Assembly (NCBI GenBank): GCA_004282745.1
Contig: SHMT01000003.1
Location: 1 to 64,000 of the forward strand
Origin: Candidatus Scalindua sp. SCAELEC01
GTDB lineage: Bacteria; Planctomycetota; Brocadiia; Brocadiales; Scalinduaceae
DNA: 64,000 nt
Direction of reading: 5' to 3'
Part shown: piece by piece, positions 1-64,000 of the stretch
Layout of the letters: each line of letters begins with the position of its first letter
How positions within the stretch are numbered: position 1 is the stretch's first letter
Program-made: the position numbers and the translations under genes
The notes under the pieces: model-generated
Seen by the model: only the letters and a program-made list of their open reading frames with translations
What the model was told of the DNA's origin: nothing
The model's database searches: none

Positions 1-33
1 ATGCAAATCTATTCCTACATAATAACTCATTAC

Positions 34-106
34 GGCACCTCCTTAAAAAATTGTTAACAATACAATTAATATCAACATTATGATATATTGTTAACTTGAA
101 GGTGCC
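34..106. repeat. 73-bp imperfect palindrome
   Basis: GGCACCT at 34-40 is mirrored by AGGTGCC at 100-106. Inside these, GTTAACAATA and its complement TATTGTTAAC continue the pairing across an AT-rich centre. It could be a tiny MITE or an isolated operator/hairpin. No second copy was seen in the window. Confidence 0.5.
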
Positions 107-452
107 TACTATATGATTATCAAATCTTGATTTGTGATTAGTGTTGCATGTCTGTATTTATTGTTGACAAACATCGACAAAGCTAATAGAAATAGTGACT
201 ATTAAAGACCTAACCAGTCACTGGAGGTGACGCCTTTATCTCTTGCGATTTTTGAGTTTTTGGATTCTTTGTTTATTTTGTTTTTTTCCATTATTATATA
301 CGCCATACGGCGTACCTCTCCTTAAACGTTATACGCTCAACGATAAAAGCATTATCAAGATTTAAAGTCATATTGAAGATTTTCTTTAAGGAACCTATAT
401 TTACTGTAAAATGAAAATATAAACAATTGTGTTTATACCGCTATATTGGAGT

Positions 453-634
453 TATACCCATTACGGAGTGGTTTTAGGGATTTCAGGGCAAGAGTTTGTC
501 TGAAATTTTGATTTTTTGATTGAACAAAACCGGAGGCTTAGTAATGCTAAGTCGAGTTTTTTGTGATTGAGAAAGATCCAAAGTTCTGGTGAAATCTGGT
601 TCTGAAAACCAAAAACCAATTCGTGATGGGTATA
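453..634. repeat. Repeat family D: 182-bp element with long inverted ends
   Basis: The left end TATACCCATTACGGAGTGG and the complement of the right end, TATACCCATCACGAATTGG, match over about 40 bp with scattered differences, continuing through GGTTTT and TTTCAG. A single-ended fragment of the same sequence (4 mismatches in 41 by eye) is at 13548-13588. There is no coding potential beyond short frames. It is most likely a non-autonomous mobile element. Confidence 0.6.
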
Positions 635-736
635 TAAGAACATTTTTTCCCATACACACGTTACCGGTAAGCCGCTGAAATAACGCGTGAAACGAACAAA
701 TAAAAATTAAAACTATTAACAAACTGGGGGGCAACA

Positions 737-3109
737 ATGAAAAAAATCACCTACACCTTAATTGCATTGGTATTGCTATCAAGTGCGAGCTTCGCTTCAT
801 CAAATCAAAAAACAGATACGTCTATTGTTACCAATAGTATCGACAGAACAATTCTTCCAATAAAAGAACCGACTCCACCAACCTTCACTGAATTGGATGT
901 GCGCAATGCAAAGTTGCCCCCCCGATTTGAGGTCAAAGCTCCTGAAGGAGCACCCAATGTGCTATTGGTTTTAATTGATGATCTTGGTTTTGCGGGTACG
1001 AGCACCTTCGGTGGTCCGGTTCCTACACCTACTTTTGATAAGGTCGCAAGTGAAGGACTTTATTTTAATAATTTTCATACCACTGCTGTGTGCTCGCCCA
1101 CCAGAACGGCATTAAAAAGTGGCCGCAACCACCATGTTGGCAACATGGGAAGCATTATTGAAACCGGCACTGGTTTCCCTGGAAATACAGGCAAGATTCC
1201 ACAAAATGTTACACCAGTTGCGGAAATGCTACGATTAAATGGTTACTCGACTGCCGCATTTGGTAAATGGCATGAGTTAGCAGCATGGGAGGCAAACGTT
1301 TCCGGGCCTTTTGACCGTTGGCCTACGCGTCAAGGATTTGATAAGTTTTATGGATTCCTCGGTGGGGAAACCAATCAATGGGCTCCATTTATATACGATG
1401 GTGTTCATCCTGTTGAGTTACCGGATGATCCAAATTATCACTTCATGGAAGATATGACAGATCAAGCGACAGCATGGATAAAATATCAAAAAGCCTTAAC
1501 GCCCGACAAACCATTTTTTATGTATTTTGCTCCTGGTGCTACTCACGCTCCGCATCATGTACCACAAAGTTATATTAACAAGTGGAAAGGAAAATTTGAT
1601 GGGGGTTGGGATGCCATGCGTGAACAGATTTTGGCTCGTCAAATTGAAATGGGTATTACACCAAAAGGAACCAAATTGGCTCCAAAACCTGAGGCAATAC
1701 AAGAGTGGGAAAGTCTTTCAGCAGATGAAAAACGACTTTATGCGAAACAAGCCGAAGTTTTTGCCGCATTTCTTGAAATGACGGATTATGAAGTTGGACG
1801 CCTGATTGATGCAATTGACGAGATTGGTCAAACAGAGAATACAATGGTTATTTTTGTTTATGGCGATAATGGTACCAGTGCGGAAGGTGGAACAAGCGGT
1901 ATGTACAGCGAAATGACCTACTTTAATGGAGTACAAGAAACCGTTCCGGATATGCTAAAGAAAATTGATGAGTGGGGTGGTCCGCACACGTACCCTCATA
2001 TGGCTGCCGGTTGGGCCGTAATGTTTGATACACCATACAAATGGACTAAGCAAATGGGATCAGACCATGGTGGAACTAAAGTGGGTATGGCTGTTCGTTG
2101 GCCAAAAGGAATTAAGACAAAAGGAGAATTGCGTACACAATTTACACATGTAATTGACGTAGCTCCAACCATTTTAGAAGCAATTGGATTACCAGAGCCA
2201 ACAGAAGTTAATGGAGTAGCGCAACGACCAATGGATGGAACAAGCATGTTGTACACTTTCAAGGAAACAAATGCTAAAGAAAGACATACTACTCAATATT
2301 TTGAAATGTTTGGTAACCGGGCTATGTATCATGATGGCTGGTATGCAAGAACCATTCATAGAGCTCCATGGGAAAAAACGCCAAGAAGACCTCTTACTGA
2401 AGATATTTGGGAACTTTACGAAGTAGCCAATGATTTTAGTTTAGTAAATGATCTTTCAGCTGAACATCCTGAAAAATTAAAAGAGCTACAAGCCCTATTT
2501 ATGAAAGTAGCGGAAGAAAATCACGTGTTGCCCATTGACGACCGTGTGTTCGAACGCATCATTGCAGCAAATGTAGGACGCCCTGATATTATGGCGGGCC
2601 GTAGTTCATTAACATTAGCTGAAGGCATGACTGGTATGACCGAAAACACTTTCCTGAATATAAAAAATAAATCAGTAGTTATTACTGCTGAAATTAAGGT
2701 TAAAGAAGGCGCCTCTTCGAATGGAATTATTATTGCTCAAGGTGGTCGTTTTGGCGGTTGGGCATTGTATGTAAAAGATGGCGTTCCTGCTTACGACTAT
2801 AATTTCTTAGGAATGGAACGTTATACGGTAAAAGCTTCAGAAAAGTTAAAACCTGGTAAATACACCATCAAATTTGATTTTGCTTACGATGGTGGTGGTA
2901 TTGGTAAAGGCGGAATGGGTACCTTCTATATAAATGACACTAAATCGGGTGAAGGCCGGATAGAACGCACACAGCCCGCAATATTCTCTGCCGATGAAAC
3001 TGCCGATGTTGGCATCGATCTATCTACACCGGTAGTAGAAACTATTGGCGCAGAACATAAATCAAAATTTAACGGACATATACTAAAAGTGGTTGTTGAA
3101 GTGCTTTAA
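737..3109 (+). CDS. Secreted arylsulfatase (type I, formylglycine-dependent)
   Basis: This 790-residue protein hydrolyses sulfate esters, probably in the periplasm or outside the cell. Residues 1-20 are a signal peptide ending SFA-SS. The sulfatase fold starts at 'PNVLLVLIDD', where D81 and D82 are metal ligands. The signature C119-S-P-T-R123 gives the cysteine that must be oxidised to formylglycine. 'GDNGTSAEGG' and 'GSDHGGTK' fit later metal/sulfate-binding loops. The length matches the large 760-800 residue arylsulfatase group, with a beta-rich C-terminal domain (about residues 640-790). The start is the ATG after a strong GGGGGG ribosome binding site. No formylglycine-generating enzyme or sulfated-glycan gene cluster is beside it, so the substrate is unknown and maturation must use an enzyme encoded elsewhere. 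Confidence 0.93.
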   Translation: MKKITYTLIALVLLSSASFASSNQKTDTSIVTNSIDRTILPIKEPTPPTFTELDVRNAKLPPRFEVKAPEGAPNVLLVLIDDLGFAGTSTFGGPVPTPTFDKVASEGLYFNNFHTTAVCSPTRTALKSGRNHHVGNMGSIIETGTGFPGNTGKIPQNVTPVAEMLRLNGYSTAAFGKWHELAAWEANVSGPFDRWPTRQGFDKFYGFLGGETNQWAPFIYDGVHPVELPDDPNYHFMEDMTDQATAWIKYQKALTPDKPFFMYFAPGATHAPHHVPQSYINKWKGKFDGGWDAMREQILARQIEMGITPKGTKLAPKPEAIQEWESLSADEKRLYAKQAEVFAAFLEMTDYEVGRLIDAIDEIGQTENTMVIFVYGDNGTSAEGGTSGMYSEMTYFNGVQETVPDMLKKIDEWGGPHTYPHMAAGWAVMFDTPYKWTKQMGSDHGGTKVGMAVRWPKGIKTKGELRTQFTHVIDVAPTILEAIGLPEPTEVNGVAQRPMDGTSMLYTFKETNAKERHTTQYFEMFGNRAMYHDGWYARTIHRAPWEKTPRRPLTEDIWELYEVANDFSLVNDLSAEHPEKLKELQALFMKVAEENHVLPIDDRVFERIIAANVGRPDIMAGRSSLTLAEGMTGMTENTFLNIKNKSVVITAEIKVKEGASSNGIIIAQGGRFGGWALYVKDGVPAYDYNFLGMERYTVKASEKLKPGKYTIKFDFAYDGGGIGKGGMGTFYINDTKSGEGRIERTQPAIFSADETADVGIDLSTPVVETIGAEHKSKFNGHILKVVVEVL

Positions 3110-3117
3110 AGTAATAT

Positions 3118-3481
3118 TAACCTTGACTATGATATTGGAGGTTGTTTTGACCCGGAATTTGAAAAATGGTCAAATGGTTTGATAAAAGACTTCAATAATG
3201 GTATTTATATACCTGTACTTTCAGAAGTCATTACAATCGAAATCAACAAAGCACCAGAGTTTGTAAAATTAAAATATAATGTACCTGCACGTAGAATAAA
3301 TGAGATTGTTCAGGGGAAACGTTCTATAACTCCGAATACAGCTTTAAGATTATCATGGTTTCTTGGTCTTTCAGAAAGGTTTTGGGTGAATCTTCAGGCA
3401 AGATACGACTTTGAAATAGAAAAAGATAGATTAAAGGATCGACTTGATGTAGAAGTGCATGTTTACACTTCTACAATATAA
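3118..3481 (+). pseudogene. Chimera of PIN-toxin N-part and HigA antitoxin C-part
   Basis: Reading one frame from 3118, the first ~55 codons give DIGGCFDPEFEKWSN and ITIEINKAPEFV. These look like the start of a PIN-domain toxin, but the initiating Met and first strand are lost. The frame then passes into 'VPARRINEIVQGKRSITP', 'TALRLSWFLG' and 'FWVNLQARYD', the hallmark second half of HigA-family XRE antitoxins. The HTH start that HigA proteins normally carry is missing. The only usable start is TTG at 3179. I read this as a fusion left by recombination between two toxin-antitoxin genes, probably non-functional. It sits directly before an attC-like fold, as an integron cassette gene would. Confidence 0.55.
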
Positions 3482-3498
3482 ACAGTTTTGCAGCGAAC

Positions 3499-3623
3499 CT
3501 ACACATAACGCATGAAGCCAACCACCAATAACTATGCGGTTTGATATTTACTAAAACTACTGCTTCACACCTCTCTCGCATGAATGGCGTACTAGTGGTT
3601 GTTGTCTATGTGTAGCGTTATAC
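3499..3623 (+). other. attC-like folded recombination site, copy 1
   Basis: ATAACGC (3505-3511) pairs with GCGTTAT (3615-3621), and CAACCACC (3519-3526) pairs with AGTGGTTG (3594-3601). This gives the nested R''-L''...L'-R' plan of integron attC sites, with an AAC and a GTT triplet in the outer boxes. The total of about 119 bp fits attC length. The outer boxes depart from strict RYYYAAC/GTTRRRY, and the spacers are unequal (7 and 13), so it may be degenerate. A related sequence is at 7382-7497. Confidence 0.42.
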
Positions 3624-3681
3624 GTAAAAAAGTGAAATGAATAATAAGCGAACAAATATGTGTGGAGTGTTTATCATATAT

Positions 3682-3828
3682 ATTGTTTGAACGAAAACTA
3701 CCCATCTACTGCGTTGCTGCAATAATTTCGCAATCCTCAAGTACAATTGTACGTTCCGGTTACGAAATTATTACACGCCTTGTACCTAGGCACTTTTCAT
3801 TCAAACACAGGGTTTTCGTTCAGACACT
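3682..3828 (+). mobile_element. 147-bp MITE, copy 1 (subtype A)
   Basis: Ends are A(G/T)TGTTTGAACGAAAAC and GTTTTCGTTCAGACACT, flanked by the direct repeat ATAT (3678-3681 and 3829-3832). The core is the palindrome GTACAATTGTAC inside arms AATTTCG and CGAAATT. No coding capacity. Confidence 0.88.
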
Positions 3829-3873
3829 ATATAAGAAGTGAATACAAATAATTTCAATAAGGAGGGGAATGTT

Positions 3874-4278
3874 ATGGATACCTGTTTCCAGACCGAAGAG
3901 GTGATAAATATCGATATCGGAACAGAGAGCAATGAAGTTCTCGTACGGAATATACCTGACGACAAACTGTTTGCAATCGAGTTTATAGGTATAAATGGTT
4001 TTACTACAAAAGGAATAGATATTTATATTGCTCTTGATGTGGACACTTTAATTTACCCGATAACAGTTTCCGGAAGTGTCCCGTTTAATGATCCTACTTA
4101 TTCATGGAGGATATTTGGCAGTCAACAAGTAAGGATATATGTACAACCGGGTCAAAAAATTAACATACATGCTTATCGCAAAGATATCAATTTTGCGGCG
4201 AGAACCTTGGTTGCTCTATCTGGAGTTCTTTTCGACGTGGAAGAACCAGTGAGTCCTAGCACCGTAGCTATTGAGTAA
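3874..4278 (+). CDS. Hypothetical small beta-rich protein
   Basis: This is a 134-residue protein whose start is fixed by AAGGAGG at 3860-3866 before ATG 3874. A longer in-frame start at 3838 would begin inside the MITE flank and has no ribosome binding site. I do not recognise the family. The sequence is rich in beta-forming stretches (EVLVRNIP, LFAIEFIGI, IDIYIALDVD, VRIYVQPGQKINI) and has no signal peptide or membrane span. The pattern is like a small beta-sandwich or structural/coat protein. It lies between a MITE and a decayed toxin gene in the accessory region. Confidence 0.6.
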   Translation: MDTCFQTEEVINIDIGTESNEVLVRNIPDDKLFAIEFIGINGFTTKGIDIYIALDVDTLIYPITVSGSVPFNDPTYSWRIFGSQQVRIYVQPGQKINIHAYRKDINFAARTLVALSGVLFDVEEPVSPSTVAIE

Positions 4279-4321
4279 AAATTCACAGGTTGCTAAGCTC
4301 CTTATTAAATCCCGGGATACC

Positions 4322-4845
4322 ATGAAAATCATGGTGCCCACTATGAAGAAAAAATACTATATTATTGCCGGGCCAAATGGTGCAGGAAAGACCACCTTTG
4401 CGGAAATCTACTTACCAATAGAAGGACGTTGCCGAAACTTTGTCAATGCAGATTTTATTGCTGCGGGTCTATCACCGTTGAATCCCGATCTCGTGCCCTT
4501 TGAAGCTGGACGTATCTTGCTTGCGCGAATTGAACACCTTGCCAATCGTGGAGACTCATTTGCTTACGAGACAACACTCAGTGGGCTTTGATATCGTCGG
4601 TGGATAAAATCTTGACAGAAATTCGGCTACCATGTCACAATCTACTTTCTGAAACTTCCGAGTGTGGACCTCGCCATCGAGCGCGTGCGCTGAGTTAGCG
4701 AGGGTGGACACAATGTACCCGAATCGGACATTCGTCGTCGCTACGTTCGTAGATGGCACAATTTCGATCATTTTTACAAACCATTGGTAAACAGCTGGAT
4801 TGTATTCGATAATTCAACTGACACGCCAAGGGTTATGGAGAAATC
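4322..4845 (+). pseudogene. Zeta-toxin-like P-loop kinase, decayed by three in-frame TGAs
   Basis: The frame encodes a zeta-toxin/UDP-GlcNAc-kinase-like AAA protein. It has Walker A 'AGPNGAGKTT', 'NADFIAAGLSP', 'FAYETTLSG', then 'GYHVTIYFLKLPSVDLAIERV', 'GGHNVPESDIRRRYV', 'NFDHFYKPLVNSW' and 'FDNS'. All parts of the family are in one frame with no frameshift. That frame is interrupted by TGA at 4589, 4622 and near 4692. The last aligns with a position that is Arg in relatives, so CGA-to-TGA change is a simple cause. The true stop TGA overlaps the start of the next gene (ATGATG), as in the intact two-gene modules. Start could be 4322 or 4343. Confidence 0.75.
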
Positions 4846-5052
4846 ATGATGGATAATAACGAAAAAGAGCCGGAGCAGGCGTTGGCAGCAATGTCGCGAG
4901 CGACATGCAAGGCGTGGAAGCAAGCGGCCGAACAACATTTAAAGGTGCCGATTTGGAAGGACGGACGGATCATTCGTGTCGATCCCCGAGTGTATGCACA
5001 ACAATTGGATCCACTCAACCCTCTATCCGCTGCGCTCCTAGAGGGCGAGTGA
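4846..5052 (+). CDS. Small partner of zeta-like toxin (antitoxin-type)
   Basis: This 68-residue protein overlaps the stop of the zeta-like kinase, indicating translational coupling. The end 'KVPIWKDGRIIRVDPRVY' resembles the short conserved tail (a '..P(I/V)xxWRDGKVVxIxPEE' pattern) of the small proteins that follow zeta-like kinases in many genomes. That supports an antitoxin-like role. Its reading frame is intact although the toxin frame is broken, as expected when a toxin is lost first. The N-terminal half is helical and charged. Confidence is moderate because the partner role is inferred from context. Confidence 0.55.
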   Translation: MMDNNEKEPEQALAAMSRATCKAWKQAAEQHLKVPIWKDGRIIRVDPRVYAQQLDPLNPLSAALLEGE

Positions 5053-5088
5053 TCCAGTCGTTAAACAGTCCGAAAAGTCACAAAATAA

Positions 5089-5454
5089 ATGAACAATACT
5101 ATGAAATTTATTGAAATAATATCAATAGCAGGATACTCCATTGAGGCTATAGGAGTCCTTGTTGTGGTCGTTGGAACGATTCTGTCTTCTGTCACATTTA
5201 TCCGTTCGTTTCGTCAATTACCGAAAGGTGTTGCTTACCATGCATACCGAAGACAATTGGGACGGTCTATTATTCTTGGTTTAGAATTTTTAATTGCCGG
5301 AGATATTATACGAACAGTAATTGTCGCGGATACATTAGAAAACGTAGCTGTCCTTGGAATAATTGTATTAATACGTACTTTTCTAAGCTTGACGCTTCAT
5401 CTTGAGATTGAAGGAAGTTGGCCTTGGCAACATGATGATAAAGATGCAAGATAA
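5089..5454 (+). CDS. DUF1622 family membrane protein
   Basis: This 121-residue protein has three predicted membrane spans, about residues 14-36, 58-78 and 85-105. The conserved block 'RRQLGRSIILGLEFLIAGDIIRT' followed by 'VLIRTFLSLTLHLEIEGSWPW' is diagnostic of DUF1622. The function of this inner-membrane family is unknown. The gene stands alone on its strand, with an ATG after AAAATAA and no strong ribosome binding site. Just downstream, 'GCCTAACAAGCGC' at 5465 looks like one half of an attC site, but I could not find the other half. Confidence 0.85.
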   Translation: MNNTMKFIEIISIAGYSIEAIGVLVVVVGTILSSVTFIRSFRQLPKGVAYHAYRRQLGRSIILGLEFLIAGDIIRTVIVADTLENVAVLGIIVLIRTFLSLTLHLEIEGSWPWQHDDKDAR

Positions 5455-5529
5455 TAGAGGCTCGCCTAACAAGCGCAAGCACAACAATGGTTGAGGACGT
5501 TGAACGAAACCTAAACGAGGTACTAAAAT

Positions 5530-6753
5530 ATGGAGATAACTGACGGAGTATTGCGAATTGGACCCGGCTTAGCTGCAACGTTCGGCATCATCGTACTGTT
5601 CGTGGGCAAGCGGGTGAATGAAAAGGTCACTTTCCTGCGGGAGTTCAGCATCCCGAAGCCGGTTACCGGCGGGCTATTTTTCTCGATACTGTGCGCCACC
5701 GTGTACGCAACGACAGGCGTGGCGGTCGAGTTCGATCTCGCGGCCCGGGACTTCCTCCTGGTGTATTTCTTTACGACCATCGGCATTAACTCCAGCGTCA
5801 AAGACCTGCTGACCGGGGGGAAACCGCTCGTCGTCCTTTTGGTAATTACCATTTTGTACATGGTCGTCCAGAACCTGACCGGCCTGTCCATAGCGGCGCT
5901 CTTCGACTTGCCCGCCGCGGTTGGCCTTCTGGGCGGTACGGTGTCGCTGATCGGAGGCCACGGCACCGCAATCGCCTGGGCCCCGCGGATCGCGGAAGAC
6001 TACGGCGTATCCAATGCCATGGAAGTCGGTATCGCCTGTGCGACCTTCGGCTTGATTCTGGCGAGCCTCATGGGTGGCCCGATCGCCAAGTTCCTGATCG
6101 CCCGTCACGATCTCACACCCGACAAGGCTGATACATTGGACGTTGGGGTATCTGAGGAAAAAGGCGATAGTACTATCGGTTCCATGGACTTTCTAGACGC
6201 CATCCTCGCCATCCATCTGAGCGTGTTTTTCGGGCTGTTGCTTAACGATGGATTGAAAATGCTGGGACTCGAGCTGCCCTTGTTCGTAACGTGCCTGTTT
6301 GCCGGACTCCTCCTTACCAACCTCATCCCTGCCAATTTCCCGCGTATCAGCGGAATGCGCTGGCCCAGTCGCACGCAGTCCATGGCCCTGATCGCCGACG
6401 TCGCACTGGGGACCTTCCTGGCCATGTCACTTATGAGCATGCAGCTATGGGCATTGATCGATCTGGCCGGGCCCATCTTCACCCTTCTCGCGGCTCAATT
6501 CGCAATCGCGGTGGCCATCAACATATTTGTCGTCTTCCCCCTCATGGGCCGCACGTACGACACCGCTGTGGTGTGCGCCGGTTTTGGCGGTATCTCCCTG
6601 GGCTCGACACCCACGGCTATGGCCAATATGTCTGCGGTGACGCAGCGGTACGGCGCCTCCCACCTTGCCTTCGTCATCGTGCCTTTAGTGTGCGCGTTTT
6701 TCATCGACTTGGTCAACGCATTGCTGATCCCCTTCTTCCTCGCCAAATTCTAG
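5530..6753 (+). CDS. gltS: Sodium/glutamate symporter GltS
   Basis: This 407-residue inner-membrane protein imports glutamate with Na+. It has about ten hydrophobic spans in two inverted halves. Family signatures are 'GGTVSLIGGHGTAIAWAP' in the first half and 'FGGISLGSTPTAMANMSAVT' in the second; both are re-entrant loop sequences of GltS. The length is normal for the family. The base composition is visibly richer in G+C than the flanking genes, with GC-biased third positions, which suggests recent acquisition from a GC-rich donor. It has a reasonable ribosome binding site (CGAGGTA) before ATG 5530. No neighbouring gene relates to glutamate. Confidence 0.93.
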   Translation: MEITDGVLRIGPGLAATFGIIVLFVGKRVNEKVTFLREFSIPKPVTGGLFFSILCATVYATTGVAVEFDLAARDFLLVYFFTTIGINSSVKDLLTGGKPLVVLLVITILYMVVQNLTGLSIAALFDLPAAVGLLGGTVSLIGGHGTAIAWAPRIAEDYGVSNAMEVGIACATFGLILASLMGGPIAKFLIARHDLTPDKADTLDVGVSEEKGDSTIGSMDFLDAILAIHLSVFFGLLLNDGLKMLGLELPLFVTCLFAGLLLTNLIPANFPRISGMRWPSRTQSMALIADVALGTFLAMSLMSMQLWALIDLAGPIFTLLAAQFAIAVAINIFVVFPLMGRTYDTAVVCAGFGGISLGSTPTAMANMSAVTQRYGASHLAFVIVPLVCAFFIDLVNALLIPFFLAKF

Positions 6754-6835
6754 CCGACGGGCTATCCTCAGGGCGATCGGAGGCCGGCAGAAATCCATAG
6801 GTCTCTGATAGAAATCATTCCTTGTTTCTTTAGCT

Positions 6836-7093
6836 AGTGTTTGAACGAAAACTACCCATCTACGGCGTTGCTGCAACAATTACGTAATCCTCACGTACTT
6901 GAGTACGCTCCGGTTACGTAATTATTTCGCGCCTTGTATACTAAAACCGATTTGGTTTTCGGTTTTACCGGCAACCAAATCTTGGTTGCAGTTACACTCG
7001 CTCAATTTTATCTCGGATTTTATCCGAAAACCATTATGAGATGAGTGTACCTGGGCAGTTCTGGTTCAAACACTGGGTTTTCGTTCACGCACT
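6836..7093 (+). mobile_element. 147-bp MITE, copy 2 (subtype B), interrupted by a second element
   Basis: The ends match the MITE family. The total is 258 bp, which equals 147 + 108 + 3: a foreign 108-bp element (6939-7046) plus a 3-bp duplication sit inside the right arm. The outer flanks are AGCT (6832-6835) and AACT (7094-7097), the only copy whose 4-bp flanks differ, by one base. The core is GTACTTGAGTAC with arms AATTACG/CGTAATT. Confidence 0.88.
6939..7046 (-). repeat. Repeat family B, copy 1, nested in the MITE
   Basis: The element runs between two copies of GTA (6936-6938, 7047-7049). It carries several small hairpins, e.g. AAAACCGATTTGGTTTT and GCAACCAAATCTTGGTTGC. A second full copy in opposite orientation is at 60584-60697, and a short related piece is at 24648-24673. 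The strand is assigned relative to the 60584 copy, taken as +. Confidence 0.8.
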
Positions 7094-7097
7094 AACT

Positions 7098-7381
7098 ACC
7101 GGTTGGTCAGGCCAAGCTTTGAACGGAAACCCCGTGGTTCAACCACTATCTACCTCCTCAATCACCAGGATTCGTTAGGTTGTGCTAACCCTCCTGGAGC
7201 TTTAGCCTTATATGTCCTTTCTGTCCGTCAACTCGCAAATTTGCGTTCCGTCTCCCTTCAGGCGATACCTCACGGCTTCGCCCTTGCCTTCGGCTCATGG
7301 TTGGCGTATAATGCCGCTATATCGTGATTCTCCCATAAGGGACTTTCACCCTATTAGTTCACATACATGCTGGGCGTACAC
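7098..7381 (-). mobile_element. Truncated group II intron (5' part, domain I)
   Basis: Read on the minus strand from 7381, it begins GTGTACGCCCAGC and continues with GTGAACT and AGGGTGAAAGTCCCT. It then has typical domain I loops (GCCGAAGGCAAGGGC, GGAGACGGAACGC, GTGGTTGAACCAC). These are the conserved opening of bacterial group II introns. No reverse transcriptase or domain V/VI follows: the sequence is cut at about 7098 next to the MITE end. The 5' splice point abuts the attC-like fold at 7382-7497 on the same (bottom) strand, the position used by attC-targeting group IIC introns. The class is not determined. Confidence 0.6.
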
Positions 7382-7497
7382 AATAGCATGAAACCAACCA
7401 CCAGATCATTTACGATTTAACATTTATCGAGGCTGCCGCTTCAAGCCTCTCTTGCAAGCATGACGCACAGGTGGTGGTTGCTTATGCAGAACGTCAG
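7382..7497 (+). other. attC-like folded site, copy 2, split by intron
   Basis: CAACCACC (7395-7402) pairs with GGTGGTTG (7473-7480), and GCAT (7386) pairs with ATGC (7484-7487). The sequence parallels the site at 3499-3623 through most of its length (shared CATGAA, CCAACCACC, CTGCTTCA/CCGCTTCA, CCTCTCT). The outer left box is replaced by the intron boundary and the outer right box reads GAACGTC, so the site is degenerate. Confidence 0.42.
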
Positions 7498-7535
7498 CCA
7501 CTCAAGCAAATGGCAAAGGCAAGGGATACATAATT

Positions 7536-8945
7536 ATGAATGAAATCATCTGTCCGCACTGTAAGAAAGCATTCAAGATTGATGAAGCTGGATATGCTGA
7601 CATTTTGAAACAGGTTCGTGATAGCGAATTTGAACAGCAATTGCATGAGAGGCTTGAGTTGGCCGAAAACGATAAGAGAAATGCTGTTAAGCTAGCCAAG
7701 GAGCAGGTCAGCAACGAATTGCAGAAGGAAACGGCAGCCAAGGACGTTGAAATTCAAGAATTGAAGGCAAAATTAGACGCCGGTGAGGTTGCGCAGAAAC
7801 TTGCCGTGGCCGAGGCCATGAAAGTTGTGGAAAAGGAACGCGATGCACTTACCAACGAACTAAAGCAGGCGAGGCAAGATAACGAAACCGCTTCGAAGTT
7901 AGCTGAGGCAATTCACTCAAACCAACTCCAAGAGACCTCTGCTAAAAAGGATGCAGAGATTCAAGAACTTAAGGCAAATCTCAGCGCAAACGAAATCGCA
8001 CAGAAGCATGCAATCACTGAGGCGGTCAATGCAGCCAAGAAGGAGCGCGATCAACTGAAAAGTGACCTTGAACGAGCGAGGCTCGAGAAACAGCTTGCCG
8101 AGACGTCGCTCAAGGATAAGTACGAGACGCAGATCAAGGATCGAGATGACATGATTGAGCGCCTCCGCGATATGAAAGCTCGTCTGTCGACCAAGATGGT
8201 TGGTGAAACCCTTGAGCAGCACTGCGAAACCGAGTTCAACCGCATTCGAGCAACTGCTTTCACGAGAGCATACTTTGAAAAAGACAACGATACACGAACT
8301 GGTAGCAAGGGAGATTACATCTTCCGCGACTCGGATGAGTCTGGCACTGAGATCGTCTCGATCATGTTTGAGATGAAGAACGAAAATAACGAAACAGCGA
8401 CAAAGAAGCGGAACGTCGACTTTCTTAAAGAACTCGACAAAGATCGTAATGAAAAGAACTGTGAATATGCGGTCCTCGTAACTCTTCTTGAGCCTGATAG
8501 TGAGCTCTATAACTCCGGCATTGTCGATGTGTCCCACCGTTACCAGAAGATGTATGTCGTCCGACCGCAATTCTTTATCCCGATCATTACGTTGCTGCGA
8601 AACGCTGCTCAGAACTCACTGAAATACAAAACTGAGCTCGCCATAGTAAAAGCACAGAATATTGATATTACGAATTTCGAGAATGAGCTTGATGCATTTA
8701 AGACAGGCTTCGCCCGGAACTACGAACTAGCATCCAAGAAATTCAAAACGGCTATTGACGAGATCGACAAAACTATCGACCATCTTCAGAAGACCAAGGA
8801 TGCGCTGCTCGGATCTGAAAACAATTTCCGTCTTGCTAATAACAAAGCCGACGACTTAACCGTCAAAAAACTAACCAAAAAGAACCCCACAATGGCCGCA
8901 AAGTTCGCCGAACTCAGGAACGATGAAACATCCGATTCGGTATGA
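7536..8945 (+). CDS. DUF2130 coiled-coil protein with zinc ribbon
   Basis: This 469-residue protein starts with a CPHCKK motif and the typical '[25 protein letters not shown]' opening of DUF2130 proteins. Residues ~40-215 form a long coiled coil that contains a tandem duplication. 'EIQELKAKL...EVAQK..VAEAM' recurs as 'EIQELKANL...[12 protein letters not shown]' about 60 residues later. The globular C-terminal domain (about 220-400) has '[11 protein letters not shown]' and '[11 protein letters not shown]'. The E-x-K there is consistent with the PD-(D/E)xK nuclease-like fold proposed for this family. The biological role is unknown; a DNA-related function is inference. It directly follows the attC-like site, so it may be a cassette gene. 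The GC level is intermediate. Confidence 0.88.
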
Positions 8946-9030
8946 GGAGTGCCATACCCATTCCAAGAGATCACTTGCTACGCTCGCTGAATTCACAGTT
9001 AGAATCTAAGAAATAAAAAAACTTGAAATA

Positions 9031-9053
9031 TACGATAATATATCGTACGATAT
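9031..9053. promoter_or_regulatory. Palindromic operator of the vapBC-like pair
   Basis: Two overlapping palindromes, TACGATAATATATCGTA (9031-9047) and ATATCGTACGATAT (9040-9053), end six bases before the antitoxin start. Antitoxins of this type bind such repeats to autoregulate, so this is the likely operator. Confidence 0.5.
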
Positions 9054-9058
9054 TTTCC

Positions 9059-9273
9059 GTGAAAGTGACTGCATTAATTCCTGACAATTTAATAATGGAA
9101 GTTAAAGAATATACGAAAGGTAAAAATATTACCGAATCTTTGATCAAAGCTCTTTCCGAGTGGATTAAGGATCCAGGAAAGAATTAAAGAATTAAATGCT
9201 ACAAATTTAAGCGCTCCCCTCAAATTTCGTAAGGACTTTTCCCCCCAAAAAACAAGAGTAGTTAATCGTCCAT
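9059..9273 (+). pseudogene. VapB-like antitoxin, frameshifted
   Basis: GTG at 9059 opens 'KVTALIPDNLIMEVKEYT' and 'GKNITESLIKALSEWIKD', characteristic of the VapB-type antitoxins (DUF2191) partnered with short PIN toxins. The frame stops at 9185 after 42 residues. The expected remainder continues in another frame as 'KELNATNLSAPLKF', ending just before the toxin start at 9275. A small indel in the repetitive AAGAATTAAAGAATTAAA stretch is the simplest cause. The DNA-binding half would remain intact. Confidence 0.65.
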
Positions 9274-9274
9274 A

Positions 9275-9686
9275 ATGATCATAATTGACACATCAATATG
9301 GGTAGAGTTTTTTAAAAATAGGCAACCGTTTTTCAATAAAACCACTACACTACTAGAAGAAAATCAAATATATGCATTAGAATGTATTTTTGCTGAATTA
9401 ATGCAGGGCGCATTAAATATTCGGGAAAGATATTATATATGCATATTGGTTGAACCTCCCTAAACCTGAAGTTGAAAATCTGCTTATAAAGGCGAGTATA
9501 GAATCAGGCAAAAACAGATGGGATTCAAAAGGAATTGGTTTAATTGACAGTGTTATTATTTTTTCTGCACGAGAAGCGTTATCTAAGGTTTGGACATTAG
9601 ATAATAAATTAAAAACCATCTTAAAGAAAGAAGAGATAAGAATTATGAACCAATACATAGTGTCTGAACGAAAACCCTGTGTTTGA
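9275..9686 (+). pseudogene. VapC-like PIN toxin, frameshifted
   Basis: ATG 9275 opens 'MIIIDTSIWVEFFK' (first catalytic Asp) and 'ALECIFAELMQGA' (Glu), then stops at 9461. The rest continues in the +2 frame from about 9430 as YAYWLNLPK, 'KGIGLIDSVIIFSAR' (Asp) and 'WTLDNKL' (Asp). Restoring one base near 9430 would rebuild a complete PIN domain, so all acidic residues survive but in two frames. The gene's last codons and stop lie inside the MITE inserted at 9659. With the antitoxin also broken, the whole module is dead. Confidence 0.72.
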
Positions 9687-9805
9687 GTGAAAAGTGCCCA
9701 GGTACAAGGCGCGTAACAATTTCGTAACCGGAACGTACAATTGTACTTGAGGATTTCGAAATTGTTGCAGTAACGTAGTAGATGGGTAGTTATCGTTCAA
9801 ACACT
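9659..9805 (-). mobile_element. 147-bp MITE, copy 3 (subtype A)
   Basis: Inverted relative to copy 1, with perfect flanking duplications ACAT (9655-9658 and 9806-9809) and core GTACAATTGTAC. It inserted into the 3' end of the vapC-like gene and supplies its final eight or so codons and stop. Confidence 0.9.
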
Positions 9806-9842
9806 ACATATGTGTGGAGAACTTTTAGTATAGGATACAAGC

Positions 9843-10604
9843 ATGAAACCAAAAATAACAATAGCCACAGCCCGAACCCCGGACGGTGGAGAGATGGTGC
9901 TTTATCAGCACGATCGCGATTTTTCGATCGAAATCAACGGTCAGGATTTGATGAACAGTCGTCAGCATGAGTCGGAACTGGAGTTGGCGCGACTGGGTTG
10001 TGCACATCTGGCTGGCAGCAGAGCACCAAGCGTACTCATTGGCGGACTGGGTCTAGGTTACACCTTACGCCAGGTTCTCGATATGCTCAGTCCCCGCGCC
10101 CACGTGGTGGTGACGGAACTGTTGACTGCAGTAGTCGAATGGAACCGTGAGTTCCTCGGAGAACTTAACGGTCAATTTCTCATGGATAAACGGGTCGACC
10201 TCAAGATGGGCAATATCGTGGACTTTATCTCACGTTCCAAGAACAAATTCGATTCGATTCTGCTGGATATCGATAATGGCCCAAGCGCAATGACCCATCC
10301 AGGGAACCGCCGTCTCTACGGTTACGAAGGAATCATTGCCTGTCAACAAGCCCTGCGCAAACAGGGATGTCTGGCCGTGTGGTCGGCTGAGCCGAGTAAA
10401 AGATTCGAGCAGCTCTTGATGGACTGTAACTTTCATGTGCGGCTTTTCCGGGTCCCCGCCTATAAGGGGAGTAAATCACAATCACGTTTTGTATGGGTCG
10501 CTTCGGAAAACAAGGGTATCCTGCCCCCCGGTGGTGGCGAGCCGTACCTGCCATTCAGAGACGAGTCAAGAGACGGTCGCAGACGACCCCGGGAGATACT
10601 CTAG
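9843..10604 (+). CDS. Spermidine synthase-like methyltransferase-fold protein
   Basis: This 253-residue protein has a Rossmann-fold nucleotide-binding motif 'VLIGGLGLGYTLRQVL' (about residues 64-79). It also has the acidic strand 'VVVTELLTAVVEW' and the 'DSILLDIDNGP' active-site region seen in polyamine aminopropyltransferase-like proteins. It lacks a recognisable polyamine-binding N-terminal beta-hairpin domain of full SpeE, so it belongs to the spermidine-synthase-like group rather than confirmed SpeE. The substrate is unknown. The GC content is higher than the neighbours. ATG 9843 lies 38 bp past the MITE end; no close partner gene is seen. Confidence 0.75.
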   Translation: MKPKITIATARTPDGGEMVLYQHDRDFSIEINGQDLMNSRQHESELELARLGCAHLAGSRAPSVLIGGLGLGYTLRQVLDMLSPRAHVVVTELLTAVVEWNREFLGELNGQFLMDKRVDLKMGNIVDFISRSKNKFDSILLDIDNGPSAMTHPGNRRLYGYEGIIACQQALRKQGCLAVWSAEPSKRFEQLLMDCNFHVRLFRVPAYKGSKSQSRFVWVASENKGILPPGGGEPYLPFRDESRDGRRRPREIL

Positions 10605-10640
10605 TCACGGGAAGGTTGTCGTCTCAACCCCTTAATCGTT

Positions 10641-11123
10641 ATGGATGAACTACTACTACTTACGGATGGAAGTGTGAATACCCAGTCAAAGATTGGATAT
10701 GGGGCTTACCTTGTTGTATCTGAACGTGGTCTTTCGTTTGATTTATTGAGGCAACAAGTGAAAGTGAGATGTTTTAAGAATACGTCTTCAACAAAACTTG
10801 AATTACAGACCCTCTTATGGGCCCTAAGCGATATACAATCATCAGGGAGTAAAGTAATTGTGTATACGGACTCTCAAAACATTATGGGGTTACCGGGAAG
10901 ACGTGATCGGTTTGAGCAAAATGATTATCGTTCAAAAAAAGGTCAGCGCCTCAAAAATTATGAACTGTATCAGGAGTTTTATCGAATAACCGATCAGTTG
11001 GATTATCAATTGGTCAAAGTGTATGGGCATCAGGTGTCGAACCAAAAAGATGATATTGATAGGTTTTTTACCCTTGTAGATAGAGCTTCAAGGAGTGCTC
11101 TAAGAAGAGATAATTTCGTTTAA
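10641..11123 (+). CDS. RNase H-like protein
   Basis: This 160-residue protein has the RNase H arrangement. The first Asp is in 'LLLTDGSVN' (D9), a Glu in 'SSTKLELQTLLWAL', an Asp in 'VIVYTDSQNI', and a late 'VKVYGHQ' ... 'VDRASRSALR' where His and Asp complete the site. It would cleave RNA in RNA/DNA hybrids if active. It is divergent from housekeeping RnhA. The 36-bp gap before it holds a small hairpin (GGTTG..CAACC). It is a single gene in the accessory stretch. Confidence 0.7.
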   Translation: MDELLLLTDGSVNTQSKIGYGAYLVVSERGLSFDLLRQQVKVRCFKNTSSTKLELQTLLWALSDIQSSGSKVIVYTDSQNIMGLPGRRDRFEQNDYRSKKGQRLKNYELYQEFYRITDQLDYQLVKVYGHQVSNQKDDIDRFFTLVDRASRSALRRDNFV

Positions 11124-11202
11124 TTCTCAAATATGAAAGAGTAAAATTGAGTGAAGGATTCGTGAAGGCCGTCGCGCATCTTTATGTTAGGAAAGAGACA
11201 AA

Positions 11203-11712
11203 ATGGGAGATCTTACGATACGTCCAATCGAGAAATCAGATCTGTGCAAAATGGACATCACATTCAAGAGTGAGTTCAAACGTACTCATGCTGACGATCT
11301 TCACGAGCAATCACTATCCAATATCTCCTTTCTAGTTGCCTGGCTAAACGACCATCCTGTTGGGCATGCGTTAGTCAGATGGGAGGGGCCAAGAGAAGTG
11401 ACAGTGAGAAGAGAGTATGCGGATTGCCCTGAAATCTACCGATTAAGAGTATTAAAAGAGTTTCGGTCGCAGGGAATCGCTACAGCCATCATCAAAGAAT
11501 GTGAGAACGAAGCACTCAAAAGAGAGTGTTTGTTCATCGGCCTCGGCACACATACGGGAATTTCCCCAGAAGACAATCTATACCTTCGACTGGGCTATGA
11601 ATCATCAGCCGTAACCAGCTACATCGACGAGTATAGAACCCGATCGGATGACGGAGCTGTGGTAACAATTCGTAAGAACTCACAGTTTCTGATAAAGAGG
11701 CTGGGAGATTGA
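11203..11712 (+). CDS. GNAT family N-acetyltransferase
   Basis: This 169-residue protein starts 'MGDLTIRPIEKSDLCKM'. It has the GNAT core strand 'GHALVRW' and the acetyl-CoA-binding motif A 'RLRVLKEFRSQGIATAII' (R/Q-x-x-G-x-A). The tail 'LYLRLGYE' is typical of motif B. The target amine is unknown; small GNATs are common cassette cargo. The start ATG 11203 is preceded by GTTAGGAAAGAGA, which provides a ribosome binding site and also looks like an attC half-box. Confidence 0.85.
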   Translation: MGDLTIRPIEKSDLCKMDITFKSEFKRTHADDLHEQSLSNISFLVAWLNDHPVGHALVRWEGPREVTVRREYADCPEIYRLRVLKEFRSQGIATAIIKECENEALKRECLFIGLGTHTGISPEDNLYLRLGYESSAVTSYIDEYRTRSDDGAVVTIRKNSQFLIKRLGD

Positions 11713-11783
11713 GACCCCCGTCTTCACCTGACAAGGTAATCAGTGTAAATCATAGGCTCAAGGAAATTTTTTACCTCTTAAAT

Positions 11784-11930
11784 AGTGTTTGAACGAAAAC
11801 TACCCATCTACTACGTTACTGCAACAATTTCGAAATCCTCAAGTACAATTGTACGTTCCGGTTACGAAATTGTTACGCGCCTTGTACCTGGGCACTTTTC
11901 ATTCAAACACAGGGTTTTCGTTCAGACACT
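11784..11930 (+). mobile_element. 147-bp MITE, copy 4 (subtype A)
   Basis: Ends AGTGTTTGAACGAAAAC and GTTTTCGTTCAGACACT, with perfect AAAT duplications (11780-11783, 11931-11934). Core GTACAATTGTAC. Confidence 0.9.
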
Positions 11931-11944
11931 AAATAGGAATCGAG

Positions 11945-12477
11945 ATGAATTTCAAGTTCAATTTTGACAAGCTGTTTGGAAAAGCGGTATAAGGCAATTT
12001 CTCACATTTGAGGAAAAGTATAGAGTTGAACCAGCTTTAAAAGATAGTGCTGAATTCTCTGGTTTTTATCGTCCCAAAGATATTCGACATCGGTATTTCG
12101 ATGTTCTTGAACAGCTCAGGTTTCATGTTCATAGCTGTCTTATTCAGATAGCCACCATTGCAGAAATGGAAACACCCAAAATCGACAGTTATCTAAAATC
12201 AGTGGTAAAAATTGTAACTGGTTATCGGAATACATACTTTTGCAATCCACAGGGTACCGCAATATATGGCTTTTTATCTGTTGTCACTGTTAGCGGTTGC
12301 AGTAATTTCCGGTTTTATTTGGGAAAAACGTACCTTTTGCACCTACGTTTGCCCTATTGGCCATCTGCTTGGGTTCTACTCTTTGATGTCGCTGAGTCAA
12401 TAAAGGGTAAAAAAGCGGTGTATGTAAAAAATTACATACTTCTACCAGGTCGCACAAAGTCTTCCCAGCTCGCTTAA
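11945..12477 (+). pseudogene. Decayed gene of unknown function
   Basis: ATG 11945 begins MNFKFNFDKLFGKAV and then stops. From about 11968 another frame stays open to 12477, reading 'RQFLTFEEKYRVEPAL', 'FYRPKDIRHRYFDVLEQL' and, later, hydrophobic stretches (FLSVVTVSGC, PYWPSAWVLLF). A single frameshift near 11985-11995 would join them. I do not recognise a family. It converges on, and overlaps by 4 bp, the end of the dihydrouridine synthase gene. Confidence 0.4.
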
Positions 12478-13451
12478 CCTACACCGTACCATTTCTTGAC
12501 TGCCGCGAAAAGCTGATCTCTGTTCCTTGCGTGTATGAGATCTGCCTGGACCTGTTTTCTCTCCGGATGACGTCTGCTGTACCCAACGGTAAATTTCCGG
12601 AAGTAGCGTATGCTCTTTAACATCGGGCGGATTTCCGCAACTAACTCATAGTGTTTCAGGATCACCTCTCCCTGTTCGGTCAGGCTTGGTCCTTCCGGTT
12701 TCGGTCTACCTTCCCACAAGGCACGTGCCTCTTTGAATATCCAGGGATTGCCAATAGCGCCTCTTGCTATGATCACCCCGTCAAGCCCACTCGTCTTCAA
12801 GCGCATAATTACGGTCTCAGCATCCATTACGTCACCGCTACCGATAATGGTCGCATGGGGAAACTGCCGTTTTACCTCTGCTAGTATCTCCCAATCACCC
12901 CTGTCCCGGTACATCTTTCTTACCGATCTGCCGTGGATAGTAATCCCATCAACGCCTTCGGCAACAGCTCCCTGACAAATCTGCCAGAACCTATCAATCG
13001 ACTCCTGACTGCTGTCAAATCCCGTCCGTAATTTTATGGTGAGGGGACATGAAATGCTATTTCTGACGTACTGAATAATCTTGATCACGGAATCAGGCTC
13101 CTTTTGCAGATATCCACCACGTTGGCGTCTGAGTACCTTTGGGGCTGGACAGGCAAAATTCAGATCAATCAGATCGAAACCAACATTGGCAAAGGATGCT
13201 GCTGCAGCCGCCATCGTTTCAGGGTCTGCACCGAGTATTTGGGCACCAACGGGACTCTCATCCGCTCTGGGCCGAAAAAACAGTTTGCGAGAGGCCTTCT
13301 CATGCAGGGCGATCATGTCTAGCAGGACGCCCGTATAGGTAAGCGGTGCACCATAACTCCGCGCTATCACCCGCATCGCCCGATCCGTATACCCACTTAA
13401 GGGTGCCTGGTAAAATGGTACATCAAGATTGAGGTTACCCAGTTTCAACAT
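12474..13451 (-). CDS. dus: tRNA-dihydrouridine synthase
   Basis: This 325-residue FMN enzyme reduces specific uridines in tRNA to dihydrouridine. Visible features are 'YQAPLSGYTDRAMR' at the TIM-barrel start, 'DLNFACPAPKVLRRQRGGYL' (the family N-x-x-C-P catalytic loop with Cys), 'TIKLRTGFD', 'ITIHGRSVRKMYRD', 'IIGSGDV' and 'DGVIIARGAIGNPWIF'. I chose ATG 13451 (MLKLGN) over the upstream 13517 because family proteins start just before the first barrel strand. The gene is read toward the decayed gene at 11945-12477. The specific Dus subclass is not assigned. Confidence 0.9.
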   Translation of the reverse strand: MLKLGNLNLDVPFYQAPLSGYTDRAMRVIARSYGAPLTYTGVLLDMIALHEKASRKLFFRPRADESPVGAQILGADPETMAAAAASFANVGFDLIDLNFACPAPKVLRRQRGGYLQKEPDSVIKIIQYVRNSISCPLTIKLRTGFDSSQESIDRFWQICQGAVAEGVDGITIHGRSVRKMYRDRGDWEILAEVKRQFPHATIIGSGDVMDAETVIMRLKTSGLDGVIIARGAIGNPWIFKEARALWEGRPKPEGPSLTEQGEVILKHYELVAEIRPMLKSIRYFRKFTVGYSRRHPERKQVQADLIHARNRDQLFAAVKKWYGVG

Positions 13452-13547
13452 TATCTCATACTTTCTATTATTCCTAGCATCCGTAAACGTACTATTGTAG
13501 AACAAATTTGATTTCAAAGCAACCGATCAATGGAACTGACCGGCATA

Positions 13548-13588
13548 TATTCCCATTACGAAGTGGTTTTAGGAATTTCAGGGCAGGA
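13548..13588. repeat. Repeat family D fragment
   Basis: TATTCCCATTACG and AAGTGGTTTTAGGAATTTC match one end of the element at 453-634 (4 differences in 41 by eye). Only one end is present. It lies in the spacer between dus and the divergent ATP-grasp operon, where it falsely extends the ATP-grasp frame upstream. Confidence 0.55.
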
Positions 13589-13720
13589 AATTTGAAGTGC
13601 GCTATTTGGGAAGTTTTCCATTGTAAAACACCCCTCTTCTTTGTAATATACCTGTATAAGAATCGACGACAAATCACTTTTACCACATTTTCAATATCTT
13701 CAAACACCGGAAGTCAACGA

Positions 13721-15181
13721 ATGATATTAAAGGATTACTCTTTAGATAATTATTACGATGAAATGATTGATAATCAAGGCAATGTCAGGCCTTGGTATCA
13801 GCTTTTCACGGACAAGATTAATTCTCTCGATCCGCAGGAAATTGTCCGTAGACAGTTTGCTGCAGAGCGGGCTTTTATGTATATGGGAGTTACATTCAAT
13901 GTTTATCAAGAAGGAGCCGGAATCGAGAAGATCTTTCCTTTTGATATTATTCCCCGGATTGTTAATCATGACGAGTGGGATTTGATCGAGAAAGGGCTTA
14001 AGCAAAGAATCTACGCTCTAAATTTGTTTATTAATGATGTTTATAATGATCAAAAAATTATCAAAGACAAAATAATTCCCCGGGAAATAATCGAATCAAG
14101 TCCAGGTTTTCTAAAAGAATGTATTGGCATTAAACCTCCTTGCAATATCTGGTGTCATATCACGGGAACAGATCTTATTAAGCATAGTGATGGCCAGTAT
14201 TATGTTCTTGAGGATAATTTAAGAGTTCCATCAGGGGTATCTTATGTGTTAGGTAATCGAGAAATAATGAAGCGTACATTTCCTGAAGTGTTTGAAATAC
14301 TGGGGGTACGTCCGATATTTAATTATCTTATTCATTTGCTGGAAATGCTTCAATATCTCATAAAAAAAGAAAATCCTGTTGTTGCAGTGCTGACACCCGG
14401 AATTTATAATTCGGCTTATTTTGAACACTCTTTTCTGGCTCAACAAATGGGGATTCAGCTGGTTGAAGGAAAAGACCTGGTTGTAAAAAGAGGATACGTT
14501 TACATGCGCACGACAAAGGGTTTTGTAAAGGTCGATGTCATATACCGGAGGATTGATGATGCGTTTATCGATCCCAGAAGGTTTAAGAAAGACTCTGTTT
14601 TAGGAGTTCCGGGAATATTTGATGTCTGGAAAAAACGACGTGTGGCTTTCGCCAATGCCCTGGGCACGGGTGTTGCAGATGATAAAGTCATATATTCGTA
14701 CGTTCCTGAGATTATTAAGTATTATTTGAGGGAAGACGCGATCATTCAAAATGTCCCTACATATCTTTGTTGGGATGAAAATCAAAGAAAGCATGTGTGT
14801 GAAAACATCGCAACTATGGTGGTTAAGGCGGCTAATCAGGCAGGAGGATACGGAATGCTGATTGGTCCTGCTTCAGAAAAAAATGAGCAAGAAGAATTTA
14901 AGAGATTAATTAACGCCAATCCGCGTGAGTATATCGCACAGCCTACAATGGCTTTATCAAGAGTGCCGACAATTGTTGGTGATCGTTTGGAAGGTCGTCA
15001 TGTCGATTTGAGACCATATATTCTTTACGGCGAGCGAATTAAAGTAATGCCCGGTGGATTAACGCGTGTGGCGTTAAATAAGGGTTCGCTTGTTGTCAAC
15101 TCATCCCAGGGCGGCGGTAGCAAAGATACATGGGTATTGCGCGATCCGAAACTGTCGCATGAGGAGGAAGATAAAGAATAA
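13721..15181 (+). CDS. Circularly permuted ATP-grasp ligase
   Basis: This 486-residue protein of the CP-ATP-grasp family (DUF404/DUF407 region) is predicted to form amide bonds using ATP. It has the family blocks 'RQFAAERAFMYMGVTFNVY', 'GTDLIKHSDGQYYVLEDNLR', 'PSGVSYVLGNREIMKR', 'NALGTGVADDK' and 'GGYGMLIGPAS' (nucleotide-binding loop). The start is ATG 13721, since upstream codons come from a repeat. It is the first gene of a five-gene operon; its stop overlaps the next start (TAATG). Relatives sit beside alpha-E, transglutaminase and Anbu genes in many bacteria and are proposed to make a peptide tag or metabolite. The exact substrate is unknown. Confidence 0.9.
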   Translation: MILKDYSLDNYYDEMIDNQGNVRPWYQLFTDKINSLDPQEIVRRQFAAERAFMYMGVTFNVYQEGAGIEKIFPFDIIPRIVNHDEWDLIEKGLKQRIYALNLFINDVYNDQKIIKDKIIPREIIESSPGFLKECIGIKPPCNIWCHITGTDLIKHSDGQYYVLEDNLRVPSGVSYVLGNREIMKRTFPEVFEILGVRPIFNYLIHLLEMLQYLIKKENPVVAVLTPGIYNSAYFEHSFLAQQMGIQLVEGKDLVVKRGYVYMRTTKGFVKVDVIYRRIDDAFIDPRRFKKDSVLGVPGIFDVWKKRRVAFANALGTGVADDKVIYSYVPEIIKYYLREDAIIQNVPTYLCWDENQRKHVCENIATMVVKAANQAGGYGMLIGPASEKNEQEEFKRLINANPREYIAQPTMALSRVPTIVGDRLEGRHVDLRPYILYGERIKVMPGGLTRVALNKGSLVVNSSQGGGSKDTWVLRDPKLSHEEEDKE

Positions 15182-16134
15182 TGCTCAGTAGGGTTGCGAG
15201 TTCCATTTACTGGATTAACCGCTATATCGAACGTGCGGAAAACTATGCCAGGTTTATCGATGTTAATCACCGGGTAACAATGGATTTACCACCCGGTCTG
15301 GAAGAGCAATGGCGCCCTTTGGTTGAAACGACAGGAGGTTTACAGCAATTTGAAGAAAAATATGGGGAGAAATATTCCAGAAAAAATGTAATAAAGTTTC
15401 TGGTATTTGATGTTGATAATCCCAATTCAATCATCTCTTGTCTGTCATTAGCCAGGGAAAATGCGCGTACGGTGCGTGAAATCATATCCAGTGAAATGTG
15501 GCTTCAAATCAATAAATTGTATTTAAATGTTAAGCATGGCATAACTAAAGCAAACTGGAGTGAAGATAATTTAACGGAAATGCTTATCTCTGTGAAGATG
15601 GGTGGGCACACCTTTGAGGGGGTTATGGATGCGACTTGTTCCCACGGAGAAGGCTGGCACTTCGGAATTACAGGGAGGAACCTTGAAAGAGCCGATAAAA
15701 CAACCAGGATTCTTGATATGAAATACTATTATCTACTCCCAAAGGTGCAGGATGTAAACACGCCGCTTGATATGATTCAATGGTCAGCGCTTCTAAGATC
15801 AGCAGGCGCTTATGAAATGTATCGAAAACAGTACGGTAAGCTTGAAATAAAAAAAATTATTACCTTTTTAGCATTAGATACAAACTTTCCGCGATCGATG
15901 CATTATTGCCTTATTGCGGCGGAGAGGTCTTTGCACGCCATTACGGGGACTTCCATTTTTTCGTTTTCCACCGCTGCTGAAAAAGAGCTGGGTAAACTGC
16001 GTTCAGAAATGGATTACACGGATATTGAAGATATCATGAATCAGGGATTGCATGAATATTTAGATGCCTTCCAGATGAAACACAATAGGGTCAGTGAAGT
16101 TATTTTTGAGACATTTTTTTCTATCAGGGAATAG
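15181..16134 (+). CDS. Alpha-E domain protein (DUF403)
   Basis: This 317-residue, almost wholly helical protein begins 'MLSRVASSIYWINRYIERAEN', the hallmark of alpha-E proteins. A second block is 'RSLHAITG' and 'LGKLRSEMDYTDI'. It has no membrane segment. It overlaps the ATP-grasp stop codon, so the two are translated together. In known clusters these proteins always accompany circularly permuted ATP-grasp and transglutaminase proteins, and their biochemical role is undetermined. They may be an assembly or substrate-binding partner (inference). Confidence 0.9.
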   Translation: MLSRVASSIYWINRYIERAENYARFIDVNHRVTMDLPPGLEEQWRPLVETTGGLQQFEEKYGEKYSRKNVIKFLVFDVDNPNSIISCLSLARENARTVREIISSEMWLQINKLYLNVKHGITKANWSEDNLTEMLISVKMGGHTFEGVMDATCSHGEGWHFGITGRNLERADKTTRILDMKYYYLLPKVQDVNTPLDMIQWSALLRSAGAYEMYRKQYGKLEIKKIITFLALDTNFPRSMHYCLIAAERSLHAITGTSIFSFSTAAEKELGKLRSEMDYTDIEDIMNQGLHEYLDAFQMKHNRVSEVIFETFFSIRE

Positions 16135-16167
16135 TCCCTTTCTTTACGGAGGAACTCAAGGAATTAT

Positions 16168-19100
16168 ATGCCCATACATGTAGCGATAAATCACATTACA
16201 ACATATACATATGACAGACGTATCAATCTTGGTTCGCAGATCATTCGATTAAGACCCGCTCCACATTCCCGCACACCGGTTCTCAGCTATTCGTTAAAGA
16301 TTACACCCCATAACCATTTCATTAATTGGCAACAGGATCCGCAGGGAAACTATCTTGCCAGAGTGGTATTCCCGGATAAGACGGATATTTTCCGCGTAGA
16401 AGTCGATTTGACGGCAGATATGACCATAATAAATCCTTTTGATTTTTTTCTTGAAGAGTATGCCAAAGACTATCCTTTTCGATATGAATTATGGTTGGAG
16501 AAAGAACTTAAACCTTTTTTGGAAAAGAAACGTCATCAAGAGGTATTTAATAACTACCTGAGAACGATTGAGACGAAAAAACAGGTTACCATTGATTTTT
16601 TAGTTGGCCTGAATCAACGGCTTCATAATGACATTAAATATCTTATTAGATTGGAACATGGCGTTCAAACTCCTGAAGAAACTTTGGAAAAGAGCTCCGG
16701 CTCCTGCCGTGATTCTGCCTGGCTTCTTGTTAATCTATTGCGTCATAAGGGTCTTGCAGCCCGGTTTGTTTCCGGTTATCTCATTCAATTAAAGGCCGAT
16801 GTGAAGTCTCTTGACGGCCCATCGGGGGCAGAAAAAGATTTCACTGATCTGCATGCCTGGACTGAGGTATATTTGCCGGGAGCAGGGTGGATTGGATTGG
16901 ATCCGACCTCTGGTCTTTTGACAGGAGAGGGTCATGTCCCCCTCGTGGCAACACCTGAACCGGCTTCCGCCTCACCAATTACCGGCTTGCTTGATAAGTG
17001 TAAAGTAGATTTTAATCATGAAATGGTAGTAACAAGAATCCACGAAGATCCACGTGTTACAAAGCCGTTTACAGACGAACAGTGGGATAGTATTCACTCG
17101 ATTGGATTGCAGGTTGACAGGGGACTGGAAAAAGAGGATGTCAGATTAACCATGGGTGGTGAGCCGACATTTGTTTCCATTGATGACATGGAAGGAGGAG
17201 AGTGGAATACGGAAGCCTTAGGTAAAAACAAACGGTGTTTATCTGAGATTTTATTCAAACGGTTGAAAAACCGGTGGACACACGGAGCTCTTATTTATTC
17301 GGGGCAGGGAAAATGGTATCCAGGCGAACAGTTGCCGCGATGGGTTTTAGGATGCTGCTGGCGTAAGGATGGAAAAGCAATCTGGAAAGATGAGCGGTTG
17401 ATTGCGGACGAAACAAAGGAATACTCTTTTTCCACTGAACACGCTAATCAATTTATCAAAACACTCGCTGTGCATATAGGGGTTGATCCCTCCTGTATTA
17501 TTCCCGGATACGAAGATGTCTGGTATTATATATGGAAAGAAAAACGGCTTCCCAAAAATGTCGATCCGTTGAAATCGAAGCTAAAAGACGTTTTGGAGAG
17601 AAATCGGCTAGCAAAGATCTTTGACAAAGAATTAGGAGAGATCGTTGGGTTCGCTCTGCCATTAACAAGTAAAGAATCAGAAAAAACAACAAACTGGATA
17701 AGTGGCAGATGGCAGTTCCGAGACCAATATATGTATCTTATTCCCGGTGATTCACCAATGGGATTACGCATGCCTTTAGATTCTTTACCGTGGATCAGCC
17801 CTGAAGATATACCACAGGTGTATGAACGTGACCCCCTTGCTCAGGTTGAAGATTTTATCGATATTGATAATCATACTTCTGGAAGAACGCAAGAGTTAAA
17901 GAAACAATGGCAGAAAAAAACTCCGCGTAAGGAGGAATCGGATGAAGAGGTTGTTCGTACGGCTCTTTGTGTTCAGGCGCGAAACGGAATAATTTACCTA
18001 TTCGTTCCCCCGCTCTCCACCATAGAAAACTATCTTGATCTAATCGATAAGGTAGAAAAAACAGCTAAAGAATTAAGTATTCCTGTCATCATCGAAGGTT
18101 ACGCTCCTCCATACGATTCACGCATTGATTCTTTTAAAATAACACCTGATCCCGGGGTTATCGAAGTCAATGTAGCCCCTACCAGTAATTGGAAGGAATT
18201 GGTTCAGCAAACAACCTCTCTCTATCAAGAGGCCCATTTTTCCAGACTAGGGACAGAGAAGTTCATGCTTGATGGGAGGCACTCTGGAACTGGCGGAGGA
18301 AACCATGTGGTTTTGGGAGGTCATACTCCCGCAGACAGTCCCTTCTTAAGAAGACCTGATTTGTTGGCAAGTTTAGTTTCCTATTGGCATAATCATCCGT
18401 CTTTGTCCTATTTGTTTTCCGGTTTATTCGTCGGGCCGACAAGCCAGGCTCCACGTGTCGATGAGGGTCGGAGAGATAGTGTGTATGAGCTTGAGATTGC
18501 TATTCAACAAGTTAAGTCTGAAATCAGCAAGTCCGGTCAATGCCTCCCGTGGATTGTTGACCGTTTGTTTCGCCATATCCTCGTTGATGGAACGGGAAAT
18601 ACGCACAGGGCGGAATTCTGTATTGATAAACTGTTTTCTCCTGATTCATCAACCGGTAGATTAGGCCTGGTTGAATTTCGCAGTTTTGAAATGCCGCCTC
18701 ACGCTCAGATGAGCATTGTTCAGCAGTTATTAATCAGGGCGTTAATTCTGAAGTTCTGGAATAATGACTACTCTACAAAACTGGTTCGTTGGAACACAAC
18801 ACTGCATGACAGGTTTTTATTACCGCATTTTGTTCGCGAAGATTTCCAGGATGTCTTATGTGACTTAAATGAAGTCGGCATTGAGCTTGAAATGGATTAT
18901 TTTGATCCTCATTTTGAATTTCGCTTTCCGGTTATCGGCAGAGTCAATTATAAGGGGATTGAACTGGAACTAAGAACGGCGATTGAGCCCTGGTATGTTC
19001 TTGGAGAAGAACCGGCCGGAGGAGGGACAACACGCTTTGTTGATTCTTCCGTAGAGCGACTGCAAGTTAAGGTAAAAGGTGCCACTGATAAACGTTACAA

Positions 19101-19467
19101 AGTGTGTTGTAACAGAAGAGCACTTCCACTGCACCCTACAGGTCCGCAGGGTGAATACGTTGCGGGTATAAGATATCGGGCATGGCAGCCGCCATCTTGT
19201 TTACATCCAACGGTTCCAGCTCATGCACCTTTAACATTTGATATCGTGGATACCTGGTCCATGCGGTCAATCGGCGGTTGTGTTTATCATGTCGCACATC
19301 CCGGTGGCCGAAACTATGAGACGTTTCCTGTAAACGCTTATGAGGCCGACGCCCGACGAGCGGCAAGATTTTTTAAAATAGGACATACTCCCGGAACATT
19401 AATGAGTCTGCCACAAGCAGAACAGAATCCTGATTTTCCGTTTACTTTGGATCTCAGAAGAGCATAA
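16168..19467 (+). CDS. Transglutaminase-like / DUF2126 fusion protein
   Basis: This 1099-residue cytoplasmic protein has an N-terminal bacterial transglutaminase-like domain. It starts 'IHVAINHITTYTYDRRI', with catalytic triad C180 (SGSCRDSAW), H229 (LHAWTEVYLPGAGW) and D245 (GLDPTSG). The remainder (about 300-1090) is DUF2126, with 'LTMGGEPTFVSIDDM', 'SGQGKWYPGEQLPRW', 'GTGGGNHVVLGG' and 'HAEFCIDKLF'-type motifs. The domain order and size match the two-domain proteins of this operon type. The triad looks complete, so peptidase or amide-transfer activity is plausible. It follows the alpha-E gene by 33 bp with GGAGGAA upstream. Confidence 0.92.
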   Translation: MPIHVAINHITTYTYDRRINLGSQIIRLRPAPHSRTPVLSYSLKITPHNHFINWQQDPQGNYLARVVFPDKTDIFRVEVDLTADMTIINPFDFFLEEYAKDYPFRYELWLEKELKPFLEKKRHQEVFNNYLRTIETKKQVTIDFLVGLNQRLHNDIKYLIRLEHGVQTPEETLEKSSGSCRDSAWLLVNLLRHKGLAARFVSGYLIQLKADVKSLDGPSGAEKDFTDLHAWTEVYLPGAGWIGLDPTSGLLTGEGHVPLVATPEPASASPITGLLDKCKVDFNHEMVVTRIHEDPRVTKPFTDEQWDSIHSIGLQVDRGLEKEDVRLTMGGEPTFVSIDDMEGGEWNTEALGKNKRCLSEILFKRLKNRWTHGALIYSGQGKWYPGEQLPRWVLGCCWRKDGKAIWKDERLIADETKEYSFSTEHANQFIKTLAVHIGVDPSCIIPGYEDVWYYIWKEKRLPKNVDPLKSKLKDVLERNRLAKIFDKELGEIVGFALPLTSKESEKTTNWISGRWQFRDQYMYLIPGDSPMGLRMPLDSLPWISPEDIPQVYERDPLAQVEDFIDIDNHTSGRTQELKKQWQKKTPRKEESDEEVVRTALCVQARNGIIYLFVPPLSTIENYLDLIDKVEKTAKELSIPVIIEGYAPPYDSRIDSFKITPDPGVIEVNVAPTSNWKELVQQTTSLYQEAHFSRLGTEKFMLDGRHSGTGGGNHVVLGGHTPADSPFLRRPDLLASLVSYWHNHPSLSYLFSGLFVGPTSQAPRVDEGRRDSVYELEIAIQQVKSEISKSGQCLPWIVDRLFRHILVDGTGNTHRAEFCIDKLFSPDSSTGRLGLVEFRSFEMPPHAQMSIVQQLLIRALILKFWNNDYSTKLVRWNTTLHDRFLLPHFVREDFQDVLCDLNEVGIELEMDYFDPHFEFRFPVIGRVNYKGIELELRTAIEPWYVLGEEPAGGGTTRFVDSSVERLQVKVKGATDKRYKVCCNRRALPLHPTGPQGEYVAGIRYRAWQPPSCLHPTVPAHAPLTFDIVDTWSMRSIGGCVYHVAHPGGRNYETFPVNAYEADARRAARFFKIGHTPGTLMSLPQAEQNPDFPFTLDLRRA

Positions 19468-19562
19468 CTTCTTACGTCAAAGTTTTAAGAAGCTCTTTGT
19501 AAAAAGCCTTCTACGCTGTGAACAGAAACATTCAACAGTCTGATTATTATCTTGAGGCTATT

Positions 19563-20639
19563 ATGAAAATCTATAACTGTAATGTTTGTGATGAATTAAT
19601 TTATTTTGAAAATACCCAGTGTCTGAACTGCGGTTCACTTCTGGGATATTTACCGGTTCTTGATACCATGAGTTCACTGGAGGCGATTGACGGGTCGCTC
19701 TGGAAGACCCTGACTCCGGAAGCCCGGGGGGATCTTTACAGGAAATGCCATAATTACAAAGAAGAAAATGTGTGCAATTGGATGATTCCCATGGATGACA
19801 TGAACGCTTTTTGTCTTTCGTGTCGCCTTGATGAGATAATTCCTGATTTAAGTATTTCAGAAAATCGCGAATATTGGCGGCGTCTTGAAGAAGCCAAACG
19901 TCGATTGGTCTACAGTTTGTTACGATTAGGCTTGCCACTGAGAAACAAACAGGAAGATCCTGAGAATGGCTTGGGTTTTGCTTTTTTGGCTGAGGACAAA
20001 AAGCCTCGAATAAAAGAATCCAGAAAAGTCATAACTGGACATGCGCAGGGTAAAATTACCATTAATATCTCCGAGGCAAATGATGCTATCAGAGAAAAAA
20101 TGAGATTAAATCTGAATGAACGATATCGGACTCTGTTGGGACATTTTCGACATGAGATCGGGCATTATTACTGGTTTTTATTTATAGGAAAAAATAGAGG
20201 ATTACTCTCCCAGTTTCGAGATGTATTTGGCAATGAACAGGAAAACTACAATCAAGCTTTGAAACACTACTATTCAGAGGGGGCATCTGCAGACTGGCAA
20301 CAGCAGTTTGTGAGTGCCTATGCCAGTTCCCATCCCTGGGAGGACTGGGCAGAAAGCTGGGCACATTATCTGCATATGTTTGACACGTTAGAAACAGCAC
20401 GTGCATGGGGATTGACGGTCAGATTTAAAAAAGGAAACGAACTGAGAGCCATACATCTTGAACACAATTTATTGTCTTTTGAAGAGATGCGAAATCAGTG
20501 GATATATTTAAGCTGTTCGTTAAACAGCCTCAATAGAAGCATGGGGATGAAAGATGTATATCCGTTTGTCTGGTCTGAGACGGCAATTGAGAAGTTACGC
20601 TTTATACAACAAGTTATTATTACGCTGAAAGAGAGGTGA
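19563..20639 (+). CDS. Zinc-ribbon metallopeptidase (Peptidase_Mx type)
   Basis: This 358-residue protein has an N-terminal zinc ribbon (C6, C9, C20, C23) followed by a second Cys cluster (C71, C84, C87). It has a metalloprotease site H197-E-I-G-H201, and a likely third ligand in 'WEDWAESWAHYLHM' about 90 residues on. This matches the putative zinc-binding metallopeptidases (PF15887-like) found in Anbu operons. I chose ATG 19563 because the zinc ribbon begins there; an upstream GTG at 19518 would only add an unconserved leader. It ends 4 bp before the Anbu gene, so the two proteases are almost surely co-expressed. Confidence 0.85.
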   Translation: MKIYNCNVCDELIYFENTQCLNCGSLLGYLPVLDTMSSLEAIDGSLWKTLTPEARGDLYRKCHNYKEENVCNWMIPMDDMNAFCLSCRLDEIIPDLSISENREYWRRLEEAKRRLVYSLLRLGLPLRNKQEDPENGLGFAFLAEDKKPRIKESRKVITGHAQGKITINISEANDAIREKMRLNLNERYRTLLGHFRHEIGHYYWFLFIGKNRGLLSQFRDVFGNEQENYNQALKHYYSEGASADWQQQFVSAYASSHPWEDWAESWAHYLHMFDTLETARAWGLTVRFKKGNELRAIHLEHNLLSFEEMRNQWIYLSCSLNSLNRSMGMKDVYPFVWSETAIEKLRFIQQVIITLKER

Positions 20640-20643
20640 GGCA

Positions 20644-21378
20644 ATGACGTTTTGTTCCATGATAAAAGTAAAGGAAGGGTTGATTGGTATTGCCGATACG
20701 AGGATTACCAGCGGTACGGAACTTACAACTGCTAAAAAGATTACTGTCAGACAGATATCAGGAAAAAAACATGCATTTTTCATTATGACGTCAGGATTAA
20801 GGTCAGTTCGGGATAAGGCTCTTACCTATTTTCAGGAGGTTATTGATGAACAGGATCTGGAGTTTAACAAGCTTTATAAAGTAGTCAATGCCTTTGCTGA
20901 ACAGGTAAGACGTGTGGAAAAGGAAGATGGTACTTCATTATTAAAAGGTGGACTAGTCTTTGATCTTTACTCCTTAGTAGCAGGACAGCTTGAGGATGAC
21001 GATGAGCATATGGTATTTATGCTTTACCCTCAAGGTAATTGGGTTGAGATGACAGAGAGCAGTCCGTACTTTATTATTGGAAGTAGCGGATATGGAAAGC
21101 CCATTCTGCAGCGTGTTCTTAAATACAACTCCCCAATAAGATTTGCGCTAAAGGCAGGTTTTCTTGCGTTTGACGCTACCAGGATTAGCTCCACGGATGT
21201 TGGATACCCCATTGATATTGTTATACAAAAGAAGGATGAGCATAAAATTATTGAGCATCGGTTTGAATATGACGATTTGCAAAAATATTCTAAGTGGTGG
21301 CAAAAAAAAATCTCCACCGGAATAAAAGACTTGCCTGAAGATTGGGTAAATACCGTTTTTTCAAAATTTAAGATGTAA
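20644..21378 (+). CDS. Anbu, proteasome-type protease
   Basis: This 244-residue Ntn-hydrolase of the ancestral beta-subunit (Anbu) family begins 'MTFCSMIKVKEGLIGIADTRITSGTE'. Removal of Met exposes Thr1, the nucleophile. Asp17 (in ADTR) and Lys at 30/31 fit the proteasome catalytic set. 'MTSGLRSVRDKALTYF' and 'GSSGYGKP' are further family blocks. Unlike proteasomes there is no alpha-subunit or ATPase nearby; Anbu assembles alone in studied cases. The strong ribosome binding site GAGAGGTGAGG overlaps the end of the metallopeptidase gene. As the last gene of the operon it probably acts on products or tagged targets of the ligase genes (inference). Confidence 0.92.
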   Translation: MTFCSMIKVKEGLIGIADTRITSGTELTTAKKITVRQISGKKHAFFIMTSGLRSVRDKALTYFQEVIDEQDLEFNKLYKVVNAFAEQVRRVEKEDGTSLLKGGLVFDLYSLVAGQLEDDDEHMVFMLYPQGNWVEMTESSPYFIIGSSGYGKPILQRVLKYNSPIRFALKAGFLAFDATRISSTDVGYPIDIVIQKKDEHKIIEHRFEYDDLQKYSKWWQKKISTGIKDLPEDWVNTVFSKFKM

Positions 21379-21486
21379 AAACAGAATCAATTTCATTGTA
21401 TTGAAATAATTTAAAACCTTAATTCCTCTAGATTATTCTTCTATTTTTTACTCGCTTTCAAGAAACAATTCCTTATCATTCTCATA

Positions 21487-23007
21487 ATGATATCCCTACT
21501 TGACTGGCTCGTACTCCTCCTCTATGCGGGCATCGTAATTACCATTGGATATTTCGCAGGGAAACGGGAAAGCACAACCGATGACTATTTCCTGGGGAGC
21601 CGTAAAATGCCCTGGTTTTCTGTCATGATCTCCATTTACGCCACCTCACTTTCTGCACTTACCTTTATCGGTGTGCCGGGAGCTGCATTCGGAGGCGATT
21701 TTGTCTACCTTCAGCTGGCAATCGGAGATCTGGTCGGACGTGTCCTGATCTCTCTTTTACTCTTAACCGCATACTACAAGAGTCAGATAACAACTATTTA
21801 TGAATTTCTCGGTCACCGTTTTGGACCGAGAAGTCGCGATGCGGGGACCGGGTTTTTTATCCTTACACGATTACTGGCAAGCGGCGTTCGCCTGGCAGGT
21901 TGCGCCATAGCCCTTTCCGTAGTCTTTGATATCCCCCTCAATAGGGCGATCGTTCTCATCGCCGTAGTAGCCCTTGTTTACACCACGCTGGGAGGAATTA
22001 AGGCCGTCATATGGACCGATACGCTCCAGTTCCTTCTCTTTCTGGGAGGGGCATCCGTAACACTGTTTGTTATCTTTTCTTCTCTTCCGGGAGGATTCAA
22101 TGAATTTGTACAAATCGGGTCAGAATTTGGAAAATTCCAGATCCTTCATGTTTCCGTCTCACCATCACACCCTGATTTCTTCTTAAACCTCAATAGCCCT
22201 AATGCGCTTGCTGCGGGTTTGTTGTTTGGGTGCTTTACCACCTTTGCGGTACTCGGGACCGACCAAGACCTTGTACAACGGATGCTGACGTGCGATCACG
22301 TAAAGAAGAGTCAAAAGGCCTTACTTTGGACAGCAGTACTTAATTTCCCCATCACATTTCTTTTTTTATGTGTGGGGGCCGCTCTCTTTTCGTATTATCA
22401 AGTTGTCCCTGATTCAACCGTTGATGCTTTTATTGCTACCAACCACAACGATTACATTTTCCCCCATTTCATCAAAACCGTACTCCAACCTGGATTACGG
22501 GGTCTCTTGATAGCGGCACTGCTTGCAGCAGCCATGTCATCGCTTGATTCCGCCCTTAATGCCCTCTCCTCCACCTTTTATATTGATATTTATAAACGAT
22601 ACATTCGTCCTGCAACAGACGAAAAACATGCGGTGAAGATCTCTCGGTATTTTGTCGTACTCTTTGCCGCAGCACTGGCCCTCATAGCGATGAAGTTTGG
22701 TACAACCGAATCTGTTTTGTGGCTTGGATTCAGGATTTTTGGTTATACGTATGGCGCCATGATCGGAATCTTCCTCCTTGCCGTCCTTACCCATAATCGG
22801 GGGAATGACATTGCCAATATTGTCATCATGATAACGAGCGTAATCGTGGTTGTATTTCTTACCGCTGATTCAGTTGGACCATTCCAGGAAATCCGTTCAA
22901 CCCTGCTCTTCCCTTTAGGAGTAGACAAAATTGCCTGGAAATGGTCGATCATAATAGGTTCAATATGGACATTTGGGATTGGTGCACTTTTTCCAAAGAG
23001 GGCATAA
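21487..23007 (+). CDS. Sodium:solute symporter (SSS family)
   Basis: This 506-residue inner-membrane transporter has about 13 hydrophobic spans. It has family motifs 'YFAGKRESTTDDYFLGSRKMPWF' at the start (split over two helices), 'SALTFIGVPG', 'TTLGGIKAVIWTDTLQF' and 'LIAALLAAAMSSLDSALNA', where the Ser-Ser-Asp-Ser cluster is the usual Na+ site. The substrate (sugar, amino acid, sialic acid or similar) cannot be told from sequence alone. It is preceded by 108 bp of non-coding DNA after the Anbu operon, so it is probably a separate unit, perhaps with the PBP4 gene downstream. Confidence 0.9.
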   Translation: MISLLDWLVLLLYAGIVITIGYFAGKRESTTDDYFLGSRKMPWFSVMISIYATSLSALTFIGVPGAAFGGDFVYLQLAIGDLVGRVLISLLLLTAYYKSQITTIYEFLGHRFGPRSRDAGTGFFILTRLLASGVRLAGCAIALSVVFDIPLNRAIVLIAVVALVYTTLGGIKAVIWTDTLQFLLFLGGASVTLFVIFSSLPGGFNEFVQIGSEFGKFQILHVSVSPSHPDFFLNLNSPNALAAGLLFGCFTTFAVLGTDQDLVQRMLTCDHVKKSQKALLWTAVLNFPITFLFLCVGAALFSYYQVVPDSTVDAFIATNHNDYIFPHFIKTVLQPGLRGLLIAALLAAAMSSLDSALNALSSTFYIDIYKRYIRPATDEKHAVKISRYFVVLFAAALALIAMKFGTTESVLWLGFRIFGYTYGAMIGIFLLAVLTHNRGNDIANIVIMITSVIVVVFLTADSVGPFQEIRSTLLFPLGVDKIAWKWSIIIGSIWTFGIGALFPKRA

Positions 23008-23124
23008 AGAGTTCTCCTCTTAACGTACTTTTTCCAAAACTCCTTCTGTTTTAATTTTTCTCTTGCGCTCTTCGAACCTTTACTGAGTGCCAAGACTATA
23101 CCTTTTTGAGAGGCCATTGTAATA

Positions 23125-24630
23125 ATGAAATTCCATATTCTCTATTTAAAAAACAAAACTCTTTTAATCGTTGTCCTCTTCTCTTACCTCCTACCATTAC
23201 ACTCATTCATTGCTACGGCTTTTGCAAAAGAGGACATCTCTCAGATTTTTCAGAAACAGATAAACCGTCCGAAATTAAAACATGCCCAATGGAGCTTTTA
23301 TGCAGAGTATGCGGACACAGGAGAGAATATCGTAGACTTTAACGGCGAGAAAAGCCTCGCCCCCGCCTCCGGGCTCAAGGCAATTACCACGGGAGTAGCC
23401 CTCATGCTATTGGGTGAAGGATTCAGATTTGAAACAAACCTCTATTATGATGGGGAAATTTCAGATACTGGAATATTGCAAGGTAATCTTTACCTCGTTG
23501 GAGGAGGTGACCCCACACTCGGTTCAGATCAAGTAAAGGGTTCTCCCGGTTTGGAAAAGCTGATGCAAACGTGGGTAGTATCAGTAAGAAAATTAAAAAT
23601 TCATCAGATAACGGGTAGTGTTATTGTCGACACCTCTTTTTTCGACCAGGAAACGGTTCCCGATTTTTGGACCTGGTCCGATATCGGCAACTACTTTGGA
23701 GCCGGTTCCAGCGCATTATGTATCCATGATAATCTATACTCTCTCTTTTTTAAACCCGGGAGCCGTGTAGGTGATAGTGCAGAAATCGTTCGAACTGAAC
23801 CCAAAGTGGAAGATATTGAATTTGATAATCATATGCGTACGGGGAAGATTGGTTCAGGAGATAACGGATACATTTACTGTGCCCCAAAGCAGCGGGTTGC
23901 AACAGTACGCGGCACAATCCCTGCCGGTGTTAAAGAATTTTCAATCAAGGGTTCGATACCGGATCCACCTCTCTTTGCCGCACACTATCTTACGGAATGG
24001 TTATACAGGAGTAGTGTACCTGTCTCCGGAACGGCAACCGTCACAAACCGACGACGGAATTATCAAGATGAAAAAAAGATCTGCTCCATCTATTCACCAC
24101 CTTTGACTGACATCATAAAAATTACCAACAAAAAAAGTATCAATCTTTACGCGGAACAGTTGGTAAAGATGGTTGCACACAAAGGCACCGGTATCGGGAG
24201 CACCAAAAGAGGTATCCCCATAATAGAAAACACCCTTAATTCTCTTGGGATAGATACGGGAGGATTCTCTCTATTTGATGGAAGTGGATTGTCCAGAAAT
24301 ACGATGGTAACGACAAAGATATGTGCCAAATTTTTATCGGCAATGGCAAAGCAGAAGGCATTTGATACTTTTTACAATTCACTTTCAGTTGCCGGAGACC
24401 CGAGAGATATAGGTCATGTAAAGAAATTTGGAGTTGGAACGCCTCTCGCTTTTAATGCAAGAGTAAAAACAGGCTACATCAAGGGTGTACGCAGCCATTC
24501 AGGTTATGTCAGATCCCGTTCCGGAAGGCTCATATCCTTTTCTCTCATCTGCAACAACTTTTCCTCTCCTACAAGAACCATTGACTCAATCCATCAATCT
24601 GTATTGGTCAAATTAGCAAATCTGCAATAA
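23125..24630 (+). CDS. dacB: D-alanyl-D-alanine carboxypeptidase/endopeptidase (PBP4, S13)
   Basis: This 501-residue exported enzyme trims and cleaves peptidoglycan cross-links. Residues ~10-34 form a signal peptide or anchor ending ATAFA. All three penicillin-binding motifs of family S13 are present: S82-G-L-K85, S338-I-N340 and K448-T-G450. 'GDPTLGS' and 'DGSGLSRNTMVTT' are further family marks. The presence shows that this organism handles a peptidoglycan wall. It lies 118 bp after the symporter gene. Confidence 0.92.
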   Translation: MKFHILYLKNKTLLIVVLFSYLLPLHSFIATAFAKEDISQIFQKQINRPKLKHAQWSFYAEYADTGENIVDFNGEKSLAPASGLKAITTGVALMLLGEGFRFETNLYYDGEISDTGILQGNLYLVGGGDPTLGSDQVKGSPGLEKLMQTWVVSVRKLKIHQITGSVIVDTSFFDQETVPDFWTWSDIGNYFGAGSSALCIHDNLYSLFFKPGSRVGDSAEIVRTEPKVEDIEFDNHMRTGKIGSGDNGYIYCAPKQRVATVRGTIPAGVKEFSIKGSIPDPPLFAAHYLTEWLYRSSVPVSGTATVTNRRRNYQDEKKICSIYSPPLTDIIKITNKKSINLYAEQLVKMVAHKGTGIGSTKRGIPIIENTLNSLGIDTGGFSLFDGSGLSRNTMVTTKICAKFLSAMAKQKAFDTFYNSLSVAGDPRDIGHVKKFGVGTPLAFNARVKTGYIKGVRSHSGYVRSRSGRLISFSLICNNFSSPTRTIDSIHQSVLVKLANLQ

Positions 24631-24647
24631 TGTTTAAGCAGATACAC

Positions 24648-24673
24648 GAAAACCTATTTGGTTTTCGGTTTTA
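24648..24673. repeat. Repeat family B fragment
   Basis: GAAAACCTATTTGGTTTTCGG (read from 24648) resembles the hairpin end of repeat B (6939-7046 and 60584-60697). The rest is diverged. It might be a remnant or an independent hairpin after the PBP4 stop. Confidence 0.35.
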
Positions 24674-24891
24674 TCTGTAGTTTTGATTGTAAACACGACA
24701 TGGTTAACCATTGTATTGACAGGAAAATAGTTAAAACACTCTTGGGGAGAGGAAGAGGTATCCCTCTTTCGGTTCCAACTTATGAAAAAACACTTGCATA
24801 ATTTTCCCCTGCGTCTATAATCGCAGGTTCTTATAGTGTTTCAACATTACTCTCTATCACCTTAATTCAAGAGCTTCATTTCAGGAAAATT

Positions 24892-25509
24892 ATGAGAAAC
24901 CATCTACCATTGATTACGCTTGTTTTTTCTTTCATATTCGTTTCCACATCGGTCCTCCGGCTGGCTGAATCAGGGGAACCGGCACACATAAACTTACGCT
25001 CCACATATAAAATCTTAACAGAACCAGAAGTATTAGCATGGCAGAAATCTCTGAGCGAAGAGTATAAGGACAATGTTACTGGGAACAGAATCGTTAACCA
25101 CAATTATAGGCTGGACACAATAAATGGTAACAGCGTAGTAATTGACAATGTTACCGGTCTCATGTGGCATCAGTCGGGTTCTAAGGTGGGAACAACATGG
25201 CAAGATGCTCAAAAATGGATAGACAGCCTCAACAGTGAAGGATATGCAGGTTTTACCGACTGGAGATTACCAACCTTAGAAGAGGCCGCATCACTACTAC
25301 AATCAGAAGCAAGTGATTACGGACTGTACATCGACTCGCTGTTTGACAAAAAGCAGAAATATATCTGGACCGGTGATATTTACGCTGATCCAGATAGGTG
25401 GTATGTTGACTTTGACGAAGGTAAAGTTATATGGAGTAGTAAGTGGATTTATGGCTTCAATAGGAACCTGCGGATCAACTTCGCCCGTCCTGTTCGTACG
25501 AGTAAATGA
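24892..25509 (+). CDS. Secreted DUF1566 (Lcl-type) protein
   Basis: This 205-residue exported protein has a signal peptide at residues 1-26. The DUF1566 domain is recognised from 'VIDNVTGLMWHQSG' and 'TWQDAQKWIDSLN', then 'GFTDWRLPTLEEAASLL', and later 'YIWTGD' and 'WYVDFDEGKV', ending 'FARPVRT'. This C-type-lectin-like fold is distantly related to formylglycine-generating enzyme, but the Cys pair of that enzyme is absent. It is therefore not a sulfatase activator. Related domains occur in surface adhesins; the exact role here is unknown. It is a single gene, followed by the riboswitch region. Confidence 0.82.
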   Translation: MRNHLPLITLVFSFIFVSTSVLRLAESGEPAHINLRSTYKILTEPEVLAWQKSLSEEYKDNVTGNRIVNHNYRLDTINGNSVVIDNVTGLMWHQSGSKVGTTWQDAQKWIDSLNSEGYAGFTDWRLPTLEEAASLLQSEASDYGLYIDSLFDKKQKYIWTGDIYADPDRWYVDFDEGKVIWSSKWIYGFNRNLRINFARPVRTSK

Positions 25510-25667
25510 TGTAGACTTTACATTGATTACCCCTCACACTATATTCCTGCACTCTTTTACTTTACCGTTGCATAATAACAGCAAAAGGGTTCAGAACAAA
25601 ATGAAGATTTTTCATTGATAAATCATTAAGATTTGTTACAATTTCCTATGTGATTTCAATACAAATT

Positions 25668-25755
25668 AAAGGCAAACTCTGAGTGATCAGAGGACGCAAA
25701 GTATTGGGTCTTTGCTATTTCAAGGAAGTAGCACAAAGATAGCCTTACTGCCAAA
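25668..25755 (+). ncRNA. c-di-GMP-I (GEMM-I) riboswitch aptamer
   Basis: The sequence has the GEMM-I order: AAAGGCAAAC, then a P1b hairpin CTCTGA-GTGA-TCAGAG capped by a GNRA tetraloop, then GACGCAAAG. P2 follows with GGGTCTTTGC pairing to GCACAAAGAT, closing with GATAGCC. The base before CAAAC is G, as in c-di-GMP-binding aptamers rather than cGAMP-type ones (by knowledge of Vc2 G20). The 3' edge runs into the 5' arm of the terminator at 25741, so ligand binding could control transcript read-through. The next gene downstream is 26092. Confidence 0.85.
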
Positions 25756-25793
25756 CGAAATGAGATGACTACCTTGGCAGTAAGGCTTTTTTT
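25741..25793 (+). terminator. Rho-independent terminator, expression platform of riboswitch
   Basis: AGCCTTACTGCCAA pairs with TTGGCAGTAAGGCT (14 bp) around an 18-base loop and is followed by TTTTTTT. It overlaps the last bases of the aptamer. Confidence 0.9.
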
Positions 25794-25915
25794 GTCTCCT
25801 CAAGGTCTTTCATCCCCTTTTACTGTATGGAATCCCCGTCATAGAAAATTTTATCTAATCGGCATTTACTATTACAAGTTCTTTTAATTCAACTAGATGC
25901 ATTCTGCTGTTTTTT

Positions 25916-25930
25916 CGGCATACAATTTGC
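25916..25930 (+). promoter_or_regulatory. Candidate sigma-54 promoter
   Basis: CGGCATACAATTTGC has the GG-N10-GC spacing and GGCA/TTGC cores of -24/-12 promoters (one mismatch at the first T). It lies after the riboswitch terminator and 160 bp before the lipoprotein gene, so it may drive that operon independently. Confidence 0.4.
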
Positions 25931-26091
25931 GCTCTAGCTCTCCTGTTATAGTATTCACACTTAAATGACGGGTACTCTCTTAGGCGTTCTTTTTCTTTCT
26001 TTGGAAAAAAATTTTTTTCCTTATCAATTTATTTCCCTTTTTGAGTAAAATTACTTTATTTAAAAAATCGCTTACGCAATGAGGTGCCAGT

Positions 26092-26865
26092 GTGATTATT
26101 AAGCAAACATTACATATCTTTTCCCCTTTAACGTTTTTATTCGTTTTGCTGATGAATGGTTGCGCTATCATAGATAACATTAAAGGTGAATACCTTACCT
26201 CAAAAAAGGACCATAGTGGCAACAAAGATGAAGTCATTCTCAAAAGTACTACGAACAAGATAAGTGAAACGAATCAAAAAACTTTTCCTGCTAACAACAG
26301 TGAATTTTTACAAAAAAATGTGGATATTACCAAGGGAACAGCCATTCACCAAAACAGTATAGAAAAGAAAAATGAAGAGAAATGGTTATTAGATGAACTG
26401 AATGAGAAAAAAAATGTGCCGATCAAGATGGAGAGACAATTACCTGTGTATGGCTATGTTGAAAATGTACTCCTTGGCCCTGACAACTTAAAATTTAAGG
26501 CAAAGCTTGATTCAGGAGCAAAAACCTCTTCATTAAATGCGTTAGATATAGTAGAATTTGAACGTGATGGAGAGCAATGGGTTAGATTTAACATGATAGA
26601 TCCCTCAGTTGGTGAAAAAGTGGAGTTAGAGAGAAAACTTGAAAACCATGTAAAAATCAAACAACTTGGGTCTGAAAGTGAAAGACGACCTGTTATCATG
26701 ATGGAGGTACAATTGGGAACTATCCATATCGAACGCAAGTTTAGTCTAACGGAGAGAAATAATTTTATCTACCAAGTGCTATTAGGCCGTAATTTCCTGA
26801 ATGGAGTTGCCCTCATAGATGTTTCTCGAACATTTGTGGCAAATACTAGTTCAGATCAAGAGTAA
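26092..26865 (+). CDS. Lipoprotein with retropepsin-like DUF785 domain
   Basis: This 257-residue protein starts at GTG 26092 after GAGGTG. Residues 1-23 are a lipoprotein signal, with C24 in 'LLMNGCAI'. A charged linker follows (about 30-115), then a DUF785-type domain with 'KLDSGAKTSSLNA', where D140 is the retropepsin-like Asp, 'WVRFNM', 'RRPVIMMEVQLG' and 'VLLGRNFL'. Despite the old name 'ATP-dependent zinc protease', the fold is an aspartic-protease-like one. It overlaps the next start (TAATG). In related clusters this domain goes with 7TM-transglutaminase and RimK-like ligases, as here. It likely acts in the periplasm. Confidence 0.85.
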   Translation: MIIKQTLHIFSPLTFLFVLLMNGCAIIDNIKGEYLTSKKDHSGNKDEVILKSTTNKISETNQKTFPANNSEFLQKNVDITKGTAIHQNSIEKKNEEKWLLDELNEKKNVPIKMERQLPVYGYVENVLLGPDNLKFKAKLDSGAKTSSLNALDIVEFERDGEQWVRFNMIDPSVGEKVELERKLENHVKIKQLGSESERRPVIMMEVQLGTIHIERKFSLTERNNFIYQVLLGRNFLNGVALIDVSRTFVANTSSDQE

Positions 26866-28394
26866 TGAATTCTAAAATACAGTTTTATATCATAATTTTT
26901 TTTCTGGCTCTGATAGGATTAGGACTCACTTTTTATAAATCCATTTTCTTTGGATTTCCCTTGCTCCCAGGACAGCATGAAGAAGTTTGGATTGTTGAGG
27001 CAAAAATAACATTTACGGCTAAAGGCGGTCCTGTAAAGGCTTCCTTCCTTATACCTTCAGCAGCACCGGGCTACGCTATTCAGAGTGAAGATTTTGCATC
27101 AACCAATTATGGCTTCAACAAAACAAAAGATGAATATGGCTATCGAGCAAATTGGCATGCTCGGGATTTGCAAGGGATTCAAACCCTTTACTATCGCGTT
27201 CAATTCTTCGGTTCCATCCGGTTGGACTCCACTCTCTTGGAAGAAGAACCAAAATTAGATCCCCTCCCATTCTTTGCGGAACCCTATCAAATAGCTGTCG
27301 ACACATTGATAGAACAGACACGAAACAATTCTGCAGATACCGCAACATTTACCGTAGAGTTACTTAAGAGTTTGAATTCTCCTTCTCGCTCACAGAATGT
27401 TAATCTGCTTTTGAGAGAACACAATACTATCGAATCCAAAACTGAGTTATTTCTCAAACTTCTCACACGCGCAAAAATTCCTGCCAGGATTGTAAGAGGA
27501 CTATTTCTTAAGGACGGCATTCGGAATAAACCGCTCTCCGAGTTGATACAGGTATATGATGGTTCACAGTGGGTTTTCTTTAATCCCCTCACCGGGAACA
27601 GCGGCTTACCGAAAGATTTTTTTATTTGGCAGAAAGGGGGAAAATCACTGTTTGATCTAATTGGGGGAGAAGATTCAAATGTCACTTTCTCGATCACCAG
27701 GGATCTTCGCACCTCTCAGGAATTGGCTACCTATAGAGCAAATTCCAGAGATGCCAAATTCATTGATTTTTCAATATATAGCCTACCCATTGATAAGCAA
27801 AATGCCCTTACCCTGCTACTCCTAGTACCGATAGGAGCACTCGTAGTGGTTATTATGAACAACCTCGTTGGAATTCCCACTTCCGGTACCTTTATGCCCA
27901 TATTAATAGCAATGTCTTTTAAACAGACAGAACTCATCCCGGGTCTTTGTATGTTTTGTATCATCATTGGTGCAGGTCTACAAATCCGGTCTTACCTATC
28001 ACACCTAAACCTGCTCTTTGTCCCTAGGATTTCAGCCGTGGTAATTGTTGTCATTTTACTCATGTCGTGCATGAGTGTCTTCAGTTTCAAGCTCGGCATT
28101 CAACATGGACTTGGTATTACTTTCTTCCCAATGATCATCCTCGCATGGACAATTGAACGGCTATCTATCATCTGGGAAGAGCAAGGGCATAAGGAGGCAC
28201 TGACTCAAGGAGGAGGTAGTTTATTGGTTGCCTGCATTGCCTTTTTGGTAATGGACAATAGCATTATTGAACACCTTACTTTCACCTTCCCTGAATTAAT
28301 TCTGGTGAATCTCGCAACAATCTTATTAATTGGCAATTACACTGGATACCGGCTCTCTGAATTACGCCGATTTAAAGCAATGATTAAGGACTAA
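26865..28394 (+). CDS. Inactive transglutaminase fused to seven-TM domain
   Basis: This 509-residue membrane protein has one N-terminal span (about 6-24) and a periplasmic transglutaminase-like domain (about 40-300). Seven or so spans follow from about residue 308 to 495. In the transglutaminase core, 'TELFLKLLTRAKIPARIVRGL' has no Cys where the nucleophile should be, and 'ELIQVYDGSQWVFFNP' has no His, so it is catalytically dead, as known for this family (UUP1/7TM pair). It is translationally coupled to the upstream lipoprotein gene. It probably binds the product of the downstream ligase or signals across the membrane (inference). Confidence 0.85.
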   Translation: MNSKIQFYIIIFFLALIGLGLTFYKSIFFGFPLLPGQHEEVWIVEAKITFTAKGGPVKASFLIPSAAPGYAIQSEDFASTNYGFNKTKDEYGYRANWHARDLQGIQTLYYRVQFFGSIRLDSTLLEEEPKLDPLPFFAEPYQIAVDTLIEQTRNNSADTATFTVELLKSLNSPSRSQNVNLLLREHNTIESKTELFLKLLTRAKIPARIVRGLFLKDGIRNKPLSELIQVYDGSQWVFFNPLTGNSGLPKDFFIWQKGGKSLFDLIGGEDSNVTFSITRDLRTSQELATYRANSRDAKFIDFSIYSLPIDKQNALTLLLLVPIGALVVVIMNNLVGIPTSGTFMPILIAMSFKQTELIPGLCMFCIIIGAGLQIRSYLSHLNLLFVPRISAVVIVVILLMSCMSVFSFKLGIQHGLGITFFPMIILAWTIERLSIIWEEQGHKEALTQGGGSLLVACIAFLVMDNSIIEHLTFTFPELILVNLATILLIGNYTGYRLSELRRFKAMIKD

Positions 28395-28398
28395 CGAT

Positions 28399-29355
28399 AT
28401 GATTTTTGCTAACCCTGCCAAACTCTCAAAGCGCGGTGTCCTGGGGATGAATATGCGCAATCTGGATTTTGTCCTTGCGTATAATCCAAGACATCTTTTT
28501 CCCCAGGTGGACAACAAGTTAATAACAAAACGTCTCGCTGAAAAGGCAGGAATTCCCGTTCCAAAGCTTTATGAGACCATTCAGTTTCAACACCAAATAC
28601 AGCTTTTACCAAAACTATTAGAGAATTATGAGCAGTTTGTCGTTAAGCCTTCGAAGGGGAGCGGTGGAAAGGGTATTCTTGTCGTTTTGGGTAAGCAAAG
28701 TGGCCACTTCATAAAAACAAATGGATCTATGGTCTCACAGAAAGATCTCAATCGTCACGTTTCAAATATTGTCAGCGGTCTCTACAGTCTTGGTGGACAC
28801 ATCGACACTGCTATGATAGAATACTATGTTAATTTTTCTCCTATTTTTAAGGATATTAGTTATCAGGGAGTTCCCGACATCAGGGTTCTCGTCTTCCAAG
28901 GGTATCCGACAATGGCAATGTTACGGTTGCCAACCAGGACATCTGACGGAAAGGCAAATCTCCATCAAGGGGCCGTTGGTGTTGGGATAGATATCCAAAG
29001 AGGTACCACCTTACGTGGGGTATATCGTAACAACCCTATTGAAAATCATCCCGATACCGGTAAATCTTTCAAAGATATACCGATTCCCGGTTGGCATGAC
29101 CTGCTTATTCTTGCATCCCGATGTTATGAGATCACGGGGCTTGGTTATATGGGAATAGATATCGTTCTGGATAGTAATCATGGCCCAATGATTCTTGAAA
29201 TGAATGCAAGACCTGGACTTGCGATACAGGTAGCCAATAATTCGGGTTTAGTACCTCGCTTACGCAAGATTGAGAAGATGGCATCGAAAAAACTTACCAT
29301 TGAACAACGTGTCTCTTTTGCAGAAAAAAATTTTAGTGCCAACTTCTTAAAATGA
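28399..29355 (+). CDS. RimK-like alpha-L-glutamate ligase homologue (ATP-grasp)
   Basis: This 318-residue ATP-grasp enzyme has 'GVLGMNMRNLDFVLAYNPR', 'KRLAEKAGIPVPKLY', 'FVVKPSKGSGGKGILVV' (ATP-binding loop), 'QGVPDIRVLVF' and 'GIDIVLD..GPMILEMNARPG' (Mg-binding E-x-N). These match the RimK-like ligases of the 7TM-transglutaminase operons. It should join an amino acid, probably glutamate, to an amine by an acyl-phosphate step. It begins 4 bp after the 7TM gene. The actual acceptor is unknown. Confidence 0.88.
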   Translation: MIFANPAKLSKRGVLGMNMRNLDFVLAYNPRHLFPQVDNKLITKRLAEKAGIPVPKLYETIQFQHQIQLLPKLLENYEQFVVKPSKGSGGKGILVVLGKQSGHFIKTNGSMVSQKDLNRHVSNIVSGLYSLGGHIDTAMIEYYVNFSPIFKDISYQGVPDIRVLVFQGYPTMAMLRLPTRTSDGKANLHQGAVGVGIDIQRGTTLRGVYRNNPIENHPDTGKSFKDIPIPGWHDLLILASRCYEITGLGYMGIDIVLDSNHGPMILEMNARPGLAIQVANNSGLVPRLRKIEKMASKKLTIEQRVSFAEKNFSANFLK

Positions 29356-29388
29356 TTTTAACCAAAAACAGAAAGGATGAGAGGTGAA

Positions 29389-30135
29389 ATGATAACACGA
29401 TCAGCAAATCCGGCTTTAAACAAAGATACATTTTCACAGGTAAGACATCTTACAAGTTCTCATAATTTAATGACACTTCAAGGAACCGTAAACAAGACGG
29501 CAATCTTAATAGGTCTCGCCTTCCTGTCTGCATTCTGGGTGTGGCGTCAATTTTTTATGTATGAAATGCCTCAAATTTCTTTATACATAATGGTAGGAGC
29601 TATTGGAGGTCTCATTACTGCAATGGTAGCTATCTTTAAACCAACGACTTCGCCTTTTGTCGCTCCTATTTACGCTTTATTGCAAGGTCTATTTCTCGGC
29701 GGGATCTCTTCTCTAATGGAAGCCCGCTTTCCCGGCATTGTAATTCAATCAGTTGGACTTACTTTTGGAACTCTTTTTGCCCTTTTGTTTGCCTATAAAT
29801 CCGGATTGATAAAGGCCACAGAAAATTTTAAACTTGGAGTCGCTGCTGCAACCGGTGGTATCTTCTTGATGTACATGGTAAATATTATCCTCGGTTTTTT
29901 TGGTGCATCCATTCCCTTTATTCATGATACTGGCTTTTTCGGGATCGGCATTAGCGCTTTTATCGTGATCATTGCGGCGCTTAATCTCGTCCTTGATTTC
30001 GACTTTATCGAACACGGTGTTGAGCAGGGAGCTCCGAAGTTCATGGAGTGGAGAGCGGCTTTGGGACTCATGATTACGCTTGTATGGCTCTACATTGAGA
30101 TCCTTCACCTCATCTCAAAATTGAGGAGTCGCTAA
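29389..30135 (+). CDS. Bax inhibitor-1 family membrane protein
   Basis: This 248-residue inner-membrane protein has seven hydrophobic spans. 'MITRSANPALNKDTF' is the usual N-terminus of the bacterial YccA/BI-1-like group. 'GIGISAFIVIIAALNLVLDFDFIEHG' carries the conserved acidic pair of the channel. I prefer ATG 29389 over 29377 because GAGAGGTGA sits just upstream of it. These proteins are linked to calcium leak and to modulation of the FtsH protease. It follows the RimK-like gene by 33 bp and may be part of the same transcript. Confidence 0.9.
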   Translation: MITRSANPALNKDTFSQVRHLTSSHNLMTLQGTVNKTAILIGLAFLSAFWVWRQFFMYEMPQISLYIMVGAIGGLITAMVAIFKPTTSPFVAPIYALLQGLFLGGISSLMEARFPGIVIQSVGLTFGTLFALLFAYKSGLIKATENFKLGVAAATGGIFLMYMVNIILGFFGASIPFIHDTGFFGIGISAFIVIIAALNLVLDFDFIEHGVEQGAPKFMEWRAALGLMITLVWLYIEILHLISKLRSR

Positions 30136-30338
30136 TGTTACTTGTAGAAAAACCCCTGTGGGGGATCTGTTATTATTTTAGGAGCTGAAGCTACCAAACA
30201 CTCGATTTTTAGAAGGATCGCATCGTATCTACGTATCCCGGATTTTTATGGGTAAAATGGTTACCTGTTTGCGAACAACCACAAGTATAAATTTTTATGT
30301 TCTCTCACACTTACTCGACAGACACCTCTTTCCCCTAC

Positions 30339-30701
30339 CTACTCTTCTTCTCTAATAAGCATTAACCCACAATCCGAACATTCTCGAGCGTCAACACCAA
30401 CATGGTGGCCGCAAGCAGGGCATCTACCCTGAGCAACCCACTCCTGAGATTCTCGTATCTCAGGGTGCAAAACCATGTAATATTCCTCTATATTCTCTAA
30501 CGCAATCCGGGCATTTTCCTTGGTAACAAGGAGAAGATAAGTAGAACCGCACTTCCCGGCACTACACCCAGGGGTAAGAGCAATCCGAGATGGAATGCCC
30601 TTTTCTTGAAGCATAGAGGACAACTCCTTAATCCACTCTTGTAGATCATCCTTAATTATAACCCATTCACCATCGTCACCTTTTGGTGTCGGCATTTCCA
30701 T
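30339..30701 (-). CDS. Small zinc-ribbon protein of unknown function
   Basis: This 120-residue protein has an alpha/beta N-terminal part (about residues 10-85) that contains 'TPGCSAGKCGSTYLLLV'. A C-terminal zinc ribbon follows: 'CPACGHHVG' and 'CSDCGLML' (two CxxC pairs). The N-terminal part has the feel of the small DUF2007-like signal-transducing fold, where a ligand-binding domain is joined to a zinc ribbon. I cannot name it with certainty. It is a single minus-strand gene, flanked upstream by a repeat C fragment. Confidence 0.7.
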   Translation of the reverse strand: MEMPTPKGDDGEWVIIKDDLQEWIKELSSMLQEKGIPSRIALTPGCSAGKCGSTYLLLVTKENARIALENIEEYYMVLHPEIRESQEWVAQGRCPACGHHVGVDARECSDCGLMLIREEE

Positions 30702-30728
30702 ATAACCATATCTCCCATCTAATAATTT

Positions 30729-30751
30729 TTATTCTTTCCTGGGCCCTTAGG
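30729..30751. repeat. Repeat family C fragment (one end)
   Basis: TTATTCTTTCCTGGGCCCTT matches the right ends of the elements at 34216-34440 and 49709-49897. Only one end is present. Confidence 0.45.
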
Positions 30752-30816
30752 ATGCTGTATGTCCTATACGTATGAAATACGAAGATTCATAGAAATTGCC
30801 CACAAACACGTGTCGT

Positions 30817-30856
30817 GAAAAAAAAACGCGCCCAACATTATCCATATTGGGCGCGC
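30817..30856 (-). terminator. Terminator after the first cold-shock gene
   Basis: On the minus strand, CGCGCCCAA and its complement TTGGGCGCG form a GC-rich stem followed by a run of about nine T (the A run at 30817-30826). It ends the cold-shock gene cluster. Confidence 0.9.
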
Positions 30857-30962
30857 ATCACATGATTACAATTATGCTCATACACCTACTCTATATTTTT
30901 AGATACTCCACTCTTTTGATAACATTATACAGCTAAACAATACGAGTATGCTTTGTGATTTT

Positions 30963-31163
30963 TTATACTTTAACGACATTTGAAGCCTTGAAACCTTTTT
31001 GGTCTTTCGTTATTTCAAACTCTACGCTATCTCCTTCTGACAGAGATTTAAAACCTTCGCCCTCAATTGCAGTATGGTGTACGAAGACATCATCCCCATT
31101 CTCCTGTGAAATAAATCCAAAGCCCTTTGAATCGTTAAACCACTTTACTGTTCCACTTGTCAT
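30963..31163 (-). CDS. csp: Cold-shock protein, CspA family (tandem copy 1)
   Basis: This 66-residue, single-domain OB-fold RNA chaperone has the RNA-binding motifs RNP1 'KGFGFI' and RNP2 'VFVHH'. It starts [11 protein letters not shown] at ATG 31163 after the AAGAGAGGG-type ribosome binding site. It is almost identical to the two genes upstream (31302 and 31614) and lies last in the array, before a strong terminator. Its product melts RNA secondary structure, typically after temperature drop. Confidence 0.95.
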
Positions 31164-31301
31164 ACTAATGAACCACCCTCTCTTAATAGAAAAAAAACTA
31201 AAAACAAAAACATGTTCTCCCACCTACTCTATATTTTTAGACACAAACCTCTTTCGATAACATCATACAGTTAAACAATACGAGTATGCTTTGTTACATT
31301 T

Positions 31302-31502
31302 TTATACTTTAACAACGTTTGAAGCCTTGAAACCTTTTTGGTCTTTCGTTATTTCAAACTCTACGCTATCTCCCTCTGACAGAGATTTAAAACCTTCTCC
31401 CTCAATTGCGGTATGGTGTACGAAGACATCGTCCCCATTCTCCTGTGAAATAAATCCAAAGCCCTTTGAGTCGTTAAACCACTTTACTGTTCCACTTGCC
31501 AT
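31302..31502 (-). CDS. csp: Cold-shock protein, CspA family (tandem copy 2)
   Basis: This 66-residue protein differs from copy 1 at residue 2 (Ala for Thr) and hardly elsewhere. RNP1 and RNP2 motifs are intact. A longer frame to 31529 is open, but MASGTVKWF at 31502 is the family start. The downstream 40-bp tail (AAACAATACGAGTATGCTTTG) is shared with copy 1, so the duplicated unit includes flanking DNA. Confidence 0.95.
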
Positions 31503-31613
31503 GCTTGAAACCCCCCTCTTAATAGACAAAACAAAAATATATCGTTACCAATTTACTCTCTTACGATACCCTTGTACCGTTAAACAATATGAGCGAGTAA
31601 TGCTTGGTATCTT

Positions 31614-31814
31614 TTACACCTTAACAACATTTGAAGCCTTAAAACCTTTTTGGTCTTTTATGATTTCAAACTCTACTTTATCTCCTTCTGATAGAGATTT
31701 GAAACCTTCCCCCTCAATTGCGGTATGGTGTACGAAGACATCATCTCCGTTCTCCTGCGAAATAAACCCAAAACCCTTTGAGTCGTTAAACCACTTTACT
31801 GTTCCGCTTGTCAT
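31614..31814 (-). CDS. csp: Cold-shock protein, CspA family (tandem copy 3)
   Basis: This is the first gene of the three-gene array. Its 66 residues have K for S in '[11 protein letters not shown]', otherwise matching its neighbours. It is preceded by a 'GGGAGGGGG'-type ribosome binding site and lies about 170 bp from the recD2 end. The divergence of its downstream flank is greater than between copies 1 and 2, suggesting it split off earlier. Confidence 0.95.
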
Positions 31815-31856
31815 GCTAAAAAATCACCCCCTCCCAATGGATAAAAAGTAAACACG

Positions 31857-31890
31857 AAAAAAGGCCACAAGATTGGAACCCTTGTAGCCC
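31857..31890 (-). terminator. Terminator after recD2
   Basis: Minus-strand stem GGCTACAAG / CTTGTGGCC with a 9-base loop, followed by a T run (A run at 31857-31862). It separates recD2 from the cold-shock array. Confidence 0.8.
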
Positions 31891-31986
31891 TACTATACTA
31901 AACAATAATATGACAGTACTACACAACCAAAATGCAACATGCCACAGAATATCAAGTATACCGTACAAAAGCAAGTAAAAAAAACA

Positions 31987-34200
31987 TTATAATAACAATT
32001 TCAACCTTGTCTTTAAGTAGGTATATCTTCTCTGAGGACTGTTATTGTTTATGGCAACGGACATTGCTTTTTTTGTACCAAGCAACACCACTAATTTTTG
32101 ACCACGAGTTATCCCCGTATAGAGTAAATTTCGTTGCAAGAGAATGTAATGTTGGGAATGTATTGGCATTACGACAACAGGGTATTCACTTCCTTGCGCC
32201 TTGTGTACAGATACTGCATAGGCTAACGCTATCTCGTCTAAATCTTTGTAATCATAAATCACTAATTTACCTTCAAAATCAATCATGACCTCGTGGTCTT
32301 CCCTGTCTATGGTAACGATTATACCAATATCCCCATTGAAAACATCCTTTTCGTAATTATTAACAATCTGCATAACTTTATCCCTTTTTTTGAACACTTT
32401 ACCATTAATTCTTAGTTCGTCTGATGATTGATTAAGGACCTCCTGTAATTGTGTATTAAGGTTATGTGTCCCCAATATCCCCTTATTCATGGGCGTTAAC
32501 ACCTGTATATCCTTAACAGAATCAAACTTAAATCTTTGAGGAATTCTCTCTTTGCATAGAAAAGTGATTTTTTCCACAATTCTTTCCGGTTCCTCAATTT
32601 CAATAAAATAAAAATCTCGAACCCTGTCTCGATTTGACACAAGGATCGGCATTTCTCCCCTATTGATGCTGTGCGCATTGACGATTATTTCACTTTGCCT
32701 TGATTGTCGAAAAATTTCAGTTAAATTCACCGTCGACACAACATCAGAATCTATCATATCTTTTAAAATATTACCCGCTCCTACCGAAGGTAGTTGTGAA
32801 ACATCTCCGACAAGTATTACTGTTGACTCATGGGGAACAGCCTTCATAAAATGGTACATTAATATCGTGTCAACCATTGATGCCTCATCTATAACAACTA
32901 AACCTGCTTCTAAAGGATTACGTTCATTTTTTTGAAAGCCGCTACCACCTGGTGTGAAACCTAATAAACGATGCATCGTCTGTGCTTCACATCCCGTCAC
33001 CCCGGACATCCTCTTTGCAGCTCTCCCCGTTGGGGCAGCTAAAAGGATCTTCTGCCCCAGTTTTTGATAAATCTTAGTTATTGAGTTTATTATGGTTGTT
33101 TTCCCTGTGCCGGGACCACCGGTAATTATCAACATTTTTTCACTCATTGATTTTTTAATAGCAACCTTCTGATTTACCGCCAATGCAATATTTAGTCTCT
33201 TCTGAACCCAATCCAAGACCTTATCACTGTCCAATTGACATAAACGATTTTCACTAGTGAGAAACTTTCTTACATTACAGGCGATACCAACTTCGGTTAT
33301 ATAAAACTTTGAGAGATAAACGGCTTTATTGTTAACTTTGATTTCTCCGGCTTGATTAATATCCTCAATCACTATCCTCTCATCAAATGCAATGGCTCCA
33401 AAAGCTCTCCCGATAATCTTACGTTCCGTATTAAGCATTTTCTCACACTCCTCGATTAATAATTCATAGGGGTAATATACATGACCTTCCCCTGAAAGTT
33501 GATGAAGGACATAAAGAATACCTGCCTCAACCCTCATCTGTGAATCATTTGGAACACCCATATCCTTTGCAATTTTGTCTGCCGTAATAAAGCCAATACC
33601 AAATATATCAGTCGCTAGGTTATATGGGTTCTCTTTTACCATCTGAATTGAGTCTTGCCCATAGTGCCTAAATATTTTGATCGCATACGCTGCACTCACG
33701 CCATGACTTTGAAGAAAAAGCATCACCTCTTTGATCCCTTTTTGCTCAACCCATGCCCGCTCAATCATTTTAAGACGCTTCCGGCCAATACCCTCTACAC
33801 CCAGGAGCATTTCCAATGAATTCTCAATAACATCTAGCGTTTTCGTTCCAAACTGAGTAACAATTTTCTTAGCCATAACGGGGCCAATGCCTTTTATTAG
33901 GTGAGAGCTAAGATATTTTTCTATTCCTCTCGCAGTAGCAGGAATAACAGATACATACGAATCTACTTTAAACTGTACGCCAAATTTTGGGTGGTTAACC
34001 CACCGGCCCGCGAGTTTTAAGATCTCACCCGGATTAACAGAAAGAAGATTTCCGGTAAAGGCTACGAAATCGTTATAACCTTTCACCTTTAATTTTCCAA
34101 TGGTATAGCCTGTTTCTTCATTGCGGTAAATAATTCTCTCTAAGAGACCTTCAATTCCACACTGTTGTTGAGATCTTTTATCTGCTTGGCTATTCATCAT
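31987..34200 (-). CDS. recD2: RecD2-type ATP-dependent DNA helicase
   Basis: This 737-residue 5'-3' superfamily 1B helicase has an N-terminal OB-like region and helix-hairpin-helix motifs ('GIGPVMAKKIV', 'VEGIGRKRLKMI', 'GIGFITADKIA'). The motor follows with Walker A GGPGTGKTT (residues 361-369), Walker B 'VVIDEASMVD', motif III 'LVGDVSQLPSVGAGNIL' and motif VI 'VSVHKAQGSEYPVVV..YTGITRG'. There is no RecB or RecC gene near, as expected of RecD2. It probably acts in DNA repair. The start at 34200 (MMNSQ) is close to a repeat C element, so its upstream control region may have been altered. Confidence 0.95.
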   Translation of the reverse strand: MMNSQADKRSQQQCGIEGLLERIIYRNEETGYTIGKLKVKGYNDFVAFTGNLLSVNPGEILKLAGRWVNHPKFGVQFKVDSYVSVIPATARGIEKYLSSHLIKGIGPVMAKKIVTQFGTKTLDVIENSLEMLLGVEGIGRKRLKMIERAWVEQKGIKEVMLFLQSHGVSAAYAIKIFRHYGQDSIQMVKENPYNLATDIFGIGFITADKIAKDMGVPNDSQMRVEAGILYVLHQLSGEGHVYYPYELLIEECEKMLNTERKIIGRAFGAIAFDERIVIEDINQAGEIKVNNKAVYLSKFYITEVGIACNVRKFLTSENRLCQLDSDKVLDWVQKRLNIALAVNQKVAIKKSMSEKMLIITGGPGTGKTTIINSITKIYQKLGQKILLAAPTGRAAKRMSGVTGCEAQTMHRLLGFTPGGSGFQKNERNPLEAGLVVIDEASMVDTILMYHFMKAVPHESTVILVGDVSQLPSVGAGNILKDMIDSDVVSTVNLTEIFRQSRQSEIIVNAHSINRGEMPILVSNRDRVRDFYFIEIEEPERIVEKITFLCKERIPQRFKFDSVKDIQVLTPMNKGILGTHNLNTQLQEVLNQSSDELRINGKVFKKRDKVMQIVNNYEKDVFNGDIGIIVTIDREDHEVMIDFEGKLVIYDYKDLDEIALAYAVSVHKAQGSEYPVVVMPIHSQHYILLQRNLLYTGITRGQKLVVLLGTKKAMSVAINNNSPQRRYTYLKTRLKLLL

Positions 34201-34215
34201 GTTCTGCTTATGGGG

Positions 34216-34440
34216 ATTAAGGAGTTAGGAAAAATAACTTGGTATTTTAACACACCTACGTTTGACAGCGTGTGATTCCGCAAACTTGAGAATCGAGTTA
34301 CCGTTCGAACGAACTAACGTTCTTTCGAGTAAATGGCGGACGAAGATGACTTGAAAATGAGTTTCTGCTCAGACGAACCCACCCGGCTAATGTCATTTGG
34401 GGCAACGAGAATTCCAAGTTATTCTTTCCTGGGTCCTAAG
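34216..34440. repeat. Repeat family C, copy 1
   Basis: The left arm TTAAGGAGTTAGGAAAAATA is the reverse complement, with few changes, of the right arm ending TTCTTTCCTGGGTCCTAAG. Both continue with CTTGG / CCAAG. The middle contains CTTGAAAATGAG, also seen in the copy at 49709-49897. It has no real coding frame and fills the gap between recD2 and the mannosyltransferase gene. Confidence 0.6.
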
Positions 34441-34533
34441 GGTGATAATGATCTTAAATTTATCGTTAAATTTTATACTTTTCATTATATACTCAACATA
34501 TTTCACTACCTATAAAATTATTATACGTGTCCT

Positions 34534-35673
34534 TTATCTTCCTTCTTTATTTTCGGAAACAATCGTATCAAGGTCCATGTCGAATTCTTTCGCCTTCGAT
34601 TCCCAGTAAAATTTCTCTGCAATGCGTATTGCACGATTTGGATCGCTACCCCACAAATCATCATCCCGGATCTTTTCAGACAATGTAATAAGGCTCTGGG
34701 CCAACCTGGTTGCCCCGCCTTTGTAAAAAAAATCTTCATTACCTGCCTTTAATTCCAATGTTTCCGGATAGGACAGTTTTTTCGGCACGAGAGGAAATAC
34801 TCCGGCAGCGACAGCTTCAATTACGCTGATACCAAAAAATTCATGCTCTGCCGTCGAAACAAAGACATCAGACTTTAACAGTACAGATTCGTAGTCTAAA
34901 CGATCAGGCTGATATCCCCATCGATCTATCAAAGAGGAAAACTCATTCCTGGCAGAAGAAAAGGTGTCGGGAATATTCCTGCCATGTTTACCCATAACGC
35001 TTAACCGGAACTCTACCTTTTCTCTTTTTAAAATACGCAGTGCTTCAAAAAATAGTTCAGGATTCTTGTCATATTCCCACCTCGCCGCCCATACAATTCG
35101 CATCGGACCTGGTGGGCGTTCTCTTCTCTCCGGTGCTCTGTGAATTCCCGGATACTTAATAGAGGATTTGAGTCTAATCGTTTCAATCGCATCCAAAGAG
35201 TGAAAATCAGGCATACGTTTCAGGAAATTTCTCAGTTCTCCCAGGAAAACGTCTCGATGATAAAAAGAGTTGAACCACACCTCGCTACCCGCCAGGGCGG
35301 TTACCATATTGGTCAGGACAAAATGATAGTCAAATTCCTGTTTATGAATCACAGGATAGGTCAGTTGGTTTTCGTGAAAATAGACAATAGATGGCAGTTT
35401 TTTTACTGCGGGATGTACAAGGCCTCTGTATTCAGCAAGATTTAGCATGTCTGAACAGAAGATGAGATCCCACTTCTCTCCCTTTTTGACTCTTTCCCCT
35501 GTTAGATCAGCCAGCGTTATTGCCGAATGACGCATACGCCATTTCCATTTTCTCGGTGGAAGGTTTAAAAGGGTCCACCTGTGACGGCTTGTGCCAATCC
35601 AACCTTGCAAAAAGGCCTGGTGACTACCTCCAAAATAAGGTTCTAATGCTAAGACACGGAGCCCCTTAACCAT
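34534..35673 (-). CDS. tRNA-queuosine alpha-mannosyltransferase homologue (GTDC1/QTMAN type)
   Basis: This 379-residue GT4-fold glycosyltransferase has its N-terminal half (DUF3524) beginning 'VLALEPYFGGSHQAFLQGW'. It continues with 'LPPRKWKWRMRHSA', 'DMLNLAEYRGL', 'IVYFHENQLTYP' and 'VWFNSFYHRDVFL'. The C-terminal half has 'WAARWEYDKNPELFFEAL', 'RWGYQPDRLDYESVL' and 'STAEHEFFGISVIEAVAAG'. These match the vertebrate GTDC1/QTMAN enzyme that adds mannose to queuosine in tRNA-Asp, and its bacterial relatives. The tRNA role here is inferred by similarity only. It is followed at a distance by repeat C and is next to the fourth cold-shock gene. Confidence 0.88.
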   Translation of the reverse strand: MVKGLRVLALEPYFGGSHQAFLQGWIGTSRHRWTLLNLPPRKWKWRMRHSAITLADLTGERVKKGEKWDLIFCSDMLNLAEYRGLVHPAVKKLPSIVYFHENQLTYPVIHKQEFDYHFVLTNMVTALAGSEVWFNSFYHRDVFLGELRNFLKRMPDFHSLDAIETIRLKSSIKYPGIHRAPERRERPPGPMRIVWAARWEYDKNPELFFEALRILKREKVEFRLSVMGKHGRNIPDTFSSARNEFSSLIDRWGYQPDRLDYESVLLKSDVFVSTAEHEFFGISVIEAVAAGVFPLVPKKLSYPETLELKAGNEDFFYKGGATRLAQSLITLSEKIRDDDLWGSDPNRAIRIAEKFYWESKAKEFDMDLDTIVSENKEGR

Positions 35674-35693
35674 TTTTTATCCGTCGCAAATAT

Positions 35694-35734
35694 AAAAAGC
35701 CCCCAACATCCTTTCAAAGATATTGGGGGCTTTT
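35694..35734. terminator. Bidirectional terminator
   Basis: GCCCCCAACATC pairs with GATATTGGGGGC (35699-35730), with AAAAA before and TTTT after, so it can work on both strands. It lies between the fourth cold-shock gene and the mannosyltransferase gene. Confidence 0.85.
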
Positions 35735-35835
35735 CGGTTACAATAATTTTTACAATTTTACTCTATATTTTTAATTAAAATCTCTCTCAGCAGAAGGCAT
35801 GATAGTAAAATATGGGAGTACACTTTGTAATTTAT

Positions 35836-36036
35836 TTATAATTTGACAACATTTGAGGCCTTATAACCCCTTTCACCCTTTTCCGTTTCGAACTCAACTT
35901 TATCTCCTTCAGAGAGGCTTTTAAACCCCTCACCCTGAATTGCGGTATGGTGCACAAAGACATCATCCCCATTCTCCTGTGAAATAAAGCCAAAACCCTT
36001 TGAATCATTAAACCACTTTACAGTTCCACTTGCCAT
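35836..36036 (-). CDS. csp: Cold-shock protein, CspA family (fourth copy)
   Basis: This 66-residue protein starts at ATG 36036 after a GGGGGGATC-type ribosome binding site. RNP1 'KGFGFI' and RNP2 'VFVHH' are intact. It differs from the tandem trio mainly in the last third ('[19 protein letters not shown]'). It has its own terminator. It is divergent from the 180-bp-repeat gene at 36283, and the shared 246-bp spacer may hold control sites for both. Confidence 0.95.
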
Positions 36037-36206
36037 GCTGAGATCCCCCCAAAAAAGAAAATATGAAAAAAAGTTAGAGAGCGTAAAGCTTTTTGCAAAA
36101 ACGACATATATAGATTTACACCCTATACCGGAAAAACTGAAAGATAGTATCAAACATTGCTGATGAAAACAAGATAAATTTTTCAGTTTTAGGTTATTAT
36201 TTTTTA

Positions 36207-36235
36207 TTGACAATGGTAGTTGATTCTCGTATAAG
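36207..36235 (+). promoter_or_regulatory. Near-consensus sigma-70 promoter
   Basis: TTGACA (36207-36212), a 17-base spacer and TATAAG (36230-36235) precede the repeat-protein gene by 48 bp. The match is nearly perfect, predicting strong housekeeping expression. Confidence 0.8.
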
Positions 36236-36282
36236 TCTTGTAATTGTATATTATTACAATATTTTTTAGGGGGGAGTGAAAA

Positions 36283-37758
36283 ATGGATCGAAACAAAGTA
36301 TATTATCTATTCGCAGGATTTGTTCTTTTTTGTTTTCCGACTATCTGTTTAGCAGCACAAGAAGAGGTAATAGAAACCGTAAAGACCGAAGCTTTGGAAG
36401 CCGGGAACCGTCTTAAAAGTGCCGTCTCTGAGACGGAAAACACAGCCCAGGAAAAAGTCGCAAAATCCATTCAGACAAGGTCTCAAGAAACCGGTGAAGA
36501 CGTAGCCAAGATTGTTACTGAAAAAGAAAAATCGGTCCTCGATCAATCTTTACATTCCAGTGAGGCAAAAATTGTTACCCCAGAAAAAAGTATTGCAACC
36601 GTCGCTACTGAGGCGAAAAACACTGCTCAGGAAAAAAGCTTGCAAGCCATTCAGACAAAGGTCGATGGTGCGGTAGAAAGTGTAACAAGGGGTATTACGG
36701 GTTCAGAGAAAACTGCAATCAATCAAACCTCACAATCCAGTGAGGCAAAAAGTACCGATACAGCCAAGAGCGTGACAACCGCTGTCTCTGAGACGGGAAA
36801 CATTGACCAAGAAAAAACCGTTCAAGCCATTCAGACAAAGGCTGAAGAAACCGCAGAGAACGTAATCAAGAGCATTGCGGGTTCAGAAAAACAGGCAATC
36901 GATCAAACCATACTATCCAGTGAGGCAAAAAGTACCGATACGGCCAAGAGCGTGACAACCCCTGTCTCTGAGACGGGAAACACTGCCCAAGAAAAAACCG
37001 TTCAAGCCATTCAGGCAAAGGCTGAAGAAACCGCGGAGAATGTAATCAAGAGCATTGCGGGTTCCGAAAAACCGGCAATCGATCAAACCTCACAATCCAG
37101 TGGGACAAAAAGTACCGATACGGCCAAGAGCGTGACAACCGCCGTCTCTGAGACGGGAAACACTGCCCAAGAAAAAACCGTTCAATCCATTCAGAAAAAG
37201 GCTGAAGAAACCGCGGAGAACGTAATCAAGAGCATTGCGGGTTCAGAGAAAACTGCAGTCAATCAAACCTCACAATCCAGTGAGACAAAAAGTACCGATA
37301 CGGCCAAGAGCGTGACAACCGCCGTCTCTGAGACGGGAAACACTACTCAAGAGAAAACCGTTCAATCCATTCAGACAAAGGCTGAAGAAACCGCGGAGAA
37401 CGTAATCAAGAGCATTGCGGGTTCAGAGAAAACTGCAATCAATCAAATCTCACAATCCAGTGAGACAAAAAAAACTGATACGGCCAAGAGCGTGGCAACC
37501 CCTGTCTCTGAGACGGGAAACACTGCCCAAGAGAAAACCGTTCAATCCATTCAGACAAAGGTCGAAGAGGTAGTGGGGAGTGTAATAAGAAGTGCTTCTG
37601 GTACGAAAGAAACAGTTTCAAACGAAGCCATTCCGACCGCTAAATCAAAGATGGTAGAACAGTTGAAAGACAAAACGATAACAGATGTTACGGGTGTATT
37701 AACGAAGGAGGTTCATTACGGAGCAGAATCAAAATTAAAATCCGAAGAGCATCAGTAA
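36283..37758 (+). CDS. Secreted protein with 60-residue tandem repeats
   Basis: This 491-residue protein has a signal peptide (residues ~1-25, ending CLAAQ). The body consists of about seven repeats of 60 residues. Each contains '[19 protein letters not shown]' and '[16 protein letters not shown]', rich in Thr, Ser, Glu, Lys and Ala and almost free of aromatic residues. This suggests a long amphipathic helix or coiled coil, somewhat like LEA or apolipoprotein-type sequences. A short unique tail follows. No catalytic motif is visible. It has a very strong promoter and a good ribosome binding site (AGGGGGGAG), so it may be an abundant envelope or stress protein (inference). It does not belong to a named family that I recognise. 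Confidence 0.8.
36421..37600 (+). repeat. Seven 180-bp tandem repeats inside a gene
   Basis: Units start at 36421, 36601, 36781, 36961, 37141, 37321 and 37501 (the last partial), with exact 180-bp period and no frameshift. Inner units are nearly identical in DNA while the first two are diverged. That is the pattern left by recent unequal exchange or gene conversion in the middle of the array. Confidence 0.95.
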
Positions 37759-37770
37759 TAGAGGGTTCAT

Positions 37771-37815
37771 GGCAGGGGAACTATTCATCTCTCCCCTGCC
37801 GGAGAACCTTTTAGT
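37771..37815 (+). terminator. Terminator after the repeat-protein gene
   Basis: GGCAGGGGA pairs with TCCCCTGCC (37771-37800) and is followed by a T-rich stretch. It lies 12 bp after the stop codon. Confidence 0.75.
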
Positions 37816-37817
37816 TT

Positions 37818-38558
37818 TTATTTGATACCACCGTGTACCGCTTCGCGGTATTCCCTCCAAAAACACTCATTTCTTTGAAAACCCGCTTCCGACAAAAGAT
37901 CTATCTCTTCAGCAACGGTCATGAGCTTGTCTCCATCCTTTTTCTCCTTTGCCGTATATTCTGACGCAATTTGTTCTAAACTCTTTTCTTGATTTTTCAG
38001 ACTTCGTGTTCTCTCCCTGACCCCCACGTATTGTAAATGCCTGAACAGTTCCTCAAAAGCAGGGACCGCTGAACGGAAGATATCACAGTTCACAAACCAA
38101 CCATTTGGTTTCAGTATTGAGTGGACAAATTGAAATAATCTCAGCTTTTCCTCACGTGACAAATGGTGAAGTGCAAAGGCAGAAACCGCTGCATCGATCC
38201 CTGAAAGATCCCTTTCTTTTTCGGGTAATTCCTGAAAAGTAACAGGCTTGAACGTAATCTGTCCTAAATTGGCATTCAGCCTAAGCTTTGCTTGATCAAT
38301 CATTAATGACGCCGCATCCACCGCTATAATAGAAGCGTGTGGAAACCTTTCAATCATTTTATTCGTTAGATAACCAGAACCAACTCCCAGGTCCAAAATA
38401 CGCACAGGATCAGCCTCCCCAAAAGGGAGTATCTCGCCTGCAATTGATGCCATTTTTTCCCTATGCGGGTGCCACACATCCATATCCAAATCATACGAAG
38501 CTATTATGTCACTGTTATTGAAAGCATATGCTGTATCCTTTTCTGCTTTATTTCCCAT
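37818..38558 (-). CDS. Class I SAM-dependent methyltransferase
   Basis: This 246-residue protein is read from ATG 38558 (MGNKAEKD); an upstream TTG is less likely. SAM-binding motif I is 'RILDLGVGSGYLTNKMI', motif II 'SIIAVDAAS' and the post-motif 'AAVSAFALHHLSREEKLRLF'. This matches small-molecule (UbiE/type 11-like) methyltransferases. The C-terminal region 'MTVAEEIDLLSEAGFQRNECFWR' is also typical. The substrate cannot be inferred. It is convergent with the repeat-protein gene and divergent from the glycosyltransferase at 38799. Confidence 0.88.
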   Translation of the reverse strand: MGNKAEKDTAYAFNNSDIIASYDLDMDVWHPHREKMASIAGEILPFGEADPVRILDLGVGSGYLTNKMIERFPHASIIAVDAASLMIDQAKLRLNANLGQITFKPVTFQELPEKERDLSGIDAAVSAFALHHLSREEKLRLFQFVHSILKPNGWFVNCDIFRSAVPAFEELFRHLQYVGVRERTRSLKNQEKSLEQIASEYTAKEKKDGDKLMTVAEEIDLLSEAGFQRNECFWREYREAVHGGIK

Positions 38559-38798
38559 TAATGCAAATACCCCTATTAAAGTCAATTACTATCATCTGTA
38601 AAACTTTCCCACAAATCTGCTATTGTAAGGGTCTCATTTTATAGATAACGAAAAAAAAAGATAGTGATTATTTTACCCTCTAAACCCTTCTTTGTTTCTG
38701 TAGCAATACACCTTGAATATTACACTAAAAACAAGCTGAATTATACTCAATTTTATGATACACTCACCGAATTATCCCTTTAAACGTGAGTAGATATT

Positions 38799-40697
38799 AT
38801 GCAATACAAGGATATAAAACCCAAGAATCCACTTAGCCGGCAGACAGATGACCCCAAACACCTAGGGTTACCAGTAGCCCCACCCACCCTTTCACTCTGT
38901 ATGATAGTCAAGAATGAAGAGGAGTTTTTACCGAGATGTCTTGAGAGTGTTAAAGATTATATTGACGAAATGGTGATTGTTGATACCGGTTCAACCGACA
39001 GGACAGTTGAGATAGCAAGAAATTATGGGGCAAATATTTATCACCATGCATGGGAAAACAGCTTTTGCAAGGCCAGAAATTATTCATTGCAGTATGCAAC
39101 ATCTGACTGGATCCTCATACTTGATGCTGATGAGGAAATAGACAGTGAAGATGCTCATAAACTGAAAGAGGTAATTAAAGATAGTAAAGTAAACGTGATT
39201 TATGTACCGCTCTTTTGCAAACCGCTTGGGGGAAACAATATATCGATTTCAAGGTCAAATAGATTGTTTCGAAACCACATTGGCCTTCACTACGAGGGTA
39301 TCGTTCATAATTTTCTGAAAGATAAAGGTGCCTCAAAAAACGCTGAGATAAAGATATTCCATTACGGTTATAATTTAAATAAAGAGCAAATGGAAAAAAA
39401 ATTTGTGAGAACGACCACTCTCTTGAAGGAACAAATCAAAAAAGACCCATCAGATCCAATCCCCCACTATAATCTTGCCGTCTCTTATCAGAACAAAGAG
39501 ATGGATGATGAATGTATCAAGGAGGCACTGGAGGCCATCAAACTATTCGAGACTAGAAAAAGTGATCAACAGACAAGATTGCAGGCACTTTATACTGCAA
39601 GCAATGCTTTTTTACGTAAGAGGGACTTGGGAAATGCTGAAATCTACGCCCTCAAGGCCCTTGATCTCTATTACAACTATCTTGATATCCACAATGTACT
39701 CTCCTCCATATACTTCCAGCGGAAAGAGTATGACAAATCTCTTGCATTTACCAATTCCTACTTAAGACTATTAAAGGAGATCGTATCTGATCCAACCCGT
39801 GCTATAGACATACCTTTTATCACCATCGATCTTGAGTGGTTTGCATATTCACGAATATCAATAATTTATTATGAACAGGACAATTGGAGTGAAGGAGATA
39901 AGGCTCTGGAAATAGCTACAACCTGTGCCGCAAACGTATGGGTACCTTATCTCGCAGTTGGAAAATATTTCTATGAGCAGAAGAACTTTAATCGGGGAGA
40001 AAGGTTCCTACAAAAAGGGGTGGAGCTTGAACCAAAAAACAGAGATCTCCTGTACCATGTAGCTGAAGTATACGTTAATTCTGGCATGTCAGATAAGGCC
40101 TTAGCACACCTGAAAATGATCTTAAATGCTTATCCTGGTGAGATATTGGCACACTACCGTCTGGGACTCATCTATTCTTATCAAAACGAATTTGATGAAG
40201 CCATTCACTCTTTTACCGCAGTGATAGAAAGGGAACCAAGGCATACGGGCGCACTCTTCAACCTAGCTATTGTTTTCGAAAAAACAGGAGACACCACACA
40301 GGCAACAAACATTTATCGTGAACTATTGGAAATGAATCCGAAATATTCTGAAGTGTATGTACGGTTAGGTTCTCTCTATTTAAAGGAATCCAATTATGTG
40401 CAGGCAAAAGAGTGTTTTGTGAACACCTTAAAACTAAACAGATATCCTGATGAAGCACATCTTGCATTAAGCAAGATTTCTCTCTTTTTGCAAGATCTGG
40501 AGGGGTGCGTACAGAATTGCAATGAATTGTTAAAGGACTTGCATCTTCCAAGAAATATAACCATAAACAGTATATCTGACTTAAGTAATATTTTTGAAAC
40601 CATTGGTTTACATTTCAAGAAACAGAAAAACGAACAACTGGCAAATTATTCTCTTCAAATCACTGAAATGTTAAAGTCTCTTGAACAAATAAAATGA
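38799..40697 (+). CDS. GT2 glycosyltransferase with TPR tail
   Basis: This 632-residue protein has a family-2 glycosyltransferase domain (about 29-240). It shows 'LSLCMIVKNEEEFLPRCL', 'DEMVIVDTGSTDRTVEIA', 'HHAWENSFCKARNYSLQ' and the metal-binding 'ILDADEEID'. It is followed by TPR repeats (about 215-610), e.g. 'IPHYNLAVSYQNKEMDDECI' and 'ALFNLAIVFEKTGDTTQA'. The TPR part likely binds the protein acceptor. It is a close paralogue of the gene at 47735 and of the GT2 part of the gene at 49940. Together they bracket the flagellar genes, so flagellin or other surface protein glycosylation is the best guess. Its stop overlaps a tiny frame at 40694. Confidence 0.88.
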   Translation: MQYKDIKPKNPLSRQTDDPKHLGLPVAPPTLSLCMIVKNEEEFLPRCLESVKDYIDEMVIVDTGSTDRTVEIARNYGANIYHHAWENSFCKARNYSLQYATSDWILILDADEEIDSEDAHKLKEVIKDSKVNVIYVPLFCKPLGGNNISISRSNRLFRNHIGLHYEGIVHNFLKDKGASKNAEIKIFHYGYNLNKEQMEKKFVRTTTLLKEQIKKDPSDPIPHYNLAVSYQNKEMDDECIKEALEAIKLFETRKSDQQTRLQALYTASNAFLRKRDLGNAEIYALKALDLYYNYLDIHNVLSSIYFQRKEYDKSLAFTNSYLRLLKEIVSDPTRAIDIPFITIDLEWFAYSRISIIYYEQDNWSEGDKALEIATTCAANVWVPYLAVGKYFYEQKNFNRGERFLQKGVELEPKNRDLLYHVAEVYVNSGMSDKALAHLKMILNAYPGEILAHYRLGLIYSYQNEFDEAIHSFTAVIEREPRHTGALFNLAIVFEKTGDTTQATNIYRELLEMNPKYSEVYVRLGSLYLKESNYVQAKECFVNTLKLNRYPDEAHLALSKISLFLQDLEGCVQNCNELLKDLHLPRNITINSISDLSNIFETIGLHFKKQKNEQLANYSLQITEMLKSLEQIK

Positions 40698-40801
40698 ATA
40701 CCAGAACGAAAAGTGTGCTTGCCAACCCATTTCATGAAGCGGAGAAATATGTACTCAATGACCGCAATAATAAGGTGGATTATTTCGTGAGTGGTTGGTG
40801 A
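40694..40801 (+). CDS. Possible 35-residue peptide
   Basis: ATG 40694 overlaps the stop of the glycosyltransferase gene (ATGA) and opens a 35-residue frame starting MNTRTKSVLANPF and ending DYFVSGW. Coupling by overlap is suggestive, but there is no recognised family and it could be chance. Confidence 0.3.
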   Translation: MNTRTKSVLANPFHEAEKYVLNDRNNKVDYFVSGW

Positions 40802-40850
40802 TTTGAAAGGCGAAGTAAAAAGCTGCACCCTTTTGCCGGAAGAGATGAAA

Positions 40851-41309
40851 CTATTGCAGAATGTCTAGATATCTTGGTGTATCTATTTGCTGAATCTTTA
40901 AGGCATTTAGGATCTTTCTCCTTTTCCCAAGGAATCCTGCCTTCTTTTTCATATCATCTATTGAAGAGGTTAATACATTAATCCCGTCCTGATCATAATA
41001 CAAGAGGGCTATCAGTATGGTTTTTTTTCTCTTTAATAGTTTTTTTATTGTGTTGTCCAAAATAACTGTTTGAGCATGAATTGATAACTCTTCAATAAGC
41101 CTTACATTGGAGTGCATCAATTGTACTATCTCTTTAATATAATTTTCCTTTTCCGTTATTAACAATCCTAATTTCTTTGAATCACCGGACTGTATCGCTA
41201 CACTCTGTTGTTTTGCCAATATCTCAATATTTTCATAACACCTCAACTCTCCCTCAAGATAGGTAATTATTTTTTCTCTAGACGCCATACAGCTATTCTT
41301 CTTATTCAT
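40851..41309 (-). CDS. FlgN/FliT-like flagellar export chaperone
   Basis: This 152-residue helical protein is downstream of fliS in the same direction, as flagellar chaperones often are. It has heptad-rich sequence such as 'YLEGELRCYENIEILAKQQ' and 'LGLLITEKENYIKEIVQLM', and a basic tail. FlgN (binds FlgK/FlgL) and FliT (binds FliD) share this size and helical design. I cannot tell which from sequence. The start is ATG 41309; a second Met at 41288 is possible. The next gene upstream is fliS (gap 119 bp). Confidence 0.6.
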   Translation of the reverse strand: MNKKNSCMASREKIITYLEGELRCYENIEILAKQQSVAIQSGDSKKLGLLITEKENYIKEIVQLMHSNVRLIEELSIHAQTVILDNTIKKLLKRKKTILIALLYYDQDGINVLTSSIDDMKKKAGFLGKRRKILNALKIQQIDTPRYLDILQ

Positions 41310-41428
41310 TTTGCCTGACTCTTTACCCGTTGCAACCTATGCAGGTTACCTTCTCATCGGTTTCCTATCATCTCTTAACTCTTTTCAGATTATTGACAAC
41401 CTATTCGCCGTTGCGTTCTTGTGTACTC

Positions 41429-41854
41429 CTACCCAGAAACATTAAATGCAATCATGGCATCACCATCTTGACCAACCATTGTCTCCGGTATACTATTTAT
41501 GCTGTTCCATGATTCTCTTAATTCGGACAGGATCTTTACAGAATTGTCTATAGCTTTGCAATTCAGATTAGCATTCGCTTCTAAAATTTCGCGAATTACA
41601 AAATTGTATAACTGAGACAATGAGATAGCTACCGCCCCCCCTTTCTCTTCATCTAAGGACAAAAGCAACTCCAATACGATCTCCTTCGCCTTTGTAAGAG
41701 ATACGTTCTTTTCTTCGTATCTCTTTTCTCCAATCTCACTCTTCCCCTTCTCAAGGTGATAGATCGCCCGATCATACAACTTTAAAATCAGCGCTACCTG
41801 GTCTTCCGTTTCCAGTTGTGTTTTTTTGTATAATTCAATCTTGTGTGTGTTCAT
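41429..41854 (-). CDS. fliS: Flagellin export chaperone FliS
   Basis: This 141-residue helical chaperone prevents premature flagellin polymerisation by binding its C-terminus. It is recognised by 'ALILKLYDRAIYHLEKGKS' (the family 'LLLMLYDGAIRFL' block), 'NVSLTKAKEIVLELLLSLD' and 'AISLSQLYNFVIREILEAN'. The gene lies just after fliD, the usual order. About 20 extra residues at the C-terminus ('MVGQDGDAMIAFNVSG') are normal variation. The start ATG 41854 has GGAGAAG upstream. Confidence 0.92.
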   Translation of the reverse strand: MNTHKIELYKKTQLETEDQVALILKLYDRAIYHLEKGKSEIGEKRYEEKNVSLTKAKEIVLELLLSLDEEKGGAVAISLSQLYNFVIREILEANANLNCKAIDNSVKILSELRESWNSINSIPETMVGQDGDAMIAFNVSG

Positions 41855-41947
41855 TTATCTTCTCCATTTCTTGAAATTATAAAAATGAATCTCTGAAAAT
41901 TCATTCATCCCGGACACCTTAAACCTCCATACCACTATCCTCCTGCA

Positions 41948-44900
41948 CTAACCTGTCAACTTGGATAACGAGCCAAGTTGTTGAGACAAAAAGGAACTTA
42001 CCGATTGAAGTCTTGCAAGATTTAACTCCAATTGAACAAACTTGTACTCAAGATTTGACTGCTCTGTTGTCAGACGATCTTCCATATCGTCTATTGTCCC
42101 TTGCAGGTTGTCTATTGAATCCTGCAGGCCATCCATCCTGACGGTAAGCAGCCCATCAATTGAATTCACGATGGAATCGATATTATAGAACATCTGCTCT
42201 GCCACGCCCTTTGTCAGCGTTACCGTACCTTTATCTCCATCTCCTTTATCTGTAGAAGTAATTCTCAGGACGAGTCCTTCAATACTCGTTGTTAAATCGG
42301 TTGCCGGTGCATCACCTGTCAAGATCTGTCCCACACCTGTAGCATTCTCACCATTTATCGTACCGGCTACATCTACACCAGCCTGAATACCCTCGGCACC
42401 CAGCGTATCCGTTAATTCGGTAATCTCAAACCCTAGAGCACTCCCATAGTTATTGTGAGTGAGTACGAAATTGTTTCCGCTTGCGGATGCCGTCAACTCC
42501 ATTGCATGCCTCCCCGTAACGCCACCCGCATTCGTTTCCGATACCGTACCAAAATCAAGACCACTTCCTGAAGGTCCAGATATGGTAAAAGAAAGTTGAC
42601 TGTCACCTGCTGCGACATCTCTCAATTCAATCTCCCCAGAGCTGTTTATGGTTGCTGATACGGTGTTACTATAGGCACTCTCTATCGAGGAGAGAAGGTC
42701 CTGGATCGTATTAGTCGTTGTGTTAGTGATTGTAAAAGTATTGCTAATTGCTCCTCCCGTCTGTGATGTCCCCGTGAAAGAGATAACGTCTTTATCTGCT
42801 AATGTAGTTCCGTTAATTGAAGAAAAGGTTGTACTGCCCGTTATGAAACTAGCGCCTTCACTGTTTGAAACACTTCCCACTATTACCTGTGCACGTTCTA
42901 TTGCAAGTTCTGAATTAATGGTATTTACAATATCCGTTAAGGAGGTTGCATTTCCCCCAGGGTTACCATTAAGATCTATGGTTGCTATCCGGTTTGTAGC
43001 GGTATCCTTAATCGTTATCGTATCAGTTGTGGCCCCTATCCCGCTGTTGAGGACCTCCGTACCAGTAACCGTAGCCTGGGTTCCAACAGCAGTAATGTTC
43101 ACAGCATAATCTTTTCCCGCTACCGTTTCGTTCGTATGTGATATATACGTCACCTCACTACTCGTAGTGGTGCCTTCAGCTATAAACATCCTCCTGACCG
43201 CGTTAAAATCAGTATTGATTTTTGACTGAAAAACGCTGTCATTCAAAGAGAGTTTACCATTCTTGTCAGAATTTATCCCTATCAGAGAAAGGGCATTGGA
43301 ACCTGAGGGGAGCCCAGATATCGTATTAGTAATCGTTGATTGCAAAATACTCTTAATGGTACTCAGGGTACTTTCACCCGATAGGGCACCAGCAGTTTCT
43401 GTCTCCTCATCAAATTGAGATTCTCCGTTTATTGATTCGATAATGGTGTTGTATGCTGATATGAAGTCGCTGACACTGGACTTTATGCTATCGGTGTCCC
43501 TTGAAACCGTTAAATTTACAACTGTACCAGCTTCCATTTTCTTTAAATCAATAGTAACGCCGCTAATGACGTCATCAATTATATTCGTGTTTCGAGAGAC
43601 GATAACGCCGTCTATTTTCACACTCGCATCCTGACCTTCCTCCATCTCCATTTCGTAACCCTCAGTGGTAGCGGAAACTGTACCAAAATCCAGCGTACCG
43701 CTACCTTCATTATTGGTACTTATGCTTATGCTTAGTGGACTATCTCCTGCAGTGCTATTAGTAACAACTATTTTTCCACCACTCATTGTCGCACTCCCCG
43801 CGCTAAGACCAAAAGCTGTCTCTATCGCCGTCAACAGGCCCTGAATGGTATCGATGGACTTGTTTGTAATCGTATATGATCCTGTGGCATCAGTTCCATC
43901 ATGTTTTGTTCCGGAAATAGTGATTGTATCGCCGTTGGAGACATCATTCCCGGGTGCTCCCGTTGTGTTAATGGCCTCAAATTTTGTCGTTGCATCTATT
44001 GGTGTAGTTCCATCTGAAGCGAGCGTATTCTCTTTTGAAGAAGTCTGTACCTCCGCAATAGAGCCTTGCGACCCTTCAAGGACCCCCAGGGCCTCAAGGA
44101 CATTGGTGTCATTATCAAGAATAGAAGTTGTACCGCTGATATCAAGTCGATATTTTGTGACGCCGTCAGTAGTAGTGCTCAATACTGACGCACTTACGCC
44201 AGTAACATTAGTCGTAATGTTATTGGCGATGTCCGTAAGAGAGTCATTTGCCAGATTAATGTCTACACTCTCTCCTGCAATCGTAACTGTCTTTTGTGTA
44301 AAACTTGATAAACCAAGGAGGCTTCCAACCGCAGTTTCGCTGTTTGAGAACTCATCAGACTGCGCACCATCACTTGTGGCATTCTTAATAGACGGATCAG
44401 CACTTGTCGTTAACCCTAAGCTTTGAAGAATGTTAGTCGATGACGCATCGAGTAAACTGAATGTATCTGCACCGGTATCATCGCTTTTTATGATCAGGCG
44501 ATGATCTGTACTGGATACCGTCAAAACACTTGCTGTTACTCCGGTTGCGTTGGTACCGGAGTTAGCATTATTGATCTTTGATGCAATATCAGTAAGCGAG
44601 TCTGTAGACGTAATGCTGATTCCTGTACCGTTTATAACAAAATCACCGGACAGACCTGATTGTGTAGTTTTACTGACAAAACTCATTGAAGATAGTTGTC
44701 TGGCTTTGGCTATATCATCCGTATCCGAGAGAAATTCTATTGTGTGGCTGCCTGGACTCGCATCAGTTGTCGTTGAGAGAGTCAGGAAATCATCGGCATT
44801 AAAATTTGTAGAGGTTGTTGTCGTGTTTCCCTTAAAGACATTAAAGGCATCACTGTCCTTGAGCGCTTCCGCTGCTGCTTTAAAGTCTGATAAACTTGTG

Positions 44901-45055
44901 TTCAATGATTGGAAAGCGGCCAATTTATCACTATGATCATTCTGGTTGTTGATGACAACCTCGACACGTCTGGCGCTAACGGCCATAAGCTGTGAGATTA
45001 AGTCGGTCGTATTAAGGCCGGAAATCAAACCACCAATAGAGCTTGTTCCTAACAT
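41948..45055 (-). CDS. fliD: Flagellar hook-associated protein 2 (filament cap) FliD
   Basis: This 1035-residue secreted protein caps the flagellar filament and guides flagellin insertion. The N-terminal FliD_N domain is 'GGLISGLNTTDLISQLMAVS'. The C-terminal FliD_C region (end 'LARLQSVSSFLSQQLGSLSKL') has long heptad helices. Most FliD proteins are 450-700 residues, so the ~300-400 residue excess is unusual. The central part is made of flagellin-hook-IN-like repeats ('ITSTDSLTDIASKINNANSG', 'SIDTIQGLLTAIETAFG', 'TTTNTIQDLLSSIESAYS'). Low-complexity Thr/Ser segments suggest O-glycosylation sites. The start ATG 45055 follows GGGAG. The gene sits between fliS and a small hypothetical gene. Confidence 0.93.
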   Translation of the reverse strand: MLGTSSIGGLISGLNTTDLISQLMAVSARRVEVVINNQNDHSDKLAAFQSLNTSLSDFKAAAEALKDSDAFNVFKGNTTTTSTNFNADDFLTLSTTTDASPGSHTIEFLSDTDDIAKARQLSSMSFVSKTTQSGLSGDFVINGTGISITSTDSLTDIASKINNANSGTNATGVTASVLTVSSTDHRLIIKSDDTGADTFSLLDASSTNILQSLGLTTSADPSIKNATSDGAQSDEFSNSETAVGSLLGLSSFTQKTVTIAGESVDINLANDSLTDIANNITTNVTGVSASVLSTTTDGVTKYRLDISGTTSILDNDTNVLEALGVLEGSQGSIAEVQTSSKENTLASDGTTPIDATTKFEAINTTGAPGNDVSNGDTITISGTKHDGTDATGSYTITNKSIDTIQGLLTAIETAFGLSAGSATMSGGKIVVTNSTAGDSPLSISISTNNEGSGTLDFGTVSATTEGYEMEMEEGQDASVKIDGVIVSRNTNIIDDVISGVTIDLKKMEAGTVVNLTVSRDTDSIKSSVSDFISAYNTIIESINGESQFDEETETAGALSGESTLSTIKSILQSTITNTISGLPSGSNALSLIGINSDKNGKLSLNDSVFQSKINTDFNAVRRMFIAEGTTTSSEVTYISHTNETVAGKDYAVNITAVGTQATVTGTEVLNSGIGATTDTITIKDTATNRIATIDLNGNPGGNATSLTDIVNTINSELAIERAQVIVGSVSNSEGASFITGSTTFSSINGTTLADKDVISFTGTSQTGGAISNTFTITNTTTNTIQDLLSSIESAYSNTVSATINSSGEIELRDVAAGDSQLSFTISGPSGSGLDFGTVSETNAGGVTGRHAMELTASASGNNFVLTHNNYGSALGFEITELTDTLGAEGIQAGVDVAGTINGENATGVGQILTGDAPATDLTTSIEGLVLRITSTDKGDGDKGTVTLTKGVAEQMFYNIDSIVNSIDGLLTVRMDGLQDSIDNLQGTIDDMEDRLTTEQSNLEYKFVQLELNLARLQSVSSFLSQQLGSLSKLTG

Positions 45056-45079
45056 TTTTTCTCCCTTACATTACCCGTT

Positions 45080-45283
45080 TCATTCAGAAATAGAGTGAAA
45101 AATCATCTCATTGTGTAACGTGAGCACACCCATCACAACTCTTCCAATAGGGAGATCTCGTACGGTCGGTCTGAAAAAGAGATCTATGTTGTAACTCCAC
45201 ACCATTTTCGTCGCCTCTCCGCCCAATCTACCAACCATTCGGACGGGACCGACATTTTGTTCAGGAATGGAGCGCTCACTCAC
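45080..45283 (-). CDS. Hypothetical 67-residue protein upstream of fliD
   Basis: The frame starts at GTG 45283 (MSERSIPEQN) and ends 24 bp before fliD. It has 'VRMVGRLGGEATKMVWSY' and 'LPIGRVVMGVLTLHNEM'. I recognise no family. Close spacing to fliD and the same strand support a real gene, but the start codon is weak and a MITE lies 30 bp upstream. Confidence 0.4.
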   Translation of the reverse strand: MSERSIPEQNVGPVRMVGRLGGEATKMVWSYNIDLFFRPTVRDLPIGRVVMGVLTLHNEMIFHSISE

Positions 45284-45313
45284 AGAGAATATGGTTTTTT
45301 AATTACTCTAGAT

Positions 45314-45460
45314 AGTGTTTGGACGAAAACTACCCATCTACAGCGTTGCTGTAAGAATTCCGTAATCCTCACGTACTTAAGTACGTTCCGGTTACAGAAT
45401 TATTACGCGCCTTGTACCTGGGCAGTTTTGGTTCAAACACAGGATTTTCGTTCAGATACT
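45314..45460 (+). mobile_element. 147-bp MITE, copy 5 (subtype B)
   Basis: Perfect AGAT duplications (45310-45313, 45461-45464). Core palindrome GTACTTAAGTAC. Ends AGTGTTTGGACGAAAAC and GTTCAGATACT. It separates the genes at 45080 and 45470. Confidence 0.9.
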
Positions 45461-45469
45461 AGATAGTAA

Positions 45470-45703
45470 CTAAAGACAATCAACAAGATCAAATTCTTGC
45501 AAAACACCTCTCGGTTGAGAAACAAATTCACCCATTGGCCTCGATCTGTTTCCCTTCTCGATTTCAACCGAATATTCATTGATGAGTCTCTCCATCGTTG
45601 CATTCTTATCTATTATCGCCTTTTCAATTTCCTCTTGCGTAGCATATCGAAAATACCAATTGAGAAAATTTCTTTTTTCTAGATCCTTTTCTCCCATAAC
45701 CAT
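45470..45703 (-). CDS. Hypothetical 77-residue protein
   Basis: ATG 45703 has a good ribosome binding site (GGGAG, 7 bp away). The sequence 'NFLNWYFRYATQEEIEKAII' and 'NATMERLINEYSVEIEKG' is helical and charged. No family is recognised. It lies between two MITEs in the flagellar block and ends 10 bp from the MITE at 45460. A flagellar regulatory or chaperone role is conceivable but unproven. Confidence 0.5.
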   Translation of the reverse strand: MVMGEKDLEKRNFLNWYFRYATQEEIEKAIIDKNATMERLINEYSVEIEKGNRSRPMGEFVSQPRGVLQEFDLVDCL

Positions 45704-45907
45704 AATATACTCCCATCAAATCTTCAGCTATAAATAGCAATATGTATACCAAAACCAATTTAATTCCACTCCAGAATAACACCGTTCTCCACAACTACTT
45801 ATGAGATAATTACTAATGTTTTCTTCAAATTATAAGGTGTCGAATGGGTAATTCTTGCACACAGTGATTATTTTTTTCCCAGGGATCAAGCACCTTACCA
45901 TTTATCT

Positions 45908-46054
45908 AGTGTTTGAACAAAAACTACCCATCTACTGCGTTGCTGCAATAATTTCGCAATCCTCAAGTACAATTGTACGTTCCGGTTACGAAATTATTGC
46001 GCGCCTTGTACCTAGGCACTTTTCATTCAAACACAGGGTTTTCGTTCAGGCACT
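45908..46054 (+). mobile_element. 147-bp MITE, copy 6 (subtype A)
   Basis: Perfect ATCT duplications (45904-45907, 46055-46058). Core GTACAATTGTAC. It lies 448 bp from copy 5 in the same orientation, between the hypothetical gene and the flagellin terminator. Confidence 0.9.
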
Positions 46055-46087
46055 ATCTATTGTCACGACATCATCTTAACCTACAAT

Positions 46088-46113
46088 GAAAAAGGGAGGG
46101 CAAATGCCCTCCC
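46088..46113 (-). terminator. Terminator after flagellin gene
   Basis: Minus-strand stem GGGAGGGC / GCCCTCCC (46094-46113) followed by TTTTT (A run at 46088-46093). Confidence 0.88.
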
Positions 46114-46158
46114 CATCCCTTTTCTCTATAATGAAAATCTTGTGACTGTTTCCGCTCC

Positions 46159-47277
46159 TTAACCTAAGAGACTTAATACTGACTGTGGTGAAAGGTTTGC
46201 CTGCGCAAGCATCGCAGTGCCGGCCTGTGTTAAAATCTGATTCTTGGTAAGATTCACCGTCTCTAATGCCATGTCAGTATCTCGAATAACTGATTCGGCA
46301 GCGCTCAAGTTCTCAATAACGCTAGACAAGTTTGCGTTGGCAAATCCCAGACGGTTTTGGTTTCTACCGATGGTTGCACGAGCATCTGCCAATGTAGAAA
46401 TTGCAGTATCAATGGTCGTTAAGGCTGATTGTGCACCAGACAGGGTAGTTACCGTAACACCTGCCGTCAACCCATCTCTCGTCATGTCTGCCAAACTAAA
46501 TGAAATTTTACTCTGGGCATTATCTTCATACCCCACCTGGAAAGAGGAGGATGCAGAAGCGCTGGTCTCAATAGTATCCAGTGTAGTACCCGGACTTGCA
46601 CTGTTAAACGCAGAATTAACCGTTATCTTGATTCCAAATGCTGAAAAATTCAGTGTCTCGGTATTCAGACCGCTGAGAGAACTTGCCGTTAAGGCTTGTG
46701 TCGTAGTCCCGTCAGAGATTGATATACTACCGTTGCCACCAGAGGAGATACTGACGCCATATTCTGCCCCAATTCTCGCACCTGTCATATCAAGCCCTGT
46801 AATTCCGATACTCGTTGCCGCATTTCCATAATCACTGACCCCAACTGCGCCGAAACTTCCATTTATCAATGATTGTCCTGAATATTTGGTAGAGTTAGCA
46901 ATTCTCGTAATTTCATCCTCAAGACTTGTTATTTCAGTATCAATATTTGTACGGTCAGAACTTGATGTATTAGAAGAGGCTGCCTGTGTTGCCAGCTCTT
47001 TCATCCTTGAGAGGATGTTGGTTATCTGGTCTGCAGCACCTTCGGCAACCTGTAATAGCGAATTAGCTTCACTTGTGTTTCTTGATGCCTGTTGCAAGCT
47101 TCTTACCTGAGCCCTAAATTTCATTGAGACAGCAAGACCTGCAGCATCGTCTGATGCCCTGTTGATTCTAAAACCAGATGAAAGTCTTTCCAGAGATGTT
47201 GCCAGGCCTCTGTCTGCTTTTACAAGATTTTTGTGTGTGTTTAATGAAGAAATGTTATTTTGTACCCGTAAAGCCAT
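46159..47277 (-). CDS. fliC: Flagellin
   Basis: This 372-residue filament protein has a conserved N-terminal D0/D1: 'MALRVQNNISSLNTHKNL', 'LERLSSGFRINRASDDAAGL' and 'NTSEANSLLQVAEGAADQ'. The C-terminal D1/D0 has 'RATIGRNQNRLGFANANLS' and 'QAGTAMLAQANLSPQSVLSL'. The middle part (about 150-280) is variable and rich in Ser, Thr and Gly, a likely glycosylation target. It starts at ATG 47277 after AAGGAGG, with a sigma-28 promoter at 47468-47494 and a strong terminator. The flanking TPR-glycosyltransferases suggest its modification. Confidence 0.97.
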   Translation of the reverse strand: MALRVQNNISSLNTHKNLVKADRGLATSLERLSSGFRINRASDDAAGLAVSMKFRAQVRSLQQASRNTSEANSLLQVAEGAADQITNILSRMKELATQAASSNTSSSDRTNIDTEITSLEDEITRIANSTKYSGQSLINGSFGAVGVSDYGNAATSIGITGLDMTGARIGAEYGVSISSGGNGSISISDGTTTQALTASSLSGLNTETLNFSAFGIKITVNSAFNSASPGTTLDTIETSASASSSFQVGYEDNAQSKISFSLADMTRDGLTAGVTVTTLSGAQSALTTIDTAISTLADARATIGRNQNRLGFANANLSSVIENLSAAESVIRDTDMALETVNLTKNQILTQAGTAMLAQANLSPQSVLSLLG

Positions 47278-47467
47278 TTTTCAATCCTCCTTGATTAAAA
47301 TTCTCTACCAATCAGGCTTCCCTGCCCAATTAGCGTTGCAATAAAACACTATCAATACACCATCTGTATTTCTATTGGTCGTTTTTATAATATATTAAAT
47401 TTTATACCTCCTTTTGTGATAAAGGTTTTACAAATTATTTAAGTTATCTTTATTACGACCAATACAA

Positions 47468-47494
47468 TTATCGACCTGATAGTGCCGGACTTTA
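47468..47494 (-). promoter_or_regulatory. Sigma-28 (FliA-type) promoter of flagellin
   Basis: On the minus strand, TAAA (47494-47491), 15 bases, then GTCGATAA (47475-47468). This matches the TAAA-N15-GCCGATAA consensus with one change. The leader to the start codon is about 190 bp. It contains TATTGGTCGT (47373-47382), inverted as ACGACCAATA (47455-47464), so the 5' leader may fold. Confidence 0.82.
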
Positions 47495-47734
47495 GAAAAA
47501 TAACGCTCCATTTTAAGACCAGGCTGCAGAGTAAATTACGTGAAATTTTTGTGGGGAGAATAGCTTCGGATTACGGCTAAAAGCAGGAGAACAAGTAAGT
47601 GGTGGTTGAACAGAGAGGAAAGAAGTACTTGGGATTACAAAGAAAATATTTGGTGAAGTGAGGGATTTTCACCTAGTTCTCACTTATGCCTCTGTTTTAG
47701 GGTCCAGGGTTAAAAGGAGAAGTATACCGCATAA
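47495..47734. other. Intergenic stretch with no recognised feature
   Basis: Between the flagellin promoter and the GT2-TPR gene I see no gene, terminator or repeat. Confidence 0.4.
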
Positions 47735-49654
47735 TTATCCAACAGCAAACTTCACCCTTTGTCGATCACAATCCTGGTGTGAAGAGAGGGTGTCTAATTT
47801 AACGGCGAGGTCATACGAGAGTTTTGCCAAATCATCTCGCTCTCGTATTAAAAGGTTTGCTCCTATAGTCAGAAAGAGTTTACTTAAATCATATGTGCTT
47901 TTTATGGTAACATTCACGGCAAGTCCTAGTTCCTGTGACGATTTTTCACAATAGAACACACACTTTTCAAGATCTCTCAAGGCAAGAGAGATCTTGCTCA
48001 TGGCAATATATGACTCAATCAAATATTTATTCAACTGAATGGTCCTGATAAAACATTCCCTTGCCTTAACGTAATCTGATTCCCGCAAATAGAGAGTCCC
48101 TAATTTAACTAGTGTTTCAGGGTTTTCCGGCAAGATAGTCAATATCGTATTATAGGTTTTTTTTGCCTTATCATGATCTTTGACCCTTTCATAGCTCCTT
48201 GCCAGGTTAAACAATGCCCCAACATGGTGTGAATCTTTATCCAAAACAGCTTTAAAAGAGTTAATGGCTTCTTTAGATTGGCCCTCTTTTACGAAAATAA
48301 GTCCTATTCGGTATTGGGCCAGAATCTCACTGGAATGGTATGCGAGAATCTCTTTTAAATATAGTAAAGCCTTATCCGGACTCCCTGATTTTTCATACAT
48401 ATCCGCGATACAATAGAGCAGATCCCTATTGTGGTTACAATTATAAAGTCCGTATTTCAAGAACTTTTCTGCCATTTTTAAACTGTTTTGCTCAATAAAG
48501 TGTTTCCCGATGAGGAGGTAGGGTTCCCATCTGTTTTCTGCACACTGTTTTGCTTTCCTCAATGCATTCAATCCATCAACCTCTCTCTCCTGTTCAAAAT
48601 AGATGATTGCCAAACGGGTATATGCAAGCCTGTCATGATGAATCGTATTCAATGGTATGGCTGGAATCTGTGAGGGGTTCTCTTCAATCGATCTCAACAG
48701 ATACAAATATTTATGTGTAACTTCAAGGCACCGCTTATACTCTCTGCGCAGAAAATAGACCGACGAAAGCAAACAGTAGGCATCAAGATAGTCAGGGAAA
48801 AGGTCTATGGCCTTGAGTGCAAACTTCTCAGCATTCTGTGTGTCCTGTTCCCGCAAAAAGGCAACACTTACGATATAGTAATTAAGGAATCGTATCTGTG
48901 CTTTACCCTGTTGCAAGTCAAAGAGTCTTGCCGCCTCTAACGCTTCCTGGATGCATGCGTCATTCATGTCCCTGTCAAGATATGACGATGCCAAATAGTG
49001 GTGCGATATGGGGTCTTCAGGTTTCTCCCTGATTTGGTTTTGTAAAAGGGTTGATGTTCTCTGGAACTTCTTCACCATCTGTCTTTCATCTAGATTATAT
49101 CCATAGTGATGTACTTTTATATTACTTTTTTTAAACGGACCAGAACATTGAAGGATATTATGGACGATCCCTTCATAACGAAAACCAAGATGATTCCTGA
49201 ATATCCTTTCAGAGTTTCCAACCCCTAAACTCTTCCCTTTATACGATTTACTGAATACTGGCAAGAGAATAACATTGGTTCTGTCATCATTGAGTACCTC
49301 TTTTAATCTGGGTGCATATATTTTATCTATCTCTTCATCAGCATCAAGTATCAATATCCACTCAGAAGTAGCATATTTCAGGGAGTAGTTCCTTGCCTTA
49401 CTGAAGCTGTTTTCCCATGCATGGTGGTAGACCTTGGCATTATAGCTTTTAGCAATTTCAACTGTCCTGTCCGCAGATCCTGTATCGACAATGATAATCT
49501 CGTCAACATAATCCCTGACACTATCGAGACACATGGGAAGAAATTTTTCTTCATTTTTTACAATCATACAGAGTGAAATGGTAGAGCCAGAGTTACGACT
49601 GTCTCCTACCTCATCATTAGGAAGGGGTTTCAGATTTGTCTTGTTTGTTTTCAT
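47735..49654 (-). CDS. GT2 glycosyltransferase with TPR tail (second paralogue)
   Basis: This 639-residue protein is built like the gene at 38799. Its GT2 domain shows 'ISLCMIVKNEEKFLPMCL', 'DEIIIVDTGSADRTVEIA', 'HHAWENSFSKARNYSLKYA' and 'ILDADEEID'. TPR units follow ('LLYCIADMYEKSGSPDKAL', 'ALFNLARSYERVKDHDKA'). The C-terminal region carries 'LGLAVNVTIKSTYDLSKLF', matching 'LHLPRNITINSISDLSNIF' of the paralogue, so the two arose by duplication of the whole gene. It flanks the flagellar block on the other side and opposite strand. A role in flagellin or cell-surface glycosylation is inferred. Upstream of it is a repeat C element. Confidence 0.88.
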   Translation of the reverse strand: MKTNKTNLKPLPNDEVGDSRNSGSTISLCMIVKNEEKFLPMCLDSVRDYVDEIIIVDTGSADRTVEIAKSYNAKVYHHAWENSFSKARNYSLKYATSEWILILDADEEIDKIYAPRLKEVLNDDRTNVILLPVFSKSYKGKSLGVGNSERIFRNHLGFRYEGIVHNILQCSGPFKKSNIKVHHYGYNLDERQMVKKFQRTSTLLQNQIREKPEDPISHHYLASSYLDRDMNDACIQEALEAARLFDLQQGKAQIRFLNYYIVSVAFLREQDTQNAEKFALKAIDLFPDYLDAYCLLSSVYFLRREYKRCLEVTHKYLYLLRSIEENPSQIPAIPLNTIHHDRLAYTRLAIIYFEQEREVDGLNALRKAKQCAENRWEPYLLIGKHFIEQNSLKMAEKFLKYGLYNCNHNRDLLYCIADMYEKSGSPDKALLYLKEILAYHSSEILAQYRIGLIFVKEGQSKEAINSFKAVLDKDSHHVGALFNLARSYERVKDHDKAKKTYNTILTILPENPETLVKLGTLYLRESDYVKARECFIRTIQLNKYLIESYIAMSKISLALRDLEKCVFYCEKSSQELGLAVNVTIKSTYDLSKLFLTIGANLLIRERDDLAKLSYDLAVKLDTLSSHQDCDRQRVKFAVG

Positions 49655-49708
49655 ATCTCATAACCTTCAAAGTGCCTTTTTACTCTTACAACATTACGGA
49701 ATAGCACA

Positions 49709-49897
49709 TAGGGTGCAGGAAAAAACAACTTGTTGTTTTATCGCGCTCAGTTTTAGGACAGATTTGGTCGATCTGACCGACCAGGACCGCAGGCGTAGCC
49801 TAAGCTACAGCGAGGATGCTGCGAGTGAAGAGCGGCCGAAGGTGACCTGAAAATGAGATGCGAGAACAACAAGTTATTTTTTCCTGGGCCCATAGGG
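49709..49897. repeat. Repeat family C, copy 2
   Basis: Left arm ATAGGGTGCAGGAAAAAACA and right arm TTTTTTCCTGGGCCCATAGG are inverted copies over about 30 bp, with CAACTTG / CAAGTT inside. The middle is more G+C-rich. The shared CTGAAAATGAG segment links it to 34216-34440. A short CCCAGGAAAGA piece at 49941-49957 overlaps the end of the next gene and supplies its last residues. Confidence 0.6.
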
Positions 49898-49939
49898 TTC
49901 TCCACAACCAGAGTCCCAATCCTCAAATATGGAGATCAG

Positions 49940-52900
49940 CTAAGGACCCAGGAAAGACCACTCCTTATTACTGGCTCCCCTATCAAGACATTGAATACGT
50001 TTTAAATCACTCTCTATCTTAAAGGCCATTTCTGCAGATGGGACGTCATCTCTTTCGTAAAGCTTCTTACCTATGGTCTCAAAAATCCCTCCCAAATCGT
50101 CTACTCCAGTCAGGGTAATGTCACGAGGCAGGTTCAATACTTTTAATAATTGATCACATTCGGCAACAACCTCTTCGTACTTATCTAAGGAGATATTAAT
50201 TTTACAGATGAGGAGTCTAATACCAAAGAGAGATGGATCAATAGTAACCGCCTTCCTCCAAAAGGAAATTGCTTCTTCAAATTCCCCTTTTTTTGCTTTG
50301 ACTTGGCCTATCTTGAACAGCGTATCTACTGACGTCTCATTTATCTCCAAGAGCTCCAAATAGATCTCTTCCGCCTTATCGACATTGTTGTTTTCTCGAT
50401 AATAATCTCCCAATAACGTTAGACAACTCTTGATGTCAGGAGTAGCATCAATTGCCATCTCAATCTCAACATCACCTTCGGTCTTTCGATTGTTAGACAA
50501 GAAGGTGAACCCTCTTAATAGGTGTATCTTCCACTTATGCCCTATCGTATGAAAGGTAACAGCATCATACCCTTTTGGCTCATCTGTTACTTCACCTAAT
50601 AATACTAAATACCTTTCTGAGACCTCCAAAAAGTTGTCATACATTTTCCAATCATGGTAAACGAATGCGAGTATACAGAAACCATCTAAGTATCGATTAT
50701 CGATCCCAATGAGACTCTGGGCATAAGACTCTGCCTCATGGAGTTTCCCACATTCATAACTTGCCGCACTCATCACATAATAGGAGATCAAAAAGTCTTT
50801 TTTATCGAGTTTCTCTGTTTCTGCAAATTCTAATGCAATCTTACTCTCTTTTATCGCTTTTCCATAGGTACCTTTTTCTAGATATAAGATCCCAAGATAC
50901 CGGTGAGGAACGGGATTGCATGGGTCCGTTCTTATCTGCTGTTTTAACAACGAAGAGGTCCGTAAAAACTTTTTTTCCATCTCTTTATCTGACAAATTGT
51001 ATCCATAGTGGATTATGCTGATTGATGATGCGAGACATCTCCCTCTGAATGTCAACTCATTGTGAACAATTCCATCATACCGTGTACCCTGAAAATTTTT
51101 AAAGAGACGAATGGAATTTGTGTACGATTCATTATGAGAGTTCTTTGACCTGTTTTTCACAACAAAAGAGATGGCTGAATGGTCATTACCCTCTATTAAA
51201 TCCTGAAGTCTTGAAACTTCGGATTTATCTAATTCCTCATCTGCATCCATTATGAGTATCCATTGGGAAGTTGCGTATTGCAATGAGTAGTTCCTTGCCT
51301 TGCTGAAACTGTTTTCCCATGCATGGTAATAAATGTTTGCACTATATCTTTTTGCAATTTCCACAGTCTTGTCCGTAGATCCGGTATCAACAATAACCAT
51401 CTCATCAACCAGTGAACAAACGCTATCAAGACATCTTGCAAGATTGCGTTCCTCGTCCCTTACGATCATGCAGAGAGAAATGGTAGATTTTTGGTCCGAA
51501 GTTTCTCCTACCCGGAGAGTCGGTGAAGATTCCTGAGTAGTTTCAATTGGCCTAATCGTATTTACCTCTTTCAACGACACCCTATTTTTATCGATGATGA
51601 AACTACTCTGAGGATTTTTACTCCTGCTTTTTTTTGCGCTGAAATCTTGAGCCTTCTCTCTTAATGCCCGTCCCACGCGATCAAAGACTCCGTTCCATCC
51701 ACCTGGATGTGTCTGCCGAAAAAGACACATAGTGGGATACCATGGACTATCCTCACGGCCTACTAACCAACGCCAGTCAGGCACGAACGGCAGGAGTGTC
51801 CATACCGGTTTTCCAAGGGCACCGGCAAGGTGTGCAACGGCGGTATCAACCGAAATAATGAGATCGAGATTGGCAATCACGGCTGCTGTATCTGAAAAGT
51901 CTTTCAACTCCGTATCTAAATTAATAATGTCCATACCCTCGGGAGGACCTAGCGCTTCAGCCGAAGCCAGTCCCTTTTGCAGAGAGTAGAATTTCACCCC
52001 AGAAACCCGAGACAAGGGCGCAAAATCATTTAAACTACACGATTTTTTATGATGAATATTTCGATTCTCCGGATTCCCAGACCAAACAAGACCAATTCTG
52101 AAGGAATCGTTGCCTGCAAGACGCCCACGCCATTCATCAATACGTCCGATATCTGGTACAATATAGGGGACAGAGGATGGTATCGTCTCCAGTTTGGTAT
52201 TAAATATCCCAGGCAGACTCATCAGGGGAATAGAGAAATCAACCTCTTCAACCGGCTCTCCAGACGCTGACCTGTCAACAATTTTATTGATCCCGTCACC
52301 GTTTTCTAGAAGGTGAAGGAGCTGGGGCCAACACTCAAAGATTACGCGCCCACCTTGTGACTGGATCAGGGGAAGATAACGAATAAATTGTATCGTATCA
52401 CCAAAGCCTTGTTCAGTGTGTACGAGGACACTCTTGCCATTTAAAGGAGAACCGTCCCATTTTGGCTGTTTAAAAGATTCTAAGCCGTAATCCTTTGTGT
52501 ACAATCTCTCTTCATATTCAGGCCAAGCTTCAGAAAAACACCCTTTCAACAGTAACAACATCGACCGGTTAAAGCGTGCTTCTGCATAATCTGATTTTGA
52601 TGCTATTGCCTTATCAAAGGCTACGAGTGCTTCATGTAACTTACCCTTTTCTTGAAGAACAATGCCACAGTTATTATGGGCCTCCGCATGATTTGGACTG
52701 AGACTGACTGCCGTAAGATGCTCTTCGAGAGATTCATCGTACCTGCCCAGATCCTTGAGCGTTGCTCCTAAATTGTTATGTGCATCCACATAGTTTGGGT
52801 CTAATTCAATCGCTTTCCGATAATTCCTTATTGCTTCATACAGTTCGTTCACTTGCTTGAAAGCGTTGCCGAGATTATAGTATGCCTCGGCATAGTTAGG

Positions 52901-53308
52901 CTTGAGCGAAATTGCGTGTCTATATTTTACCATTGCCGCAACAGGTCTATCCGTCTCTAGTAATACTGCCCCAAGATTGTTGTAGGTCTCTGCTTTACCA
53001 GGCTCAAGCCGGAGTGCCTTTTCATAACTTTCAATCGCCTCCATAAAATTTCCCTGTTTCTGAAAAATGATTCCCAGAATATTATATGCATCAGCATAGT
53101 CAGGATTGAGCAAGATAGTTTCCTTCATCAGTGTCAATGCTCTGTCAAAATTTCCCTTTTGCAGATTTACCGTACCTAAGAGAAATGTTGCCGCAACATA
53201 ACTCGGTTCAATTTCCAGTACCCTGTTGTATGATTCCTCTGCAGCAGCAAGGTTACCCGTCTGATGATATTTGAGGGCTGTATTGAATAATTTCTCGAAA
53301 TTTTCCAT
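49940..53308 (-). CDS. TPR / GT9-like / GT2 / TPR fusion glycosyltransferase
   Basis: This 1122-residue protein has four parts. TPR units (about 1-275, e.g. 'AEAYYNLGNAFKQVNELYEA') lead into a GT9-like (heptosyltransferase-like) domain (about 280-560). That domain shows 'VLVHTEQGFGDTIQFIRYL', 'FRIGLVWSGNPENRN' and 'ISVDTAVAHLAGALGKPVW'. A GT2 domain follows (about 610-770) with 'ISLCMIVRDEERNLARCL', 'DEMVIVDTGSTDKTVEI' and 'MDADEELD', then a TPR tail to 1110. It therefore joins the two protein types found separately beside it (53315 and 47735), with two potential active sites. The last residues WSFLGP and the stop fall in a repeat-C-like sequence. The substrate is unknown; protein glycosylation is likely. 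Confidence 0.87.
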   Translation of the reverse strand: MENFEKLFNTALKYHQTGNLAAAEESYNRVLEIEPSYVAATFLLGTVNLQKGNFDRALTLMKETILLNPDYADAYNILGIIFQKQGNFMEAIESYEKALRLEPGKAETYNNLGAVLLETDRPVAAMVKYRHAISLKPNYAEAYYNLGNAFKQVNELYEAIRNYRKAIELDPNYVDAHNNLGATLKDLGRYDESLEEHLTAVSLSPNHAEAHNNCGIVLQEKGKLHEALVAFDKAIASKSDYAEARFNRSMLLLLKGCFSEAWPEYEERLYTKDYGLESFKQPKWDGSPLNGKSVLVHTEQGFGDTIQFIRYLPLIQSQGGRVIFECWPQLLHLLENGDGINKIVDRSASGEPVEEVDFSIPLMSLPGIFNTKLETIPSSVPYIVPDIGRIDEWRGRLAGNDSFRIGLVWSGNPENRNIHHKKSCSLNDFAPLSRVSGVKFYSLQKGLASAEALGPPEGMDIINLDTELKDFSDTAAVIANLDLIISVDTAVAHLAGALGKPVWTLLPFVPDWRWLVGREDSPWYPTMCLFRQTHPGGWNGVFDRVGRALREKAQDFSAKKSRSKNPQSSFIIDKNRVSLKEVNTIRPIETTQESSPTLRVGETSDQKSTISLCMIVRDEERNLARCLDSVCSLVDEMVIVDTGSTDKTVEIAKRYSANIYYHAWENSFSKARNYSLQYATSQWILIMDADEELDKSEVSRLQDLIEGNDHSAISFVVKNRSKNSHNESYTNSIRLFKNFQGTRYDGIVHNELTFRGRCLASSISIIHYGYNLSDKEMEKKFLRTSSLLKQQIRTDPCNPVPHRYLGILYLEKGTYGKAIKESKIALEFAETEKLDKKDFLISYYVMSAASYECGKLHEAESYAQSLIGIDNRYLDGFCILAFVYHDWKMYDNFLEVSERYLVLLGEVTDEPKGYDAVTFHTIGHKWKIHLLRGFTFLSNNRKTEGDVEIEMAIDATPDIKSCLTLLGDYYRENNNVDKAEEIYLELLEINETSVDTLFKIGQVKAKKGEFEEAISFWRKAVTIDPSLFGIRLLICKINISLDKYEEVVAECDQLLKVLNLPRDITLTGVDDLGGIFETIGKKLYERDDVPSAEMAFKIESDLKRIQCLDRGASNKEWSFLGP

Positions 53309-53314
53309 AGCTCA

Positions 53315-55495
53315 TTAAATGTCTTCTACCTCTTTTCTAAGAGCGTGTTTCACGCGCGCTATCACCCCTTCCCACCCATCCGAATCTGTTTGTCGGAACA
53401 GACGCATGGTCGGGTACCACTGACTCTCCTCACGTTTCAACATCCAACGCCAATCGGGTGAAAATGGCAGAAGTGTCCATACCGGTTTGCCAAGAGCACC
53501 AGCTAGATGTGCCACTGCAGTATCTACAGAAATTACAAGATCCAGATTGTCAATAACCGCTGCGGTATCCGCAAAATCATGCAGCCCTGCTCCCAGATTA
53601 TAGATTGTCATCCCTTCCGGTGGATGAAATGCCTCTGTGGCTGCTGGACCTTTTTGAAGTGCGTAGAAGTTTAAACCGGAAATTTCCGTTAAGGGAGAAA
53701 AATCATTCAATGTGCAGGAACGATTAAAATAGACATAATTGCGTGATGGTCCACCTGCCCAGACCAGACCTACGTTGAATGAATTTCCATTTCCACATAT
53801 CTTACGCCATTTGGCTGAAAGCGTGGGATCAGCTTGAATATACGATCCTCTTGAAGGTATAGTATCCAATGTCGTTCCAAATATACCGGGTAAGCTGAGG
53901 AGCGGCACATGAGAATCAAAAATTTCAGATGGTTCACCTGAGGGATTCTGCTCAATAATCTTGTTAATACCGTCATAATTTCTGAGGAGACGAACAAGGG
54001 GTCGTTGACATTCAAAAATTACATATCCACCTCGTGACTTTACCATGGGAAGATATCGTACAAATTGAATGGTATCACCAAAACCCTGTTCTGCATGCAC
54101 AAGTATCGGCCTCTCATTGAGCAACGAACCATTCCATCGTGGCATCAGGAAGTTTCGAGAGTGGTATCTTTTCGTGCGTAACCTCCATTCGTATTCCACC
54201 CACCCGTCTTTATAGTTTCCCGACAAGAGTAAGGCAATAGACCTATTCAGGTGTGCCATGGCAAAGTCTGGTTTGAGCACTATTGCACGACCACTGCTTT
54301 CAATAGCCTCCGAAAGTTTCCCCTGCTCCTGGAGTGCAGCACCGAGATTACTATATACCTCAGCATAATCTGGTTTCAGTGTCAGTGCCTTCCGGTAACT
54401 CTTGATTGCCTCTTGCAATCTGCCCTGCTCTTGTAGTGCGGTACCTAAATTACCGTAAATAATTGCAATATCAGGTTCGATTGCCACAGCCTTTTCGTAG
54501 TTGGCAACAGCCTCTTCATACCTGCCTTGCTCCTTAAAAGCATTTGCCAGATTGTTATACGCTGTTGCATAGTCTGATCTCAACGTCAATGCTTTAAGGT
54601 AATTCCCAATTGCCTCTTCTTGTTGTCCCTGTTCTTGTAGTGTTGTACCAAGATTACAAAATGCTTCGGCATAATCTGGTTTCAATGCTATTGCTCGCTT
54701 GTGGCAAACCACTGACTCACTAAGTTCTCCCTGTTCACGAAGTGCACTACCAAGATTGTCGTGTGCCTCAGCATAGTCAGGTTTCTGTGCAATAGCCTTT
54801 CTATAATTGCTGATTGCCTTGTCAAGTTTGCATTGCACTTTGAACACACCTGCAAGATTATTGTATGTTTTTGCAGAATCCGGTTTTATCCTGAGAATTT
54901 TTTTATATATCGCTATTGCCTCATCTAATTTCCCCACTTCCTGAAATAAAGCCCCAAGGTTACCACAGATTTCAACATTATCAGGATCTAAGGCTATTGC
55001 CAGCCGATAGCTTTTCACTGCTTCGTCAAACTTGTTTTGTTCTCTCAACACATTTCCAAGGTTGGTATGTATTTCAGCATCATCTTGATTGATGAGTAAT
55101 GCCTTCCTATAATTCTCGATCGCCTCATCACATCTGCCCATTTGTTTCAACGTATTGGCAAGGTTATAATACCCTTCGGTATAGTCAGGATTAAGTTTTA
55201 TTGCTTTTTGATAGCTTACGGTTGCCTCATCGAGTCTGCCTAATCCTTGAAGTGAAGAACCAAGGTTGCCGTAAGCCATACTATAATCCGGTTTAAGGGT
55301 AACGGTTTTCCTTAATAAGCCGGTCGCTGCTTCAAAATTTCCTAACTGAAGATTTAGTGTGCCAAGGAGAAAGAGCACGTCAGTGTGCATGGGTTGGATT
55401 TCGAGTATCGTGTTGTAAGAGTTTGCAGCCGTAACTAAATCCCCGGACTGATGGTGCTCAAGGGCACTTTGGAATAAATTTGCAATGTTGTCCAT
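53315..55495 (-). CDS. TPR protein with GT9-like glycosyltransferase domain
   Basis: This 726-residue protein has about a dozen TPR units of 34 residues in the first ~430 residues ('AEAFCNLGTTLQEQGQQEEA' type). A C-terminal GT9-like domain follows with 'ILVHAEQGFGDTIQFVRYL', 'FNVGLVWAGGPSRN', 'SVDTAVAHLAGALGKPVW' and 'SQWYPTMRLFRQ'. This layout is like O-GlcNAc-transferase-type (SPINDLY-like) proteins, although the catalytic half resembles heptosyltransferases. It overlaps the 3' end of the gene at 55458 by 38 bp and precedes 49940 by 6 bp, so the three are one operon. An acceptor protein is likely bound by the TPR superhelix. Confidence 0.87.
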   Translation of the reverse strand: MDNIANLFQSALEHHQSGDLVTAANSYNTILEIQPMHTDVLFLLGTLNLQLGNFEAATGLLRKTVTLKPDYSMAYGNLGSSLQGLGRLDEATVSYQKAIKLNPDYTEGYYNLANTLKQMGRCDEAIENYRKALLINQDDAEIHTNLGNVLREQNKFDEAVKSYRLAIALDPDNVEICGNLGALFQEVGKLDEAIAIYKKILRIKPDSAKTYNNLAGVFKVQCKLDKAISNYRKAIAQKPDYAEAHDNLGSALREQGELSESVVCHKRAIALKPDYAEAFCNLGTTLQEQGQQEEAIGNYLKALTLRSDYATAYNNLANAFKEQGRYEEAVANYEKAVAIEPDIAIIYGNLGTALQEQGRLQEAIKSYRKALTLKPDYAEVYSNLGAALQEQGKLSEAIESSGRAIVLKPDFAMAHLNRSIALLLSGNYKDGWVEYEWRLRTKRYHSRNFLMPRWNGSLLNERPILVHAEQGFGDTIQFVRYLPMVKSRGGYVIFECQRPLVRLLRNYDGINKIIEQNPSGEPSEIFDSHVPLLSLPGIFGTTLDTIPSRGSYIQADPTLSAKWRKICGNGNSFNVGLVWAGGPSRNYVYFNRSCTLNDFSPLTEISGLNFYALQKGPAATEAFHPPEGMTIYNLGAGLHDFADTAAVIDNLDLVISVDTAVAHLAGALGKPVWTLLPFSPDWRWMLKREESQWYPTMRLFRQTDSDGWEGVIARVKHALRKEVEDI

Positions 55496-57368
55496 CTGTA
55501 TCTCCCTTAAGTTTCTCTTGTAGCAAGGCTTCTTTTACCTGAACAAACACGCTAGACCAGTCATCTAATTCTGTTTGACGAAACAACCTCATCTCTGGAT
55601 ACCACGGGCTATCATACCGATTTAAAAACCAGCGCCAATCCGGTATACGATGCAGAAGTACCCAGACCTTTTTACCAATGGCTCCTGCAAGATGAACAAC
55701 TGCAGTATCAGTGGAAATGATAAGATCCAGGTTTGTCATTATCGCAGCGGTATCTGCAAAATCCTTTAACCTATCTTCTAGGTTGATGATATGCATCCCT
55801 TTGGACTGATGGAGAGTATCCTCCGAGTCCTTGCCCTTTTGAAGACTGTAAAACGTAATTCCCGGGATATCTGCTAAAGGTAAAAAATCAACGAGGGAAC
55901 AAGATCTACTACGATTTTTAAATTTTGGGTTTCCGGACCAAACAATACCGATTTTAAAGTTTCTATCGTTATCAAGAAGCTTATTCCACCTCTCCACGAG
56001 TTTTGAATCGACCGTAATGTAGGGAACTTTGGAGGGTATGGTATCAAGAGTAGTTCCAAATATTCCAGGAAGGCTCAGGAGCGGGATATGAACATCAAAA
56101 GGCAGGGTCATGGTATTGCGAGACGTGCGTTCTACCATATCATCTATACCCGCACACTCTCTCAACAACCTATAGAGATCCCGCCTACACTCGAATATCA
56201 CATGGCCCCCCAGAGATTGAATCCTGGGTAGGTAACGGATAAACTGAATAGTGTCACCAAATCCCTGTTCTGCATGCACAAAGATGCGCCTGCCATTTAA
56301 CCGTTTACCATCCCATTGAGGTTGTTGAAAGTTCCTCAATCTATGATCCTTTGTGAGCAATCGCCATTCATACTCTGCCCAACCTTCCTTAAATTGTTCG
56401 GTTAAGAGAAGTACGGTAGACCTGTTTTTATGTGCCGAGGCCTCATCTGGCATCAGCTCTATCGCGTGATCATAACTCTCTATCGCCTCTTCAAGTTTGC
56501 CACGTTCTTGAAGCGCCGAACCAAGATTGTTATACGCCATTGCATAATCCGGCTTCAGCTCTATCGCATGATCATAACTCTCAATTGCCTCATCAAGTTT
56601 GCCAAGTCCTTGAAGAGCTGAACCAAGATTGTTATACGCCATTGCATAGTCCGGCTTCAGCTCTATCGCATGATCATAACTCTCAACCGCCTCATCAAGT
56701 TTGCCAAGTTCTTGAAGTACTGAACCAAGATTGTTATACGCCATTGCATAGTCCGGCTTCAGCTCTATTGCATGATCATAACTCTCAACCGCCTCATCAA
56801 GTTTACCAAGTTCCTGATAGAGAGAACCAAGGTTATTATACGCCATTGCATAATCGGGCTTCAGTTGGATTGCCAACTTTTGACAAGCAATTGCCTTGTC
56901 GATTTTCCTTTGCTCTCTAAATACGTTGCCGAGACTATAATGGGCCAAGGCGCATCCCGGTTTGAGTACTATCGCCTTTTGGAAATTATCTGCTGCTTCC
57001 TCAAGCTTGCCTTCTGCCTGGAGAGCTGTCCCAAGATTGTAAAAGGCATCGTCGTAGTCAGGTTTCAGTGCAATTGCCTGCTGAAACCTCTCTATGGCCT
57101 CTTTAACTTTCCCCTGCCCTTGCAGTGCCGTACCGATATTGTTGTGTGCAGCACTATGTTCGGGTTGCTTCGCTATTACCTGGAGAAGAAACATTGTTGC
57201 AGCATTGAGGCACCCCAGTTGGAGATTAAGAGTTCCGAGAAAAAAGATGGCATCAATGTGTCCCGGTTGTCTTTTCAGGACCTCTTTATAGAAACTTGCT
57301 GCACAAACAAGCTCACCCGACTGATGGAGTTTCAGTGCTTTTTTAAAGAGAACTTTACTGGTTGTCAT
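55458..57368 (-). CDS. TPR protein with GT9-like glycosyltransferase domain (paralogue)
   Basis: This 636-residue protein has TPR units in residues 1-330, including four nearly identical ones ('YDHAIELKPDYAMAYNNLGS'). The GT9-like domain has 'RIFVHAEQGFGDTIQFIRYL', 'FKIGIVWSGNPKFKN', 'ISTDTAVVHLAGAIGKKVW' and 'SPWYPEMRLFRQTE'. 'HRIPDWRW' is retained near the end. It is the first TPR-GT gene of the operon and is preceded 30 bp upstream by the glycosyltransferase gene at 57399. The near-identical DNA repeats suggest continuing expansion of the TPR number. No transmembrane or signal sequence, so it acts in the cytoplasm. Confidence 0.88.
   Translation of the reverse strand: MTTSKVLFKKALKLHQSGELVCAASFYKEVLKRQPGHIDAIFFLGTLNLQLGCLNAATMFLLQVIAKQPEHSAAHNNIGTALQGQGKVKEAIERFQQAIALKPDYDDAFYNLGTALQAEGKLEEAADNFQKAIVLKPGCALAHYSLGNVFREQRKIDKAIACQKLAIQLKPDYAMAYNNLGSLYQELGKLDEAVESYDHAIELKPDYAMAYNNLGSVLQELGKLDEAVESYDHAIELKPDYAMAYNNLGSALQGLGKLDEAIESYDHAIELKPDYAMAYNNLGSALQERGKLEEAIESYDHAIELMPDEASAHKNRSTVLLLTEQFKEGWAEYEWRLLTKDHRLRNFQQPQWDGKRLNGRRIFVHAEQGFGDTIQFIRYLPRIQSLGGHVIFECRRDLYRLLRECAGIDDMVERTSRNTMTLPFDVHIPLLSLPGIFGTTLDTIPSKVPYITVDSKLVERWNKLLDNDRNFKIGIVWSGNPKFKNRSRSCSLVDFLPLADIPGITFYSLQKGKDSEDTLHQSKGMHIINLEDRLKDFADTAAIMTNLDLIISTDTAVVHLAGAIGKKVWVLLHRIPDWRWFLNRYDSPWYPEMRLFRQTELDDWSSVFVQVKEALLQEKLKGDTDGQHCKFIPKCP
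56440..56850 (-). repeat. Four 102-bp tandem repeats inside the TPR gene
   Basis: The unit repeats with 102-bp (34-codon) period and only a few base changes between copies (compare positions 56460, 56562, 56664 and 56766). The neighbouring TPR units are diverged, so these four are a recent expansion. Confidence 0.9.
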
Positions 57369-57398
57369 AATAAATGGATTCTATTTTCTTCTAACTAT

Positions 57399-58343
57399 TT
57401 AGTGAAATTCTTTACCCCAGAAATCAAGAAGTTCTCTTTCCTGTCTTTCAAACGAGTATTGAGCTGCCTTTGCCTCTGCCTTCAACTTAATCTTTTCTAT
57501 ACTTTCCTCTCTCTTATTGATAAGACCAATTGCGTATCCCAAGGTTCTTGCACATTCAACAAGATTCCCTTCCTCACACCAAAACCCATTATCTTCTGAT
57601 GCATATTCCAAGCCGCCATCTCCATGAAACCCTACGACGACACAACCACATGCCATCGCCTCTATGGGAGGCAACCCCAACCCTTCGTAGATGCTTGTCG
57701 AAAGAAATATGTCAGATTCACTCAGGATTTCAGCAACCTTTGTTTCATCCACATTATCTATGCAGACCCAGGGCACCTGTTTATATTGTTTAAAAAGAAC
57801 ACAAAAGAGGTTCTTAATAAAATCCAGTTCACCAGGTGTCTTTCTTGGCATATATGCTATCTGTAATTTTTTTTCCCGTGGTTTGAAAATTTCCAAGGAC
57901 ACCGTATTATGAATAACCGGAACTTCGTCTATATCTAAAACTGACCGAATAAACCTGCTGATGATGTCTGAACAGCAAAAGATTTTCGATATACCGTAAT
58001 CTGCCCACGATTTCCCATTTCGTATGCCCTTAAAAATATAATAATGGTTCTGACAGAAGACGAATTTTCTGGCCTGAACATTTTTGAATGCTCGAATTGC
58101 CGCCTTATTATCCTCCGGTATAACAACAATATCTTTTGGAGAAACCCGCAAACCGTCTTTCACGTAAAGTACCGGAGCATTGGATTTCAACCAGGGAGGA
58201 GCGAAACCCTCATTAATATGGACGACAAATGAAGGAAAACCATTCTTCACCAAATGGGAAACGTGTGAATAGATCACTTTCACACCCCCTGAAGGCTCAG
58301 TACAATCGTGACAAATATATAGGATTCTGCCGTTAGTATTCAT
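57399..58343 (-). CDS. Glycosyltransferase, group 1 (GT4-like)
   Basis: This 314-residue protein is read from ATG 58343 (MNTNGR). The N-terminal half has 'GRILYICHDCTEPSGGVKVI' and 'GFPSFVVHINEGFAP'. The C-terminal half has 'QIAYMPRKTPGELDFIK' and the typical donor-binding tail 'LSESDIFLSTSIYEGLGLPPIEAMACGCVVVGF'-type region (E-G-x-G-x-x-x-x-E-A). It is shorter than most GT4 enzymes. It opens the glycosylation operon running to 49940. The sugar donor is unknown. Confidence 0.85.
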   Translation of the reverse strand: MNTNGRILYICHDCTEPSGGVKVIYSHVSHLVKNGFPSFVVHINEGFAPPWLKSNAPVLYVKDGLRVSPKDIVVIPEDNKAAIRAFKNVQARKFVFCQNHYYIFKGIRNGKSWADYGISKIFCCSDIISRFIRSVLDIDEVPVIHNTVSLEIFKPREKKLQIAYMPRKTPGELDFIKNLFCVLFKQYKQVPWVCIDNVDETKVAEILSESDIFLSTSIYEGLGLPPIEAMACGCVVVGFHGDGGLEYASEDNGFWCEEGNLVECARTLGYAIGLINKREESIEKIKLKAEAKAAQYSFERQERELLDFWGKEFH

Positions 58344-58481
58344 CAAAAACAATTTACTCCATTACAGATAAATAGAACAGTTTCCAATGCTACATTTATA
58401 AACACCCTCCACCTAAAGTAACTAGTAAGCGGAAACACAGATTCATGTTCAACTTTATTTTATACCAGAAACACCTTAACT

Positions 58482-58628
58482 AGTGCGTGAACGAAAACCC
58501 AGTGTTTGAACTAAAACTGCCCAGGTACAAGGCGCGAAATAATTACGTAACCGGAGCGTACTCAAGTACGTGAGGATTACGTCATTGTTGCAGCAACGCC
58601 GTAGATGGGTAGTTTTCGTTCAAACACT
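58482..58628 (-). mobile_element. 147-bp MITE, copy 7 (subtype B)
   Basis: Perfect AACT duplications (58478-58481, 58629-58632). Core GTACTCAAGTAC (subtype B read in reverse), with the variant end AGTGCGTGAACG. It lies between the GT4 gene start and the bactofilin gene end. Confidence 0.9.
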
Positions 58629-58721
58629 AACTACGAAGAAATGGGCCATTCAGGAGGAGAATATATTGTCAACAAAACAGAAAATGCACCTCAGGGTACA
58701 GGAAGGAGGTGTGTTGGCTCA

Positions 58722-59174
58722 TTACTTCACAATGAGCTGATGAAAATTTTTAACGGGATGCGTATCTACCTTCCTATCATGCCTTATGTGTAAATTCCCA
58801 TCAAAGACCCCTCCCTTTTTTATTAAGAACCTATGACAGTATATTTCGCCATAGAATTCTCCATGCTCTAAAATTTTCACCGTACCACAAGAGTAGAGAT
58901 TTCCTTTAAATTTACCTAGAATTACCGCATTTCCAACATACATTTTTGAGACTTCCAAATGATGGTTCTGCTTTAAATAGAAATCACTATGTTTTATCAG
59001 ATCATTATCTTTTTCTGGATGTCCTCTTTTATAACGCAGATCAATCTGCTGTTTGCAGTGGCGACACGGAATCGATACACAATTCCCGGGTACAAAAATG
59101 AGGCCTTGACAGTACGGACAAGAGATATCTTTCCCCCTCATATTTGTTGTAACCGGTTTCGTGAGATTGTACAA
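58722..59174 (-). CDS. Zinc-ribbon bactofilin-like (polymer-forming) protein
   Basis: This 150-residue protein has an N-terminal zinc ribbon ('CPYCQGLIF' and 'CRHCKQQI') joined to a short bactofilin-type beta-helix. The beta-helix has 'YVGNAVILGKFKGNLYSCG', 'VKILEHGEFYGEIYCH' and 'LIKKGGVFDGNLH'. Bactofilins polymerise without nucleotide and scaffold cell-envelope structures. A zinc ribbon before a bactofilin core is unusual. The start is uncertain: TTG 59174, or ATG 59141, which begins exactly at the ribbon. No operon partner; the next gene (59225) is on the same strand 50 bp upstream. Confidence 0.72.
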   Translation of the reverse strand: MYNLTKPVTTNMRGKDISCPYCQGLIFVPGNCVSIPCRHCKQQIDLRYKRGHPEKDNDLIKHSDFYLKQNHHLEVSKMYVGNAVILGKFKGNLYSCGTVKILEHGEFYGEIYCHRFLIKKGGVFDGNLHIRHDRKVDTHPVKNFHQLIVK

Positions 59175-59224
59175 ATACGGAACATCCCCTTTCCTACTCT
59201 TTTAGAAAATGTTGAAGTAGACAA

Positions 59225-60292
59225 CTAAAACTTAAACGGTATCAGGGATAAAAGTGTTTCTACAACTTTTCTGAAAGGGGTATTCCTTACATACCGCCAC
59301 TCCTCCCCACTCCTCTGATTTTCAGGTGTTGAAAGATTATGGATAAGGGGTAACCCACGTAATCCTTTTTCAATATTCATAGCACGTGTTCTCACCGAAG
59401 CATCACCTCCTGGCATAACATCTGTAGCAATGTCCAGGAGGACCTGGGCATTATCAAAAATCTTGGTTGTTGCCTTTCTGCCGACCTTAAAATTTCCAAT
59501 CGTAGCATCAGGTACCGCCTCCAAGGTATTTAATCCTGCAAACAAAACATCCTCTCCCACATGGATCACGCTTCGCGGTACCCCCTTTACCACATTTCCC
59601 AGTATTGCATCTTTAAATATTTTTCCAAAAAAATGTCTTACTCTTTCAATTCCACCGTGTGGTGCCACTTCACCTTTAGGAGTATAGGCGCCAAATGTTA
59701 GTCCACTCGCAACATTCTTACAGAAATGTGCCAGGGTCTTAGCAAAACCAACCTTCCTACCCTCTTTTATCTCTCCCTGCTTATTTATATAGTTAAATTT
59801 TGAGCCAATCCCAACATCTTTAGCAGCATTCAAAAGATTTGCCCCCGCATCCTTCAAATCCTTGCCTACCCTTTGTGTAAACGAACTGTGGTCAAAATTG
59901 TTATTGACCACACCTTTAGTCTTACCAATAAAGTAATTGTCTCCACCCGGATTTGATAACAATTGGTCCTCTTTGTACATCTGGTACTGCTGAAGGACTG
60001 CGGACTTTGGAAGCTTTCCTATCCCCTTTGATGATACATATGTTTCCGGATATTGATTCTGAGTCGTCTTCGCTGCAGACCGCCCCCTGCCTCCTTCCAG
60101 CTGAAATGTCTCCGTTTTCTGTTTTGGTTTACTAAACGGCTTTATCCTTTTTGATTCCTTATTCAGAAATATATCAAACTGATGTTGATCAACTTTCTCT
60201 AAAGCCCCCCGGTTCGATCTATTATTCTTACTGTTTGTGTTGTAACGTCGCTGAGCTGAAATCTCTGAACTACTTATATCTGTAATATCCAT
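59225..60292 (-). CDS. Unknown 355-residue protein
   Basis: The start is ATG 60292 (MDITDISSSEISAQ). Residues 1-130 are polar, basic and low-complexity (Lys, Gln, Ser, Asn). Residues ~130-355 are more ordered: 'GKDLKDAGANLLNAAKDVG', 'FAKTLAHFCKNVASGLTFGA', 'GNVVKGVPRSVIHVGEDVLF', 'PDATIGNFKVGRKATT' and a tail 'TPFRKVVETLLSLIPFKF'. There is no signal peptide, and amphipathic helices with Gly-Ala repeats are frequent. I do not recognise a family. It lies between the bactofilin-like and the MamK-like genes, so a cytoskeletal or envelope-linked role is possible but unproven. Confidence 0.55.
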   Translation of the reverse strand: MDITDISSSEISAQRRYNTNSKNNRSNRGALEKVDQHQFDIFLNKESKRIKPFSKPKQKTETFQLEGGRGRSAAKTTQNQYPETYVSSKGIGKLPKSAVLQQYQMYKEDQLLSNPGGDNYFIGKTKGVVNNNFDHSSFTQRVGKDLKDAGANLLNAAKDVGIGSKFNYINKQGEIKEGRKVGFAKTLAHFCKNVASGLTFGAYTPKGEVAPHGGIERVRHFFGKIFKDAILGNVVKGVPRSVIHVGEDVLFAGLNTLEAVPDATIGNFKVGRKATTKIFDNAQVLLDIATDVMPGGDASVRTRAMNIEKGLRGLPLIHNLSTPENQRSGEEWRYVRNTPFRKVVETLLSLIPFKF

Positions 60293-60310
60293 ATGGCAAA
60301 TGAGTAGCAA

Positions 60311-60987
60311 AAGAAATACCCAACAAAAATAAATCGATCATAATTCGCCAAACAACACATAAGGCTCTATATGTAATACTTTTAGAGCAGTGTTATCTAA
60401 TTAACCCAACAGAAAACCATAATGAAAAAAACTAATAGAATGTTGAAATAAACAACTTGCATAGGGAAAAAACTGTCCTACTACATAACAAAAAACTCAA
60501 CAAAAATAGTTGAAGTACTTTTTGTTTTTTCCAAGACTCCTCCCCTTATCTTCAAAACATGGAGAACAAGAGAGATTACTTATACTCATCTCATAATGGT
60601 TTTCGGATAAAATTGAGCGAGTAAAGTCCTCGGCGCCGGGGATACCTTCACCAAGATTTGGTTTCCGAGAAAGCCGAAAACCAAATCGGTTTTAGTATAT
60701 TGTAAAAAATAAGTAAAAAAGCTTGATTTCTCATTGCAAGTATATAAAATACACACGTCTTAAAGATCATCTCTTACCATAGGAACACCCTAACAAGCTA
60801 AAATTTACGACATACAGGTTTTTTTAAAGTTGTTTTCTTATTGAAAATGATAATTGCTTTTCAAGTTACCTACCTCGATTTTTACAAAAAAATAGTTGCT
60901 AAAAAATAACCTTGTTAATTCTGGACGTAAAAAAGCAAAAAACTTCATCTGTTATCAGTAAATCAACCTCTTTAAGGTGTGAATTTT
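60311..60987. other. AT-rich intergenic region
   Basis: This divergent spacer (677 bp) separates the unknown protein gene from the coiled-coil/actin operon. It holds the repeat B copy (60584-60697). The rest shows no clear genes or terminators; several AT-rich blocks (e.g. 60838-60910) may carry promoters. Confidence 0.4.
60584..60697 (+). repeat. Repeat family B, copy 2
   Basis: ACTCATCTCATAATGGTTTTC starts the element (60584, first 21 letters shortened here to the shared part ACTCATCTCATAATGG) and TTTTAGTA ends it. It is flanked by TAT on both sides (60581-60583, 60698-60700). It is the reverse-oriented relative of 6939-7046, with a G+C-rich variant segment in the middle (CCTCGGCGCCGGGG). 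Confidence 0.78.
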
Positions 60988-61773
60988 ATGGCAAATCCCA
61001 ACAATGAAAACAAATCAGACAATAATCAGCACAATTTTCTCAAAAAAAAATCGTCAAAGCTTCAACAAGCTGGAAAACAGAGAGAACAAGCCAAAAAAGA
61101 GATAGCTTTAAAGAAAAAGAGGCAGAGTGAGAAGAAAACTTTATTAGATTCCGTAATAAACAAACCAACCGAAGAGGTTAATACTATAATGTTACAGAAT
61201 TTTTCTAAAAACGTTTCAAATGTTGATACCGATTTGAAAGAACCAATTGCTAGCACAACTGGCAATTCAGAAATGGATACCTTAGTAGACTTTCTTGAGA
61301 AAAAAGCCACTACGCTAACACAAACTTTACAACAAAGCACACGAGCTGAGCCGGAACAGAAAGAGACGCCTACCGCAAAGAATCGACAGACTGAAAAATC
61401 TTTTGATGATGATACGGAGAAGAAGCAATCGGTTAACAAAGAGAATAAGAAATGGATTCAGGAACTCATAAAAGACGCCATAGAAGAGCAAAAAAAGTGG
61501 ACGAAAGGTGTAATTAATGATGTTAAAAAGGAACTTATCAAAAGTGGAAAGAGTCAAAGAGAATCGATTGAGGTATTGATAAAAGATACTGTGGAAGAGC
61601 AAATGCAAGCTGTCAAAAATCAGGAGACTATGGGTTCAGAAAGGAGGGTAACGGGGATAGCAGCGGAACCAAAAAGGACGGTTATCAAAAAGAACTTAAA
61701 GAAAACGGTACCACAAAAGAGAAAAGAGAAGATCGTAAAAAAGGTAACACCATTCAGTAAAAAAATACGTTAA
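60988..61773 (+). CDS. Lysine-rich coiled-coil protein
   Basis: This 261-residue protein starts at ATG 60988 with AAGGTG nine bases upstream. It is highly charged and helical: 'GKQREQAKKEIALKKKRQ', 'MDTLVDFLEKKATTLTQTL' and 'WIQELIKDAIEEQKKWTKGV', the last repeated as 'IEVLIKDTVEEQMQ'. The tail is strongly basic. No enzymatic motif is visible. It lies 41 bp upstream of the MamK-like actin with a strong ribosome binding site for that gene, so the two form an operon. It could be a linker or filament-binding partner (inference from context). It is not a known family to me. Confidence 0.7.
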   Translation: MANPNNENKSDNNQHNFLKKKSSKLQQAGKQREQAKKEIALKKKRQSEKKTLLDSVINKPTEEVNTIMLQNFSKNVSNVDTDLKEPIASTTGNSEMDTLVDFLEKKATTLTQTLQQSTRAEPEQKETPTAKNRQTEKSFDDDTEKKQSVNKENKKWIQELIKDAIEEQKKWTKGVINDVKKELIKSGKSQRESIEVLIKDTVEEQMQAVKNQETMGSERRVTGIAAEPKRTVIKKNLKKTVPQKRKEKIVKKVTPFSKKIR

Positions 61774-61814
61774 AAAAGAAAAATAGATAACCCCTTACGT
61801 GGAGGAATTTAGTC

Positions 61815-62864
61815 ATGCCAAAAGCTGAAAGCGCATCAGAATCAAACTTTATCGTTGGAATCGATTTGGGAACATCATGTTCTGCAGTTGTTACAGAAAA
61901 TGGGGTAAAGGGAGTAGTTGAATCTATTGTTGGATGGCCACAGGATATTATTGGGTTAAAAGTGTTAGGAAACTCTATTGCTATTGGTGATACAGCACTA
62001 GAATTTCGAGAATTCCTAGAGATTAGCTATCCATTGGCAAACGGGGTTATCAAACAAGGTGTGCAGAGAGACCTTGAAGCCGCTGAGGAGCTTATCAAGC
62101 ACATCATTTCCCTGGCAGAAGTCCCTGAGAAAAAGAAAATATGTGGTATCGTCGGGGTCCCAGCCAAGGCCTCTCAGCAAAGCAAACAGATATTATTGGA
62201 TTTATCAAAGAAGCATATGAACCAGGTAACACTCATCAGCGAGCCATTCGCTATCGCGTATAGGGAAGAGAGACTGAATAATTCAATTATCATTGATCTT
62301 GGAGCCGGTACATTAAATTTTTGTACTATGAAAGGGAGGATCCCTGATGAAAATAGCCAGGTCTCCTTAGAAAAAGCGGGAAATTATGTTGACAATGTCT
62401 TGTTTGATTCCCTGAAACGGAAATTCCCTGATGCTCAACTGACCCCAAATATTGTCAAAAAACTGAAGGAAAAACATGGTACTATACTAAGCGGCGGTGG
62501 TAATATCATGGTTGAGCTCCGAATACATGGTAAACCGCAGACTCTGGATATTACTGAAGAGATGATCAGCGCTTGCTCGACATTTGTTCCTAATATGATC
62601 GAGGAAATTAAAAAGCTGATCGTTAGCTTTGACCCCGATTTCCAAGAGGAGGCCATGAAAAATATCATGCTGGCGGGTGGTATGAGCAAAATTAAAGGAT
62701 ATGATTCCGTGATCAAAGAATCACTATCTGATTATGGGGATGCACAGATTCACAGAATAGATGACCCTATGTATGCAGTTGCTGAAGGCGCTTTAAAGAT
62801 TGGAACTGATATACCGGTAAAATATTGGTCTCAATTAGGTGAGACGGTAGCTACGGGAAAGTAA
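61815..62864 (+). CDS. MamK-like bacterial actin
   Basis: This 349-residue actin-fold ATPase forms filaments in relatives. Phosphate-1 loop is 'GIDLGTSCSAVVTENG', followed by 'GWPQDIIGLKVLG', which matches MamK's 'GYPKDVIGLKLLG'. 'GVPAKAS' and 'LISEPFAIAY' (catalytic Glu) are retained. Phosphate-2 is 'IIIDLGAGTLNFC', where MamK has TTD instead of TLN, and the adenosine loop is 'IMLAGGMSKIKG'. The tail 'PVKYWSQLGE' matches MamK's 'PPQYWCQLGD'. Length agrees with MamK (about 347-360) and not with MreB or ParM. No other magnetosome genes are visible. GGAGG lies before ATG 61815. It is the second gene of an operon with a coiled-coil protein. Confidence 0.82.
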   Translation: MPKAESASESNFIVGIDLGTSCSAVVTENGVKGVVESIVGWPQDIIGLKVLGNSIAIGDTALEFREFLEISYPLANGVIKQGVQRDLEAAEELIKHIISLAEVPEKKKICGIVGVPAKASQQSKQILLDLSKKHMNQVTLISEPFAIAYREERLNNSIIIDLGAGTLNFCTMKGRIPDENSQVSLEKAGNYVDNVLFDSLKRKFPDAQLTPNIVKKLKEKHGTILSGGGNIMVELRIHGKPQTLDITEEMISACSTFVPNMIEEIKKLIVSFDPDFQEEAMKNIMLAGGMSKIKGYDSVIKESLSDYGDAQIHRIDDPMYAVAEGALKIGTDIPVKYWSQLGETVATGK

Positions 62865-62924
62865 TAAGAAAAAAGCGTACAGTATCAACCTGGAACTCTT
62901 GTCCCAATGAAGAAATAGTACTGG

Positions 62925-64000
62925 CTAGAGGAGATCATACAATCTCCTCTTCACCTGCAGAAAAACCCCCAGCCAGTCATTAGGATGAGCTTGCCTAAAT
63001 AGTCGCATAGTTGGATACCAAGGGCTACTATCCCCCTCTTTCAACCAACGCCAAGCGGGTGCAAAGGGCAATAGGTTCCAGACAGGTATACCCATTGCCC
63101 CTGCTAAGTGGACGACTACCGTATCAACTGAAATAACAAGGTCGAGGTTTGCAATGGCTGCTGCCGTATCGACAAAGTCTCTGAGCTCTTTTTCGAGGTT
63201 AACGATGTTCATCTCCCCTGGTGGATTTGAGGCTTCCTCTGCGGCTGTCCCTTTTTGTAGAGTGTAAAAAGTTATGTGAGGAATATCTCCCAGGACGGCA
63301 AAATCTTTTAATGAGCAGGAGCGATTACGGTCATTTGCATTCTTTGGATTACCGGACCATGCGATTCCAATTTTAAAGTTGTCATTCGTATGAAATCTCC
63401 TGTTCCATTTCATGCAAAGAGCAGAATCAACCTTAATGTAGGGAATATCAGCAGGTACGGTTTCAAGAGTAGTGCCAAAAATCTTTGGTAAACTTAAGAG
63501 AAATATATGCGTATCAAATGGTACTGGCGGTTTACAGGTCGAAACATATTCTATGAGCTCGTCAATTCCAGAACAGCCTCTTAATAAGCTCATGAGCTCC
63601 TTCTGACACTCCAGAACAACCCGACCACCCAGTGCCTTCACCATGGGCAGGTAGCGTGCAAACTGGATAGTATCTCCAAACCCCTGTTCACCATGTATCA
63701 ATATTGATTTGCCAGTAAGGGGTGAACCGTCCCACAACTTTTTAATACGAGTCCTGGGAATACGATTCCGTATATGTAACCGCCACTCATACTCTTCCCA
63801 TCCATCTGCAAATTCCCCTGCCAAGAGGAGGGCAAGTCCTCTATTGAGGTGTCCCAGGGCATAATCAGGTTTGAGTGATGTTGCCCGTTTATAGCTTGTT
63901 ATCGCCTCATCCAGTCTCCCTGTTTCTTGAAGAGAGGTACCGAGATTATTGTGTGCTTCTGCATAGTTAGGGTCGACTTCAATTGCCCGATTACAGCTCT
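62925..64000 (-). CDS. TPR protein with GT9-like domain (5' truncated by window edge)
   Basis: The C-terminal GT9-like domain is complete: 'ILIHGEQGFGDTIQFARYL', 'FKIGIAWSGNPKNAND', 'SVDTVVVHLAGAMGIPVW' and 'SPWYPTMRLFRQ'. The frame continues to the window end with TPR units ('AEAHNNLGTSLQETGRLDEA'), so the gene starts beyond 64000. It is a paralogue of 53315 and 55458, but lies apart from them across the MamK-like operon. The retained Val in 'DTVVVHL' instead of Ala is a small difference from the others. Confidence 0.85.
   Translation of the reverse strand, partial: SCNRAIEVDPNYAEAHNNLGTSLQETGRLDEAITSYKRATSLKPDYALGHLNRGLALLLAGEFADGWEEYEWRLHIRNRIPRTRIKKLWDGSPLTGKSILIHGEQGFGDTIQFARYLPMVKALGGRVVLECQKELMSLLRGCSGIDELIEYVSTCKPPVPFDTHIFLLSLPKIFGTTLETVPADIPYIKVDSALCMKWNRRFHTNDNFKIGIAWSGNPKNANDRNRSCSLKDFAVLGDIPHITFYTLQKGTAAEEASNPPGEMNIVNLEKELRDFVDTAAAIANLDLVISVDTVVVHLAGAMGIPVWNLLPFAPAWRWLKEGDSSPWYPTMRLFRQAHPNDWLGVFLQVKRRLYDLL

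Follow-up and report, generated by a model that had tools for sequence, protein, structure and literature searches.

A largely young family of 147-bp miniature elements in Candidatus Scalindua and its probable partners among ISNCY_1-type transposons

The 64,000-nucleotide stretch of Candidatus Scalindua sp. SCAELEC01 analysed here (the window) belongs to a draft genome of 4.59 Mb in 104 contigs (G000) and carries seven copies of a 147-bp miniature inverted-repeat transposable element (MITE), members of a large and largely young family. Comparison of its ends and target sites with those of complete transposons suggests that the family was very probably mobilised in trans by an ISNCY_1-type DDE transposase (NCBIfam model NF033593), whichever of the two end types described below that enzyme served. 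An abundant orphan MITE is now linked to the ISNCY_1 group, and repeats of one family, making up about 1% of the genome, are documented in the anammox order Brocadiales. A poorly classified transposase group gains rules for its ends and targets, since all 22 perfect duplications found at AGT...ACT ends have the form ANNT, with two loci (L197 and L198) departing from the pattern. The case also illustrates how draft assembly can make a partner seem absent, since multi-copy elements may drop out of drafts and leave their ends at contig edges.

A first-pass annotation of the window had described seven copies, all of 147 bp except one with an insertion, six of them between perfect 4-bp duplications of the form ANNT and the seventh between AGCT and AACT. 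All seven were recovered at the starts listed in Table 1, six being exactly 147 bp long, and the flanks are as described. It had overlooked that the copies at 9659 and 58482 are inverted relative to the others, and that ANNT is preceded by T and followed by A in 7/7 copies, which gives TANNTA as the target. The copy at 3682 begins with ATTG, one base off.

Table 1. Copies of the 147-bp family in the window, with the mini-element nested in one of them
Feature	Position	Strand	Remarks
MITE copy, 147 bp	3682..3828	+	single end left, doubled end right; duplication ATAT/ATAT
MITE composite copy, 258 bp	6836..7093	+	flanks AGCT/AACT (3/4 match)
Mini-element nested within composite copy	6937..7049	+	bounded by TA...TA; also occurs alone, in own genome and sister species
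MITE copy, 147 bp	9659..9805	-	reverse orientation; duplication ACAT/ACAT
MITE copy, 147 bp	11784..11930	+	served as search query; duplication AAAT/AAAT
MITE copy, 147 bp	45314..45460	+	more diverged, 86% to the 11784 query copy; duplication AGAT/AGAT
MITE copy, 147 bp	45908..46054	+	duplication ATCT/ATCT
MITE copy, 147 bp	58482..58628	-	reverse orientation; duplication AACT/AACT

The element is short (147 bp, or 257-258 bp as a composite), lacks a transposase gene and has terminal inverted repeats, the 17-bp end AGTGTYTGAACGAAAAC being present at both of its ends. Each 147-bp copy is asymmetric: the repeat is single at one end (AGTGTTTGAACGAAAAC) and doubled at the other, where a second 17-bp repeat, missed in the earlier annotation, begins 19 bp inward of the outer one. 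The whole is an imperfect palindrome with 69-72% identity to its own reverse complement, mainly over positions 2-127, and its single strand gives a stronger fold than shuffled sequences do (z -3.97). Single-end forms of 128 bp (n=7) have a perfect duplication in 0/7 cases and are treated as decayed copies rather than as a second active form. A longer stretch at L030 (472-790) starts with a divergent form of the doubled MITE end; it may represent a larger relative, likewise non-autonomous, that carries different cargo. A search of the whole window against Rfam gave no match on the MITE copies, its only matches being a c-di-GMP-I riboswitch (RF01051, 25661-25755) and a piece of a group II intron.

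Evidence for insertion comes from 66 distinct 147-bp copies sampled in 90 overlapping pieces (408 kb). Perfect 4-bp duplications flank 60 of them, all 60 of the form ANNT, and the addition of three composites brings the count to 62/69, again with ANNT throughout (62/62); flank pairs are imperfect in the other 7/69. The perfect duplications are preceded by T in 62/62 cases and followed by A in 60/62, and the target is therefore the palindrome TANNTA, a pattern matched by 0.4% of window positions. Left out of these counts were 24/93 candidate end pairs outside the 147-bp and composite classes, of which L034 3070 (126 bp) and L051 1374 (145 bp) do show perfect ANNT duplications. When the joined flanks of the 62 perfect copies were compared with the same 408 kb, and one self-hit (L011) and the palindromic side-hits of L008 were set aside, three sites were informative, each with an uninterrupted relative carrying a single ANNT, the feature that the first-pass annotation had named as confirmation of insertion. 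The relatives are six copies of another repeat for L008 (one at window 49722-49895), L037 for L045, and for L049 a stretch of the sister species G001 (83% over 123 bp). Such related sites were used because intergenic DNA of the sister species does not align, genes aligning at ~75-83%, and a search by synteny for orthologous empty sites in that species gave none usable; the three are to be read as related sites in repeats and not as proven orthologous sites in sister strains. The repeat of ~175 bp that acted as the empty-site control occurs at several genome places (window 49722-49895; L008, L041, L042, L043, L046, L057) and is itself palindromic, with 67-70% identity to its own reverse complement.

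Judged from the sequence, with its duplications, TANNTA target and empty sites, the MITE is a real insertion. Its copies avoid open frames: 18/67 sites lie across a frame of at least 100 codons, compared with 190/253 TANNTA sites and 879/1000 random places in the window. This avoidance, the imperfect palindrome and the strong fold would also suit a palindromic regulatory repeat, a hairpin of the REP/BIME kind spread by recombination and no transposable element at all, yet the 62/69 perfect duplications, the fixed TANNTA and the single-ANNT empty sites need an insertion enzyme and make that reading highly improbable.

The transposable family is large. With up to 3 mismatches allowed, the 17-bp end has 463+449 matches in G000, against 21+18 for the reversed control, and the core motif has 175+142 matches, against 0, so that at least 317 copies are present; counts so far above the controls exclude a chance origin of the repeats. 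A DNA search with the query copy gave 407 first-look candidates, and all 40 of those scored were at 98-100%. Within the 66-copy sample, which leans to young copies because 30 loci were chosen as best matches to the query, the nearest neighbour of a copy has a median identity of 99.3% and lies at 98% or more for 48/66, and much of the family therefore looks young. In 147 genomes searched (own and relatives), matches appeared solely in G000, in G001, where five copies scored among 21 candidates reach 82-87%, and as one 27-bp end match in G024. The MITE body was thus found only in this genus among those genomes, with a burst in this species. The earlier description is supported: the family is non-autonomous, was recently mobile and produces ANNT duplications of 4 bp.

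The insertion reported in one copy, here the one at 6836, is present and consists of a second mini-element bounded by TA; the copy that holds it is one of at least three composites (window 6836, L031 and L054). These share the same internal site and differ in their outer flanks, so the composite probably arose once and afterwards moved as one unit. The copy at 58482 is 99% identical to the composite copy over 103 bp and so belongs to the subfamily from which the composite arose. Such exchangeable filling fits an element that needs just its ends. The second mini-element (~110 bp, TA...TA) also lies at window 60581-60699 and, in part, at 24643-24673. It occurs without the 147-bp MITE in G000, has 33 near full-length places at 88-97% in G001, where it is found in many places, and carries TA at both sides in 23/23 distinct full copies that have both flanks within the sampled pieces. 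Directly adjoining the composite copy is the group II intron piece (RF02001; 7122-7279, minus strand), which ends in sequence like a decayed MITE end.

The first-pass annotation had proposed looking for an insertion sequence with these ends and a 4-bp duplication, and such elements exist: they are ISNCY_1 transposons in the family of Brocadia, with ends matching at up to 17/17 positions. An end-pattern scan of 62 genomes of the order gave 20 matches in G046, of which 13 lie no more than 140 bp from a contig start and on the strand running off the contig, the signature left when copies of a transposon collapse in assembly; in G053, where matches fall on long contigs, they enclose an element of 1,183 bp whose transposase is shortened. 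Transposase relatives were found by protein search in 22 of the same 62 genomes, G000 and G001 not being among them. Full-length transposons of 1.86-1.89 kb with AGTG ends are present in G042, G026 and G051. Perfect duplications flank both G042 copies (AATT, AACT), both G026 copies examined (ATTT, AAGT) and L179, but not L122, and the G051 copy has unequal flanks (ACAT/AATT). The candidate transposases score above the cut-off of 325 bits against NF033593 (L122, 433; L123, 417; L125, 470). Both ends of L122, L125 and L179 match the outer doubled end of the MITE at 17/17 positions and its single end at 16/17, while those of L123 match at 14-16/17. The MITE therefore shares its ends and its ANNT/TANNTA target with autonomous ISNCY_1 elements of its own order, none of the AGTG type having been found in its own genome. 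Beyond the ends the likeness fades. In seven elements the similarity stops after 17-22 bp, apart from one weak 39-bp match (79%, L117), and derivation of the MITE from such a transposon by internal deletion was rejected on these grounds. The element L124 (G024) was not counted as independent, it and its right flank being identical to L144 (G026), of another genus; the identity extends over 3.2 kb across the two genera, the left flanks are unrelated, and L124 is probably a misbinned contig.

The same rules hold further afield. A scan of named genomes kept 80/94 loci, in Ca. Brocadia species, Verrucomicrobia, Nitrospirae, many Proteobacteria and others, from which 53 near full-length loci were picked for end analysis. 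An AGT...ACT pair was found in 37 of these and absent from 16, and 22/37 pairs have a perfect 4-bp duplication, ANNT in 22/22, preceded by T in 22/22 and followed by A in the 21/21 that could be read; among the 15 pairs without one, some are clearly mispaired (L187, L215, L220). The end consensus of these loci is about AGTGYCTGNCCGAAAAC. In L197 and L198, two of the 16 loci without an AGT...ACT pair, the ends GTGCC...GGCAC lie between the 6-bp repeats GAGTTA and GAACTA; ANNT is still duplicated there, preceded by G (GANNTA instead of TANNTA), and the right end lacks the last T.

As to the mover within the ISNCY_1 group, the first-pass annotation had seen no transposase with such ends in the window. 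This stands and extends to the whole G000 assembly as far as the AGTG type is concerned; an ISNCY_1 element with divergent ends is nevertheless present there, broken at contig edges. By protein search, neither G000 nor any of 16 further genomes of its family, which is not that of Brocadia, has a transposase closely related to the AGTG type; 5/16 have distant relatives (24-39% identity). The search of G000 with NF033593 gave just two fragments, both near an end of AGTTT type (AGTTTTTGTACGGAAAT), which matches the MITE ends at 12-13/17 positions. This end is reached at 14 of 100 examined contig edges (of 208), where it adjoins ANNT and then A in 14/14, and TANNTA plus the end has 18 exact matches in G000, of which 16 lie no farther than about 210 bp from a contig edge. 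The resident multi-copy element is thus real, its body having dropped out of the draft. Of the 100 edges, ten read N and none runs into an AGTG-type transposon. Relatives of AGTTT type in the same family also follow TANNTA, L135 and L137 with perfect duplications and L138 with unequal flanks, and score 401 (L135) and 416 bits (L138) against the model. Other sequences recur at G000 contig edges in clusters of 8, 5, 5, 5, 4, 4 and smaller, which presumably represent other collapsed multi-copy elements.

The end sequences and duplications observed, the rule for the target, the related empty sites and the full transposons that match together point to action in trans. An ISNCY_1-type transposase would bind the 147-bp element at its two ends (AGTGTYTGAACGAAAAC) and cut it out or copy it, and insertion at the palindromic TANNTA through a 4-bp staggered cut would produce the ANNT duplication. 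The mover would have been of the AGTG-ended type seen in the Brocadia family, lost from G000 or missing from its assembly. The main rival, held to be rather unlikely, is that the MITE is moved, despite the end mismatch, by the resident, recently active element, which has AGTTTTTGTACGGAAAT ends; its many near-identical copies and shared target rule speak for it, but its ends match the MITE at 12-13/17 positions, against 16-17 for L122, L125 and L179. Moreover, the MITE keeps G at position 4 of the single end in 66/66 aligned copies, and of the outer doubled end in 95%, where the resident has T. On account of the poorer end match, a past or missed AGTG-type mover is preferred. The partner that the first-pass annotation had left unnamed can thus be assigned in kind only, as ISNCY_1-type. 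A broader reading is tentative and may well prove wrong: ISNCY_1 would form a coherent family with AGTG ends and near-strict TANNTA, and the doubled-end miniature would, in this organism, be a hyper-mobile substrate of that family whose copies now number in the hundreds; it may have lost its own AGTG-type transposase first and then have hijacked the divergent resident one.

Mobilisation by another transposase family (IS4, IS5, IS630 or IS1202 type) has very little probability. Although 4-bp duplications are found in several IS families, elements of the IS630/Tc1-mariner type duplicate TA, and such an origin is set aside for a MITE with 4-bp ANNT duplications; the nested mini-element does sit between TAs. 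A search of G000 for PF01609 (IS4/IS5-type DDE) gave no match, though multi-copy bodies can drop from this assembly. For the IS1202 family, excerpts of a paper on Acinetobacter members (PMC10132070) give ends of 24-26 bp, 5-bp duplications and insertion near dif sites; the 17-bp ends and 4-bp ANNT duplications of the MITE differ in both respects, and this family too was discarded.

Among known systems, the closest are the ISNCY_1 elements of Ca. Brocadia sapporoensis (L179) and Ca. Brocadia sp. WS118 (L178), which have the same 17-bp ends as the outer doubled end of the MITE and, like it, lie at ANNT in TANNTA on both sides (ACTT/ACTT for L179; ACAT/AATT, unequal, for L178). They differ in their length of ~1.86-1.89 kb, in the presence of a transposase and in that no doubled end was seen. 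The resident AGTTT element and its relatives L135 and L138, from the family to which the window belongs, share the transposase model and the TANNTA target with the AGTG type and differ in their ends and, for the resident, in a body absent from the G000 assembly save for fragments. The IS1202 family was formerly an ISNCY group in ISfinder, filed as 'not characterized yet' according to the same excerpts (PMC10132070). A literature search on TANNTA, on ISNCY with MITEs or anammox bacteria, and on MITEs in Scalindua or anammox bacteria, with subscription papers and ISfinder outside its scope, gave no report of the present findings; texts containing both 'miniature inverted-repeat' and 'anammox' concern Thiomargarita and Dolichospermum. 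In size and copy number, the features on which alone they are likened here, the ERIC, Correia and Chunjie MITEs of other bacteria resemble the 147-bp family in being short and present in many copies, ERIC reaching up to 711 copies and Correia more than 120 according to a review (PMC10969869).

Follow-up and report, generated by a model that had tools for sequence, protein, structure and literature searches.

The rlo operon of Candidatus Scalindua

The window, a 64,000-nucleotide stretch of DNA from Candidatus Scalindua sp. SCAELEC01, carries three adjacent forward-strand genes (26092-29355) that the initial annotation had named by eye as a retropepsin, an inactive transglutaminase with seven transmembrane helices and a RimK-like ligase. 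Pfam agrees with these families. The first gene (26092-26865, + strand) encodes an rloA-like retropepsin-like aspartic peptidase (PF05618, 125.7 bits). Its catalytic-type DSGA motif aligns with the DTGA of solved relatives, and its relatives in the PDB are 9g58 and 2pma. The protein is judged by eye to be exported and is a probable lipoprotein; its N-terminal hydrophobic segment ends in MNGC (LNGC in Candidatus Scalindua sp. RBC_AMX3). The second gene (26865-28394, + strand) encodes an rloB-like inactive transglutaminase with seven transmembrane helices (PF14400, 161 bits; PF14402, 352 bits), and the third (28399-29355, + strand) an rloC-like ATP-grasp protein, RimK-related and alpha-L-glutamate ligase-like (PF14397, 303 bits). 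A gene for a Bax-inhibitor-1-like membrane protein (29377-30135, + strand; PF12811, 254 bits) begins 21 nt after rloC and is probably co-transcribed with it. As this gene follows rloC in both Scalindua species, it may be a fourth member of the rlo operon.

The description of this system as uncharacterised is outdated, since the operon is of the rloABC kind reported in 2025 from Pseudomonas aeruginosa (PMC12239564). In that species, growth at low osmolarity, biofilm formation and cell shape all depend on exported RloA peptidases, and deletion of rloB or rloC relieves, fully or partly, the defects caused by loss of RloA (PMC12239564). All three families (exported retropepsin-like, transglutaminase-7TM and ATP-grasp) are common to both organisms, whereas the Bax-inhibitor-like gene is attached in Scalindua, and Scalindua RloA and RloB stay under the NCBIfam cut-offs. 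The best model for the rloA-like protein is RloA3 (129 bits, cut-off 210), and the rloB-like protein matches the RloB model over its full length (403 bits, cut-off 900); the rloC-like protein passes TIGR02291 (436.6 bits, cut-off 314). Because the RloA and RloB models were matched below cut-off, we call the genes of the window rloABC homologues and do not count them among the orthologue groups that NCBI has defined for the Pseudomonas proteins.

The term c-di-GMP does not occur in the rloABC paper (PMC12239564). Full-text search revealed no other paper on the rlo operon; two of the gene names also turn up in a Campylobacter paper, one time each. A related retropepsin and ATP-grasp ligase also occur together in rimABK of Pseudomonas fluorescens (PMC4741518), where RimK is stimulated by c-di-GMP in vitro. 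Unlike Scalindua rlo, however, that system has a cytoplasmic peptidase and a ribosomal target, and c-di-GMP works there at the level of the protein, not of a riboswitch, with the phosphodiesterase RimA hydrolysing it (PMC4741518).

Elsewhere in the window, a separate transglutaminase-amidoligase (DUF2126) gene stands before one for a zinc metallopeptidase-like protein and one for a protein of 244 amino acids (16168-21378), the last of which had no Pfam match. A group II intron RNA (RF02001, 62 bits) lies on the reverse strand at 7122-7279. Near-identical genes for cold-shock-type proteins are present in several copies, also on the reverse strand (30963-31223 and 35836-36213), and mirrored open reading frames at 31291-31851 suggest further tandem copies.

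A c-di-GMP-I riboswitch upstream of rlo

The GEMM-I aptamer proposed by the initial annotation ahead of rlo was confirmed by an Infernal search (Rfam 15), in which 25661-25755 (+ strand) matched the c-di-GMP-I riboswitch family RF01051 over the full model (positions 1-87) with 60.7 bits (E 2e-9; gathering cut-off 35 bits). The conserved core (GGCAAAC and GACGCAAAG) and the GNRA loop are present. In these respects the element is an ordinary member of its class, while in the literature searched its target operon is unreported.

The specificity position is a G, within AAAGGCAAAC, which we take to be equivalent to G20 in the numbering of the Vibrio Vc2 aptamer; c-di-GMP is the ligand predicted from it. 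Known cGAMP synthases have Ser in the GGDEF motif. The Scalindua genome encodes 10 GGDEF domains, and in the nine with a readable GGDEF/GGEEF motif the residue is D or E, never Ser. Some GEMM-I members do sense cGAMP, among them the pilM switch, whose layout is shared here (PMC9262584). However, cGAMP binding has been tied to the change G20A (PMC6274999). With G at the specificity position and Ser absent from all GGDEF motifs read, it is highly improbable that 3',3'-cGAMP rather than c-di-GMP is the ligand at this locus.

The aptamer is followed by an intrinsic terminator (25741-25793, + strand), as the initial annotation had also claimed. Its 14-bp stem is formed by AGCCUUACUGCCAA (25741-25754) and UUGGCAGUAAGGCU (25774-25787) and leads into a T-run at 25787-25793. 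Folding of the transcript 25650-25800 yields the terminator at -52.3 kcal/mol (z -5.15 against shuffled sequences). An automatic scan limited to loops of 8 nt did not see it because its loop is 19 nt.

The 5' arm of the terminator (25741-25754) is also the 3' strand of the aptamer, so that 14 nt are common to both. Since one strand serves both structures, aptamer and terminator are mutually exclusive, and folding predicts that without ligand the terminator would win. The pilM riboswitch of Geobacter metallireducens, an experimentally studied cGAMP ON-switch, likewise has a mutually exclusive terminator and aptamer (PMC9262584). In both elements the terminator reuses the 3' strand of the aptamer, though here the specificity position is a G, so that c-di-GMP is expected, and the gene is a different one. 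By analogy to pilM, this layout suggests ON polarity, and the element is most likely a transcriptional ON-switch in which c-di-GMP permits transcription.

Most sibling riboswitches of Scalindua and its relatives have a terminator built in this way. At least 8 of 12 arm pairs were found in 22 riboswitches, 18 of them distinct. Among the 18 distinct arm pairs, both-sided changes occur at four pairs, and the pairing was matched or beaten by 1 of 5000 shuffles, a comparison that ignores kinship. A second type of sibling riboswitch is without a terminator and has the start codon approximately 60 nt downstream.

Probable promoter and leader of the rlo transcript

Scanning placed a probable sigma-70 promoter for the RNA that carries the riboswitch at 25615-25642 (+ strand; TTGATA-16-TACAAT, with TGT before the -10 box). 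In RBC_AMX3 the promoter at the same position is TTGATA-16-TATAAT (11/12 matches, same spacing). The rest of the 5' leader, from the T-run to the start codon of rloA (25794-26091, + strand), is 298 nt, which fits the earlier estimate of about 300 bp between terminator and gene. This distance had been called long, but it is not unusual. The first gene begins 337 nt past the aptamer at the rlo locus and 58 to 753 nt past it at the sibling riboswitches of this genome. Measured to the next sizeable gene, and including two weak hits on contig C88, the sibling distances are 120, 184, 231, 300, 366, 505 and 753 nt. Given these similar distances the 337 nt are ordinary, and the length of the leader is also kept in RBC_AMX3.

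A leader of this size is nevertheless roomy enough for a second promoter, which counts against reading the element as the ON-switch of rlo. The main rival explanation is that rlo is driven chiefly by a promoter of its own in the 298-nt gap, c-di-GMP being additive or irrelevant. Besides the length of the gap, this would fit a weak sigma-54-like motif, GGCATACAATTTGC (GG-N10-GC; 25917-25930), whose aligned counterpart in RBC_AMX3 reads GG-N10-GT, and a sigma-54 activator encoded in the genome, itself behind a riboswitch. However, the motif scores only 8/12, and 46 sites with GG and GC at these places are at least as good in the 64-kb window (both strands). Its -12 GC is lost in RBC_AMX3, the two Scalindua species share no sigma-70-like site there, and the sibling riboswitches have similar gaps. 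The sigma-54-like motif is too weak to be claimed as a second promoter, and we consider an operon driven mainly from its own promoter unlikely.

Other contents of the gap were considered and rejected. It holds no open reading frame common to both species, nothing else in the genome matches it convincingly enough to mark it as a repeat, and it has no Rfam match. No further short-loop GC-rich terminator was detected in it on the + strand (automatic scan, loop limit 8).

Conservation and distribution of the riboswitch-rlo pairing

The closest named relatives are Candidatus Scalindua sp. RBC_AMX3 (81% identity in RloB) and Ca. Anammoxibacter (67%), placing the genome with the anammox bacteria of the order Brocadiales and in one genus with RBC_AMX3. 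In RBC_AMX3 the locus has the same order: an Lcl_C gene, promoter, riboswitch, terminator, spacer, rloA-rloB-rloC and the Bax-inhibitor-like gene. Its riboswitch (contig L050, 1204-1299) scores 60.5 bits and is followed by rloA at 1623, 324 nt on. Between the two species the aptamer (25666-25755) is 91% identical and the 3' arm of the terminator 89%, whereas identity is 28% in the terminator loop, 48 to 68% in the spacer and 41% in the upstream intergenic DNA. The proteins are 53% (RloA) and 81% (RloB) identical. In RBC_AMX3 each of the 12 scored terminator pairs can still form, three of them as G-U, and in the aptamer stem P2 a double change puts C-G in the place of U-A. As aptamer and terminator are retained while their surroundings have diverged, this sequence pattern argues that both are under selection at the rlo locus.

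The element could instead be a stand-alone short RNA that responds to c-di-GMP, or have served a gene since lost, without controlling rlo. A terminated RNA of approximately 145 nt would be expected without ligand, and no open reading frame directly follows the terminator. Yet two species agree in the position relative to rloA and in the length of the leader amid diverged surroundings, the gap is without a conserved open reading frame, and the sibling elements precede co-directional genes, making an element unconnected to rlo very unlikely. The proposal in the initial annotation that the riboswitch controls the operon can be upheld as the most likely arrangement, and its doubt over the 300-bp gap is answered, because gene order is conserved in RBC_AMX3 and such leader lengths are usual for the genome; the ON polarity is by analogy to pilM.

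Only two of the genomes examined carry the riboswitch-rlo pairing. No GEMM-I element precedes rlo in Anammoxibacter, in four Brocadiaceae genomes (five loci) or in Nitrosomonas nitrosa, and none occurs at four further Planctomycetota PF14402 loci, giving 0 of 10 loci for the other Planctomycetota. In a sample of 229 Gammaproteobacteria, 46 had PF14402 over the cut-off and 40 had GEMM-I, but in no genome were the two on the same contig (stricter filters; uncorrected for contig breaks). Since it was not found at these loci or in these genomes, the pairing appears to be a lineage-specific wiring and not a general property of rlo.

Two observations concern the relatives. Anammoxibacter has two rloA-like genes before rloB (L051, 7313-7888 and 8557-9171), without a riboswitch. 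Several Brocadiaceae genomes hold very many c-di-GMP-I riboswitches, 18 to 56 each.

Sibling riboswitches and a probable c-di-GMP regulon

Behind the sibling riboswitches in Scalindua lie, among others, genes for surface proteins (with Ig-like, PKD or collagen-like repeats), for a polysaccharide protein resembling Wzz/Wzc, for a GGDEF-EAL response regulator and for a sigma-54 activator. Such a set is typical of sessile life. One sibling precedes a receiver-GGDEF-EAL gene (L060, 5631-7627), and c-di-GMP may here feed back on its own metabolism. In RBC_AMX3, two riboswitches (L096 and L097) each stand before a very large gene; the two genes are similar to one another and, judged by eye, resemble those for SpvB/Rhs-type proteins.

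Taken with its leader and its conservation, the element probably acts in cis as a c-di-GMP-dependent transcriptional ON-switch of the rlo operon. Transcription would start approximately 10 nt before the aptamer. Binding of c-di-GMP to the nascent aptamer would hold strand 25741-25754 and so block the terminator, letting the polymerase read on through the leader of 300 nt and then through rloA-rloB-rloC and the Bax-inhibitor-like gene. In the absence of the ligand, 25741-25754 would pair with 25774-25787 and transcription would stop at approximately 25793. High c-di-GMP, as in the sessile state, would then raise not only the Rlo envelope system but also the functions encoded behind sibling riboswitches, namely surface proteins, polysaccharide export and a GGDEF-EAL enzyme.

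To our knowledge, no regulation of rlo has been described beyond the gammaproteobacteria. The type of riboswitch is already known; the novelty lies in linking c-di-GMP to rlo, a pairing not found in the literature searched. The switch would tie rlo, with its known biofilm phenotypes, to the main signal of sessile life, and it offers a simple reporter that can be tested. Anammox bacteria grow as aggregates and their genetics are difficult. The switch also maps a part of their c-di-GMP regulon, and on balance it seems that Scalindua rlo belongs, under direct control by an RNA switch, to a biofilm regulon with surface proteins, exopolysaccharide export and a GGDEF-EAL enzyme. If so, this would suggest that anammox bacteria use the Rlo system to remodel their envelope for a sessile life.
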